Shown: piece by piece, positions 1-43,310 of the stretch
How the letters are laid out: every line of letters begins with the position of its first letter
Position numbering within the stretch: the first letter of the stretch is position 1
From: an uncultured Oscillospiraceae bacterium
Lineage (GTDB): Bacteria > Bacillota > Clostridia > Oscillospirales > Oscillospiraceae
Assembly: GCA_944385535.1 (NCBI GenBank)
Contig: CALWXR010000022.1
Span: 1-43,310, forward strand
Reading direction: 5' to 3'
DNA length: 43,310 nt
Program-made: the position numbers and the translations under genes
Notes under the pieces: model-generated
Database searches by the model: none
What the model was told of the DNA's origin: nothing
Seen by the model: the letters and a program-made list of their open reading frames with translations, nothing else

Positions 1-228
1 TCTCTCCATCTCGTGCCTAAGCTACAATAAGGGGAGCAACTGGCTGACCAATCCCTCCTTGGGCTTTTATGTCCGTTGGAAAGACTGTTAGCCATCCTCT
101 TGTTGTAGCATTCGATTTAAGCAGGTTGAGCCACCGGATGCCGGAGAGTTCGCGTCACCCAATAGATTGAATCGGCAGCGAGAAAAGATGGATTCCGGTT
201 GCAGATTCGTTGTATTGGAGGAATGTGG
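1..228 (+). other. IS110 left non-coding end, possible bridge RNA region
   Basis: There is no credible ORF in the first 228 bases before the IS110 transposase start. Members of the IS110 group carry a long 5' non-coding end that encodes the structured bridge RNA guiding recombination; this length and position fit that arrangement. I see short complementary stretches (for example around 133-145 and 188-198, both with GGAT and CCGG) but did not resolve a full fold. The outer boundary of the element is not visible because IS110 elements lack clear terminal inverted repeats. The RNA assignment is inference from the family. Confidence 0.35.
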
Positions 229-1437
229 ATGAACTGCGTTGGCATCGATATTTCCAAAGGAAAAAGCATGATCGCCGTCATGCGGCCCTTCGGAGAGGTG
301 GTAGTCTCACCCTTTGAGGTACTTCACACCGACAGCGAACTGAGTAAGCTGGCAAGGCTGCTCAAAAGTCTGGACGGTGAGACCCGTGTGGTGATGGAGT
401 CCACGGGCAATTACCACGCGCCGGTGGCCTGGCTGCTCCACGACGCGGGGCTTTATGTCTCCGTAGTCAATGCAATGCTGGTGCATGACTACGGGAACAA
501 CAGTTTAAGACGGGCCAAGACTGACAAGAAGGATGCCGTGAAGCTGGCCAACTACGGCCTTGACCACTGGCTCACGCTGCCGAGATATGTCCCGGAGGAG
601 GATACCCGGCTCATGCTGAAGTCTTGCTACCGGCAGTACCAGCAGTATTCCAAAGTGCGGACCATGCTGAAGAACAACCTGATTTCCCTCCTGGACACCG
701 CTTTCCCGGACGCAAACCGCCTGTTTACCAGTCCGCCCCGCGCCGACGGCAGCGAGAAATGGGTGGACTTTGTAGCTGCTTTTTGGCATTGCGAGTGCGT
801 CTGCGGCCTGTCTGAGAAAGCCTTTACCGCCAAGTACCAGAAATGGTGCAAAAAGCACGGCTACAATTTCAGCGAAGATAAGGCGCTGGACATTTACGCT
901 TCCGCCTGTGGACACTTCGGTGTCATGCCCAAAACGGATACCACAAAACTTTTGGTAGAACAGGCCATTTCCCAACTCCGGGCAACTTCCGCCGCGTTAG
1001 CTGCTCTTAAGCAGGAGATGCAGTCTCTGGCGGCTTCTCTGCCGGAGTATCCCGTGGTGATGGAGATGTTTGGTGTTGGCCCCACCCTCGGCCCTCAACT
1101 CATGGCCGAAATCGGCGATGTGCGCCGTTTTCATTCCAAGAAAGCGCTGGTGGCCTTTGCGGGCATTGACGCCCCACCCTACCAATCCGGCCAAATGGAT
1201 GTCCGTAGCCGCAGCATTTCCAAGCGGGGGTCTGCCTCGCTGCGCAGGACGCTTTTTCTGGTGATGGGTGTTACCCTGCAATGCGCTCCAGTGGATGAGC
1301 CGGTCTACCAGTTCATGAACAAGAAACGCTCTGAGGGCAAGCCCTACCGGGTCTACATGATGGCCTCCGCCAACAAGTTCCTGCGCATCTACTATGCTTC
1401 TGTGAAAGCCTACTTGGATTCTCTGGAACACGACTGA
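229..1437 (+). CDS. IS110-family transposase (DEDD recombinase)
   Basis: A 402-residue transposase that would excise and insert its own insertion sequence. The N-terminal RuvC-like DEDD domain shows D7 in GIDISK, E57 in MESTGNYH, and D99 and D102 in RAKTDKKDA. The C-terminal Transposase_20 domain follows from about residue 285 (MFGVGPTLGPQLMAEIGD), with the serine-containing RSRSISKRGS segment near residue 330. Length and domain order are those of an intact IS110 enzyme. The start at 229 is chosen because GGAGG lies 7 bases upstream; the ORF is open further upstream but without a better site. It is the only plus-strand protein gene in the window and converges on the end of the long minus-strand operon, so it is probably a later insertion. 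Confidence 0.93.
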   Translation: MNCVGIDISKGKSMIAVMRPFGEVVVSPFEVLHTDSELSKLARLLKSLDGETRVVMESTGNYHAPVAWLLHDAGLYVSVVNAMLVHDYGNNSLRRAKTDKKDAVKLANYGLDHWLTLPRYVPEEDTRLMLKSCYRQYQQYSKVRTMLKNNLISLLDTAFPDANRLFTSPPRADGSEKWVDFVAAFWHCECVCGLSEKAFTAKYQKWCKKHGYNFSEDKALDIYASACGHFGVMPKTDTTKLLVEQAISQLRATSAALAALKQEMQSLAASLPEYPVVMEMFGVGPTLGPQLMAEIGDVRRFHSKKALVAFAGIDAPPYQSGQMDVRSRSISKRGSASLRRTLFLVMGVTLQCAPVDEPVYQFMNKKRSEGKPYRVYMMASANKFLRIYYASVKAYLDSLEHD

Positions 1438-1573
1438 TTTCCCAGCGTTATACCATCTGGCTGGCCGCCGTTTTAATTTTGAAACGCTCAGCGGCTTGAT
1501 TTTGTGTTGCCTTTTTCGCTTCCCTAAAAATTTGAAATTTCTACTTGACTTTTATTAGCAGGTCTTTCTTTGC

Positions 1574-1605
1574 CATAAAAATAGGCCCTGCTTTTCAGCA
1601 GAGCC
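1574..1605 (-). terminator. Intrinsic terminator of the long minus-strand operon
   Basis: On the minus strand a hairpin (GGC-x-CTGCT, loop of 4, AGCAG-x-GCC; plus-strand 1584-1605) is followed by TATTTTTAT. It lies 6 bases after the stop codon of the last operon gene (1611). The remaining 1438-1573 sequence between this site and the IS110 gene holds nothing else that I recognise. Confidence 0.75.
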
Positions 1606-1610
1606 GTGTC

Positions 1611-1973
1611 TTATAGTTCCAAATCTTCTTCATCTTCGCTTTCTTCGCCGTACCCAAAATCCAACTCGTCCGATTCAAAAGAAAAGCTGTGGTCTGAGAT
1701 GCAGTCCAGGGCATCGCTGGCGTCCAGCTCGTCAAAATGCTCTCGGAAGAAAGCCAAATCCTCCTCGTCAGCGCGCACGGTTTCGCCATCTCCATAGAGA
1801 TAGGTCTGAATTTTCGCTTCGATGGTATCCCCCAGGGGCCATTCGGCAAGAACCTCAGAGATTTCATCACAGTCCAGCAGTTCATCCAGCCCATCAGGGC
1901 TACCGGGGACAAAATGCTCCGTCATCAGAGAGTGGGGGACATCCAGAGTCACCACCGAAAACATTTTGCTCAT
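1611..1973 (-). CDS. Small acidic hypothetical protein with DLEL tail
   Basis: A 120-residue, strongly acidic protein without a recognised family. The start at 1973 has GGAGG 7 bases upstream and overlaps the stop of the DUF3846 gene by 4 bases (ATGA), so the two are translationally coupled. The last 15 residues are almost all acidic and end DEEDLEL, the same type of C-terminal tail seen on at least six other accessory proteins of this element. It is the final gene before the operon terminator. Function unknown; a role after transfer or in anti-defence is only inferred from the company it keeps. Confidence 0.8.
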   Translation of the reverse strand: MSKMFSVVTLDVPHSLMTEHFVPGSPDGLDELLDCDEISEVLAEWPLGDTIEAKIQTYLYGDGETVRADEEDLAFFREHFDELDASDALDCISDHSFSFESDELDFGYGEESEDEEDLEL

Positions 1974-2407
1974 CGGCTTGCCTCCATTTCCTCTCCGGCT
2001 CCGGTGTCCATGTCCCATCCCTTGCCGAACATGAGGTTCATAAACTCTTTCATGTCGGCGGCGGACCGTACTTCAAAGGATACCGCTGCGGGGACCGGCT
2101 GCGGAAAATACTCCTGATACATGGCAATCTGTTCATCGGTCAAAGAAACGCCCCGTCCTTCCGGGGTATCGCCATAGAGGAAAAAAGTTCCGTGAAGGAT
2201 ATCCGGCCCGTACTGTCGGTTCTCCGGCAGACCTGTCAGTTTCCCGGACGCATTGCAGCAGAGAACCGTTTCGCAGGGCAGAGGAATACACTCAATATCC
2301 CCGCCCACAAGTTCCTGCCGGTGTTCCAGAGAATCCTCCAGCATGGTCGTATAAGGCGCCCGTCCAGGTTCAAACACCATAATCCGAATCGTTCTGTTGT
2401 CGTTCAT
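1970..2407 (-). CDS. DUF3846 domain protein
   Basis: A 145-residue cytosolic protein. The pattern IRIMVFEPGRAPY, then a VGGDIECIPLP segment, CCNASGKL, LPENR and a late SLTDEQIAMYQEYF matches DUF3846, a small domain common on Bacillota mobile elements and phages whose biochemical role is unknown. The start at 2407 is preferred over 2413 because AAGGAGA then sits 7 bases upstream. The final residues (GEEMEASR) are a degenerate form of the acidic tail found on neighbouring genes. It lies 17 bases downstream of the large exported protein gene and overlaps the next gene by 4 bases. Confidence 0.8.
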   Translation of the reverse strand: MNDNRTIRIMVFEPGRAPYTTMLEDSLEHRQELVGGDIECIPLPCETVLCCNASGKLTGLPENRQYGPDILHGTFFLYGDTPEGRGVSLTDEQIAMYQEYFPQPVPAAVSFEVRSAADMKEFMNLMFGKGWDMDTGAGEEMEASR

Positions 2408-2424
2408 ATCCATTCTCCTTTTCT

Positions 2425-4122
2425 TTACGGATTGCCCGGTGCGATATGCCAATCATCATAGAGGGAGCCGCTGATCGTTACATCATCGGTGAGATTCATG
2501 GCGAGCATCCCCGCAGGCGTCCAAATATCCATTACATGAGTATTGACTGTGTAGCTCCCATCCGGGAACCAAACCGGCGAAAAATGCACCCGCTGGTTAT
2601 AGGTGCTGTAAATGTTTTTGGCAAACTGGAACCGCGCCGTTGTTCCGCTGGTGAGCCGCTCCAACAGCCGCCAGTAGGTTTCATAGCCAAACTCTGGAAA
2701 GTAGGATACGGCTGTCTGCCCGTAGGTATAGTGCGACAGCGGGGCAGAGGTGCTGACGGTTGCCGTTACAGTGTTTGTTACGCCATAGCCTGATTTCATC
2801 AAATCGCCCGAAGCGGTGGGAACCTTTTCGTCCGGTTCGATTCGGGTGGTGGCGGTCATGCTGGCCGAGTAATTGTCCCGGAAGTAATCATACCATCCAT
2901 CGTCTACCCAATATCCTGTGTTTTTCCCTGTGCTGTGCCATACCCAATAGGGGTGCCATTTCGCCCACCAGACACTCCATGCTGCATAGGTCTTGGTTTC
3001 TCGGCTGGGAACGCTGCTGGCCGACCAGCTTCCCATTGTATCGGTGGCTTTCGGGTCGGGCGGGTCGTTGCCGGAGAGATCTACCACCTTTGCCCGAATG
3101 GTGCTTTGGCTCAACGAACCTTTGTTAGTGCTGACATAGATGGTAATATCCTGCGGCTCCGACGGTGTATGCCACTTTACCCAGGCAATCTGGCTATCTC
3201 CCGATGGAATCACAATATTGTTCATCCGGTAGGTGCTGCCGTTGATACTAAAGGATACCGTAGCAGGGCTATCAGGATTGATCTCCGATCCCGCATAGAG
3301 CGTTACCGGCGTGATGACATCTGTATCCACACGATACTCGTAGTCATAGTCGGTTGGCTCCGGCTGTTCGGGCGGGTCGGTAAACCATACAATACCCATA
3401 CCCAGATAGGTGATAATAGTATCGTTGGAACAGGTCTTATTGGTAGCCCCTGTATAGGCCGGAAATCCCATATCCGCATATTCCAGGAACATAGCCAGCG
3501 GCAGGTTTTTATGGGTCAAACTCGTCATGGTCTTACGCAAGGACCCGCCTGCCTGATTATCATAGAGCGCGGCTTCATGGGCAGTCATGGCCATCATAAT
3601 TCCGTTGTGCTTGAAATAGGCGATTGGCTCCAAAAACAGCTTGTACTGTCCGCCAATCAGTTCCTCGTATGCGATTCCGGTCTGCTGCGCCACCAGTTTT
3701 ACCGCATACTCGGAGCAGAAGTATTTCTTGATTGCTTCAATGCTGGCATTCTGGCTGCCACTGCTGACGATCCTCGGCATAGGGGTTGCGGGGGTGTAGT
3801 AGTCGTAATTCCCCGTGGTAGGAGAAATACTTGCCCCATTTGCATATTGAATTTTACTGACTTTCCCAAAATGAATCTTGATAGATGGAGTTTTATTAGT
3901 CAGATCAAAAGAGGACGACACAGGCTGACCGGATTCTGCATCAACCACAGTAATTCGTACACCATCCATACCAGGGTTCCAGGAGTTCTGCGAGGTTCCT
4001 TGCCCCATATCGCCGCCACCGCCATCCACGTTTCCGCTTCCTCCGGTTTCTGCCAGGGCGCTCATAGGACAGATACCCAACAGCAGCACAAATGTGAGCA
4101 GTATCACAAATATCCGCTTCAA
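2425..4122 (-). CDS. Large exported Trp-rich protein, Tad-module associated (Athe_2463-like)
   Basis: A 565-residue secreted protein. Residues 1-25 are a classical Sec signal peptide (KR, then a Leu-rich core, cleavage after ALA). A Gly/Asn-rich stretch follows, then a domain of about 230 residues (WNPGMDGVRITVVDA through SLTHKNLPLAMFLE) that I recognise from proteins annotated Athe_2463 in Clostridia; then Ig-like beta segments and a tryptophan/tyrosine-dense region (WSVWWAKWHPYWVW). There is no sortase motif or C-terminal anchor. The TTG start at 4122 has GGAGG 7 bases upstream. Its place at the end of the Tad module suggests a pilus-tip, adhesin or mating-contact protein; that is inference. 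A strong terminator lies directly upstream, so expression should be lower than that of the preceding gene. Confidence 0.75.
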   Translation of the reverse strand: MKRIFVILLTFVLLLGICPMSALAETGGSGNVDGGGGDMGQGTSQNSWNPGMDGVRITVVDAESGQPVSSSFDLTNKTPSIKIHFGKVSKIQYANGASISPTTGNYDYYTPATPMPRIVSSGSQNASIEAIKKYFCSEYAVKLVAQQTGIAYEELIGGQYKLFLEPIAYFKHNGIMMAMTAHEAALYDNQAGGSLRKTMTSLTHKNLPLAMFLEYADMGFPAYTGATNKTCSNDTIITYLGMGIVWFTDPPEQPEPTDYDYEYRVDTDVITPVTLYAGSEINPDSPATVSFSINGSTYRMNNIVIPSGDSQIAWVKWHTPSEPQDITIYVSTNKGSLSQSTIRAKVVDLSGNDPPDPKATDTMGSWSASSVPSRETKTYAAWSVWWAKWHPYWVWHSTGKNTGYWVDDGWYDYFRDNYSASMTATTRIEPDEKVPTASGDLMKSGYGVTNTVTATVSTSAPLSHYTYGQTAVSYFPEFGYETYWRLLERLTSGTTARFQFAKNIYSTYNQRVHFSPVWFPDGSYTVNTHVMDIWTPAGMLAMNLTDDVTISGSLYDDWHIAPGNP

Positions 4123-4153
4123 AAACGCACCTCCAATCAAATTAGTTGAGAAC

Positions 4154-4184
4154 AAAAAAAGAGTACGGTATCGCTACCGTACTC
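4154..4184 (-). terminator. Intrinsic terminator between the DUF6550-like gene and the exported protein gene
   Basis: A perfect 10-bp stem (GAGTACGGTA / TACCGTACTC, loop of 4) is followed on the minus strand by seven T. It sits between the stop of the DUF6550-like gene (4198) and the TTG start at 4122. No promoter fits in the remaining 30 bases, so the downstream genes depend on read-through. Confidence 0.85.
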
Positions 4185-4197
4185 TCCGGGCTTGTTA

Positions 4198-4743
4198 TCA
4201 GCCCATGTTGCCGACCTGTTTATTTATATCTCCATCAGAGTCAATGTTGTGCTGGACGGAGCCGCCGCCCTCGTCGGTGATCCAGCCAAAGCCCTCCAGA
4301 TAGATGGAACCGCCCTGTGTGTCGCCGGTCTGGGGTTGGTTGCTGTCCGGCTCATGCACAATCGGCTCATCCTTTTCGCTGGCCGCCTGCTGTTCCTCCT
4401 GAGAAGGCGCCGGGGGCGGAGTGGTTTCGGGTTTCTTTTCACTGTCGGTCAGGTTAACGTCTACCTGATCTTCTTCCTCCACATTCAAAACAGCATCGGT
4501 CTGGTTCTGGCTGTCAGTCGCTTCGGGTTTAGAGGTGTCCGGCACCACTACCAGCGGTTCGCTGGAGCTGCTGTCCGGGGTATTGCTGCTATCCACATCC
4601 TCGGCAGATACATCCGAGGGGGTGGATGCCGGATCAACGGTTGTGGTCTGCCCGCCCTTGCCCAGCAGCACTGCGACAATCACAATTACCACAACGGCGG
4701 CTGCGCCAAGAACGGCCAACAGCTTCTTGTTTTTTGCACTCAT
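4198..4743 (-). CDS. Membrane-anchored acidic protein, DUF6550-like
   Basis: A 181-residue protein with one N-terminal membrane helix (about residues 8-27), then a long low-complexity Ser/Thr/Asp/Glu/Pro stalk (about 30-140) and a short conserved end (IYLEGFGWITDEGGGS, then DGDINKQVGNMG). This layout matches the DUF6550 family, which I associate with Tad loci of Clostridia. It is probably a bitopic envelope protein with the tail outside; the molecular role is unknown. ATG start with AAGGAGG 8 bases upstream. It has its own extended -10 promoter upstream and a strong terminator immediately downstream, so it can be made in excess of its neighbours. Confidence 0.75.
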   Translation of the reverse strand: MSAKNKKLLAVLGAAAVVVIVIVAVLLGKGGQTTTVDPASTPSDVSAEDVDSSNTPDSSSSEPLVVVPDTSKPEATDSQNQTDAVLNVEEEDQVDVNLTDSEKKPETTPPPAPSQEEQQAASEKDEPIVHEPDSNQPQTGDTQGGSIYLEGFGWITDEGGGSVQHNIDSDGDINKQVGNMG

Positions 4744-4802
4744 TTGAAAACCTCCTTGTACGGTGATTTTATATTAAAATTATGGTGATATTTCTCGCCA
4801 TC

Positions 4803-4832
4803 ATTATACCATTTGCACAAATACGGCGTCCA
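4803..4832 (-). promoter_or_regulatory. Candidate sigma-A promoter for the DUF6550-like gene
   Basis: On the minus strand TATAAT (4808-4803) is preceded by TGG, giving an extended -10 (TGnTATAAT). A weaker -35 (TGGACG, 4832-4827) lies at an 18-base spacing. It falls in the 152-base gap between the TadE-like gene and the DUF6550-like gene, one of the few real gaps in the operon. Confidence 0.6.
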
Positions 4833-4895
4833 GGTGTGATTCCTGCCAAATATTTTTTTGCGCTATGGAAAAGCGGCAGGGCGAAATACACAAAA

Positions 4896-5447
4896 TTAAA
4901 ACCTGGGAACATATTTGGCGTTGAGTTTCATGGTGATCTGCATGGGGGGCAGATGCCCAAACCCAAAGGAAAGCGGCACATCAACAGTGATTGTCCCTGT
5001 GACATTGAGCTGCGTAATGCCATCCGGCACAGACGGGGCCAGCGGAGCATTTTCTACATCCAGGTGCAGGTCGTACAGTCGATACTCCAAATTCTCGCCG
5101 CTGTACTTTACATACTGCCCGCCCTCGTATTCAATGCCCAAAACATCTTGCAGGCGGGCGTACACATTGCCGCTGGTAACATTCTGTGACCAGGACGAAC
5201 CCGCAAGCTGATAGCCGCCGGAGTAACCCTCCCGCAAACCGGCATAGGCTTCATCCCAATTCTCGGTGGCCACATCCACAATGGCGGACTGGACGGAATC
5301 GCGCACCCCCTGTGCAACGATCATCAGTCGCATATACTCAAAGGTCACACAGGCCAGAATCAGGCAGCAGAGGACAACGGCCAAAATCATCGGTACGCCT
5401 TGCCCGGAATTGTTTTTCAGGACTTCTCGAATCTTCTTCACTTCCAA
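4896..5447 (-). CDS. tadE: TadE-like minor pseudopilin
   Basis: A 183-residue envelope protein with a short basic N-terminus, the motif SGQGVPMI and a hydrophobic helix (about residues 19-40) continuing into an extracytoplasmic domain. That is the TadE/TadF pseudopilin plan: prepilin peptidase cuts after the Gly before the helix, and the product caps or primes the Flp pilus. The start is the TTG at 5447 (GGAGG 4 bases upstream) or the GTG at 5441 (10 bases); it overlaps the TadF-like gene by up to 10 bases. Last gene of the contiguous Tad block. Family assignment rests on topology and context, so another pseudopilin name is possible. Confidence 0.7.
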   Translation of the reverse strand: MEVKKIREVLKNNSGQGVPMILAVVLCCLILACVTFEYMRLMIVAQGVRDSVQSAIVDVATENWDEAYAGLREGYSGGYQLAGSSWSQNVTSGNVYARLQDVLGIEYEGGQYVKYSGENLEYRLYDLHLDVENAPLAPSVPDGITQLNVTGTITVDVPLSFGFGHLPPMQITMKLNAKYVPRF

Positions 5448-5833
5448 TACACCTCCGAAGTCCCGCTGGCCTTTGCTGTCAGAGTCACAGGAAAGGATGC
5501 AAACTCACCGAACAGTCCGATATTGACGGTGGTTGTGAGGGTCACTTCCACCTCGTTGCCGAGCTGGATTTTTCCGGTGTCGCTCCATGAGATATTGGGG
5601 TCGAGTCCGGTTTGCTCCCGCAAATCCGCTGCTTTTGCGTTTGTGGCAGAGCCAACCTGCCCATTGATTTCCGCAGTCCGAACCAGTTCGTCCGCAAAGA
5701 CATCAAGGTTCTGCTTTGCCACGAATACCGGTGCAATGCGGACCACCAAAGCCAGAACCATTGCAATCGCCAGAACCAGGACACACACATCCACAAAGCC
5801 CTCGCCCCGTTTGTCCTTCAGAAGTCGTTTCAA
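5438..5833 (-). CDS. TadF-like / DUF4320-type pseudopilin
   Basis: A 131-residue protein with the N-terminus LKRLLKDKRGEGFVDV, then a single helix (about residues 15-36) and a soluble part with a gap-free beta-rich pattern. The KRGEG-F-x-D motif before the helix resembles a class III prepilin cleavage site and recurs in other pilin-like proteins of this window. The start is the TTG at 5833, with AAAGGAGG about 10 bases upstream, 16 bases after the TadC stop. It presumably enters the inner face of the pilus assembly platform and is processed by the TadV peptidase encoded at 11.1-11.6 kb. Exact family uncertain. Confidence 0.65.
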   Translation of the reverse strand: MKRLLKDKRGEGFVDVCVLVLAIAMVLALVVRIAPVFVAKQNLDVFADELVRTAEINGQVGSATNAKAADLREQTGLDPNISWSDTGKIQLGNEVEVTLTTTVNIGLFGEFASFPVTLTAKASGTSEVYWK

Positions 5834-5849
5834 GGTTTCTCCACCTCCT

Positions 5850-6734
5850 TTAGAACAGTTCGCCAAAGGCTTCCAACACCACATAGCCCAGGACACCCAG
5901 ATACATCAGCAGGAAACAGCCCAGCAGCATAAAGGAATACTTACGCATTTTTCCCGGCTGCTTCATGGCTTCCAGTTTCAGTTTTTGAAGTTCCAACTGC
6001 TTAAAGGTCATAGAAAGCATCTGGAAATACATGATACCGTTGTCGCCGCGCTTGACCGAGATCAAGCCGCGCACCACATCGGACAGCATGGTACTTCCAA
6101 TCCGGCTCTCCATGCGGGTGAGTGCGTTTTCCTCGTTGCCGGATGCCATATCCGCAATCGTGATTTCCAGTTCCCGCTTCATGGCATGACCGGCATTTCT
6201 CTGGTAGGATTTCAGGATGTTCAGCACATCACGGGATGCCCTGAGTTCCTGTTCAATGGTGTTTACAAATCTGGGCAGCTCGGCTTCGATTTCTTCCCGG
6301 CGCTGTTGAACGATCTCGTCCGCTCGTTTCTGCTCTTTGAAGTAAACTGCCACCGCCAGAAACACAATGACCGGCGCAAGGATCGGGAAAATCAGAAGGG
6401 CCGGGACAATCAGCAGAGCAATCAGCCCAGCCTTTACCCAGGCCGCCGCAATATAGGTTTCCGGGGACATTTTAATTTCAGCGGATTTCAACTGCGCCTC
6501 CAGCTTCTTCCGCTTATAGTTGTCCAGATGTACCAGTGGCGAAAGCCGCGCCGCCATATCGAACAAGACAGCGTTGATGCTGCCTTTCTGGGACTTCCCT
6601 CGGCTTGTTACGGTCAGAACCGCCTTTGTGCTTGCGGAAGTCGGCAGCCGGAGCAGCCCAGCCAATAAAAAGAACGCTCCCAGGCCAAAGAGCGTCCCAA
6701 AGCATAGTAAAATGAGATACAAAACTCGCGTCAC
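5850..6734 (-). CDS. tadC: TadC-like pilus assembly platform protein
   Basis: A 294-residue inner-membrane protein of the GspF/TadB-TadC family. It has an N-terminal helix (about 3-23), a pair of helices in the middle (about 120-155), a cytoplasmic helical domain rich in charged residues (KRADEIVQQRREEIEAELPRF, NTIEQELRASRD) and a C-terminal helix. With TadB it forms the platform that converts TadA ATP hydrolysis into pilin insertion. The GTG start at 6734 overlaps the stop of the XF1762-type gene (GTGA); the TTG four codons on is an alternative. Clear family member by pattern; the assignment to TadC rather than TadB rests on order. Confidence 0.8.
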   Translation of the reverse strand: MTRVLYLILLCFGTLFGLGAFFLLAGLLRLPTSASTKAVLTVTSRGKSQKGSINAVLFDMAARLSPLVHLDNYKRKKLEAQLKSAEIKMSPETYIAAAWVKAGLIALLIVPALLIFPILAPVIVFLAVAVYFKEQKRADEIVQQRREEIEAELPRFVNTIEQELRASRDVLNILKSYQRNAGHAMKRELEITIADMASGNEENALTRMESRIGSTMLSDVVRGLISVKRGDNGIMYFQMLSMTFKQLELQKLKLEAMKQPGKMRKYSFMLLGCFLLMYLGVLGYVVLEAFGELF

Positions 6735-7171
6735 CTCAATTCTTTGTAATAGAGCCGTTTGGGGCCGGTGTTGCGGCTGTCGGCTCTGGGGCGCCCCGGC
6801 ACATTCCAGTTCCCGCCGCCTCGCAGTCCCGGCGCACATTGCCAGCCGGAAGCCCGCAGGCTGGCTCCGTTTTCGGTTGCCAGGGTGTAGGTGATGATTT
6901 TCTGATAGCCCATCAGTTTCGCAATCCGGGCGCACCGGCTGTAAAGGAAGCTGCACCCGTTGGCAATACCATCGGTGCAAAGCCGGGTCACTTCCGCTGT
7001 TTTCCCATCATCCAGTCGGCGGGCAACGGGGCGCCCCACAATCGCAACTCCATGAACGGCGTCCAAATCATCTACGACAGCCACACAGAACTTACAGCCG
7101 CGCACCTGCCCACTGTGCCGGTGATGCGCCAGAACAAACGCATTGGCATCCCGCAGGGAGATCGGTAGCAC
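6731..7171 (-). CDS. XF1762-type GNAT-like protein inside the Tad operon
   Basis: A 146-residue soluble protein with the segments ISLRDANAFVLAHHRHSG, GVAIVGRPVARRLDDG, EVTRLCTDG, IANGCSFLYSRCARIAKLMGY, ITYTLATENGASLRASGW and a basic tail. This is the XF1762 pattern, a GNAT-fold family usually found on phages and mobile elements; no substrate is established. The GTG start at 7171 is preferred over 7186 because the earlier GTG lies inside the GGAGGTGAT ribosome binding site. It sits between tadB and tadC and overlaps tadC by 4 bases, so it is co-translated with the pilus genes. It might modify pilus or recipient components, or it may be cargo. Confidence 0.8.
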   Translation of the reverse strand: MLPISLRDANAFVLAHHRHSGQVRGCKFCVAVVDDLDAVHGVAIVGRPVARRLDDGKTAEVTRLCTDGIANGCSFLYSRCARIAKLMGYQKIITYTLATENGASLRASGWQCAPGLRGGGNWNVPGRPRADSRNTGPKRLYYKELR

Positions 7172-7198
7172 TCTCGATGGTATCACCTCCTGACGAGA

Positions 7199-8128
7199 TC
7201 AACGCTTGTATTCTACGGGCTTGGTGAGCCGGATCACCGCCGCAAATGAGATCAGCAGCACCAGCAGACAAACCGCCAGAATCCCTTTGCCAAAGCCCGT
7301 ATTTACAAGCACATCGTACCAGTCTTTATTCAGGAAGTATAACAATGGGATATTGCCAATGAGCAGGAACGCCATTGTGATAAATTCCTTGAAAGGCTCA
7401 TAAAGCAGGTAGTCCAGTTCCGCCGCAACAATCCGCATATCCGAGAGTTTCCCGATGATCGGGGTGAGCGTGCTTTTCAGGCTCTTATCGTCCTGACAGG
7501 CGATAGCGGCGTCCACCCATTCCCGAAACACATAGTTGTCCAGCTTGGGCTTCATGTTGGAGAGTGCCTGTTTCACATCGGCGCTTATCATATTGGTTTC
7601 GGCCAAGAAGCCCCGGAACACATCTGCCACAGGCGGGTTCAGGTAATGAATGTTTTCTTCCACAGCGGTTATCATGCTCTCGCTGCGCAGATAGGAACTT
7701 GTGATGATAGACAGTCCGGTTTCAATCTCGTTGTTCATCAGCTTTTTATAGCTGTGAGAGGTGAACAGGACATACCAGAACGGGAGCAAGCCCATCCCGG
7801 CCGCCAAAACCGGCAGCATAAAGTAGTTCTGAATCACAATACAGATCACAGCACCCATTGCCGCCAGGAACAGAGAAAAAGCACAAATGGCGGCAAACTT
7901 CCCACCCTTTCCGGTGAGAATCAACATCTCCCGTGCTTCCAGCACGGTTTTACGGATGCCCTTCGGCTCTTTGGGGTGGTTGACCTGCTGGATTCGCTTG
8001 GAAATCGGCTGTCGCCGCCCAGAAAGCGGCTTGGTCAGTTCCTCCGCAAATGTAAAGGGTGTCATGCCCATAATCAAGAAGATGCCCGTCAGCATCCCGA
8101 CAAAGGCCAGCAAAATCAATACAATCAC
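7199..8128 (-). CDS. tadB: TadB-like pilus assembly platform protein
   Basis: A 309-residue inner-membrane protein. It has an N-terminal helix (1-22), a cytoplasmic basic stretch, two helices (about 82-122), a GspF-type cytoplasmic domain (about 125-245) and two C-terminal helices (about 250-300). It is the partner of TadC in the platform beneath the pilus and is driven by TadA. The GTG start at 8128 overlaps the tadA stop by 4 bases, with GGAGG 7 bases upstream, so the two are translationally coupled. Length and topology are normal for TadB. Confidence 0.82.
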   Translation of the reverse strand: MIVLILLAFVGMLTGIFLIMGMTPFTFAEELTKPLSGRRQPISKRIQQVNHPKEPKGIRKTVLEAREMLILTGKGGKFAAICAFSLFLAAMGAVICIVIQNYFMLPVLAAGMGLLPFWYVLFTSHSYKKLMNNEIETGLSIITSSYLRSESMITAVEENIHYLNPPVADVFRGFLAETNMISADVKQALSNMKPKLDNYVFREWVDAAIACQDDKSLKSTLTPIIGKLSDMRIVAAELDYLLYEPFKEFITMAFLLIGNIPLLYFLNKDWYDVLVNTGFGKGILAVCLLVLLISFAAVIRLTKPVEYKR

Positions 8129-9501
8129 GCAGTTTCCTCCTTTCCAGTATCCAGTTTTACACCGCCACCAGCGATACGCTCCAGCAGACGGGGCGGCATA
8201 CCGTTTTCCAAAAGCCGCTTTTGCAGGCTGGCCGAGATCGTGGATACCTTTTGAAACTCGCCATGCACCTTTACCTTGCCATCTTGGATAGAGGTTTCCG
8301 ACACATGATAGCGGTAGAGGGTGTGGAGCTGCCGGGTGCCGTCCTCCAGAATCTCACATTCAGTGATCTCCATGACGCGGCGGCTGTTGTCCTCCAGCTT
8401 CTTCACAAACAGAACGATAGGAAACGCTTCTGTCACCAGGTTATACAGGGTTTTATCGCCCATGTCGTATTTCTGGGTACACAGCGTCACCATACGGTAA
8501 TAGGTTGCTTTGCAGCTATTGGCATGGGTAGTGGTGATAACTGCGTGGCCGGTGCGGGCCGCCTCTTGTGCGGCGAAAGCCTCGGCCGATTTCATCTCAC
8601 CGACACACACAATGTCCGGGTTACAGGTCAGGGCAAACTCCAAAAGGCGCTCCTGATCGTAGTTCTGCTTGGGATCGTCAGAAAAACGGGTAACGGTATG
8701 GACTACATTGTTGATGACATTTCCTTCGGCGTCCTCTTTCACAAGGTCAAATTCGCGGCACCCATTTTCGATGGTGAAGATTCTCTTTTCGTTGGGAATG
8801 GTGGAGAGAATCCAGCTCATCAGCGTGGTTTTACCGCTGCCGGTGGAACCAGTCACACAGATGGACAAACCGAACCGGAGAACTTCGGCCAGAAAGTCCA
8901 GCATTTCGGCGGTGGCTGTCCCGTAGCCAATGAAATCATCACGGCTCAACTTCTTGGGATTCACGATACGAATGGATGCAGCCACACCTTTTTCTTTGTC
9001 CGTGAGCGGATTGCCCAGAACCGTGATACGGATTTTATTGGAGAGATGGCCCACCACACCCGGCTGACTGTTATCCAGAATCATGCCGGACTTATGAAGG
9101 AGTCTGCGGATTACATCAACAGCGTGCTGTGGGGTCTGGAACCGATCTTTGGTGGGAACCACACGCCCGTCCGCATAAGTGATTTTCACATCTTTCCACG
9201 AATTGATGTTAATTTCCTCCACATCATTTGCGAAAAGATAGGGCGTCAAGAAGGAGAACTCGGCCATTTCCGTATAGAGTTTGTCGATCAGTTCCTCATG
9301 GCTCATGCCCTCAACGCCCAGACTGTAATCGTTGAGATACTTTGCGATGTATGCGGTAATCTGCTGGTGCTGCTCCTCCGGGTTATCGGTAATCAGGGTC
9401 GAATACTTGCTGGCGAGATATTCCTGAATCTCTGCCAGCACTTCGGGAAATGTCCGCTTGTTCCTGCTGGTATTGAAGAACAGGTCAATATTACTTGCCA
9501 T
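8125..9501 (-). CDS. tadA: TadA/CpaF secretion ATPase
   Basis: A 458-residue cytoplasmic hexameric ATPase of the VirB11/PulE superfamily that powers Flp pilus extension and retraction. Walker A GSTGSGKTT is at residues 218-226, the Walker B region NPDIVCVGEM near 294-303, and the His box TTTHANS at 323-329; the N-terminal domain ends before LSNKIRITVLG (about 153). Start at 9501, with GGAGGTG upstream, overlapping the TadZ gene by 11 bases. All catalytic motifs are intact. In this element it is the only visible pilus or secretion-type ATPase besides VirD4, because no VirB4 is present in the window. Confidence 0.92.
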   Translation of the reverse strand: MASNIDLFFNTSRNKRTFPEVLAEIQEYLASKYSTLITDNPEEQHQQITAYIAKYLNDYSLGVEGMSHEELIDKLYTEMAEFSFLTPYLFANDVEEININSWKDVKITYADGRVVPTKDRFQTPQHAVDVIRRLLHKSGMILDNSQPGVVGHLSNKIRITVLGNPLTDKEKGVAASIRIVNPKKLSRDDFIGYGTATAEMLDFLAEVLRFGLSICVTGSTGSGKTTLMSWILSTIPNEKRIFTIENGCREFDLVKEDAEGNVINNVVHTVTRFSDDPKQNYDQERLLEFALTCNPDIVCVGEMKSAEAFAAQEAARTGHAVITTTHANSCKATYYRMVTLCTQKYDMGDKTLYNLVTEAFPIVLFVKKLEDNSRRVMEITECEILEDGTRQLHTLYRYHVSETSIQDGKVKVHGEFQKVSTISASLQKRLLENGMPPRLLERIAGGGVKLDTGKEETA

Positions 9502-10246
9502 CTCCGAACACCTCCCCGGCAATAGCGGCAATGACCGGCTCATAGGTCTTGGCCTCTTTACCGGAAAGCGGTTCCAGCAGTTTCAGCGTCGCCGCCTGTT
9601 CCTCCAACGAAGGAAGATACGGCAGCCGGTATTTCACACCGCCAAAGGAGTTCTCGTATTCGCTGCCACCCTGATAAGGGCGCGTGTTGGACAGCACCTT
9701 GATGTGCTGTTCCGGTTTGAACTTTCTGTCAGCAACCAGCGACAGATAGGACGAGAAGTAGGAGATGGCCTTCAGGTCACAGCTGCACACCCGCAGCACA
9801 TCATCCGCCACCTCCAGTGCGGTGGTCGCCAGCACATTGCCGGTCAAAAGGCTGGTGCAGTCCACAATCACATAGTCTGCGATGTGCCGCAGCAGAACCA
9901 GCATATCCACCGCCTTTTCCTTGCTGTACTCCGCATGGGTAAAGACATTTTCACCGGCCTTGTAGCCCAGAAAGCTGATATAGGGGTTTTTCTCACAGGG
10001 AACACAGGTCTTGAGAACCTGTTCCTGCGTCATTCCGGGAGCCGCCAGCAGTTCGCCTACGGACACATCCGGCAGTTTCTTCTCGCTGACCACAGCCGGA
10101 AGCGTGGGCGCCGTCACATCGGTAAACACCAGCACCACATTTTTCTTCCGCTTGGACAATTCCAGGGCCAGTTTGACCGCAGTTACGGTTTTCCCGCCCC
10201 CAGGGCTGCCCCACACAGCAAGCATCTGTTTCTGCTTATTCGCCAT
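9491..10246 (-). CDS. TadZ/CpaE-like P-loop ATPase
   Basis: A 251-residue ParA/MinD-superfamily protein that would localise the Tad machine. The deviant P-loop is GSPGGGKTVT (13-22); the switch region YVIVDCTSLLTGN lies near 135-147. There is no obvious receiver domain, unlike longer CpaE proteins. The start at 10246 is within the overlap with the CpaB gene (11 bases); GGAGG lies 12 bases upstream, a slightly long spacing. Position between cpaB and tadA is the usual Tad order. The polar localisation role is known for the family and inferred here. Confidence 0.8.
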   Translation of the reverse strand: MANKQKQMLAVWGSPGGGKTVTAVKLALELSKRKKNVVLVFTDVTAPTLPAVVSEKKLPDVSVGELLAAPGMTQEQVLKTCVPCEKNPYISFLGYKAGENVFTHAEYSKEKAVDMLVLLRHIADYVIVDCTSLLTGNVLATTALEVADDVLRVCSCDLKAISYFSSYLSLVADRKFKPEQHIKVLSNTRPYQGGSEYENSFGGVKYRLPYLPSLEEQAATLKLLEPLSGKEAKTYEPVIAAIAGEVFGDGK

Positions 10247-11111
10247 CGGTATTCTCAACCTCCTGTTCCTCTGCGGGTTCATTGCCGGCCGCATTATCGC
10301 CGGTGTTGTCGGCCACATTGTTATCATCGGATACCTCACCCTGTTCGCCATCCTGAGCTGCGGTATCTTCCTCCGGCTCCACAAAGAACTGATCCTGAGC
10401 TGCCAGGAACTTTTCGGCGTTCTCACGGGTTCCACGGTACACAAACGCCAGGTGCAGACTGTTGGATTCCTCCAAATGCGCAAGGAGTTGTGCCTGTTCG
10501 GTATTTACCAGCAGGGTAATGGTGGACGGGAGCGATTCTTCGGGATTTTCTTCCTTGTCATTCTGGGGCGCCTGATATTCCTTGTCGGCGCCGGAACTCT
10601 GTGTTGCGGCCAGGACCTCTACATACTTGAGTTCCGGGGGCTGGGTGGTTTCTCCCGTGTCCTTATCGGTTGCAAAGAGCATGATGATGTCACCAGCTTC
10701 CACCTTGCCGGAACCACCTTTGGCAAAGGTGGGAATGGTAACGGAGATCGCCACTTTGGAACCGTCCAGCTTGGTCAGGTACTCGTACTGAGTCAGTGGT
10801 TCAGAAGAAAGCCAGCCGGTGTTTACATCTGTGTTTTTGCGAAGCTCTACATCGGTATATCGGCCTACTACCTCGTCAAGCGATGTGGCAATGGCGTCAG
10901 ACATACCGGACGCGCCTCTGGTGTAGACCTCAACCATATCCGCCGTGATATAGGTGCCACGGGGAATCACCTCGGCTTTCACCCGTACCGCTTCGGTCTG
11001 GGCCTTCAAACCCGCATTGAAAAGGGGCGTGATGCCAAAGCAAACCAGGACGGCCAGCAGGATACAAACCGCACCGATAATCGTCCGGTTTCTGAAAATA
11101 TTCTTGTTCAA
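10236..11111 (-). CDS. cpaB: CpaB/RcpC-like SAF-domain protein
   Basis: A 291-residue protein with an N-terminal membrane helix (about 10-32) and a SAF domain (VRVKAEVIPRGTYITADMVE, about 43-62), followed by a second beta-rich domain with the VEAGDIIMLFAT segment typical of CpaB. The C-terminal 45 residues are a highly acidic, disordered Glu/Asp/Asn tail. In Gram-negative Tad systems CpaB works at the periplasm/secretin interface; in Gram-positives it probably acts in the cell-wall zone. The TTG start at 11111 has GGAGG 7 bases upstream. It lies 18 bases after the prepilin peptidase gene. Confidence 0.82.
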   Translation of the reverse strand: MNKNIFRNRTIIGAVCILLAVLVCFGITPLFNAGLKAQTEAVRVKAEVIPRGTYITADMVEVYTRGASGMSDAIATSLDEVVGRYTDVELRKNTDVNTGWLSSEPLTQYEYLTKLDGSKVAISVTIPTFAKGGSGKVEAGDIIMLFATDKDTGETTQPPELKYVEVLAATQSSGADKEYQAPQNDKEENPEESLPSTITLLVNTEQAQLLAHLEESNSLHLAFVYRGTRENAEKFLAAQDQFFVEPEEDTAAQDGEQGEVSDDNNVADNTGDNAAGNEPAEEQEVENTDGE

Positions 11112-11129
11112 GTTGATACCTCCATTTGT

Positions 11130-11576
11130 TCAGATTACAGCGGCCGCAGCCGCCAGCCAATAAGCAGTTACGCCGCCAATGCAGAAGAATGGGGCAAGTG
11201 GCAGCCGGATGGAAGAAAAGTCCTGCCTGCGTACTCCAAACAGCATCACTCCTGTAAGCACGGCCAGGATCAGAGATAAAATGCTGTGTAGCAAACCAGG
11301 CCACACTCCCAGAACAAAGCCACAAGCCCCCATCAGCTTAATGTCCCCACCGCCAATGGCAAGGGTTTTCCCATGTGTCAGTAATGCAGCCAACAGGTAC
11401 GGACCTCCCGTAACAAGAAGCCCCGCCACAGAAGCGGCGGGGCGCAGCTCTATCAAGCCACAAACTAAAATCATGGCCGGAATCAGATTGGGAATCTCTC
11501 GTTCTTTCATATCCCAGAGCGCAGCACAAGCCAACAGCAGGCCAAATACCACGCCTTTTACAATCAGAGGATTCAT
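11130..11576 (-). CDS. tadV: Prepilin peptidase (TadV/CpaA, peptidase family A24)
   Basis: A 148-residue polytopic inner-membrane aspartic protease that removes prepilin leader peptides. The catalytic aspartates are D22 in AALWDMKEREIPN and D78 in the signature GGGDIKL. It is the short form lacking the N-methylation domain, as usual for TadV. About five to six hydrophobic segments are visible. Its start overlaps the DUF3848 stop by 4 bases (ATGA). Its expected substrates in this element are the pilin-like proteins carrying G-x-G motifs at 5.4, 5.8 and 16.2-16.4 kb. Confidence 0.88.
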   Translation of the reverse strand: MNPLIVKGVVFGLLLACAALWDMKEREIPNLIPAMILVCGLIELRPAASVAGLLVTGGPYLLAALLTHGKTLAIGGGDIKLMGACGFVLGVWPGLLHSILSLILAVLTGVMLFGVRRQDFSSIRLPLAPFFCIGGVTAYWLAAAAAVI

Positions 11577-12292
11577 GGCTCCATATCACCGACCCACTCC
11601 AGATCCGGGTTGTCCAGTATCTCGCTATGCAAATCATAGAAATACCGCAGTTCCGCAGGCGGCTCACCATTGACGTCAAACTCATGGCGGCGAAGTTCAT
11701 TTAACCGTTTTCCCGCTGCTTGCTTTGCCGTGCTTTGGATTCTGTCTATATCCAGATAGGAGTAATCAACTCCCATCCATTCCGTGTAGAGAGCCGCCAA
11801 AGGCTGCGGATAAGACAACAGAGCGTCCGTTTCCCACTCGTCCAACCCTTCCTCCAGATGGCAGAGGAAATCTTCTTTGATGATCTTCTCGTAGGCATGG
11901 TCAAGAATTTCTTTAGGCGGCAGGGCGGCGAGTTCTTCCATACGGGCATCAAACTCGGCTTTGGCCCGTTCATAGAGCAGATCGCCCCGATACTCGGCGC
12001 CTTTGTCCTGAAGGAAGTAGTACACCACTTCGCTGATATTGTTCGGATTCATGCAGCGATCCGGGACGGGGGTATTACGGAATAACCATGCCGATTCCAA
12101 TACATTTTCCATCGCAAGCAGCATATCCCGCTGAATATCGCACAGCGGTATATTTTCCAGCTCTTCTCGGATTGCGAGCATGGTCTGAAGCTGCTCAAAA
12201 TACGGATCACCGGAAGAAAGTTCCTCCGGCGGTCGGGCAAAGCGATGGATTTCCATTTCCAGCTTTTCTTTTAATGCGTCAGTTTCCAGCAT
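11573..12292 (-). CDS. DUF3848-like protein
   Basis: A 239-residue soluble acidic protein. The C-terminal half carries PPKEILDHAYEKIIKEDFLCHLEE, then LLSYPQPLAALYTEW, which matches the DUF3848 pattern found on Bacillota mobile elements. The first 100 residues are helical and not recognised. No catalytic motif is visible. The start has GGAGG 7 bases upstream; its stop overlaps tadV. DUF3848 often travels with DUF3849, and here the two flank the cytosine methyltransferase and the 30-residue peptide, which suggests an accessory anti-defence group placed between the T4SS and Tad modules. Function unknown. Confidence 0.65.
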   Translation of the reverse strand: MLETDALKEKLEMEIHRFARPPEELSSGDPYFEQLQTMLAIREELENIPLCDIQRDMLLAMENVLESAWLFRNTPVPDRCMNPNNISEVVYYFLQDKGAEYRGDLLYERAKAEFDARMEELAALPPKEILDHAYEKIIKEDFLCHLEEGLDEWETDALLSYPQPLAALYTEWMGVDYSYLDIDRIQSTAKQAAGKRLNELRRHEFDVNGEPPAELRYFYDLHSEILDNPDLEWVGDMEP

Positions 12293-12304
12293 GAATCACC
12301 TCCA

Positions 12305-12397
12305 TCACATGATTTGTCGATAGAATACGGCGATGGCGGTCATTGCGACCGCCATGCCGATAAAAATGGGCCACGGGTTCCAATTTTTCTGAAACAT
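12305..12397 (-). CDS. Tiny single-pass membrane peptide (30 aa)
   Basis: A 30-codon ORF, MFQKNWNPWPIFIGMAV then a hydrophobic run ending YRQIM. GGAG lies 7 bases upstream of its ATG, inside the last codons of the methyltransferase gene; the start is 1 base after that gene's stop. Composition (short polar start, about 17 hydrophobic residues, basic end) fits a one-helix inner-membrane peptide. A similar peptide lies at 30028-30123. No family recognised. Confidence 0.6.
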   Translation of the reverse strand: MFQKNWNPWPIFIGMAVAMTAIAVFYRQIM

Positions 12398-12398
12398 C

Positions 12399-13856
12399 TT
12401 ATTCTCCACATTCCAATGCCTTCTGTGCGGCAAGGATTTGTTTCCCAATGGCGTAGATTACAGGAACCGTCACGGAATTACCGGCTTGCCGGTATAGCTG
12501 ATTGTCGCTATTAACTGCCCGTGCCTTATCAAACATCTCGTCCGTAAAGCCTTGCAGTCGCCAGCACTCACGGGGCGTCAACCTGCGGATCAGGCCGCAC
12601 CCGGCAAAAACTGTGCCTTGATTACAAGAGGTTTCCAGCGTCGTGGCAAGGTCTTTGCCGACCCGTCCGCGCCGCGTCTTGCTCTCCGGGAAAGAAAGGT
12701 TGATACTGTCGCCGCAGCGGGCAATATCATATCCTTTCTTTGTCGCTTCTCGAATCTGCATCCCGTAGGGACACTCATCGCAGTCTTGAAATAGCACTCC
12801 ATGCCGATCCTGCGCCGTAACGGTGAAAGACGGCTCCCCGCAGTTCTTGATTCTCCGTCCGTTTTGCCGTTTTTCTTCCCGATCTGGGGTCACGACAGCA
12901 CGGCAACCATAGAACACCCCGGAACTGCCGCCCCAATTACTGATGGTGCGGTTATAGGCGGAGAGGATGCAGCGGGCTTCTCTGGTGAGTTTCGCCTTCC
13001 CGGTGCAAATGTCCACAAAGGACAGAACCGCATCCTTGTCCATCCCTGCGGGAGAGATCAGAACACCGGAATTGTCCCCGCCACGGTTGGTAATGCCGCT
13101 GTTATACTTGGCCTTGATGCAGCGGGCATGATCGGTCAGCTTGGGATTACCATTGCAAAGGTCAACGAAATACAGGCCGGTCTTTCCTCCCCAGCCACCA
13201 GACTGTGCAGCCATTGTTACGCTGATGCCTGCCGGGTCATAGACGCGCTGCCCCTGCATACCACCTATGAGTTGGATAAGAGCTTTGCCACTGCCTGCGG
13301 GGACAGGAAATATTTTGGGTCCGCGTCCGGCTCCAGGATGTCGGCAAGCGACAATGAACACTCGCTCTCGATTTTGAGGGGGGCCGAAATACTTTGTATT
13401 GAGCAGTCCGTATTCGATATGGTAGCCGAGTGAGGCCAGCGTATCGAGAACGGTCGCAAAGTCCCATCCTCCATGAATGGATAGGAGATTCTTAACATTT
13501 TCAAGGACAATCCATGTGGGTCGATTTTCAGGACTTTGGCCTTTGACGAGTTGAGCAAGTGTAAAAAAGAGTCCACTTCTTGCTCCGTCAAGCCCTCGCT
13601 GGCGGCCAGCGACCGAAATATCCTGACACGGGAATCCTCCTGCCCACAGGTCTGCTCTGGGGAGATCTGCGGGGGCGACTTTTGTGATGTCGGCTGCATA
13701 CCATTCATCCTCCTTTACATCGTGAATGGCTCTGTAACTGCGGTCGGCATACTTATCAATCTCACAATGCCCCACACAGCGCATCCCGCATAGCTCAAAG
13801 CCCTTGCGGAAACCGCCGATGCCTGCGAAGAAATCCAGAAATGTCATCTGCTCCAT
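12399..13856 (-). CDS. dcm: Orphan DNA (cytosine-5) methyltransferase
   Basis: A 485-residue C5-cytosine methyltransferase. Motif I is FLDFFAGIGGF (6-16), motif IV GGFPCQDIS with catalytic C77, motif VI ENV (119-121), motif VIII QNRERVFIV (161-169), and the C-terminal motif X GNSVTVPVI. The target-recognition region contains two tandem copies of about 36 residues (around 230-265 and 280-314). No cognate restriction enzyme lies nearby, so it most likely masks the element from host restriction. Start at 13856 (GAGG 6 bases upstream); the GTG at 13868, overlapping the DUF3849 stop, is the alternative. It occupies the place after PrgI where related elements carry VirB4. Confidence 0.93.
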   Translation of the reverse strand: MEQMTFLDFFAGIGGFRKGFELCGMRCVGHCEIDKYADRSYRAIHDVKEDEWYAADITKVAPADLPRADLWAGGFPCQDISVAGRQRGLDGARSGLFFTLAQLVKGQSPENRPTWIVLENVKNLLSIHGGWDFATVLDTLASLGYHIEYGLLNTKYFGPPQNRERVFIVACRHPGAGRGPKIFPVPAGSGKALIQLIGGMQGQRVYDPAGISVTMAAQSGGWGGKTGLYFVDLCNGNPKLTDHARCIKAKYNSGITNRGGDNSGVLISPAGMDKDAVLSFVDICTGKAKLTREARCILSAYNRTISNWGGSSGVFYGCRAVVTPDREEKRQNGRRIKNCGEPSFTVTAQDRHGVLFQDCDECPYGMQIREATKKGYDIARCGDSINLSFPESKTRRGRVGKDLATTLETSCNQGTVFAGCGLIRRLTPRECWRLQGFTDEMFDKARAVNSDNQLYRQAGNSVTVPVIYAIGKQILAAQKALECGE

Positions 13857-13864
13857 CGGCAGCC

Positions 13865-14347
13865 TCACAGTTCTGCCGTCATATCCTCGTCAAGCTCATC
13901 CTGCTCGATTTCATTCATGTGGTTGGTTTCTTCCTGTTCGTTCTCAAGCTCCATCAGCTTCACAAAGACGGCGTTAACAACGCACGGATCAATCTCCGTG
14001 ACATATCGGGTGGTCGGGTCTACCTGATGTGCCTCCCTCGGCTCTCTTGTGTCAGGGAAGTCCGTTTTGCCCGCTCGGTCAAGCACGGCCTGATCGAACC
14101 GTGCGTCCCAATCGGAAAACTGGATAGTACGGGACAGCACATACATCGCCCGTTCTGTTCCATAACAGCGCACCAATTCTTCGATAAAGGCGTCCAGTTC
14201 ACGGGTATTGAAGGCAGTCATGGCCTTATCCTGAATGAAGTTGCGGCAGGACATATTGATGTTGTAGCTGTCACACCAGAGAGCCGCTTCATCCTTTCGG
14301 GCGGCTTCCTCCAGCGAGGGATAGTAGACCGGAATGGTTGCGTACAT
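13865..14347 (-). CDS. DUF3849-like protein
   Basis: A 160-residue soluble protein. The pattern YATIPVYYPSLEEAARKDE, then NINMSCRNFIQDK, LVRCYGTERAMYVLSRTIQFSDWDARFD matches DUF3849, a mobile-element domain of unknown function. The C-terminus is acidic and ends DEDMTAEL, a relaxed version of the acidic E-L tail shared by other accessory proteins here. The start overlaps the PrgI stop by one base (TAATG), and its stop overlaps the GTG option of the methyltransferase. It is therefore translated as part of the T4SS-methyltransferase string. Confidence 0.7.
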   Translation of the reverse strand: MYATIPVYYPSLEEAARKDEAALWCDSYNINMSCRNFIQDKAMTAFNTRELDAFIEELVRCYGTERAMYVLSRTIQFSDWDARFDQAVLDRAGKTDFPDTREPREAHQVDPTTRYVTEIDPCVVNAVFVKLMELENEQEETNHMNEIEQDELDEDMTAEL

Positions 14348-14670
14348 TACTCAAGCCCCCATTCATCCCCGTAACGATACGGGTAGATTTTCTGTCCGCG
14401 TAAAAAGCGAATCAGGTTTTGCACCTGATCTACCACGGACAAGTTGCTCTGGTCTTTGGTCGTCATCATCACAGAGCCAAAGATACCGGCCAGGGCCAGG
14501 ATAACGGTGGTTGTCACATTTCCGGTAAAGAGCCAGGCCAGCGCCGCTATGCCGCCCATCACCAGGGACCCCACAATGGATTGAAAAAGCTGCTTTTTCC
14601 CAAAGCCGGTAAACAGTTCAGCCTCCGGCTTCACGCCCAGAGGGATGTAGAGTTTCAAATCTTCGTCCAT
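14347..14670 (-). CDS. PrgI family (VirB3-like) conjugation membrane protein
   Basis: A 107-residue inner-membrane protein. A short N-terminal strand (DLKLYIPLGVKPEAELF) is followed by two adjacent helices (about 33-52 and 56-72) and a conserved end (RGQKIYPYRYGDEWGLE). This is the PrgI pattern; PrgI corresponds to VirB3 and normally works next to the VirB4 ATPase. The start at 14670 has GGAGG 5 bases upstream; the in-frame GTG 6 bases earlier overlaps the ribosome binding site. The gene usually found immediately downstream, VirB4, is absent here and is replaced by DUF3849 and a methyltransferase. Confidence 0.85.
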   Translation of the reverse strand: MDEDLKLYIPLGVKPEAELFTGFGKKQLFQSIVGSLVMGGIAALAWLFTGNVTTTVILALAGIFGSVMMTTKDQSNLSVVDQVQNLIRFLRGQKIYPYRYGDEWGLE

Positions 14671-14682
14671 TTGCACCTCCTG

Positions 14683-14892
14683 TCAGGAATAGTAATACAG
14701 AATCAGGTCTTTGATCTGCCAGATGGATTCTGCGATGATGTAGAAGATCACCGTGTTGCGGGCGCGCTTTTTATACTGCGCTGCCTGTTCTTCGGCTGCG
14801 GTCAAACGCACCAGGCAGTAGATGAAACGGGCGACCGCACCAACGCGCACAAGCAGGATGATGGCATTTGAAATATCGTCCATTGTCACCAT
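14683..14892 (-). CDS. Small T4SS-associated membrane protein
   Basis: A 69-residue protein with one helix at about 8-28 (AIILLVRVGAVARFIYCLV), a charged loop, and a second hydrophobic segment near the C-terminus (VIFYIIAESIWQIKDLILYY). GAGGTG lies about 7 bases upstream of the ATG. It sits between the VirB6-like gene and PrgI, with 11- and 12-base gaps, so it is almost certainly a subunit or chaperone of the transfer channel. No family recognised; small two-helix proteins at this location are common in related ICEs. Confidence 0.7.
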   Translation of the reverse strand: MVTMDDISNAIILLVRVGAVARFIYCLVRLTAAEEQAAQYKKRARNTVIFYIIAESIWQIKDLILYYYS

Positions 14893-14903
14893 CGGCCATC
14901 ACC

Positions 14904-15740
14904 TCACTTTCCCATGCCTTTGACCATCTGCACCAGCCGTACAGAATGGTATGCGTTGTTGACAATGGCGCCGCCGCCACCGCCACCGGTCGTAATGAGG
15001 AAGTCCTGAAGGAACTTCGGTGTCCGCACCGCAAGAATCATACAGGCCACGCCCCAGAAAATGTGCATATTCATCATCAGGCCAACCCCCAATTTCGCAA
15101 GAGAAACCTGAATCACCACAGAGAGCGCAGACTGGAAGAACTTGCTCATGTAGGGCTTGAACACACCTTTGTCATTGTCAATCAGACCAACGCAGGCCAA
15201 CGGAATACCCACTCGCAAAATCAGGATTTCAAGCCCGCGCATCAGGAATTGGAAATACAGGATGAAATAGACGATGACAAATACCAGGCCAAAGATGGCG
15301 GTTACAAGTCCCATTGTCGAAATGCCGGATACCCAGCCCGCCCAATCATAAGCGGTGGCAAGGCCGATGGCCTCCAACATTTTATTGCTCATTTCCTCTA
15401 CAATCGTGGCAAGCCAGTCATACATGGTGGGAAAGCAGATCGCTACCGCCATTGCCTTGAAGAAGTTTGTGAGAATGGCAATGGGTTCTTCATCTGCATC
15501 CCCGTCTGACCACAACACATAGGTTTCAAAGCCTTTTTTCAGAAACTTCAGCACAATCAGGGACACGCCAAAGCCGAATACAATGTCAAACAGGGATTGA
15601 AACAAATCAACCCCGGCCAAAGTGGACATATACTGCTCTGCGTACAGGGTAAGAGGGATGATCCCTTCCATCAGCCCATCAATGTAGGCGATTGCTCCAT
15701 TCAGCAGGGCCACGATCAGCAGCACTAAGATATATTCCAA
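14904..15740 (-). CDS. TrbL/VirB6-like conjugation channel protein
   Basis: A 278-residue polytopic inner-membrane protein with about six hydrophobic segments and an early Gly/Ala/Ile-rich stretch. It shows SLFDIVFGFGVSLIVLKFLKKGFETYVLW, a central aromatic helix (VFVIVYFILYFQFLMRGLEILILRVGIP) and a Gly-rich loop (TTGGGGGGAIV) near the C-terminus. This is the TrbL/VirB6-like pattern of Clostridial ICEs (CD1112-type). It would form part of the inner-membrane DNA channel. The TTG start at 15740 has GGAGG about 11 bases upstream, just after a GC-rich hairpin. Confidence 0.85.
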   Translation of the reverse strand: MEYILVLLIVALLNGAIAYIDGLMEGIIPLTLYAEQYMSTLAGVDLFQSLFDIVFGFGVSLIVLKFLKKGFETYVLWSDGDADEEPIAILTNFFKAMAVAICFPTMYDWLATIVEEMSNKMLEAIGLATAYDWAGWVSGISTMGLVTAIFGLVFVIVYFILYFQFLMRGLEILILRVGIPLACVGLIDNDKGVFKPYMSKFFQSALSVVIQVSLAKLGVGLMMNMHIFWGVACMILAVRTPKFLQDFLITTGGGGGGAIVNNAYHSVRLVQMVKGMGK

Positions 15741-15760
15741 TCAGCAACCACCTCCTTTCC

Positions 15761-15783
15761 GGGGGCGGCGCTCGGCCGCCCCC
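15761..15783 (-). other. GC-rich hairpin before the VirB6-like gene
   Basis: GGGGGCGGC and GCCGCCCCC form a 9-bp stem with a 5-base loop, in the 72-base gap between the SpoVG stop and the VirB6-like start. On the minus strand it is followed by GGAAAGGAGG, not by a T-run, so it is not a classical terminator. It may instead stabilise mRNA or act as a processing or regulatory structure next to the ribosome binding site. Confidence 0.6.
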
Positions 15784-15812
15784 AATAGGGATTGGAATAT
15801 GGGGGGCAGTAA

Positions 15813-16091
15813 TCAGGACGCAGCAGTTTCCTCGTTCTGCACGGCGGCCTCATACGCTTCCAGTACAGCGGCGGAGAGCTTTGCCCTCAGTTCCTTCGTC
15901 ATGGGGAAGCAATGCTCCACCCACTCGCCCTTGACATTCCGGCGGCTGGGCAGGGACACAAACAGCCCCTTTTCGCCCTCGACGACCCGCACATTCTTCA
16001 CCAGAAAGCAGTCATCCAGGACCACGCTGCACACCGCCCGCAGCTTGTCGGGACCGGTAAAAGTCTTTTTGATTTCCGCTTTGAACTCCAT
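15813..16091 (-). CDS. spoVG: SpoVG family protein
   Basis: A 92-residue homologue of SpoVG, a small DNA- and RNA-binding regulator in Bacillota. The core pattern is visible: a first strand, AVCSVVLDDCFLVKNVRVVEGEKGLFVSLPSRR, then FPMTKELRAKL and a helical tail. The start at 16091 has GGAGG 7 bases upstream; the ORF opens 18 bases earlier, without a site. It lies inside the T4SS cluster between the DUF6133 pilin-like gene and the VirB6-like gene, with a GC-rich hairpin on each side. A regulatory role in transfer-gene expression is plausible but inferred. Confidence 0.9.
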   Translation of the reverse strand: MEFKAEIKKTFTGPDKLRAVCSVVLDDCFLVKNVRVVEGEKGLFVSLPSRRNVKGEWVEHCFPMTKELRAKLSAAVLEAYEAAVQNEETAAS

Positions 16092-16112
16092 TGAAAAACC
16101 TCCTGTCAAAAA

Positions 16113-16137
16113 TTAGGGCGGGGCCGATGGCCCCGCC
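16113..16137 (-). terminator. Intrinsic terminator or attenuator after the DUF6133 gene
   Basis: A perfect 9-bp stem (GGCGGGGCC / GGCCCCGCC, loop of 3; plus-strand 16117-16137) is followed on the minus strand by CTAATTTTTG. It lies in the 60-base gap between the DUF6133 gene stop and the SpoVG start. Transcription must read through it to reach SpoVG, VirB6-like and PrgI, so it probably sets a high pilin-to-machine ratio. Confidence 0.75.
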
Positions 16138-16151
16138 GCTGCTTGTTCCGA

Positions 16152-16415
16152 TCAGCCGCCGTAGTTGAACATATCCTTGATGCGCTGGGTGATGGTGGGC
16201 AGCACGGTGTCGTCCACGATCAGGTACAGACCGGCCAGGATCAGGGCGCCCAGGACAATGGAGATCAGCACAGTAATCGCCACATCCAGCGTACCCTGAC
16301 CGGTGCGGTCGGTCAGCGCCTCCGCCGTGCGGTCAGCCAGCTCACGGGCCTTCTGCTTGGCAGTCCAGATAGAAGTCATAGCCTTAACCTGAGTGTTGCG
16401 GATGAAGTTAGCCAT
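16152..16415 (-). CDS. DUF6133 pilin-like protein
   Basis: An 87-residue protein with a basic N-terminal half (about 1-35), the motif DRTGQGTLDVAI, one long helix (about 43-66) and the end TVLPTITQRIKDMFNYGG, which I recognise from the DUF6133 family. The T-G-Q-G-x-x-D motif directly before the helix resembles the prepilin-peptidase site of Flp/TadE-type pilins and echoes RGEG and SGQG in the TadF- and TadE-like proteins. I infer it is the major pilin or a pilus subunit processed by TadV. ATG start with GGAGG 8 bases upstream. It is bracketed by hairpins on both sides, consistent with high separate expression. Confidence 0.75.
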   Translation of the reverse strand: MANFIRNTQVKAMTSIWTAKQKARELADRTAEALTDRTGQGTLDVAITVLISIVLGALILAGLYLIVDDTVLPTITQRIKDMFNYGG

Positions 16416-16448
16416 AGTTTTTTCCTCCTGTTAATAAAATGATTTATT

Positions 16449-16476
16449 TAGTAAGGCGCGGAAATCGCCTGTACTA
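16449..16476 (-). other. Hairpin between the VirB2-like and DUF6133 genes
   Basis: TAGTA-AGGCG pairs with CGCCT-(G)-TACTA around a 7-base loop, a 10-bp stem with one bulge, in the 77-base gap between the two pilin-like genes. The sequence after it on the minus strand (AATAAATCATTTTATT) is AT-rich but has no clean T-run, so it could be a weak terminator or an mRNA-protecting structure. Confidence 0.5.
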
Positions 16477-16492
16477 CGGAATGTATCCCGGC

Positions 16493-16855
16493 TTACTGGT
16501 AGTAGCCGAGAATCAGGTTCAGGGTGGCGGAACCGAGTACGGCGCCAATGCAGGACACCACCGCCACCACAATGCGGTTGTTCCACTTTTTCTGATCCAT
16601 CTCGTCAGCCATGCCGCGCCGGATGCAGAAATAGATGATAAGCAGACCGGCTACCACCGGCGCCAGCACCATCAGCCAGGTTGTCACATCACCGACCAGT
16701 TTCTCGGTTCCCTTGACAATCTGACTGTCCTGCACACCAGCGGCATAAGCCGGTGCGGACATAAAAAAAGAGGCGGTAAGTGTGGCAATACCAACACCCA
16801 CCGCCCGGACAGTCTGTTTCAGCCTGCCCGCCGTCTGGTTGATTTTCTCTTTCAT
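16493..16855 (-). CDS. VirB2-like pilin
   Basis: A 120-residue exported protein. It has a long Sec signal peptide (basic start, hydrophobic core about 18-33, cleavage after AYA near 38), then two membrane helices (about 58-78 and 93-115) separated by a short basic/acidic loop (RRGMADEMDQKKW). That size and topology match VirB2/TrbC-type conjugative pilins. It lies 17 bases downstream of VirD4, the usual location. It has no G-x-G prepilin motif, so unlike DUF6133 it should use the Sec/signal peptidase route. Confidence 0.75.
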   Translation of the reverse strand: MKEKINQTAGRLKQTVRAVGVGIATLTASFFMSAPAYAAGVQDSQIVKGTEKLVGDVTTWLMVLAPVVAGLLIIYFCIRRGMADEMDQKKWNNRIVVAVVSCIGAVLGSATLNLILGYYQ

Positions 16856-16872
16856 TCAAAACCTCCTATGAG

Positions 16873-18438
16873 TTAATCATCATCAAGGCCACCGCCCATA
16901 GCGCCCTTTTGCTGCGAAAGGCGGCGCATGATGTCCTTCTGGTAGTAAATCCAGATGTTCCACAATGCGATTTCCTGTTTCGTGTCGGTGATGATTGGCC
17001 GTTTCTGTTCCCGTTCTTCCCGCAGCCTGCGGTTATGCTCCATGTCACCCAACCCCAACATCTTGTTGAACATCCACTGAGAAAGGTCGGGCGCATACAT
17101 CATAGCGGGGTGGTCGCGGCTGGTGATGATTTGGTGGGGACGCTTGACGCGCCGGACCTCATCGGTATTGAGCAGCTTTCTCTCGGTCAGACTGACGCTC
17201 TGGGAGTTAGAGGGGGTTGTGTATTTGCCGTTACTGGCCGAAAGCTGGTAACTGGATGTGGTGTAGCTGCCGAGTTTGTCGGACATCTCCCGCAGCGTTT
17301 CCGGGTCATCACTTTGCAGGTATGCCCACACCTGACAGTTGCCTTTGATCGTGTTGGCGATATTGTCGCTGTACTTTTCTTTCAGTTGGTCAAAGCCCTG
17401 CACAAACAGCGCATATCGCATCCCACGGCCAGCCGCCACGGTCAGTTTGTTGGTCATGTCACTGATGGGAGTAAAGTTGCCATACTCGTCAAGGATGAAG
17501 TTGACACGGCGTTCCAGGCGCCCGCCGCGCCGGTCTGCCGCCTCTGCCAAAAGTTCATATTGCTGCGACACAATAAGAGAAGCGATGGGATAGAAGGTGG
17601 TTTTCTCATCCGGCAGAATTACAAACAACGCCTGCTTCTTGCTGCCCATATCTGTAAGGGTAAAATCGCTGGTATGGGTGATAGCGTAGATGGACTTCGA
17701 GGTGAACAGCCGCAAGGTGGTCAGGGCAGAGGTGTAGAAGCTGCCTCTGGTACGGGACGGCGCCACATCGGAAATGGACAGAAGCGCCCGTGCCGGGTGG
17801 GATGGAGAGAGCTTCTTGACATACTCCAACAGCGGCATCTTATTTCCGATGGTACGGCACATTTCCGAAATGAACCAATACACATTGGTCATGTTCTGAA
17901 ATTCCGGTCGTTTTTGGTTGTCGCACACCACGCAAAGAATGGCAGCCGCTATGATGGAACATTCACCGTTCGTCCAAATCTTTTCGCCCTCCGGCTTACC
18001 AACCAGATTATTCGTCAAGTCCCAAGCCAGCATTTCTGCACGGTCGGTGTCGCCCTCGTTGATGGCATCAATAATAGGTTGGAGCAGATTGTAACGCATA
18101 CTCTTTTCGGGGTTCTTGAAGTCCAGCACCAAAACCTGATAACCCAACTTTTTCAGGAAATCAGCGGTGTAGTGGAACAATTCGGCTTTGGGGTCAGAGC
18201 AGAAGATGGATTCTCCGGCGAGTCCCAAAAGACAGATACTTTCCAGAACCAGACATCTTGATTTACCAGAACGAGTGGCGCCAACGCAGAGCAGGTGGCA
18301 GTCATCACCGACAAAATAGATTTTTTCTTTATCGCCCTCCTTTCGCATACCTACCACCACGCCGCCTTTTTTCAGCGGAGTATCCGCTCCCAAAGGTTCC
18401 TGCTTGGGAATACCTTTGGGGTGAAGGTTCAACTTCAA
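16873..18438 (-). CDS. VirD4/TraG coupling protein, ATPase part
   Basis: A 521-residue coupling-protein ATPase that would bring the relaxosome and protein substrates to the channel. Walker A GATRSGKS is at residues 53-60 and Walker B FILDEYGNF at 314-322; the conserved ALFVQGFDQL and RPHQIIT segments follow. It lacks the N-terminal membrane helices of normal VirD4, which are encoded by the gene just upstream (18451-18900). The start is the TTG at 18438; GGAGG lies 7 bases upstream and overlaps the stop region of the upstream gene (TAAGGAGG). It starts directly at the nucleotide-binding domain, so the pair looks like a naturally split VirD4. Confidence 0.92.
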   Translation of the reverse strand: MKLNLHPKGIPKQEPLGADTPLKKGGVVVGMRKEGDKEKIYFVGDDCHLLCVGATRSGKSRCLVLESICLLGLAGESIFCSDPKAELFHYTADFLKKLGYQVLVLDFKNPEKSMRYNLLQPIIDAINEGDTDRAEMLAWDLTNNLVGKPEGEKIWTNGECSIIAAAILCVVCDNQKRPEFQNMTNVYWFISEMCRTIGNKMPLLEYVKKLSPSHPARALLSISDVAPSRTRGSFYTSALTTLRLFTSKSIYAITHTSDFTLTDMGSKKQALFVILPDEKTTFYPIASLIVSQQYELLAEAADRRGGRLERRVNFILDEYGNFTPISDMTNKLTVAAGRGMRYALFVQGFDQLKEKYSDNIANTIKGNCQVWAYLQSDDPETLREMSDKLGSYTTSSYQLSASNGKYTTPSNSQSVSLTERKLLNTDEVRRVKRPHQIITSRDHPAMMYAPDLSQWMFNKMLGLGDMEHNRRLREEREQKRPIITDTKQEIALWNIWIYYQKDIMRRLSQQKGAMGGGLDDD

Positions 18439-18450
18439 TTTATCGCCTCC

Positions 18451-18900
18451 TTATTTTTCTTTGAGAAAATCCAAACCATCGTATCCGGTATCTAAGAGCT
18501 GCCGGATCGTTGGGTTGTGCGGGTCAAGAATATAGCTGTCAAATGCTTTGTCTTTCTCGGAATCGGTCATCCACCGGGCTGAACCATGCTGGTATTGGCC
18601 CACGGCTCTGGGTGTCTGAATTTCCGGGGTGATCGTGTCCAGGTCTGATTCATACGGCCTCATGTTGGTCAGGAAGAACATAACCGCCAACACACTTACA
18701 AACCCTTGCAGACACAGATACAACATCATGTGCTGGCGGTTGGAAAATAGGCTGGCAAGGCAGTCCCCGATGGGGAGAAGTGAAAGCCGGGTGATCTCTC
18801 TTGTCAGCAGACCGTGAACCGCTGTTGAGAAAAACAGGTTGAGAATCGCGCCGGAAACGAAGATCAGCGCACAAACCATCAATTTAGGCTTTGTTTTCAT
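18451..18900 (-). CDS. VirD4 N-terminal membrane part (split coupling protein)
   Basis: A 149-residue protein with helices at about 7-29 and 60-79 and a cytoplasmic tail containing QYQHGSARWMTDSEKDKAFD. The GSARWxT segment is the one that immediately precedes the ATPase domain in full-length VirD4 proteins of this class, so this is the missing membrane half of the coupling protein. The two genes are separated by 12 bases with a good internal ribosome binding site, not by a simple frameshift: the tail continues 35 residues past the motif to its own stop. The ATG overlaps the stop of the preceding gene by 4 bases. Confidence 0.8.
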   Translation of the reverse strand: MKTKPKLMVCALIFVSGAILNLFFSTAVHGLLTREITRLSLLPIGDCLASLFSNRQHMMLYLCLQGFVSVLAVMFFLTNMRPYESDLDTITPEIQTPRAVGQYQHGSARWMTDSEKDKAFDSYILDPHNPTIRQLLDTGYDGLDFLKEK

Positions 18901-19946
18901 AATTCCATATCATCCTCAACAGCAAAATCATCCAGAAACGCTTCATTGTCTTGATCCTCGGTCAGCTTGATTGCCTGCGGCTCCGTTTCGCCCATCTGCA
19001 TGGGAATCAGGACCGGCAATAGATGCTTTTGCAAAAAGTCCTGATCCTCGCAGCGGTCAATGAATGTCCCGAAGGTGTTCAAAAACGGGGTATCCAACGG
19101 AGTACAAATCATCAGGTCGCCGCGCTCTTTCCCCATCTTCACAATAAAAGATGCAAGATTGACCGGATCGGGGTCCAGGCAGAACGCTTCATGCAGACCG
19201 CCCTCCGCAGGGGCATACCCGATTAGAAAAGGATAGCCGCAAGCAGTATGGTTTTGCTTGGCTGCGCTGATAAGTTCAGGGGTGACAAACTTGGTGAGTT
19301 CTTCAGCAGCCTTATTTCTGACCGGCTTATCCAGAAGCCATTCTTTCAAACTTTCCGGCTTGACGATGCCACAGAAGTCATGTCGTTCCCAATGAATGTA
19401 TTTACCGGTCAACAGACTTTCTGCATACACGGCCTGACCTCTGGCTCCATAAATACATCCATAACCGTCACGGGCATACCAGATGGAGTCGTCGGCAGTC
19501 ATATCCTCACCCTTGCTGCTTACCCCAGGCTTGAGAACCAGAAATTGATTTTCGTAGTTGTACTGGTTACTGTCAGGGATGCAGTCATTGATGTCCAGAG
19601 GGCGATCCGACTGGCGGATCATTTTCTGATTCTTCACCATAGCGTCGGATACATAGAGAATCGGGAGTTGCAGAAAAGTAGCCAGACCGATTTCGTCCTT
19701 CATTCCCTGAGAGATGGTGTCGCCCATAACCCAGAGTTCATCGCAGCGTTCCAGCAGTTCGTGACCCATTCGCAGACCCTGTTCCCGCTGCTCCGGCACC
19801 GCATCATTCAGATATTGCGTGAAAATCGTATGCGGCGCCAAGGGAATCACGCCGCAGGATGCCGCATAAGCACAGTAGTCCTTTGCCTTTTCCTTGTTCT
19901 TTTCCATATCTCCCCGCAGAGGGGAAGAAATATAGACCAGCCTCAA
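18897..19946 (-). CDS. DUF4406/DUF7768-type nucleoside deoxyribosyltransferase-like protein with DMEL tail
   Basis: A 349-residue soluble protein. The first 105 residues (LVYISSPLRGDMEKN, then APHTIFTQYLND, a central GHELLERCDELWVMGD, SQGMKDEIGLA) are the nucleoside 2-deoxyribosyltransferase-like fold seen in DUF4406/DUF7768. The second part (IWYARDGYGCIYG, IHWERHDFCGIV) is not recognised. The C-terminus is acidic and ends VEDDMEL, the shared tail. The TTG start at 19946 follows AGGTAGGTG. It precedes and overlaps the VirD4 membrane half by 4 bases, so a potential effector is translated next to its coupling protein. The enzyme activity is unproven. Confidence 0.75.
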   Translation of the reverse strand: MRLVYISSPLRGDMEKNKEKAKDYCAYAASCGVIPLAPHTIFTQYLNDAVPEQREQGLRMGHELLERCDELWVMGDTISQGMKDEIGLATFLQLPILYVSDAMVKNQKMIRQSDRPLDINDCIPDSNQYNYENQFLVLKPGVSSKGEDMTADDSIWYARDGYGCIYGARGQAVYAESLLTGKYIHWERHDFCGIVKPESLKEWLLDKPVRNKAAEELTKFVTPELISAAKQNHTACGYPFLIGYAPAEGGLHEAFCLDPDPVNLASFIVKMGKERGDLMICTPLDTPFLNTFGTFIDRCEDQDFLQKHLLPVLIPMQMGETEPQAIKLTEDQDNEAFLDDFAVEDDMEL

Positions 19947-19954
19947 AGTAACAC

Positions 19955-20059
19955 CTACCTTTCCAAATTAAGCCCATCCACCCAACAGATGGACGGTGCA
20001 AAAGTCAATGAAAACTGCCCACCGGCGACGGGACAAAGCCCCAAATCTCTGAGTTTCAA
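19955..20059 (-). CDS. Candidate 34-residue peptide with GLNLER end
   Basis: A 34-codon ORF starting at a TTG that overlaps the stop of the preceding gene (ATTTGA). The product is KLRDLGLCPVAGGQFSLTF, then APSICWVDGLNLER. It fills nearly all of the 109-base gap before the next gene. Its last residues, DGLNLER, match DGLDLER at the end of the 122-residue protein at 20680, which supports it being real. No strong ribosome binding site; translational coupling would be needed. Confidence 0.45.
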   Translation of the reverse strand: MKLRDLGLCPVAGGQFSLTFAPSICWVDGLNLER

Positions 20060-20670
20060 ATTTCCAGATCTTCCTCGTCCTCTAAATCACAGGTGCTTTC
20101 CGCATCGGAACCGTAATCTGTGAACGGCAAAATGTGTTCTGTGCCGTTCTCAACATTTTCCTCGGATTCATAAAGGCCCATATCGGCAAATTCATTATCG
20201 GAAACAAGAGTACCGTCAACGGTACGGAACATCAGCGGCATATAGTTACTGTCCTCGTAATACAGAAACTCATTGGTCGCATAGGCCAGTCTTGCAATGT
20301 CGCCGTCGTGAAAAATGAAATATGGAATCGTTCGTTCCCCGCTGATAGCCGGATACTTTTTGAGTTCATCAAAAAATTCTTGAAGTTCAGGGCAGATATA
20401 ATGCACGGTCAGCTTACCGGTTTCATTGCGGGAAATTCGTCCGATCACATCTTTCAACGCATGATCGGCAGTTAGTTGATAGCCAGCCCAAGCAACGGCT
20501 GTAATTTGGAACGGCGAAACAGCGCCGTCCGTTTCCTTATAAACCTGCGTGTTATCAAAGTCGAACCGGAGCCATTGACACTCCATATCATCATCCGCCT
20601 CTTGGCGCGGCGAAATGTCTGCTTCGATGATGAAGTGACTTCCTTCCAGGTCGAAGTCCAGGATTTTCAT
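20056..20670 (-). CDS. Acidic hypothetical protein with DLEI tail
   Basis: A 204-residue soluble protein, no family recognised. It has a beta-rich start (MKILDFDLEGSHFIIEADI), a central HYICPELQEFFDELKKYP and a long acidic C-terminus ending EDEEDLEI. That end is one of the clearest examples of the common acidic tail; here the last residue is Ile (ATT) and the stop TGA, while other tails use Leu or Val codons and TAA. ATG start with GGAG 7 bases upstream. It forms an unbroken string with the neighbouring small genes between the coupling-protein genes and the ATPase cassette. Confidence 0.8.
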   Translation of the reverse strand: MKILDFDLEGSHFIIEADISPRQEADDDMECQWLRFDFDNTQVYKETDGAVSPFQITAVAWAGYQLTADHALKDVIGRISRNETGKLTVHYICPELQEFFDELKKYPAISGERTIPYFIFHDGDIARLAYATNEFLYYEDSNYMPLMFRTVDGTLVSDNEFADMGLYESEENVENGTEHILPFTDYGSDAESTCDLEDEEDLEI

Positions 20671-20679
20671 TGAAAACTC

Positions 20680-21048
20680 CTATCTTTCCAAGTCCAGCCC
20701 GTCCAGCTCATAGTCTGAAACAGGCGGTTCAAAGGCCGTATCATAGGCCACATCATCGAGCTGCCGGATTGCGTCCAGACGGGCCACCGCCTGCGGATCG
20801 GTGACAAGTTCCTGTTCCAGCAGGGCGTCCGCAACGATAGCGTTGGAAACCGGGTCAGTAAAACAAAGGCTTTCACCGTCCTGTGCAGCCTGTTCCACCA
20901 CAGATTCCGGCAGAATTTCCTCGGCAACAGCCTTCGGCACTTCCAGCCCACGTTTCTTTGTGCCGACAATCTCATAAATGCCCACGGCAATCTCCCCGCA
21001 GGTGATGATATTTCCCCAAATATCGGGATTCGGGCGTCCATCACGCAT
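20680..21048 (-). CDS. Hypothetical protein with GLDLER tail
   Basis: A 122-residue soluble protein with an Ile/Gly-rich start (PDIWGNIITCGEIAVGIYEIVG) and a helical acidic rest; no family recognised. The start at 21048 is preferred to 21072 because GGAGG then lies 7 bases upstream, and it overlaps the previous gene by 8 bases. The C-terminus SDYELDGLDLER is a basic-ended variant of the tails on its neighbours and closely resembles the end of the 34-residue peptide just downstream. Role unknown. Confidence 0.75.
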   Translation of the reverse strand: MRDGRPNPDIWGNIITCGEIAVGIYEIVGTKKRGLEVPKAVAEEILPESVVEQAAQDGESLCFTDPVSNAIVADALLEQELVTDPQAVARLDAIRQLDDVAYDTAFEPPVSDYELDGLDLER

Positions 21049-21325
21049 ACTTTGTCCCTCCATCTTCCTCATAAGGCATATAGGCTATGACGGTGAGGTA
21101 ATCCGTACCCAGGCGCCGCAAAAGAGCATCCTGATGTTCCATGACTTGATCGACGATATGCTCCGGGCAGTATTTCATCAGGTCAGCTACATATTGCCCC
21201 ACCTCCAAGCCAATGGGATGCGCCAGGTATTCTTCGTCCGTCATGCCCTCAAGCTGCTGGTTCAGCCCGTATTTATACATCAGGAAACGGGCGATAGCGA
21301 TGGTCTGATTCCTCTTGCTGCTCAT
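21041..21325 (-). CDS. Hypothetical protein (94 aa)
   Basis: A 94-residue soluble, mostly helical protein (MSSKRNQTIAIARFLMYKYG, then LEVGQYVADLMKYCPEHIVDQVMEHQDALLRRLG). ATG start with GGAGG upstream, 5 bases after the stop of the 227-residue gene; it overlaps the next gene by 8 bases. It carries no acidic tail and no motif I recognise. Operon membership is its only functional clue. Confidence 0.75.
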   Translation of the reverse strand: MSSKRNQTIAIARFLMYKYGLNQQLEGMTDEEYLAHPIGLEVGQYVADLMKYCPEHIVDQVMEHQDALLRRLGTDYLTVIAYMPYEEDGGTKYA

Positions 21326-21330
21326 TCTTG

Positions 21331-22014
21331 CTATCCTCCAATCTCCATTTCTTCCTGCTGGCCGAACTCCATATCAAAGTCAAACTCCATTTCCTGCTCC
21401 CGCAGCTCCGGGATAATGTCCTCGATTTTGTCAAGAATCCGTTCCACAGATTCACGGGCCTCGTTGGAAACATCCTGATCGAGTATGCTCATCTTAACTA
21501 AGCCCGCATGAAGGACCCGGAGTTCTTCTTCGGTGAACAGCGCACGTTCATCCACCAAACCGCTCCGTTTGGCGAAATCCTGTCCTGCAAATTCCTTGTT
21601 GTAAAAAATCTGGCGGGCCATCATTTCGCCGGAATCCGGGGCGGTGCGGTAGGTGGAGAACACATAGCCAAACAGATGATGCTCCTTGCAGGCGAGAGTC
21701 ACGCCATTGTATTCTGCCAGCTTATAAGAGCCATTGGGAAGTTTCTCGTTGGCGTCAGTATAAGGACAGTCACGGCAGATACCCGCTTTGTTCGCTGTGT
21801 CCTGGGCCGTATCGTTGATAAGGCGAATGAGTTTGTCCTTGACTGTGACAAAGGGGTTCTGGATCACCGTATCGGCTTTGGAGAAATAGGCCACAAGCTG
21901 GTTCTTGAAATAAATATCAGCGATGTAATCGGAAGATTGGGACCGCTTCACATCAAAGCCGCGCCGGGCAAGCTGTTCAAAGAACAGCCTGTAAAAATCG
22001 GTTTTACTTCGCAA
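21331..22014 (-). CDS. Hypothetical protein with Cys motif and acidic MEIGG end
   Basis: A 227-residue soluble protein. The N-terminal half (FFEQLARRGFDVKRSQSSDYIADIYFKNQLVAYFSKAD) looks like a small alpha/beta domain. A CRDCPYTDAN segment and a later LACKEHH may bind a metal; a related CHNCPYT motif occurs in the gene just upstream. The C-terminus is highly acidic (MEFDFDMEFGQQEEMEIGG), like the common tail but two glycines longer. The TTG start at 22014 has GGAGG 7 bases upstream and overlaps the upstream gene by 11 bases. Function unknown. Confidence 0.75.
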   Translation of the reverse strand: MRSKTDFYRLFFEQLARRGFDVKRSQSSDYIADIYFKNQLVAYFSKADTVIQNPFVTVKDKLIRLINDTAQDTANKAGICRDCPYTDANEKLPNGSYKLAEYNGVTLACKEHHLFGYVFSTYRTAPDSGEMMARQIFYNKEFAGQDFAKRSGLVDERALFTEEELRVLHAGLVKMSILDQDVSNEARESVERILDKIEDIIPELREQEMEFDFDMEFGQQEEMEIGG

Positions 22015-22354
22015 TCGGTTTCCTCCTTTCCTGATAACCTTTTCGCTTCATTACATCTTTGAGAACTTCAACGAAAGCAAAAATGCGCTCTGCCGCCGCC
22101 TGATTTTTGGGGTAAACCGCAGGCAGCGGCGGGCGCCGCTGTTTTTTCAGATCGTACCATAGACAGCCGCCGTCCCTTCGTTCAGGGAACATACAGGACG
22201 GGACAGAGGTGCGCAGGGTATAGGGACAGTTATGGCAGGGGTGGCCTTTGGGGTATTCATATTGGTGGACCGTCAAACGGGCAATGCCATACGAACCGCT
22301 CGGAATCGACACCGGCACACCATTTTGCTTATAGGAAGTGTTCGCTTCTATCAT
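22004..22354 (-). CDS. Cys-rich small protein (putative metal binding)
   Basis: A 116-residue basic protein. Cysteines in GHPCHNCPYTLRTSVPSCMFP and GGCLWYDLKKQRR form a Cys cluster (C-x2-C ... C ... C) typical of a zinc or iron-sulphur site. It shares the C-x2-C-P-Y-T core with the next gene. ATG start with AAAGGAG upstream. It is the first gene after the ATPase cassette; the terminator at 22419-22446 separates them, so it may rely on read-through or an unseen promoter. Function unknown. Confidence 0.7.
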   Translation of the reverse strand: MIEANTSYKQNGVPVSIPSGSYGIARLTVHQYEYPKGHPCHNCPYTLRTSVPSCMFPERRDGGCLWYDLKKQRRPPLPAVYPKNQAAAERIFAFVEVLKDVMKRKGYQERRKPIAK

Positions 22355-22395
22355 CCTTTCTCCTTTCTGGAACCGGGCGGCCGGTCACTTTTTGC

Positions 22396-22415
22396 TTTTC
22401 AAAATCATTTGAAAA
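22396..22415. promoter_or_regulatory. Palindrome after the ATPase cassette (candidate operator)
   Basis: TTTTCAAA and TTTGAAAA form a perfect 8-bp inverted repeat with a 4-base spacer, between the terminator at 22419-22446 and the Cys-rich gene start at 22354. A second, GC-rich one lies at 22372-22385 (ACCGG / CCGGT). They could be operators or a continuation of the terminator structure. No convincing promoter is visible for the genes downstream. Confidence 0.35.
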
Positions 22416-22418
22416 CAG

Positions 22419-22446
22419 AAAAAGCAGCCCCGCAGGACTGCTTTTT
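22419..22446 (-). terminator. Intrinsic terminator of the ATPase cassette
   Basis: AAAAAGCAG and CTGCTTTTT form a 9-bp stem with a 10-base loop, 18 bases after the ATPase stop codon. The A- and T-runs in the stem let it work in both directions. It isolates the ATPase gene from the genes downstream. Confidence 0.75.
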
Positions 22447-22463
22447 CATCTCGCATTATAGAG

Positions 22464-23783
22464 TTAAAGGGCTGTGAGCAAAAACGCCATATACAACGGC
22501 AGGGTCAGAAGCTGGTCGGTTCTTCCCACATTGTAATCCCCCAGTTTGATGGCGCTGTTCACATGATATTTTTCAGGATGCCGCAAAATAGTCTTTGTAC
22601 TTTTTGTGTTTCCTGTTGCGGCTTTTACTTCAACCAGAGTACATTGCCCCTGATACCGAATAACAAAATCCACTTCCAAGCCGCTGTCTTTATGGAAATA
22701 GTAAAGTTTGCGGCCCATTTTCCCAAAAATATCAGCAATCAGATTTTCAAAAATTGCTCCTTTGTACCCATACAGGTTTCCTTGCAGAATGTCGTATTGC
22801 GTGCCATCCTCCAACATACTAACAAACAGCCCGCAATCGCGCATATAGACCTTGAACACATCTTCTTCTGCATTTCCGTCCAAAGGCAATTCTGTGATGG
22901 AGAGATTATAGCAGCGGGTAATGATTCCCGCGTCCTCAATCCATTGCAGGCTTCCGAGATATTGCGATGCAGTTGAACCCTTCTTCACAACAGAATACTG
23001 GAACTTCTTATTTTCCTTGCTGAGTTGCTTGGGGATAGACTGAAAGCATTCCTTAATACGGGACTTGTCTTTTCGTTCCGCATACTTTACCATATCATCC
23101 TCATAGGATCGCACAATATCCCGCTGGATGCGCAAGACTTCATCCATTTGCTTTGTATCAACAAAGGTCTGTACGGCATCCGGCATACCGCCAACCACCA
23201 CATATTGCAAAAGAAGCTGTTTCATGCGGTTATGCAGAGCCTCTGGAACCGGCGTTTCCTTTTCCAGACATTGTTTCAGCATTCCAATCACAGGGTCAGT
23301 GATCCCATTGGCCCACAGAAATTCTTCAAAATCCAGAGGGTACATATCAATGACTGTTTCAGAACCTACCGGGATAGACTTTGGCTCCTTGCCATATCCC
23401 TTTACGCCCAGCAGAGAACCCGTTCCAATCACATCATAGCGCCCGTCAATCCGAAAGAATTTCAGGGCTGTCCGTGCTTCTGGACACTCCTGAATCTCGT
23501 CCAGGACAATTACCGTCTGGCCGCTTTCAAATACCGCTTCACTTCCCAGCAAAGCAGACAGTAGCATTACGATATTGTCCACTTCCAGAGAGCCAGAAAA
23601 CACCGAAGCATAATCTGGATTTTGAAAGAAATTCAGATATACGACATTCTTGTAATTCTTCTTGGCAAAGTCAAGAACTGAAAATGTTTTTCCACACTGA
23701 CGGCAGCCTTTGATAATCAATGGCTTACGGTTCTCAGAATTTTTCCAATCAGCTAACCTTTGTTCAATTTTTCGTTTCAGCAT
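22464..23783 (-). CDS. AAA ATPase with DUF4143 domain
   Basis: A 439-residue ATPase. The N-terminal AAA_14 domain has Walker A IIKGCRQCGKTF (24-34) and Walker B VIVLDEIQEC (near 92-101). The C-terminal DUF4143 region (about 200-400) ends in a nuclease-like segment, VDFVIRYQGQCTLVEVKA, with the D-x15-EVK spacing of the PD-(D/E)xK fold. Widespread in bacteria and archaea, function not settled. The gene has its own promoter, 33-bp repeats upstream and a terminator, and its DNA is visibly more AT-rich than its neighbours, so it looks like an independent insertion in the transfer operon. Cargo or a defence-type gene are both possible. Confidence 0.88.
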   Translation of the reverse strand: MLKRKIEQRLADWKNSENRKPLIIKGCRQCGKTFSVLDFAKKNYKNVVYLNFFQNPDYASVFSGSLEVDNIVMLLSALLGSEAVFESGQTVIVLDEIQECPEARTALKFFRIDGRYDVIGTGSLLGVKGYGKEPKSIPVGSETVIDMYPLDFEEFLWANGITDPVIGMLKQCLEKETPVPEALHNRMKQLLLQYVVVGGMPDAVQTFVDTKQMDEVLRIQRDIVRSYEDDMVKYAERKDKSRIKECFQSIPKQLSKENKKFQYSVVKKGSTASQYLGSLQWIEDAGIITRCYNLSITELPLDGNAEEDVFKVYMRDCGLFVSMLEDGTQYDILQGNLYGYKGAIFENLIADIFGKMGRKLYYFHKDSGLEVDFVIRYQGQCTLVEVKAATGNTKSTKTILRHPEKYHVNSAIKLGDYNVGRTDQLLTLPLYMAFLLTAL

Positions 23784-23794
23784 ATTGCTTTCGC

Positions 23795-23848
23795 CTCCTT
23801 GCCCTATTTATAGTATATGCGAAAGCAACAACTTTTTCAAGCGACTTT
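23795..23848 (-). promoter_or_regulatory. Candidate promoter of the ATPase gene, within the repeats
   Basis: On the minus strand TTGAAA and TATACT are separated by 17 bases, followed by TATAAATAGGGC and the AAGGAGG site of the ATPase gene. The -35 hexamer is part of the proximal 33-bp repeat, so anything binding the repeats would control this promoter directly. Confidence 0.6.
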
Positions 23849-23915
23849 TACAATCAACTCAAAACTTTTTGCAGCGACTTTTTATGACAAGTATCAACTT
23901 TTTCAAGTGACTTTT
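23829..23915. repeat. Three tandem 33-bp repeats
   Basis: The core AACTTTTTCAAGCGACTTTT occurs three times with exact 33-base spacing (starts 23830, 23863, 23896), with a few substitutions between copies (GCAGC and CAAGT replace CAAGC). The repeats lie between the relaxase stop codon and the ATPase gene and include its -35 element. They look like repeated binding sites (operator or iteron-like). Not a CRISPR array: three copies only, with short inter-core sequences. Confidence 0.75.
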
Positions 23916-23942
23916 ACAGTAAACATTAGTTTTTTGATTAAC

Positions 23943-25178
23943 TCACGGTTCTATACCTTTGTCCTTATGCCGCAGATACCACTCTTTTCGGGCCGCCTTT
24001 GACAGTTCGGTACTCATGGCCTTTTGCCGGTCGTCGTATTCCATGTCAAAACTCATAGCAGTCTGCTCCAGCGCTATTAGAATTTCGCAAATCATCTGTT
24101 CGGTGAAGTAGGCTTTCCGGGCCTCTGTATATTCAAAAGACTGGACCTCATGGTCTTTGCACAGCATGGTGCGGATCACATCGAGAATTTTATTGGCGAT
24201 CAGCTTATCGGCCTCTGCCACAGCCTTTTCCTGCTGTTCTTTGATGTGGGTCGGGTCGGTGTCATAGAGCATGGCAAGGCGGGTTTTGCTCTCCACATAG
24301 TCCTGAACCAGATTGCGGATGTACTCGTTGTTTTCTTTCAGGAAGGCAACAAAGGCATCCACTTCGACCTTCACATCCTCTGGCAGCAATTTGTAATACA
24401 GCCGTCCCTTTTTCGGCATTTTCTCCTTCAGCGCGAACAGGCGTGAGAGAAAGGGGGCAATCTTCATTGCACCAACAACGCTATCCAAGGGGGAAGTCCC
24501 CAGCTCATCATCCGTGATACGCCCAAACGCTTCACGCAGGCGGCGATATTCCTGCGGGTGAAGATGCTCCATGTACTTCTCAAACTCGTCAATCATTTCG
24601 TCTGTGATGGCCGACAGGTGTTCCTTTGCCTGCTGTTTGGCCTCGCAATACTCTTTGATACGCTCGGCAAAGGTATCTCGAATGAGTTGTTTTCGGATTT
24701 TATCCGGGATGCTTGGATGGACAAAAGGGACCATTGTTCGCTGATGTTTATTCCAGAACACCACATGGATGTGGGGATGACCTTTTTCGTTATGGTGGGC
24801 AGCCACCCATTGCAAGTCCTGCACCCGGATTCCATTGAACTTTGCCAGGGTCAAAATGTGGCGGTCGATATAGTCCTCCCACGCTTTGTGATCGGACAGC
24901 CCCAATTCGGCGGCCGTTTCAGGTGAAAAAGAGATAATACCACGATACATATTGACCCGACGATAGGAAAGCTCCCGAACCAGGCGGGCGGCTTCCTGCC
25001 AGGTGTCAAACTCTTTGACCGCCCCCGGCTCCAGCTTACCGAACAGCCCGTGGCGCATCCCCTCATTTTTCACGGCACCGGGACGAGTTGCAATGTAACC
25101 GATATGTGCATAGTTGCCTTTCGGTGTTTTCTTATAGTTGGGGTGCCGGTGGCGCTGCTTATAAATCAGAATCGACAC
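23943..25178 (-). CDS. MOBP-type relaxase
   Basis: A 411-residue relaxase that would nick oriT and pilot the strand to the recipient. The three-His metal motif is HHNEKGHPHIHVVFW (128-142). The N-terminus (SILIYKQRHRHPNY) followed by NYAHIGYIATRPG, then GLFGKL, is the pattern of the MobP3-like family of Clostridia. The C-terminal half is helical and charged. The GTG start at 25178 is chosen because AAGGAGG lies 5 bases upstream; the frame is open to 25364 but overlaps the upstream gene heavily. True overlap with the ribbon-helix-helix gene is 20 bases. The candidate oriT is only 0.5 kb away. Confidence 0.88.
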   Translation of the reverse strand: MSILIYKQRHRHPNYKKTPKGNYAHIGYIATRPGAVKNEGMRHGLFGKLEPGAVKEFDTWQEAARLVRELSYRRVNMYRGIISFSPETAAELGLSDHKAWEDYIDRHILTLAKFNGIRVQDLQWVAAHHNEKGHPHIHVVFWNKHQRTMVPFVHPSIPDKIRKQLIRDTFAERIKEYCEAKQQAKEHLSAITDEMIDEFEKYMEHLHPQEYRRLREAFGRITDDELGTSPLDSVVGAMKIAPFLSRLFALKEKMPKKGRLYYKLLPEDVKVEVDAFVAFLKENNEYIRNLVQDYVESKTRLAMLYDTDPTHIKEQQEKAVAEADKLIANKILDVIRTMLCKDHEVQSFEYTEARKAYFTEQMICEILIALEQTAMSFDMEYDDRQKAMSTELSKAARKEWYLRHKDKGIEP

Positions 25179-25641
25179 GGGAACCTCCTTGTACGGCATG
25201 GATGGCTTTCTGCATTTCCTCGTCATCCATGAAAGTACGCAGCGCATCCGCGTTTTTCTGATTGGCAAATGCCAATGCCCGCTTTCGGGCCGCCGACTCA
25301 ATTTTTTCAAAAGACGAATAGCGATCTTGGTCAATGAGGTCTGCGATAATGGCAATGTTGGCATAATAGCCCGCAGCCGATATGATCGTCAGGCGGTTTA
25401 TCAGTCCGGCCAACCGATTTCCCAGGGCTTTGAGCTGCCCGCTGAGTTCCTGCCGGATGACCCCGTTTATCATGTCAATATTTTCGGCGGTGGTTTCCAA
25501 ATCCAGATATTCGTCAATCGCCCTGCGCACTTCTTTGGAAAAGTCCGTCCCGTTCCTGGCCGCCAGCTTATTGAGCGCCCGAATGGTATCCTCCGGCAGA
25601 TGGAGCGTCTTGCGCTCTGTTTTTATGGGCGATTCCTTCAA
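25159..25641 (-). CDS. Ribbon-helix-helix relaxosome accessory protein (MobC-like)
   Basis: A 160-residue DNA-binding protein. The N-terminal ribbon-helix-helix (ERKTLHLPEDTIRALNKLAARNGTDFSKEVRRAIDEYL, about 9-46) is followed by a helical region that could dimerise. Its place between the hairpin-rich non-coding region and the relaxase is that of a MobC-type protein that binds oriT and recruits the relaxase. The TTG start at 25641 has GGGAGG 7 bases upstream. The long overlap with the relaxase gene implies coupled translation and fixed stoichiometry. Confidence 0.82.
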   Translation of the reverse strand: MKESPIKTERKTLHLPEDTIRALNKLAARNGTDFSKEVRRAIDEYLDLETTAENIDMINGVIRQELSGQLKALGNRLAGLINRLTIISAAGYYANIAIIADLIDQDRYSSFEKIESAARKRALAFANQKNADALRTFMDDEEMQKAIHAVQGGSRVDSDL

Positions 25642-25667
25642 ATCAATCCTCCCTTCCAGCAGAAAAG

Positions 25668-25945
25668 GCGCCGGTTCATCCGGCGCTCTGACAAATGCTT
25701 TTCACATTCTAACCATTCTAACGCAGAGGATGGTTAGAATCGGTGGGTAGAACGGATACAAAGTGCGGTATGACAAAAATCACACCAGAATCAAAAAATC
25801 ATACCCTTTGAAATCCTCAAAACCCTGTTGAAAGCACGGCTTTCAAGCTGTCAGCCCGCCGTCAGGTATGACGGCTATTCCTGCCTTAACCGAGAACCGC
25901 AGGGCGTGGCCTGCGGATTCCGGTTGCGGGGCGCCCCCGCAGGGG
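25668..25945. other. oriT: Candidate origin of transfer (oriT)
   Basis: The 341-base gap between 25642 and 25982 is the largest internal non-coding region and is filled with inverted repeats: GCGCCGG/CCGGCGC (25668-25686); an 11-bp pair ATTCTAACCAT/ATGGTTAGAAT (25706-25740); TTGAAAGC/GCTTTCAA (25828-25846); GCCGTC/GACGGC (25858-25875); CCGCAGG/CCTGCGG (25897-25916); TGCGGGG/CCCCGCA (25925-25941). Immediately after the fourth hairpin comes TATTCCTGCC (25876-25885), close to the YATCCTG|Y nick site of IncP/MOBP origins. Next to an accessory protein and relaxase, this is very likely oriT; the exact nic is inferred. Confidence 0.65.
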
Positions 25946-25982
25946 GGCGGGCAGGTACAGATGAAAAGAAAAGTGCGGGCTG

Positions 25983-26879
25983 TCACAGTTCAAAGTCATC
26001 TTCCAGATCTTCTTGGGCGGGCGCCCACTCGGTAAAAATCTCCGCCATGATTTCGTCCTTTGTTCCTCGGACAGAGCAGCCCTCATTGGCGTAGTCCTCC
26101 AGATTGGAGAGCCGTTCAGGGATACGGTAGAACGCAAACTGCCGTCCCGGTGTCTGAATGAACAGCCGCATTTCATACCCGTCCTTCGGGTTCATTGCGT
26201 CCATCAGTTCATCCAGGGTTCCAACCCGTTCGCAGGCTTCCCGCAGGATGGAGTGCAGCATATCTTTGGGGATCTCCGCAGACCAGAGAGAGTAATCGTC
26301 TTTCCCGTGACAGGTGATGGTCTGGACTTTTGCAAAGGCAATCCGGTCGATCTTCTCCAGCGCAGAGTTCAAAATTGCCTCGGCCTCCGGCGGATGGTGG
26401 CCGCAGAGTTCCATATCCACCACAGTCCCCACGGCTTCCGCCTCTTGTTCGGTCAGAACGATGTCCACTTTTTTCTGTTCATAGGTATTTCCACGGCCAT
26501 TGAGCATCAGGGAACATTCGGCAGCAATGCGGAACATCCTGTAATAGTCGTCCGCAGTTTCTCCCAATGTCTTGCCGGTGGCAAAGTTTTGAAAATAGCG
26601 CTTGCCGTCTTTGTCGCGGCAGGCCAGGGAAATGTCCAGATAGATACCTTCGCTGGCCCCAAAATTGGGAATACAGAGCGCCTGGTCAAACTCAGGCAGT
26701 TCGCCCGTCAGTTCATCGAAGAACAGGAAATACTCATCCGGGAGCAGACCTTTCAGTTCCAGGTGCGTTTGCAGTCTGTCAAAGGTTTCTTTTGCGTCGG
26801 CCATGCCGATGTGCCGGACACGCCGCTTTTCATCCGGCTCACTCCAGCGATCCAATTGAAAGGTTTTGATTTTTGCCAA
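25983..26879 (-). CDS. Hypothetical protein with DFEL tail
   Basis: A 298-residue soluble protein of unknown family. It begins MAKIKTFQLDRWSEPDEKRR, has a central domain (YFLFFDELTGELPEFDQ, GIYLDISLACRDKDGKRYFQ) and ends in an acidic stretch finishing LEDDFEL, another copy of the common tail (Leu coded CTG, stop TGA). The TTG start at 26879 has GGAGG 7 bases upstream and follows the Toprim gene by 2 bases. It is the last gene before oriT, a position often held by leading- or lagging-region proteins. No catalytic motif identified. Confidence 0.78.
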   Translation of the reverse strand: MAKIKTFQLDRWSEPDEKRRVRHIGMADAKETFDRLQTHLELKGLLPDEYFLFFDELTGELPEFDQALCIPNFGASEGIYLDISLACRDKDGKRYFQNFATGKTLGETADDYYRMFRIAAECSLMLNGRGNTYEQKKVDIVLTEQEAEAVGTVVDMELCGHHPPEAEAILNSALEKIDRIAFAKVQTITCHGKDDYSLWSAEIPKDMLHSILREACERVGTLDELMDAMNPKDGYEMRLFIQTPGRQFAFYRIPERLSNLEDYANEGCSVRGTKDEIMAEIFTEWAPAQEDLEDDFEL

Positions 26880-26881
26880 TT

Positions 26882-27940
26882 TTACACCTCCATACCTTGT
26901 TCCGGTTCTTCCTCGGCGCTCTGTTCAAATGCAGTTTCCAGCTCCGCCATACGCTGACGGTCTAAATCCTCCACAGAACGCCCCTTCCGCATTTCCACCA
27001 GGTCGGTGTTAAAGTCATTCAAATGCGGCACATGAACCGCGCAGGCATATCCCTTTTCGGTGTATGCCTTCATCCATTTTGCCGCTGTAAGCTGCCCCCA
27101 ATTTCGCAGTTGCCCATTCTTATCACGGGCCAGATAGTCATTGTCCACTGCAAACACCAGCCGCTTGATCTGCGGATGGCCTTCCAGATAACGGTCAATG
27201 GCTCCATTCCAAAGGCAACCGGTAGAGATACGGTGATCTTGCATCCAGTCACGCCCATAAAAGTCAGCGGCAATAGAAGCATGGCTCATCAGGTCGATGG
27301 GCGCCTCGGTGACAATCAGCAGATCGGTTTTGCCCTCGTGGAAGAAGGGGTAGCTTTTATCTGAGCCGGTCGCATCCATTTTGAAGGAGCTGTTATCTCT
27401 GGCCGCCCGCATGGAGCAATACCGGGCTGTTCCTTCTGTATCGTAGCCTACAAACACGCAGTTGCCATACTTTTTTTCCTGATAAATCATCTTCCGATTC
27501 ATAAAGTGGCTTACGATTTTGGGGCTGATACCTCGGACAGAAACCAGATACCAATAGGCCCGCTTCATGTTGTCTGCCTTTTCAGGCAGCACCAGCGGCT
27601 CCCGTTCTTTTTTCTCATAGGGAACCACCTGCTTTACGGATGGAGAGAACTCCTTGCCGATCAGCTTGCCCACCGCTTCGGGGAAGGACAGGTTTTCTTC
27701 CCGCATGACAAAATCAATGGCGCCGCCTTTGACTCCATCATCAGGACCCGTCCATTGGAAAAAGCGATTGTTTTCGGGGAAGATGTAAAGCCCGCCGCTG
27801 TGCTTCATGTGGACAGCTTTGCGGCCTGCCTTTTCCGGCTCATATCCATAGCCACGGGCCAGGGACAGAATATCCACGCTGTTTGCTTTCCGAATCTCAT
27901 CCTCGGTAAATTTCTGATACGCAGCGGCGCTTCTGCTCAT
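26882..27940 (-). CDS. DUF3991/Toprim primase-like protein
   Basis: A 352-residue protein. The N-terminal part has a CHC2-like fold without the zinc cysteines (SVDILSLARGYGYEP, HSGGLYIFPENNRFFQWT, GAIDFVMREENLSFPEAVGKLIG). A DUF3991 region follows (RAYWYLVSVRGISPKIVSHFMNR), then a Toprim-type core (LLIVTEAPIDLMSHA near 207-221 and KRLVFAVDNDY near 257-267). Such proteins are thought to prime or process the transferred strand; activity is not shown here. The C-terminus (EEEPEQGMEV) is a Val-ended version of the common tail, so this could be a protein sent with the DNA. ATG start with GAGGTG upstream. Confidence 0.82.
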   Translation of the reverse strand: MSRSAAAYQKFTEDEIRKANSVDILSLARGYGYEPEKAGRKAVHMKHSGGLYIFPENNRFFQWTGPDDGVKGGAIDFVMREENLSFPEAVGKLIGKEFSPSVKQVVPYEKKEREPLVLPEKADNMKRAYWYLVSVRGISPKIVSHFMNRKMIYQEKKYGNCVFVGYDTEGTARYCSMRAARDNSSFKMDATGSDKSYPFFHEGKTDLLIVTEAPIDLMSHASIAADFYGRDWMQDHRISTGCLWNGAIDRYLEGHPQIKRLVFAVDNDYLARDKNGQLRNWGQLTAAKWMKAYTEKGYACAVHVPHLNDFNTDLVEMRKGRSVEDLDRQRMAELETAFEQSAEEEPEQGMEV

Positions 27941-27951
27941 ATCACATCACC

Positions 27952-28542
27952 TCACAATTCCAAATCAGGCTCCTGTTCTTCGCTGCTCTCAATCACAGGC
28001 TCCTGAGTCATATCCTGATGAAAATGGTCAACGCCCGGAATAAGCGCCAGCGAAGAACCATTCTCCCAATGGCAATGAATTTGCCCCAGATCGTCAACGG
28101 AATCCACGATGCCGGTCAGTCCCGCAGGCATTTCATGGTAGGGATCTTCCATCTTTTCATCCAGAACAACCTTGGTTCCGGGCTGGTAGTTCTGCCGGAT
28201 GAGCTTTGCCTGCTCGTACTGATATTCAGGCGATCTGGTGGGCGCTTTCTTTTCTCCCGGTTGGATCGGGATGCCCTCTGCATCGTAACAGGCAGGATCG
28301 ACAGCAGGAACATTCCAGCCAAACATGGAACCGGCCAACATAGCTGCCGCCTGTGCCTTTGATATACCCTCATGGGCATTGAACTGATTTGCCAGAACCT
28401 TGTTATACTCACGGTCGCTGGTGGAATAAGCGCAGGGATAGTAGCCCTTTTCGCCGCGCCTGACCTCTATGAGCTGCCCGGAGCCGGGAAGAACCGCATA
28501 GCAATGTTCCGGCAGAGCAGCAGGATTAAAGTTCTTCGCCAT
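27952..28542 (-). CDS. DUF4314 domain protein with DLEL tail
   Basis: A 196-residue soluble protein. The first 90 residues (HCYAVLPGSGQLIEVRRGEKGYYPC, AHEGISKAQAAAMLAGSMFGW) are a conserved mobile-element segment that I cannot name. Residues about 115-180 (NYQPGTKVVLDEKMEDPYHEMPAGLTGIVDSVDDLGQIHCHWENGSSLALIPGVD) are DUF4314, an SH3-like small domain. The end SSEEQEPDLEL is the common acidic tail (Leu coded TTG). The start at 28542 has GGAGG 6 bases upstream; the open frame extends further without a site. It overlaps the previous gene by 17 bases. Function unknown. Confidence 0.82.
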   Translation of the reverse strand: MAKNFNPAALPEHCYAVLPGSGQLIEVRRGEKGYYPCAYSTSDREYNKVLANQFNAHEGISKAQAAAMLAGSMFGWNVPAVDPACYDAEGIPIQPGEKKAPTRSPEYQYEQAKLIRQNYQPGTKVVLDEKMEDPYHEMPAGLTGIVDSVDDLGQIHCHWENGSSLALIPGVDHFHQDMTQEPVIESSEEQEPDLEL

Positions 28543-29113
28543 AGTCAGCCTCCACTTCGTACTCCGCAGAGTCCGCCGCTTCGTCCTCATAGAACTCATC
28601 CAGGTCAAATCCGGTTTTTCCGATTTCCTCGTTGCTCATGCCGAGTTCATCTCTCAAATGGCGATATAAGTCCCATCCGACATAGTTCTGTGCTGCCCAG
28701 GACAGCGCCTTATCCAGAATCAAACGGGCGCGATCTTCGCCCAGGCTCTCCAGAGAACCATTGCGGATGGCATTGAACTCATGGTCGGACAGGTTCAGCA
28801 ACCGATATGCTTTCTCAAGCTGCGGCTCCTTTGCACAGTCCGGGAGCATCAGATTTTCCGTCTGCTCCACAAAGCCATAGTCCAGATTGCTATACTGAAC
28901 ATCACCGGTACGGCAGGCCGCCCGGAACTGTTCAAAGCCCTTCATATTGCTGAAGCCCCGGTAGTCCATTGTGCCGCCGAGGATTTGGGCGCCGATGATG
29001 GTATGCAGCATTTCTTCATCCGTAGTGGCCGCCACGATTCGCATGGAACTTCGCTCCTTGCTCAAAGTGCAGCCATACAGGATGAAAACATTCGCTGTGT
29101 TATCAAGGCTCAC
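28526..29113 (-). CDS. Hypothetical protein with acidic EEL end
   Basis: A 195-residue soluble protein. After an N-terminal ANVFILYGCTLSKERSSMRIVAATT segment it has two helical blocks (EMLHTIIGAQILGG, AYRLLNLSDHEFNAIRNGSLESLGEDRARLILDKALSWAAQNYVGWDLYRHLRDELGMSNEEIG). The last part is acidic and ends EADYGEEL. No family recognised. The GTG start at 29113 has GGAGGG 8 bases upstream and overlaps the preceding gene by 11 bases; an ATG at residue 24 with AAGGAG is the alternative. Confidence 0.75.
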   Translation of the reverse strand: MSLDNTANVFILYGCTLSKERSSMRIVAATTDEEMLHTIIGAQILGGTMDYRGFSNMKGFEQFRAACRTGDVQYSNLDYGFVEQTENLMLPDCAKEPQLEKAYRLLNLSDHEFNAIRNGSLESLGEDRARLILDKALSWAAQNYVGWDLYRHLRDELGMSNEEIGKTGFDLDEFYEDEAADSAEYEVEADYGEEL

Positions 29114-29993
29114 AGTCTAATCCCTCCGTTTCTTCCTGCAATCGCTCCAAATACTCGTCGATGTCCGGTTCCTCATACTGAAATTGGAGCGATTCAACGA
29201 TTGCCGGGTTACAGTCCTTCGGCAGATAATCCTTAATATCATTTTGAACATCACGGATTTCCCCCAGAAATCCCCAGCAGCTATCCACTTCCACATCTTC
29301 TTTGAAAAGCTGGAACCCATAACACTGTCCGGTAAGGTAGTAGTCGTACTCCTTGACTTCGGATTCCAGAACTTGACGAACTTTTTCCAATATTTCAGGG
29401 GTGATTTTCCCATATTCCCGTTCGATCATCTCTTTATCTGCGTAAATCCAGCCAACCTGACCGGAATCCCACGGGCAGGAAAAGCCGCAGGTGTTCATGG
29501 TGATCCCGCTGTGATCGTACAGGTAAAGCGGAAGAATCACCATGCCATCCATTTGTTCTACCAGCGAAAGCAGTTCACCGGTTGAGAGGGCAGAAAGGCA
29601 GTCATCCAAAAACCAGTCCGGGACTTCATCTTTCAATGAGGCCGCATAGCTGGAGGACACATACCAATCGCTGTTTGAATGCCAGTGCTGGTTCTCCTGC
29701 AATTCCCACTCCCGTGTGGATCGGTTGTATTCCAGACGGGCATCCTTGGCTTTGCCGGATTTGAGAAATGCGAAAACCGGATTGTTGCGGTCGTGGCCGC
29801 TGGAGTATTCAGAAAACAGCAGGCTCCGCAGGAAATCGCTCGGCTCGTCATAATCGTGCTTCTCGCCCAGACTGTATCTGCTGTGCCAGCAGACCATTTT
29901 TCCCAAACAGTCATAGTCCTCACGAGGGTTCAGAGGGGTATCATCATCCAGAATGAAAAGGGTGTAGGGCGCCATTGTCGCTGTCATCGGCAT
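29103..29993 (-). CDS. Hypothetical accessory protein (296 aa)
   Basis: A 296-residue soluble protein rich in Tyr, Trp and acidic residues (TLFILDDDTPLNPREDYDCLGKMVCWHSRYSLG, DWFLDDCLSALSTGELLSLVEQMDGMVILPLYLYDHSGITMNT, WDSGQVGWIYADKEMI, YYLTGQCYGFQLF). I know this arrangement from unnamed phage and ICE proteins but cannot attach a function. The tail (ETEGLDCEP) is acidic but lacks the E-L end. ATG start with GGAGG 9 bases upstream, 34 bases after the 31-residue peptide gene. Confidence 0.78.
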   Translation of the reverse strand: MPMTATMAPYTLFILDDDTPLNPREDYDCLGKMVCWHSRYSLGEKHDYDEPSDFLRSLLFSEYSSGHDRNNPVFAFLKSGKAKDARLEYNRSTREWELQENQHWHSNSDWYVSSSYAASLKDEVPDWFLDDCLSALSTGELLSLVEQMDGMVILPLYLYDHSGITMNTCGFSCPWDSGQVGWIYADKEMIEREYGKITPEILEKVRQVLESEVKEYDYYLTGQCYGFQLFKEDVEVDSCWGFLGEIRDVQNDIKDYLPKDCNPAIVESLQFQYEEPDIDEYLERLQEETEGLDCEP

Positions 29994-30027
29994 ATCGCTT
30001 CACCTCCTTCCAGACAGGTCGGTTTGC

Positions 30028-30123
30028 TTAGTTGGCGCCGTGGCGGTTACGATACCAGCCAAAATAGAAAAGGCCGCCAATCATGGCGGCGGCAGCGGAT
30101 ACGCTCAAAATTGCTTTTTTCAT
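30028..30123 (-). CDS. Tiny membrane peptide (31 aa)
   Basis: A 31-codon ORF: MKKAILSVSAAAAMIGG, then LFYFGWYRNRHGAN. AAAGGAG lies 6 bases upstream of the ATG. It accounts for most of the gap between the 364- and 296-residue genes. The basic start, one Ala/Gly-rich hydrophobic helix and basic end suggest a single-pass inner-membrane peptide, like the one at 12305-12397; a short lipid-inserting toxin or regulator cannot be excluded. Confidence 0.6.
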   Translation of the reverse strand: MKKAILSVSAAAAMIGGLFYFGWYRNRHGAN

Positions 30124-30147
30124 ATTGGCTCCTTTCAAAAACCAGAT

Positions 30148-31242
30148 TTATAGTTCCATATCCTGTTCTTCCTCACAGTCCAACACAGGGGTGTCCGGCG
30201 GGGATTCCCCGTGTTCTTCAAACTGCTGTCGGGTCTGAATCGCAGCGGACAGTTTGGCAAGCAGGTCAAACATTTTGGTGCTGTCCCGGCTGCCTTTGAA
30301 ATAGCGGTAGTTCCATTCTCCAATTTGGGGATCGTACCGGATACTGTGAAGCGAATTGATGATCCAGCCCTGTGTTTTGAGAGGAACAGGAATTTCATGC
30401 TCACGAAAGAGCTGCATAATGAGAGATTTGCCGTTGATCTCCCGGTTTATCACCTCCTTTCCCGCCATAATATTTCCTTCGGCCTCACGGATGGCGGAAT
30501 CGTAACGGGCCTGTCGTTCTTGTGCCAACTGCTGTTCACGGGCGTCTTGCTGCGCCCGTCTTTCATCAGCTTGCCGTTGCCGCTCCGCAGCAATGGGGGC
30601 ATTGTGGGCTTTTGCTTCCTCATACCGTCCAAGCAGATTGGCAAATCCCAGATCAGCCCACCGGTCCGGGGCTTCCATACTCTGATTGAAAACCCTTTCG
30701 ATCTCACCCCGGATGCCATGCTCCAGAGTGGGCAGCCATTTCAGGACTTCCTCAAGTCGGTGCCGCTGGTCAATGCCCACCATAAACCCGTCGCATGGAA
30801 TATAAACCGTTTGGAAGAACTCCCGTTTCTTCTCCGTTGTGTAGAGTTCAATGCCGTTTTCGTTGTAGAAGCGGTAGTAGAAGTGCTTGTTTCCCATCAG
30901 GTCTTTGGCAAAAACCCGGTTCTCGTCTTTTTCCTTTGGCGGGAAGATGTCCTTTTTCTTTTCATCCGGTCGGGTATAGCGGGGAGAAAGACCGGTACGC
31001 TCCAAGCTACTGTTAATCACTTGCTGAACCTTTTCTATTCCGCCGTGGCTCTTGATAAAAAGTGCAAGATATTCCGCATCCCGCGCTGGGCAGAGATGCA
31101 GTCCGGTTTTGCCTTCATAAACAGCCCCTTTATACTGAAAGAGGTCAAGGCCAAAGTCATTCCGCAGCGGTTTCGTTTCCTGAACGGGTGTAAAAGCCCC
31201 CTCACGGAAGATATAGCAGACAGCCGAATGTTTCTCGCCCAT
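30148..31242 (-). CDS. Hypothetical coiled-coil protein with DMEL tail
   Basis: A 364-residue soluble protein. The first 160 residues form an alpha/beta region (SAVCYIFREGAFTPVQETKPLRNDFGLDLFQYKGAVYEGKTGLHLCP); then comes an Arg/Gln/Glu-rich coiled coil (AAERQRQADERRAQQDAREQQLAQERQAR, about 220-250) and a helical domain (LFREHEIPVPLKTQGWIINSLHSI). The C-terminus CEEEQDMEL carries the common acidic tail (Leu coded CTA, stop TAA). ATG start with GAGGTGG 8 bases upstream. No family recognised; charged coiled coils are frequent in polyvalent mobile-element proteins. Confidence 0.78.
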   Translation of the reverse strand: MGEKHSAVCYIFREGAFTPVQETKPLRNDFGLDLFQYKGAVYEGKTGLHLCPARDAEYLALFIKSHGGIEKVQQVINSSLERTGLSPRYTRPDEKKKDIFPPKEKDENRVFAKDLMGNKHFYYRFYNENGIELYTTEKKREFFQTVYIPCDGFMVGIDQRHRLEEVLKWLPTLEHGIRGEIERVFNQSMEAPDRWADLGFANLLGRYEEAKAHNAPIAAERQRQADERRAQQDAREQQLAQERQARYDSAIREAEGNIMAGKEVINREINGKSLIMQLFREHEIPVPLKTQGWIINSLHSIRYDPQIGEWNYRYFKGSRDSTKMFDLLAKLSAAIQTRQQFEEHGESPPDTPVLDCEEEQDMEL

Positions 31243-31258
31243 ATATCACCACCTCACA

Positions 31259-31549
31259 TCACTGCTCCAGCTCATGCTCGTTGTCATCGTCCAGGCGCAG
31301 AGCAAGGAACTCTTTGATACAGTGTTCTGCCGCCTCGTCAGTGGGGTACAGCAGTTCCAGCGTCAGGTCGTCCAGGTTCTGATCTTCCAGACGGGGGTAG
31401 CCCGACAGCGTGTTTTTGATATACGCCGTGAGAAGATCATGGGGGCTGAATGCCTCCAGCAGCATGATCTTATACTTCGGCAGAAGCGCAGGAAGGAACT
31501 CTTTCAGAATCCCAATCTTCCTCGCCATCAGATCGTTGTCCGTTTTCAT
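31259..31549 (-). CDS. Hypothetical small acidic protein overlapping the helicase end
   Basis: A 96-residue protein (LPALLPKYKIMLLEAFSPHDLLTAYIKNTLSGY, then LTLELLYPTDEAAEHCIKEFLALR and DDDNEHELEQ). The ATG at 31549 has GAGGTG 7 bases upstream, so the gene overlaps the end of the giant helicase gene by 80 bases in another frame. A shorter start at 31465, just after the helicase stop, is possible but lacks a ribosome binding site. The acidic end is similar in character to the common tail. Function unknown. Confidence 0.7.
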   Translation of the reverse strand: MKTDNDLMARKIGILKEFLPALLPKYKIMLLEAFSPHDLLTAYIKNTLSGYPRLEDQNLDDLTLELLYPTDEAAEHCIKEFLALRLDDDNEHELEQ

Positions 31550-34500
31550 CCAAAATCACCTCGCTTTCCTGTAATGACTCAAACTCCAACTTGGTATTGA
31601 TTTCTGTGAGTTGGGCAACCTTTTCCGACAACTCATCCTCATAAATAAACGGCTGTCCAACCTGTTGTTGGGCAACCGCCAGTTGTTTTTGCACTTCCTC
31701 TAACTCACGCTGGGCCTCTTTAAGATAGCCGGGAATCCGTTCGGCAAGGTGTTCAATGCGGGTGATAGCACCTAAAGCGGAAGTTCCAACCTCCGTTGTG
31801 TAGTGGTGGTTGTATCTCAAAACCAATCGTGAAACATAACCAACCGACAGATACAACGGGAAACTGCGATAAGCACCAATCTCAAATTCTTCCGAATCGT
31901 CCTTTGCGCCTTCTTTTATCATGCGATAAAGCAGCCCGAAGGCTTCTCCGGCCTCTGACCGTTCTGTATAGCGTTTGCCATCCAGGACAATCGAAAAGTC
32001 GCTGCCGGCCGATTGGTTCAGCAGTTTAATATCCTCACCGATCTGGTCGATTTCCTTTTCATACCGCCTGATCTGCCCAGGATAAATAGTGCTGATTTTG
32101 CGCTCCAAAGAAAGTTGTTCGTTACTCCACGCACCCCGCAGGATTTTCAATTCCGTGACCCGGTTTTCCAGTTCCATCTTCTGTGCAACCATCGGATTGT
32201 CGGTAGCGGCCGCCTTGAACTGTGCAGCAGACAGGACGGTTTCATCCACATCCTCGCAGGAACGGGCGATATGCTTTCCGGTAAGAATCTGCGTGATATA
32301 CCGCAATTTCTGCTCCTGAATCTGCCAGAGATACGCATCAAATGTCCCTTTGGCCACGAATTGCTTTATCATAATTTCCGGGTTTTCGTTGCCCTGCCGT
32401 ACCCCACGCCCATTTCGCTGTGTAATGTCAGAGGGTTTCCACGGACAGTCCAGATGGTCAATGGAGATTACCTTATTCTGAACATTCACGCCGGTTCCCA
32501 GCTTGCTGGTGCTGCCGATCAGGATACGGACTTTTCCTTGGCGGGTACGCTCGAACAGCTCCTGCCGCTGTGCTTCAGAAGTGGCGTCGTGAACAAAGGC
32601 TATCTCCGATTCCGGCACACCCTTTGCCAGCAGCACATTTCTTATTTCATCATATACATTGAATTTCCCGGCTTTGGGAGTGCCAACATCACAAAAGACA
32701 AGCTGCGTGGAAGCAGAGGCGGCGGTGTCCTTCCAAACCTGATAAACATCCTCAATGCAGACACTCAACTTGCTTCCTGTACCATCCGCGTCCGGTCGAA
32801 TCAGGCGCGGGTCAATCGCCATCAGGCGGGCCTCACCGGTCAGCTTCAGCATATTATCTTCTTCCGGCTTCACTCGACCGGTTCGGATTGCTTCTGCTCG
32901 CATGATAAAATCAGCCATGATCGCCTGCTGTGCGGGTGTGGCTTCCACTGAAACAATCTCCGCCTTACCAGTGCGAACAGCCGGGAGTCCGGGAATATCC
33001 AACATATCCGCTGTTTTGACATCAGCGACCTCACGAAAGACCGCCATCAGTTCAGGGAGATTGTAGAAGCGGACGAAGCGATCACGCATCCGATAGCCGC
33101 CGCCCTCCGGCTTCAATTCCAGCACAGAGGTTCGTTTGGCAAAATGAGCGATCCATGTGTCGAAGTAGGACCAGCCAAAGCGTTCCAACTCCTGCGGCTG
33201 CAAATACCGCTGCATGACGAACAGTTCGGAAATCGAGTTACTGATTGGCGTTCCGGTCGCAAATACTACGCCGCGCCCCTGATTCGTTTCCTGTAAATAC
33301 TGGCATTTGAGCAGCATATCAAAGGCCCGCTGACTGGAAGAAGTTGTGATGCCAGCCACATTCCTCAGTTTGGTAAAGACAAAACAGTTTTTGAAAAAAT
33401 GCGCCTCGTCCACCATCATCATATCTACGCCCAGCTGCTCAAAGGTCAGCAGATCGTCTTTCTTTTCCTCGGCAGACAGCTTTTTCAGCCGTTCATCCAG
33501 ATTCTTGCGGAAAATGACCATCTGCTTGACGGACCAATTTTCACCGTTTTCGCTTTTGATCTCATAGATAGCATTTTCAATATCGTTGATCTGCCGTTCC
33601 AACATAGCGATCTGCCGCTCTGTGGAGATTGGGATTTTCTCAAATTGACTGTGTGCCAGAATCACTGCGTCATATTCTCCGGTGGCGATCTTGGAAATAT
33701 AGCGGTTGCGATTTTTAGGGGTAAAATCCTCTGCGGTGGATACCAAAAGGTTTGCGTTGGGGAAAAAGCGATAGAACTCTGTTGCCCACTGGCCTACCAG
33801 GGGATTGGGAACCACAAACACCGCCTTGTGGATCGCTCCCAGGTTTTTGAGGTACATCCCGGCGGCAATTAAAGCAGCGGTCTTTCCGGCGCCTACCTCA
33901 TGTGCAGCAAGCCCCGTCCCGGTATAGATAACACGGGCAGCAAAATCAAGCTGATGCTTCCGCAGTTTCATCTCTGTGTTCATGCCGGGGAATACCAGAT
34001 GGCTCCCGTCAAACTCACGGGGACGAACCGTGTTGAAAGTTTCATTGTAGATCCGCAGAAGCGTATCCCGGCGCTCCGGTTCTTTCCAAACCCAGGACGC
34101 AAACGCCTCCTGAATCTGTTGCTGCTTGGCACGGGCAATCATCGTTTCCTGTGCGTTGATTACATATTTAACTGACTTATTTCCATTTTCATTGATGTAT
34201 TCCTGCCGGTCACGGACTGTTGAGGATTGCATATTAAGGCAATCCTCAAAAATCTCATAAGCATTTTTCCGCTTGGTTCCAAAAGTCTGGTTGACCATTA
34301 CGGAATCCGGTTCCGCACCTTTATTGGTAACACGCCAGGTCGTAGTGTAGGAAAAATACTCAATGTCAATACGGTGCCGGTTGTCACCGCCCTCAATGAC
34401 CTTTTCATATCCACTGGTCTGGAAGGTTTCATACATGAATTGACGGTAATACTCAATGGGGACCCAGATGGCGCCCATATTCACTTCAATGTCGGCAGGA

Positions 34501-37500
34501 GTCAGCGGTTCTGGCTGTACTTCCTCCAAAGCCTCTACATTCCGGGCAAAGAGTTCCGGTTCTTCTGCTGCCTTCTGACGTGCGTAGAGCAGCTTATCCC
34601 GCACATGACCACTGAGATATTCTTCTGCGAGTTCCCATCCTTCCAGCGGATTGCCGTAGTATTTCTGAGGATTGAGATAGATGCGAGTATCCAGTTCACG
34701 CACCAATTCTTCCGGCTCTTTTCCCGTCAGGAAGGACATATAGGGCAAATCCACCCGCAGCTTGTGATTCAGGCAGATTTGAAGGGCATCCTCGGCGGTG
34801 TCTGCATGATTGACCTGACGGAAGGGGCGGATGGTGGCTTTGGTGAAGATCGCTGATTTATCCCAACCGGTCTTGTCTTTCCGCTCATCCTCGATAGAGC
34901 GCAGCAACGGGAATTGGTCATCATTAGAAAAAGCGAGGATGTTTCCTTTGCTGTTGATGGCTCCATACTTTGCAACGAAGCGGTCATATACCTGATTGAG
35001 TGTGTCCTGCGCTTTCTGAAGATCAATCGGGTCATACTCATGGGACTGGATGTTGATAACCTCCAGCAGCGCAGTACGGATTTCGCACAATCCCTTGATT
35101 CTTTCGGCCTTCATGCCGGTGTAAGGCTGCGGGATCAGCTTATCTTTTTCACAGAAGAAGATCTCGCCATTCCGCACAACATAGGTGAAGTTTTTGGTTC
35201 CGGCCGGAGCGTCCTCATACTCTGTATTGCTTTCTTCCGGTTCGTCTGCCTCAATTTCTTCATCTGGCTCTGCTGTGAAACGGGCGTACAGGGAGTCAAC
35301 CGCTTGGGTAAGATGCTGGTTCAGGTCAAAATCTTCCGGGGCAACACAGGCCGTCCCATCTTCGTTGCCGTACATATTCCGGCTGCTCACCATCTCGCCC
35401 ATGAGCATTTCGGGATTATCTTTGAAATAGCGGTTATAGGCGATCCATTTACTGCGGTCCAGGTCAGTTTCAATCCAGGACGGAAGATTCGCGCGATCAA
35501 GTTCTATGGGCTGCACTCTCTTTTTTAAGAAAACAACATCCGCTGTTACATCGGTTCCCGCCAAAGCCTTGAACGCTGTGTTGGGTAGGCGAATGGCGCC
35601 GATGAACTCTGCCCGCCGTGCGATATATTCCCGAAGGCTCTCGTCCTTGCGATCCATAATTCCTTTGCTGGTGATAAAGGCAATGATGCCACCCGGTTTC
35701 GCAAGGTCCAGGGACTTGATGAAGAAATAGTCATGGATGTACAGGTTCAGGTCATTGTAGCGCCGGTCATAGATTTTAACGGAGTTGAACGGGATATTGC
35801 CCAGAATCACATCAAAGCTGTTGTCCTCAAATTTGGTGGCTTCATATCCCATGATGGAAATATCCGCATCAGGATAAAGCTGCTTTGCGATTCTGCCGGT
35901 GATGGAATCCAACTCTACGCCAAACAGCTTGCTCCCTTGAAACTGCTCCGGCAGCACAGAATAGAAGTTGCCGGTTCCCATACCGGGGTCCAGGATTTTT
36001 CGGTCAGGGCCGCCCTCGAAGCCAAAGCGTTCCAGGGCGCGGTAAATGTGCCGGATCAGGTCAGGCTCGGTGTAGTAGGCTGTGATGGTGGAGTTCATGG
36101 CCGCCTTGTATTCCACATCAGTCAGCAGGGACTTCAATTCCTGATATTCGTTCTCCCAACCAGAGGCCGTACTGGAGAAAGCATTGGCAAGCCCGCCCCA
36201 TCCGACATAACGGGCAAGGATGATTTGTTCTTCCGGTGTCGCTGTCCGCTTTTCCAGCTCAATCTGCTTGAGCAGCTTGATTGCCATGACATTGTTTTTA
36301 TATTTGGTTTTTGCTCCACTTGGATACAGGTCATAGTCCTCAGAAAAACGGAAGTTGTGTGTGGCGACCTGCGGCGCCGCAGGTGGCTCACGAAGGGGCG
36401 CCAGATCAGTGGGGGTGGCTTCATCCATAACAGCGGGCGCCTCTGCTGCTGTACCATCGCCCATTCGTACAAAGGCGCGAATGGGGCGCAGTTCTTCCAG
36501 CTCTTTTTCCAGCCGGTATTGCGTGTCCTCCAGATCGTCCATGTCGGCAGCTTCTTGGGGGGAGAGAATAGCCCCACCGTCCAGGCGCCGCACATAAGCG
36601 TCAAATTCCCGCGTAATATCTTCAAGGTCATTTTGTACCCGGAGATAGTCGGGATTGGGCTGTTCATCCACCACGGCTTGGTACAGGGCTGAGCCATCCT
36701 CGGTCAAATACCCCCATACAATTTCCTCATTGGGATATTGCCCTTGCAGATAGCGGAGCATCTGGGTTGCGATACCTTGGCGGCGGTAGTCCTCCAAGAC
36801 TTCAATCATGCTGATATGGGGCCGCCCCTCAAAAATGCTGTACCGGATGGTTCCAACTGTCAGCTCACCTCGGACCGCCTGCATCAGCATATCAATCTGC
36901 CCATGATGGGCGTCCAGGGCTTCATCTAAAATCTGTGTTTCCTCTGCTTCATCGTGTTCCCAGGGAGCCATACGGGTTTCATAATCGTCAATTATTTCTT
37001 TGGTTATCCCTTCCGGCTTTTCCGGGAGCAGATCATACAGCTCTCGCATTTTAGCTATCTGTGCATGGATGCTACCCGCCCACAAATGCTTTTCGTGCTG
37101 ATGGCCTTCACTTAGAAAATACTCGCAGTCCGCTTTAAGGCGCCCTAAAAGGCCATATTCAAAACTGTAATCATACGGTTCTGTTTCTCCCTCAAGCGGC
37201 TCATCGGTTTCCGGCTCCGGCAGACTGACAACAGGGGTTTCCAGATAGCGGCCTTCATCCACCAGGCGTTGCACGACACCGGCAGCCCGCGCCCAGGACA
37301 GCTTTGTTTCCTGTGTTTCGCCCTGCTCATCCTGCCATTCGATAGTGACACCTTCACTATTGAACATGGCGTATTTCACGCCCATTTCATCACCGGAGAA
37401 CCCTTCATATCCATATAGCTTTTTTAGAAAAGCAGTAAATTCTGATCCGGTGGGGTGGGTCTGAGCAAACTCGTAGATTTGTTCTTTTTTTCCTGCGGTA

Positions 37501-39911
37501 AGGGGGCCTCTTTGCATGACACGCTCAACAAGCAGATCTTCCGTACTCTTTTCCAAGGACAGAAGGGAGAGCTGCTCCGGCTGTTCTTCTTCCACGACCG
37601 GAACAGCTTCGGCAGCCGGGCGCAAATCCACATCGACTTCTTCATCGTTGACCATCATAGAGGCCCGCACCGGCTCATAGCCTTGGCTGCGGATATTGCT
37701 CAGCCAGGTGGCAAAGAAACTGTTGAACCCGTTGATTGCTTTCTCGTATGCGGGGTCGTCGGGATCAGCCTCGTTATATACACCAATGCCGCTGTTCTCA
37801 TAACTGAAAGCCCGAAGTGTCCCAGCCTCTTTGTCGATTTGGAAGTCCATATAAGGGTCATACATCCGGTCGCCGTTCTGCATATAGTAATGCTCCATGC
37901 AGTAATGGGAACCGTATTTATGGTGAATGACCAGAGGATAGTAGGCTTCTCCGGCCTCCAGCCGCAGATACTCATATTGACCGGACACAATCTCCGGGAA
38001 CAACTCTTGAAAGCGGCGGAAATTCTTGTGCGCCGTCGTGTTTCCTTTGACGGGCGGCGGTGTAGGCTGCTCCGCTGTATCTGTGGGGAGAGCCGTTTCA
38101 GGGGCCTCCACAACAACAGGGGGATTTTCGTCAGGAACGGATGCAGGCTCGTCACCGGCTGCTGGCGTGCCGTTTTCCATTTGAACAATCGCCTGCGGCT
38201 TGACCGGTTCCACTACGGTTTCTCCGGCTTCATAGGCAACAGCATCCAGAACATAATCAAAATCCGCTTCTCCAATGGTCATTTGCCGGTGAGGACCGCC
38301 CATTTCATCAATTTCATCAGGGATGTTATAATCCCCGATGGGGTCAGGCTGCTCCTCTACAACAGGATTGGGATAGTCGCCATCCTCGATCATGGCATCC
38401 AGTAAAAACGCCAGCCCGTTCCAGGGAATGTAGGTATAGCCTTCATCAAAGAAAAATGAAATGCCATCTTCACCATGCAACCGGGTACGATAGAGAAAAT
38501 CGCCCTGATATTCACGGTCGCCATAGGGAGTAAAGAGAGCCGCAATCTGCCGCCCTTTGTCTGACCAGTCAGGATTGAGCGGCGGTTCTGACAATACGCT
38601 GCGAACCGCGCTGTGCAGCTCTGGGGGGTATAGATTGGTGCTGGTCAGGATGTACTCATAATTGCGCCGGACTTCTGCATCGGTAAAATGGCGTGTCGGT
38701 TGTTCCGCAGGAACAGAAAAAGAGCCGTCCTTTTCAGACGGCTCTCCCACAGGTGCGGCGCTCGGCGCCACTTCTGTATTTGGCTGTTCTTCGGTCAGCG
38801 GGGAATCAGGACTACGCTCTGGAGTACGGTTTCCTCCGCCATCAGTTTCAGACTGTTCAGGTGTCGCGTCCGCTCCATGATGTCCTCGGTCTGCGGAAGT
38901 GGCTCCTGCTGGAGCATTTGCTGCGTCAGGGCTTCGATCTTCTCGGTCGCCTCGTCCTGTACCCGGTGCATGATCTCCATCAGACTGCCATCCATTTTCA
39001 AAGTCGTAAATCGCTCTGGGTGATTCTCTCTGAGGTATTCCAGGGCCATCCGGCCGTACCTGCCCAGAGGTTGATCTGCTTCGCTGCTGTTGGAGATTTG
39101 CAGATCGGGAAGCATCATCCCGTCCTGCTCCCTGTATTTCAGATTGATATTCGGTTTGCTCATGTTGTGCCATCCTTTCACGATTGATAATCTTGATGTT
39201 CCGTTCTACTTCTAACAGGATACCTTTGGAAAGGGCGGTTACTGCCGTACCCAGATGTGCAACCAGCGGGAGTGTATTAAAATGGCTGACCGTCGCCATG
39301 CCGTCACTCAACTGGATTTCTTCATCCGGCAGGTGACACTTTTTGCCGATGAAATAAGAAATGCTGTCGGTCAAAAGCTGGATGTATTGGGCTTCAAAAC
39401 CACCGGCCGGGATCTCGGTGAACAAATGGCCTTTGGTTTCCTGCTTGAGTTCCTGCAAAAAGTGGTTGTAATTCTCTGCGACAGATTCGCTTGCCATCGC
39501 ATACAGCGCTTGGGGAAAATCCTGCTTGGGGAAACCGTGTGCATACGACAGGCGCTCGGTCAGGGCCTTTTTCATTTCATCGGAAAGCTGCCAGTCCGTA
39601 GGATGAATCTCTTTGCCAGTAGTTTGGCTTACATCAAAGAGATAGTCAAGAGTGAGTTTGGCATTCCGGTAGACGCAAACGGCTACGCCCTTTGCACGGG
39701 GAATCAAATTTCTGCCTATGGTGGCCCATTGCTTTCGTGTTGCCAGAATCGAAACATCCTCGTCCTGTGCGTACACAAGAAGTATGTTGTCAAAACTGTG
39801 CTTATGGAACTGCGATGCAAATGCCAGATAATCCCGCCAGTTGTGTTCATTTCGGACAATATAGGGAGCCATGACTTCATATATCGTCCGCAGGCGTTCA
39901 TCATTTCTCAA
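31470..39911 (-). CDS. Giant polyvalent protein: ArdC-like N-terminus, GNAT-like, N6-adenine methylase, SNF2 helicase
   Basis: A 2813-residue protein of the large polyvalent class carried by Clostridial ICEs and thought to protect or process incoming DNA. In order: an ArdC-N-like ssDNA-binding region (about 15-100, with FASQFHKHSFDNILLVYAQ); a disordered linker (about 245-410) overprinted by a TnpV-like gene; several small unnamed domains; a GNAT-like segment with YRRQGIATQML near 1045; an adenine methyltransferase with LDPGMGTGNFY near 1309 and NIPF near 1371 (NPPF-type motif IV); a SNF2 helicase with GAGKT near 2007, VDEAH near 2166, ATGTPISNS, and QRNGRGVRQGN near 2502. The TTG start has GGAGG 10 bases upstream. 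All key motifs look intact. Confidence 0.92.
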   Translation of the reverse strand: MRNDERLRTIYEVMAPYIVRNEHNWRDYLAFASQFHKHSFDNILLVYAQDEDVSILATRKQWATIGRNLIPRAKGVAVCVYRNAKLTLDYLFDVSQTTGKEIHPTDWQLSDEMKKALTERLSYAHGFPKQDFPQALYAMASESVAENYNHFLQELKQETKGHLFTEIPAGGFEAQYIQLLTDSISYFIGKKCHLPDEEIQLSDGMATVSHFNTLPLVAHLGTAVTALSKGILLEVERNIKIINRERMAQHEQTEYQSEIQGAGRDDASRSANLQQQRSRSTSGQVRPDGPGIPQRESPRAIYDFENGWQSDGDHAPGTGRGDREDRSPDAANAPAGATSADRGHHGADATPEQSETDGGGNRTPERSPDSPLTEEQPNTEVAPSAAPVGEPSEKDGSFSVPAEQPTRHFTDAEVRRNYEYILTSTNLYPPELHSAVRSVLSEPPLNPDWSDKGRQIAALFTPYGDREYQGDFLYRTRLHGEDGISFFFDEGYTYIPWNGLAFLLDAMIEDGDYPNPVVEEQPDPIGDYNIPDEIDEMGGPHRQMTIGEADFDYVLDAVAYEAGETVVEPVKPQAIVQMENGTPAAGDEPASVPDENPPVVVEAPETALPTDTAEQPTPPPVKGNTTAHKNFRRFQELFPEIVSGQYEYLRLEAGEAYYPLVIHHKYGSHYCMEHYYMQNGDRMYDPYMDFQIDKEAGTLRAFSYENSGIGVYNEADPDDPAYEKAINGFNSFFATWLSNIRSQGYEPVRASMMVNDEEVDVDLRPAAEAVPVVEEEQPEQLSLLSLEKSTEDLLVERVMQRGPLTAGKKEQIYEFAQTHPTGSEFTAFLKKLYGYEGFSGDEMGVKYAMFNSEGVTIEWQDEQGETQETKLSWARAAGVVQRLVDEGRYLETPVVSLPEPETDEPLEGETEPYDYSFEYGLLGRLKADCEYFLSEGHQHEKHLWAGSIHAQIAKMRELYDLLPEKPEGITKEIIDDYETRMAPWEHDEAEETQILDEALDAHHGQIDMLMQAVRGELTVGTIRYSIFEGRPHISMIEVLEDYRRQGIATQMLRYLQGQYPNEEIVWGYLTEDGSALYQAVVDEQPNPDYLRVQNDLEDITREFDAYVRRLDGGAILSPQEAADMDDLEDTQYRLEKELEELRPIRAFVRMGDGTAAEAPAVMDEATPTDLAPLREPPAAPQVATHNFRFSEDYDLYPSGAKTKYKNNVMAIKLLKQIELEKRTATPEEQIILARYVGWGGLANAFSSTASGWENEYQELKSLLTDVEYKAAMNSTITAYYTEPDLIRHIYRALERFGFEGGPDRKILDPGMGTGNFYSVLPEQFQGSKLFGVELDSITGRIAKQLYPDADISIMGYEATKFEDNSFDVILGNIPFNSVKIYDRRYNDLNLYIHDYFFIKSLDLAKPGGIIAFITSKGIMDRKDESLREYIARRAEFIGAIRLPNTAFKALAGTDVTADVVFLKKRVQPIELDRANLPSWIETDLDRSKWIAYNRYFKDNPEMLMGEMVSSRNMYGNEDGTACVAPEDFDLNQHLTQAVDSLYARFTAEPDEEIEADEPEESNTEYEDAPAGTKNFTYVVRNGEIFFCEKDKLIPQPYTGMKAERIKGLCEIRTALLEVINIQSHEYDPIDLQKAQDTLNQVYDRFVAKYGAINSKGNILAFSNDDQFPLLRSIEDERKDKTGWDKSAIFTKATIRPFRQVNHADTAEDALQICLNHKLRVDLPYMSFLTGKEPEELVRELDTRIYLNPQKYYGNPLEGWELAEEYLSGHVRDKLLYARQKAAEEPELFARNVEALEEVQPEPLTPADIEVNMGAIWVPIEYYRQFMYETFQTSGYEKVIEGGDNRHRIDIEYFSYTTTWRVTNKGAEPDSVMVNQTFGTKRKNAYEIFEDCLNMQSSTVRDRQEYINENGNKSVKYVINAQETMIARAKQQQIQEAFASWVWKEPERRDTLLRIYNETFNTVRPREFDGSHLVFPGMNTEMKLRKHQLDFAARVIYTGTGLAAHEVGAGKTAALIAAGMYLKNLGAIHKAVFVVPNPLVGQWATEFYRFFPNANLLVSTAEDFTPKNRNRYISKIATGEYDAVILAHSQFEKIPISTERQIAMLERQINDIENAIYEIKSENGENWSVKQMVIFRKNLDERLKKLSAEEKKDDLLTFEQLGVDMMMVDEAHFFKNCFVFTKLRNVAGITTSSSQRAFDMLLKCQYLQETNQGRGVVFATGTPISNSISELFVMQRYLQPQELERFGWSYFDTWIAHFAKRTSVLELKPEGGGYRMRDRFVRFYNLPELMAVFREVADVKTADMLDIPGLPAVRTGKAEIVSVEATPAQQAIMADFIMRAEAIRTGRVKPEEDNMLKLTGEARLMAIDPRLIRPDADGTGSKLSVCIEDVYQVWKDTAASASTQLVFCDVGTPKAGKFNVYDEIRNVLLAKGVPESEIAFVHDATSEAQRQELFERTRQGKVRILIGSTSKLGTGVNVQNKVISIDHLDCPWKPSDITQRNGRGVRQGNENPEIMIKQFVAKGTFDAYLWQIQEQKLRYITQILTGKHIARSCEDVDETVLSAAQFKAAATDNPMVAQKMELENRVTELKILRGAWSNEQLSLERKISTIYPGQIRRYEKEIDQIGEDIKLLNQSAGSDFSIVLDGKRYTERSEAGEAFGLLYRMIKEGAKDDSEEFEIGAYRSFPLYLSVGYVSRLVLRYNHHYTTEVGTSALGAITRIEHLAERIPGYLKEAQRELEEVQKQLAVAQQQVGQPFIYEDELSEKVAQLTEINTKLEFESLQESEVILDENGQRSDGEEDWDSERVPSCASAEV
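38795..39163 (-). CDS. TnpV-like protein overprinted inside the helicase gene
   Basis: A 122-residue product read in another frame of the same strand, within the disordered linker of the giant protein. Its pattern, YREQDGMMLPDLQIS, QPLGRYGRMALEYLRENHPERFTTL, a helical middle and LKLMAEETVLQS, matches TnpV proteins known from Clostridial transposons and ICEs, whose role is unproven. The ATG has AAAGGA 9 bases upstream, inside the host reading frame. A well-ordered family sequence opposite a low-complexity linker argues that both frames are coding. Confident about the resemblance, less about expression. Confidence 0.7.
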   Translation of the reverse strand: MSKPNINLKYREQDGMMLPDLQISNSSEADQPLGRYGRMALEYLRENHPERFTTLKMDGSLMEIMHRVQDEATEKIEALTQQMLQQEPLPQTEDIMERTRHLNSLKLMAEETVLQSVVLIPR

Positions 39912-39951
39912 CGGTATCTGACCTCCTTCCTGTATTGGTGATTATGGCCGG

Positions 39952-40992
39952 TTATCCGGCCTCTTGCTCGGACTCCTGTCCTTTCTGAGCAAAGTAGAGG
40001 GCAAGCGCCTCGTCCACAATGCTGTCGAACTCTTTCTGGCTGATGCTGGCGGTAAAGTATTTCTTGTAAATCGCCGGTTTGACCTTGAACGCCGTAGCCG
40101 TGGATTTCTTGGGTTTCCGGTTAAACTCGCCGGACAAAATCTGTTCGGTACGCTCCGGGGTCAGCTTTCCGGTATATTCCCGCAGCAGGACAACCTTTCC
40201 CTCGTTGACCTTGTACTCATTTCCTGAAAGCACATCATCAACCATCTGCTGTTCCTGTTCGGCCAGATAGGAGAGCTGCACAGCCACCACAATCGGGAAC
40301 TCGGCGTCATCAATTCGTCTTTTCAGCGGAGTAATCAACTCATTGATGCGGAGATAGTTGGCAACAGCACGGCCTTTCAGGTCATATTCCGCGCCTACAA
40401 CATCACGGCTTTTCGACTTGTGGCACCCGATGCCACAAGTCCCGTTTTCCCTGATTTCATCAGGGTTTTCCAGCCTTTTCAGTTCCTCGATAATATCGTT
40501 CCGGCGCCCCTGACAGATCATCTTGGAATAGCGCAGAGCCAACACCGCCGCTTTTTCAGAGGGCAGCATTTCGGAGAAGGAGCGTTGCAGGACATTGGTT
40601 TCGATCACATAAATCCAAGCATCTTCATCGGAGAGATTTTCCTTGACGATACAGGGAAGTTCACGGTTTGCAATGGCTGCGGCGTTCTGCCGGTTATGAC
40701 CGGCCAGCATTTCATACTCAAAGCCATCTTCATCCCGTTCGATCTTGCGGATGATGGCGGGATTCAGGACCCCATGTTCCGAAATGCTTTCTACCAGATC
40801 ATTGAGCCGGTCGCCCTCATACAGTCGGAACGGATGGCCTCGGAAAGCACGAATGGCCTGCGGGGAAAGGGTGATGATGGTATTCTTGGTCGGCAAGGAT
40901 ACAGAAGGGGTAGGTTCAACAGTTTCTTCCGCTGGGGCATCCAGGCCAAGAAGATCGTCAATGGACTTGATGCGTGGATTGATTTTAGGCAT
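39952..40992 (-). CDS. parB: ParB-like partition/DNA-binding protein
   Basis: A 346-residue ParB-family protein. The ParB/Srx-type N-domain shows RLYEGDRLNDLVESISEHGVLNPAIIRKI (about 56-84) and EMLAGHNRQNAAAI (about 94-107), with NVLQRSFSEMLPSEKAAVL following; a helix-turn-helix region (GRAVANYLRINELI) lies near 208-221. It would bind a centromere-like site and cooperate with ParA to stabilise the excised element. Start at 40992 with GGAGGT 8 bases upstream, overlapping parA by 8 bases. The upstream frame to 41028 has no site. No obvious parS was found. Confidence 0.88.
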   Translation of the reverse strand: MPKINPRIKSIDDLLGLDAPAEETVEPTPSVSLPTKNTIITLSPQAIRAFRGHPFRLYEGDRLNDLVESISEHGVLNPAIIRKIERDEDGFEYEMLAGHNRQNAAAIANRELPCIVKENLSDEDAWIYVIETNVLQRSFSEMLPSEKAAVLALRYSKMICQGRRNDIIEELKRLENPDEIRENGTCGIGCHKSKSRDVVGAEYDLKGRAVANYLRINELITPLKRRIDDAEFPIVVAVQLSYLAEQEQQMVDDVLSGNEYKVNEGKVVLLREYTGKLTPERTEQILSGEFNRKPKKSTATAFKVKPAIYKKYFTASISQKEFDSIVDEALALYFAQKGQESEQEAG

Positions 40993-41767
40993 TTGCCAGC
41001 ACCTCCTTTGCAAGTTCCAGATAGGCAAGAGAGGCGGGGTTTGCCTGCTCCAGTTCCATGACGCTCATTCCGTAGCTGTTTGCGTCCCCCACCTTGACCG
41101 TGTAGGGAATCTGACAGTTGAAGATGGGGAGCGATTGGAACGCCTTTGTAACCTGACCGTATGTACGGCGATATAGGTTCGTCCGCTTGTTGCATTTGGT
41201 GAACAGGATACCGCAAATCTCAATGCCGGGATTCAGTTTCCGTTTGATTTTCTTGATGGTGTCCACCAACGCCTGCAAACCGGTCAGAGCGAACAGTTCT
41301 GGGTCAATCGGGATGATTACCTCGTCAGCAGCCGTTAAAGCGTTGATGGTCAACGAGCCGAGAGAAGGGTTGGTGTCCACAATAATGTAATCGTAGGACA
41401 GCCGCAGAGGGTTCAGCAGAGCGGCCAGGTAGTCATTGCTGTCCGGCGTCATCAGCAGATTTGCCTCCGCAACGGTGAGAGATCGGCTGGAAGGGATTAA
41501 GTCCACAGAGCCGATTTTCTGGATGAACTCATTGGTATCCGGCAGAGATTCGTCCAGAAGCAGATTGGTGATAAGAGTCCCGGTATTATAGGGCGCCTGG
41601 GTCGGCAGGACGCCGAAACTGGTGGTGAGGTTATACTGGGGGTCAAAGTCAACGACCAAGACCTTCTTGCCCATTTCGGCCAGCGCGTAGGACAGATTTC
41701 GGACCGTGCTGGTCTTGGCTACCCCACCTTTCTGGTTGGCTACAACAATTATTTTCCCGCTTTCCAT
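40985..41767 (-). CDS. parA: ParA ATPase
   Basis: A 260-residue Walker-type ParA/Soj ATPase. The deviant Walker A is ANQKGGVAKTST (9-20); VLVVDFDPQYNLT and YIIVDTNPSLGSLT are the A' and B regions. No N-terminal HTH, so it is the short chromosomal/ICE type that is not self-regulating through DNA binding by that domain. ATG start with GGAGG 9 bases upstream, overlapping the upstream HTH gene by 19 bases. Paired with ParB it would segregate the circular form or localise the transfer machinery. Confidence 0.93.
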   Translation of the reverse strand: MESGKIIVVANQKGGVAKTSTVRNLSYALAEMGKKVLVVDFDPQYNLTTSFGVLPTQAPYNTGTLITNLLLDESLPDTNEFIQKIGSVDLIPSSRSLTVAEANLLMTPDSNDYLAALLNPLRLSYDYIIVDTNPSLGSLTINALTAADEVIIPIDPELFALTGLQALVDTIKKIKRKLNPGIEICGILFTKCNKRTNLYRRTYGQVTKAFQSLPIFNCQIPYTVKVGDANSYGMSVMELEQANPASLAYLELAKEVLANA

Positions 41768-42324
41768 GATAGAAAACCTCCTATATTTTCGTGGAATTTT
41801 TGCGATTTCAAGCGTTTGTTCAAGTATGCGTCACTGGCCATAAAGTCGATTAGATTGACCTTCGGGATGATAAATGCCGGACCATGAGAAAGAGCTTTCA
41901 GCTTTTTCGTTCTGATCCATTTTGCGACCGTAGATGCCGTGGCGCCTGTTAATTCCGCGGCCTCTTTCGTGGAAACTATGTCGGGAATGTCCCGGAAACT
42001 CTCTATGTAGTATTTTCGCAGTTCTTCTGTTGTCACAGATTCAGGAAGCAGGGGCTTGACTGCGTATGTCCCGCTATATGAGCCAGGGGGGAGTTTGTAT
42101 TTTTCAGGGTGAATTTCCCTGCGCTCAAGATAGCGAACAATGTCTTTCATCTTAATGGTGTAATTCCGGGTCTTTTTCCCACTCTGTACGCAGGGAACCA
42201 GACCGGATTGCAACAAATATCGGGCTGTGCGCTTGCTGATATGGCAGATGATGCGAAATTGTTCTTTTTGGACGGTTTCGGGATACTGATTCAGCAAATA
42301 GCGATACTTGGATACCTGTGCCAC
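41749..42324 (-). CDS. HTH regulator, paralogue 2
   Basis: A 191-residue DNA-binding protein with two HTH-like segments: FRIICHISKRTARYLLQSGLVPC (about 20-42) and AAELTGATASTVAKWIRTKKL (about 126-146), the second resembling a MerR/excisionase-type HTH. It is homologous along its length to the 176-residue protein immediately upstream (shared YP-x-V, IC-x-I-x-KTA, YL-x-RRE). The GTG start at 42324 has GGAGG 8 bases upstream and begins 1 base after the upstream stop. Likely a regulator of the operon or a recombination directionality factor; not distinguishable from sequence alone. Confidence 0.75.
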   Translation of the reverse strand: MAQVSKYRYLLNQYPETVQKEQFRIICHISKRTARYLLQSGLVPCVQSGKKTRNYTIKMKDIVRYLERREIHPEKYKLPPGSYSGTYAVKPLLPESVTTEELRKYYIESFRDIPDIVSTKEAAELTGATASTVAKWIRTKKLKALSHGPAFIIPKVNLIDFMASDAYLNKRLKSQKFHENIGGFLSWKAGK

Positions 42325-42325
42325 A

Positions 42326-42856
42326 TCACTCGCCTCCTTTTTCCTGCCACAGACGCTCAAACATATCCATCAATTTCTTTTGGAGAGGGGTCTTTCGGCG
42401 GATACGGCGGTAATATGGGCTTATCAGAAAGTCCAGCATAAAATCCTTTGGGACGGTGTACTGCTTTCCAGGCTGGAATGCCTTCAAAATCCCTGTGCTG
42501 ATCCACCGCATGATTGCCGAGGACGAAAAGCCTGTAATCTGCTGAATATGCTTTACGGAAAGCAGGTCTGGGTAGGGCGAGAGATGTTCGTCATAGAATG
42601 TTCTCATAGCACGGATATACGGACTGTCTGCTTCCTGTCTGCACTCACGCCGATAGAGATAGGCGAGAATGTCCGTCAGCTTGATTTTGTGGCTACGGAT
42701 CAGGTGGTTTTGCTCAATGGTGTAGGGAATCTCACCTTGTTGCTCCAAATTGTAGGCGGTCTTGGGACAGATGCGGCAGATCTCGCAGAGTTCCCGTTGG
42801 GTTACATAGGCGGGATACTTTGCGACGATGTCGGGGTAATACTTAGTCAAATCCAT
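42326..42856 (-). CDS. HTH regulator, paralogue 1 (first operon gene)
   Basis: A 176-residue DNA-binding protein with the same two-HTH plan as its downstream neighbour: RELCEICRICPKTAYNLEQQGEIPY (about 22-46) and HIQQITGFSSSAIMRWISTGIL (about 100-121). The helical tail is basic. It is the first gene of the long operon, nearest to the attachment site, which suits a transcriptional or excision regulator. Start taken as the ATG at 42856; a GTG at 42865 is possible. Neither has a strong ribosome binding site, unusual in this element. Confidence 0.72.
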   Translation of the reverse strand: MDLTKYYPDIVAKYPAYVTQRELCEICRICPKTAYNLEQQGEIPYTIEQNHLIRSHKIKLTDILAYLYRRECRQEADSPYIRAMRTFYDEHLSPYPDLLSVKHIQQITGFSSSAIMRWISTGILKAFQPGKQYTVPKDFMLDFLISPYYRRIRRKTPLQKKLMDMFERLWQEKGGE

Positions 42857-42865
42857 GTGCAGCAC

Positions 42866-43211
42866 TCACTTTCTTGTTCATCTGTCATTGGTAGGTGAGC
42901 CGCTTCACTGGTGTCTAAAAGGTTGACTTTTGGAATGAGTTCAAATAAAATCAAAGTATTAAATCATAACTGCGAGTTGCAGTCAGAGATAAGGCCCGGG
43001 TGTTAATGCCCTTGATTTGGCGTGCAGTTCTATCCTTGTTCTATCCTCCGGTCATAATTCGGGGCAAAAACGGGAAGAACTCGGAAAGTCCGGTGGGTTC
43101 AAATAAAAGCGAAAAACGGAAGCCAAAATCCGCAGTATACCGCAGCTTTTGAGCTTCCGTTGTGTACTTCCATCTTCGCTTAATTTCTACCAGAAGGCAT
43201 GAGTGGGAAAT
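42866..43211. other. Terminal non-coding region of the ICE, with repeats and hairpin
   Basis: About 350 bases without a supported gene between the first operon gene and the attachment site. It contains two copies of GTTCAAATAAAA (42939-42950 and 43098-43109), a 9-bp inverted repeat AACGGAAGC/GCTTCCGTT (43115-43161) with further pairing inside, and ACTGC/GCAGT (42969-42983). These are plausible integrase or excisionase binding sites. A good plus-strand promoter lies at 42923-42951. I saw no convincing promoter for the leftward operon, although it must start here. Confidence 0.5.
42923..42951 (+). promoter_or_regulatory. Candidate plus-strand sigma-A promoter near the ICE end
   Basis: TTGACT and TAAAAT are separated by exactly 17 bases, pointing rightward, away from the operon and towards the attachment site. 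The -10 hexamer overlaps one GTTCAAATAAAA repeat. There is no plus-strand ORF downstream, so it would make a non-coding transcript through the hairpin at 43115-43161 and into the tRNA fragment. Confidence 0.45.
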
Positions 43212-43269
43212 GACTCGAAATCGAGTTGTCCGAAAGGGCACGTGGGTTCGAATCCCACCGTCTCCGCCA
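43212..43269 (+). tRNA. 3' fragment of a tRNA-Ser gene (ICE attachment site)
   Basis: The sequence has an anticodon loop CTCGAAA (anticodon CGA, Ser), the 3' half of the anticodon stem (TCGAG), a long variable arm (TGTCC-GAAA-GGGCA), a perfect T arm (GTGGG-TTCGAAT-CCCAC), the acceptor strand CGTCTCC, discriminator G and encoded CCA. The 5' half is missing: the bases at 43209-43213 pair only partly with the anticodon stem, and no GGAGACG acceptor strand occurs upstream. This is the remnant left when an element integrates into the 3' end of a tRNA gene; the intact copy should lie beyond the left edge. Confidence 0.8.
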
Positions 43270-43277
43270 ACAACAAT

Positions 43278-43308
43278 CCCGCGTAAATCAAGGGTTTACG
43301 CGGGTTTT
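43278..43308 (+). terminator. Intrinsic terminator after the tRNA fragment
   Basis: CCCGCGTAAA and TTTACGCGGG form a perfect 10-bp stem with a 7-base loop followed by TTTT. It is the ordinary terminator of the tRNA locus and marks host chromosomal DNA to the right of the attachment site. Confidence 0.85.
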
Positions 43309-43310
43309 CT

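What the first reader, a model, noticed from the sequence alone, without database searches (positions are those of the whole stretch)
1611..31242. A shared acidic C-terminal tail ([DEG]-[LMF]-E-[LIV]) on many unrelated accessory proteins
Seen: proteins at 1611 (EDLEL), 18897 (DDMEL), 20056 (EDLEI), 25983 (DDFEL), 26882 (QGMEV), 27952 (PDLEL) and 30148 (QDMEL) end in the same motif after a Glu/Asp-rich stretch; 21331 (EEMEIGG), 28526 (GEEL) and 13865 (TAEL) are looser versions. The proteins have different folds. The codons of the last residue differ (CTA, TTA, ATT, CTG, GTG, TTG) and stops vary between TAA and TGA, which argues for selection on the peptide. Inference: a common sorting signal, most simply a coupling-protein secretion signal that co-delivers these proteins into the recipient, or a docking/degradation tag.
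Basis: partly seen in the sequence, partly recalled or inferred. Interest (0 to 1): 0.86.

Follow-up and report, generated by a model that had tools for sequence, protein, structure and literature searches.

The report
Element-wide C-terminal tags on ICE cargo
Many unrelated soluble proteins of this conjugative element end in the same short acidic tail, and related elements with different transfer motors carry a different shared tail, which looks like an address label for proteins sent along with the DNA into the recipient cell.

Summary
The tails are real: 7 of 45 called window genes end in [DEG][LMF]E[LIV], against 2 of 356 genes sampled from the same genome and 0.06-0.12 expected from shuffled tails. 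Codons and stops vary, and the proteins are unrelated by sequence. In relatives, similar acidic phi-E-phi tails end relaxases, an ArdA, RadC, DUF3991-TOPRIM, DUF3848, ParB and giant SNF2/methylase proteins, and almost no membrane-like proteins (77 of 469 against 1 of 177). In four shared gene families, elements with the window's VirD4 coupling-protein clade have acidic tails (15 acidic, 1 K-type, 28 unclassified); elements with the other clade have basic tails ending in R or E-x-L/I (0 acidic, 19 R/K, 8 unclassified). One mobilisation relaxase family ends in QDMEL (3), R (11) or K (1) of 15. Best explanation: an element-wide C-terminal substrate signal read by the coupling protein; binding and transfer are untested. 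Against it: some clade elements are nearly tail-free (L073, L079), L345 has acidic tails with another coupling-protein lineage, G325 has a QDMEL relaxase without the matching coupling protein, and most clade relaxases lack a clean tip. Eight literature searches showed no description.

The parts
1611..2018 (-). 135-aa protein, no Pfam hit, tail EDEEDLEL
   Evidence: tail intact in the Gemmiger sp. An50 copy (L307:2782-3084) although the protein is only 81% identical over 99 aa
11573..12292 (-). DUF3848 protein, P-variant tail WVGDMEP
   Evidence: other DUF3848 proteins end EDMEM (L078) and IDLDI (L076); falls in one BLAST family with 13865
13865..14347 (-). DUF3849 protein, loose tail EDMTAEL
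16873..18438 (-). VirD4-type coupling protein (T4CP), the proposed reader of the tails; itself untailed (ends GGGLDDD)
   Evidence: Pfam T4SS-DNA_transf 2.7e-55; trees; predicted helical stretch about residues 118-253 (low confidence)
18897..19946 (-). DUF7768 (deoxyribosyltransferase-like) protein, tail VEDDMEL
   Evidence: 96% identical with the same tail in An50
20056..20670 (-). 204-aa protein, tail DEEDLEI
20680..21072 (-). 130-aa protein, R-variant tail GLDLER
   Evidence: compare DEMER, DMDMER and DEWER tails in L302
21331..22014 (-). 227-aa protein, loose tail QQEEMEIGG
   Evidence: identical in An50
23943..25199 (-). MobL/MobA-type relaxase, near-motif tail DKGIEP
   Evidence: Pfam MobL 3e-9, Relaxase 1.2e-5; homologues end DKGMEP, DKGLEP, DKGVEP, DRGMEP
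25983..26879 (-). 298-aa protein, tail EDDFEL
   Evidence: acidic tail in 5 of 7 family members, the L102 and L103 ones end DELER and DELDR
26882..27940 (-). DUF3991 (TOPRIM-like) protein, tail PEQGMEV
   Evidence: family tails
27952..28542 (-). DUF4314 protein, tail QEPDLEL
   Evidence: acidic tail in 7 of 8 family members
28526..29113 (-). 195-aa protein, loose tail DYGEEL
   Evidence: 0 of 7 family members have the acidic class tail
29103..29993 (-). 296-aa protein, tail LDCEP; three relatives end EEMEV, DEMEM, EELEM
30148..31242 (-). 364-aa protein, tail EEQDMEL
   Evidence: DMEL kept in 8 of 8 family members while the preceding linker differs
31470..39911 (-). giant SNF2/methylase (polyvalent) protein; no tail here, but homologues end EDMEM, DIDMDM, GYER, KGKEESL

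Best explanation
The tail is an element-wide C-terminal substrate signal. An acidic, probably unstructured linker ends in an address tip, [DE]-phi-E-phi-COOH, that the element's own type IV coupling protein (VirD4) reads, probably through its helical substrate-binding domain. Soluble proteins bearing the tip would then be fed into the conjugation channel, alone or with the relaxase-DNA complex. The tagged set (relaxases, ArdA, RadC, TOPRIM-like protein, methylase-helicase and others) would help the incoming DNA survive and establish. Elements with other coupling proteins use other tips (basic ending in R; basic ending in E-x-L/I). Shown: the tail, its enrichment, its near-restriction to soluble proteins, and its co-variation with coupling-protein lineage. 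Inferred: disorder of the linker, coupling-protein binding, transfer, and function in the recipient.
For: Enrichment in the window. Tails on relaxases (L286 and L290 by Pfam, L287 by homology; L076 and L078 end GLSI and DLSM; 3 of 15 MobV ORFs end QDMEL), on ArdA-DUF3846, RadC, DUF3991, DUF3848 and giant proteins. Soluble 77 of 469 against membrane-like 1 of 177 in acidic-class elements, and 185 of 545 against 6 of 132 for R/K tails in the other class (membrane-like = a 19-residue hydropathy window over 1.7). Four shared families, by element cluster: 15 acidic, 1 K, 28 unclassified against 0 acidic, 19 R/K, 8 unclassified. The coupling proteins of the acidic class form one clade of 12 rows, those of R/K elements fall in another. 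Genomes with this coupling protein have 1.57 against 0.43 acidic-tail DNA matches per genome (14 against 277 genomes, permutation p 6e-5). L303, found afterwards by its coupling protein, has DEIEL, DDMEI and EEMEI ends. Net charge of the predicted helical domain averages -1.25 in 12 acidic-class and -10.1 in 15 R/K-class coupling proteins. A review says this domain recognises the cognate relaxosome and accessory proteins (PMC7434980, passages).
Against: No binding or transfer data. The 12-row clade includes L079 (0 of 17 called genes with an acidic tail) and L084 (1 of 27), and L073, whose genome holds the coupling protein, has 0 of 15. The window's relaxase and 10 of 14 acidic-class relaxase clusters have no classified tail, and the window's giant protein is untailed. 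L345 carries five acidic EF-ending tails with a coupling protein of another lineage whose domain charge is -6. L137 has R tails but a domain charge of +1. G325 has the QDMEL relaxase without the clade's coupling protein. Within DUF3991 the tail classes need only 3 changes on the tree, 2 being the least possible, so much of the correlation is shared inheritance. Of the 22 pattern hits in clade genomes, 10 lie within about 16 kb of the coupling-protein gene by the coordinates; four others that were fetched (in L292, L293, L297, L298) gave no tailed gene.
Confidence: 0.62

Rival explanations
1. The tail docks cargo to another element-encoded hub in the donor or in the new host (relaxosome, replication or partition complex, or the giant polyvalent protein), not to the coupling protein.
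For: The hub would also be element-specific and inherited with the coupling protein. ParB and TOPRIM-like proteins are among the tagged ones. Acidic tails occur where the coupling-protein lineage differs (L345).
Against: Mob_Pre relaxases outside this gene set (for example beside a recombinase-like ORF in L022) end in QDMEL or R; what they would share with the element is the transfer machinery (inference). No other conserved hub was identified or sought.
Confidence: 0.19
2. The tail is a degradation or adaptor-recognition tag read by host proteases or another host factor.
For: Short C-terminal tips with an exposed hydrophobic end are a usual form of such tags (recalled).
Against: The host holds three full coupling-protein genes; the window has acidic tails, while the stretches read around the C1 and C14 ones show no acidic tail and 9 R-ending genes of 57. 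The same families switch tail with element lineage. Tails are nearly absent from membrane-like proteins.
Confidence: 0.06
3. The tails are acidic SSB-tip-like ends that bind DNA-metabolism enzymes or keep proteins soluble, with no role in sorting.
For: Acidic linkers with a hydrophobic end resemble the SSB C-terminal tip (recalled), and several cargo proteins have DNA-related domains.
Against: The tip is phi-E-phi, without the Pro-Phe of SSB (recalled). The other element class has basic R tips on the same families. Relaxases and an ArdA are included.
Confidence: 0.07
4. Chance, composition or gene-end artefact (for example ribosome-binding sites overlapping stop codons, or shared descent of gene ends).
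For: Cargo proteins are acidic, genes are tightly packed, and element copies are related.
Against: Shuffles give 0.06-0.12. Last codons and stops vary, and AGG-TGA is not among the 12 commonest R-ending contexts listed for the basic-tail loci. The seven proteins are in seven BLAST families.
Confidence: 0.03

Closest known systems
C-terminal translocation signals of VirB/VirD4-type secretion substrates (Agrobacterium; F-plasmid 'conjutome')
   Same: Short C-terminal stretch on unrelated proteins. The F-plasmid study reports C-terminal or internal signals on translocated proteins, and says known C-terminal motifs are enriched in positive or hydrophobic residues (PMC11288057, abstract and passages).
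   Different: Here the tip is acidic and phi-E-phi, sits on many proteins of one Gram-positive element, and alternates with basic tips by coupling-protein lineage. The same paper says signals vary considerably even within one system.
Acidic C-terminal signals of Legionella Dot/Icm effectors (E-block; recalled)
   Same: Glu-rich end with a hydrophobic residue near position -3 (recalled).
   Different: Different secretion class and adaptor proteins. No Dot/Icm relatives were looked for here.
Polyvalent proteins of phages and conjugative elements (PMC5512222, passages)
   Same: The giant protein carries an LPD ('large polyvalent protein-associated') domain; such proteins are proposed there to be delivered with the DNA.
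   Different: In the passages returned (12 of 26 places) no common C-terminal tag is described; 'secretion signal' and 'coupling protein' occur 0 times in the held text.
Class II PDZ ligands, phi-x-phi-COOH (recalled)
   Same: Same spacing of two hydrophobic residues at the very end.
   Different: No PDZ partner was sought.

Membership tests
C-terminal T4SS/T4CP substrate signal | located at the extreme C-terminus of soluble proteins | tested here: met
C-terminal T4SS/T4CP substrate signal | shared by non-homologous proteins of one system | tested here: met
   non-homologous pairs within an element share positions -1, -2 and -4 more than pairs between elements (p 0.012, 0.015, 0.0005), position -3 not (p 0.54)
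C-terminal T4SS/T4CP substrate signal | present on relaxases, the obligatory substrates | tested here: inconclusive
   acidic tips on relaxases of L286, L287, L290 and L084 and on 3 of 15 MobV ORFs; R on 11 of 15 MobV ORFs; but the window relaxase ends DKGIEP and 10 of 14 acidic-class clusters have no classified tail
C-terminal T4SS/T4CP substrate signal | signal type matches the coupling-protein lineage | tested here: inconclusive
   15 acidic and 1 K against 0 acidic and 19 R/K in four families, but L345, G325 and tail-free L073 and L079 do not fit
C-terminal T4SS/T4CP substrate signal | binds the coupling protein and is required for transfer | not testable with these tools
   needs peptide binding and a reporter transfer assay
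Agrobacterium-type positively charged signal | net positive, arginine-rich end (recalled) | tested here: not met
   window tails are acidic; the R tails of the other element class resemble it
SSB acidic tip | acidic end closing in Pro-Phe (recalled) | tested here: not met
   the seven window tips close in E-L, E-I or E-V
ssrA-like degron | ends in small residues such as Ala-Ala (recalled) | tested here: not met
class II PDZ ligand | phi-x-phi-COOH and a PDZ partner (recalled) | not tested
   the pattern fits; no partner search was made

The most novel reading that the evidence does not exclude
Conjugative elements of Bacillota tag their soluble cargo with a C-terminal address label that evolves in concert across unrelated genes and matches the element's coupling protein. 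At least four label dialects exist: acidic phi-E-phi (with L, M, F, P or R endings by element), basic ending in xR, basic ending in E-x-L/I, and S-M-S-M. Reading the label from sequence alone would list the proteins each element injects, including toxins, antirestriction proteins and methylases, and which small mobilisable elements ride which machine.
Probability: 0.48. Interest if true: 0.92.

Novelty: new variant of a known kind. Interest (0 to 1): 0.8.

Why it matters
How Gram-positive conjugation systems choose protein substrates is little known: the 2025 T4SS review says that experimental evidence for relaxosome recruitment in Gram-positive systems is limited (passages of PMC12857230). 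A short tip shared by relaxases, antirestriction proteins and many unknown proteins would give a sequence rule for what is injected, and would make protein co-transfer by these gut conjugative elements directly testable. It would also suggest a role for several DUF families.

Tried and rejected
Rejected: ribosome-binding-site overlap as the source of R-ending tails (last R codons and stops vary). Rejected: composition (shuffles). NCBIfam scans of ten window proteins gave nothing; PHROGs gave hits for 3 of the same 10. A viral-contig scan with the DUF3991 protein found no relative; one with the coupling protein gave one locus. AlphaFold models of two coupling proteins were poor (mean pLDDT 40.6 and 51.2). 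I used only the secondary structure of the first to bound the helical domain (residues 118-262 were counted), with Walker motifs placed by weak alignments to TrwB; no fold search was made. The charge argument is weak: essentially one phylogenetic contrast, with exceptions (L137, L345). The tip-versus-linker identity profile is biased, because pairs were chosen for having tails. Two plasmids with more distant coupling proteins (39% and 33% identical) showed no acidic tail by my rule (L304, L305). The tail classes A, R and K were defined after seeing data, and their exact rules differ slightly. L302 met the expectation only as a variant (phi-E-R). Confidence was lowered from 0.64 to 0.62, and the novel case from 0.50 to 0.48, after one search showed the tail-free clade loci.

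Full report
Observation. The window is a whole contig (C22, 43,310 bases) of a 2.85-Mb Clostridia genome and holds much of a conjugative element. Seven of 45 called genes match [DEG][LMF]E[LIV]$, against 2 of 356 genes from 20 stretches of the same genome (Fisher p 4e-6). Shuffled tails give 0.06-0.12 on average and never seven in 5000; the internal rate predicts 0.03. Of 20 whole-genome pattern hits, 6 lie in the window. Two others are relaxase ends reading QDMEL: a Mob_Pre relaxase on C102 (Pfam) and a 93% identical partial copy at the edge of C54.

Which proteins carry it. The seven are in seven BLAST families. In relatives the same type of tail ends relaxases (L286 and L287 DEMEF, L290 TDFEL), ArdA-DUF3846 (L286, DEMEV), RadC (DDMEF, EELEL, FELEI), DUF3991-TOPRIM, DUF3848 (EDMEM, IDLDI), ParB (NEIEM), giant SNF2/methylase proteins (EDMEM, DIDMDM), and a ToxN and AAA pair (EDMEL, EDMEI). 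In elements assigned to the window's coupling-protein class, 77 of 469 soluble and 1 of 177 membrane-like proteins have an acidic tail. None of 17 coupling proteins of that class has one, though 2 end in R.

Conservation. In the nearly identical element of Gemmiger sp. An50 the seven tails are present (L098, L306, L307), including EEDLEL on a protein that is only 81% identical over 99 aa. For 30148, DMEL is kept in 8 of 8 family members while the linker changes, and the codon differences of the last four residues between window and L102 or L103 are synonymous. Some tips drift: DUF3991 orthologues end QEMEA, EEVEP or DEAEP.

Relatives with other tails. A scan of the species-genome collection with the giant protein core kept the best 80 of at least 523 loci. 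Of 78 loci with called genes, 14 hold all 31 strict acidic matches; looser acidic ends occur in a few others. Of the remaining 64 loci, 50 have two or more genes ending in a basic tail of the R or K class, 9 have one and 5 none; of the 14 acidic loci, 4 have two or more. Examples are NGDDRER, HKDLER, SDAR, KEQER, NEER, and KGKEESL, SKEECL, KSEREI. Over all fetched genes, acidic-class elements have 78 acidic, 40 R and 2 K tails of 646. The other class has 4, 151 and 40 of 677. Unassigned loci have 20, 88 and 13 of 751, and the host sample 8, 24 and 3 of 356. Element class was assigned from the coupling protein read on the locus, contig or genome, or by giant-protein cluster where it was not read, and near-copies are included in these totals.

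Coupling proteins. The acidic-class coupling proteins form one supported clade (11 rows, 12). Two of its rows come from elements with few or no tails (L079 0 of 17 genes, L084 1 of 27). R/K-tail coupling proteins fall in another clade, which also holds the unassigned L080; the SMSM type (L085, L090) forms a third. Collapsed to family by element cluster, four shared families give 15 acidic, 1 K and 28 unclassified against 0 acidic, 19 R/K and 8 unclassified. Genomes with the clade's coupling protein (14 of 291) have 1.57 matches of the [DE][DE][LMV]E-phi-stop DNA pattern against 0.43 in the rest (permutation p 6e-5, or 4e-4 without the own genome). By the coordinates, ten of those 22 matches lie within about 16 kb of the coupling-protein gene; four others that were fetched gave no tailed gene (L292, L293, L297, L298). 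Two elements found afterwards by their coupling proteins behaved as follows: L303 has DEIEL, DDMEI and EEMEI; L302 has DEMER, DMDMER, EEWER and DEWER, the same phi-E core with a new last residue on four proteins.

Relaxases. Homologues of the QDMEL Mob_Pre relaxase (16 places in 11 of 391 genomes; 15 ORFs read) end in QDMEL in 3, in R in 11 and in K in 1. Of 28 MobA/VirD2-type relaxases picked from the 30 loci returned (88 of 291 genomes had a match), 10 end in R (host 24 of 356, p 3e-5). Relaxases must pass the coupling protein, so two tail types in one relaxase family is what a coupling-protein signal would predict. Against this, the second QDMEL genome (G325) has only distant coupling proteins, and relaxases of the acidic class often end in less clear forms (DWEKES, GWDIEK, KGIEP).

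Mechanism. A predicted helical stretch lies between the nucleotide-binding motifs of the window coupling protein (helices from 118 to 253; low-confidence model; Walker motifs placed by TrwB). Net charge over residues 118-262 averages -1.25 in 12 acidic-class and -10.1 in 15 R/K-class coupling proteins, which fits charge matching with the tails. L137 (+1, R tails) and L345 (-6, acidic tails) do not fit well. A review credits this domain with recognising the cognate relaxosome and accessory proteins (PMC7434980, passages). I therefore favour direct reading by the coupling protein; an element-encoded adaptor remains possible.

Exception worth keeping. G232 (L345) has five proteins ending EIEF, EFEF, EMEF, ELEF and EFEF, including RadC and DUF3991-TOPRIM, with a coupling protein outside the clade. 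The acidic tail is thus not exclusive to one coupling-protein lineage; the element-wide sharing is the firmer fact.

Literature. Eight searches listed no paper whose title or abstract start describes an element-wide C-terminal tag in these elements; the library lacks most subscription papers and preprints. Papers were seen as listings, abstracts or passages only.

Noticed in passing
window 5438-11576; L304 29897-33991; L305 6376-8467: Tad/type II secretion-like pilus genes (named by comparison with the annotated plasmids and from recall) lie inside the conjugation operon. A similar arrangement is annotated on the Exiguobacterium plasmid pEYLC1.2 and partly on Sulfobacillus pY0017.
   Followed up: partly
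window 1-1600; L307 4805-6631; G000:C89:1718-3499: No VirB4-like gene was seen in the window. In the An50 copy a 608-aa ORF that I take for VirB4 (from size and position, not searched) lies beyond the 1611 orthologue, and the own genome has a VirB4 relative on contig C89, so the element probably continues past the contig end, near a transposase-like ORF at 199-1437.
   Followed up: partly
window 22464-23783; L306 999-2225: The AAA-ATPase-like ORF is replaced by a 408-aa ORF without a window match at the same place in the An50 copy, suggesting a cargo exchange site.
   Followed up: no
L288 8744-10353: A ToxN-type toxin gene and an AAA_28 gene both end in the acidic tail (EDMEL, EDMEI), so a toxin module may carry the same address.
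   Followed up: no
L302 134-4589: Four proteins end in phi-E-R (DEMER, DMDMER, EEWER, DEWER), a tip change shared across one element.
   Followed up: partly
L345 2262-18017: Five proteins end in E-phi-E-F type tips in an element with a different coupling-protein lineage.
   Followed up: partly
L086, L089, L090: Amidoligase and DUF6103 proteins end in S-M-S-M or T-M-S-M, possibly a further tail dialect.
   Followed up: no
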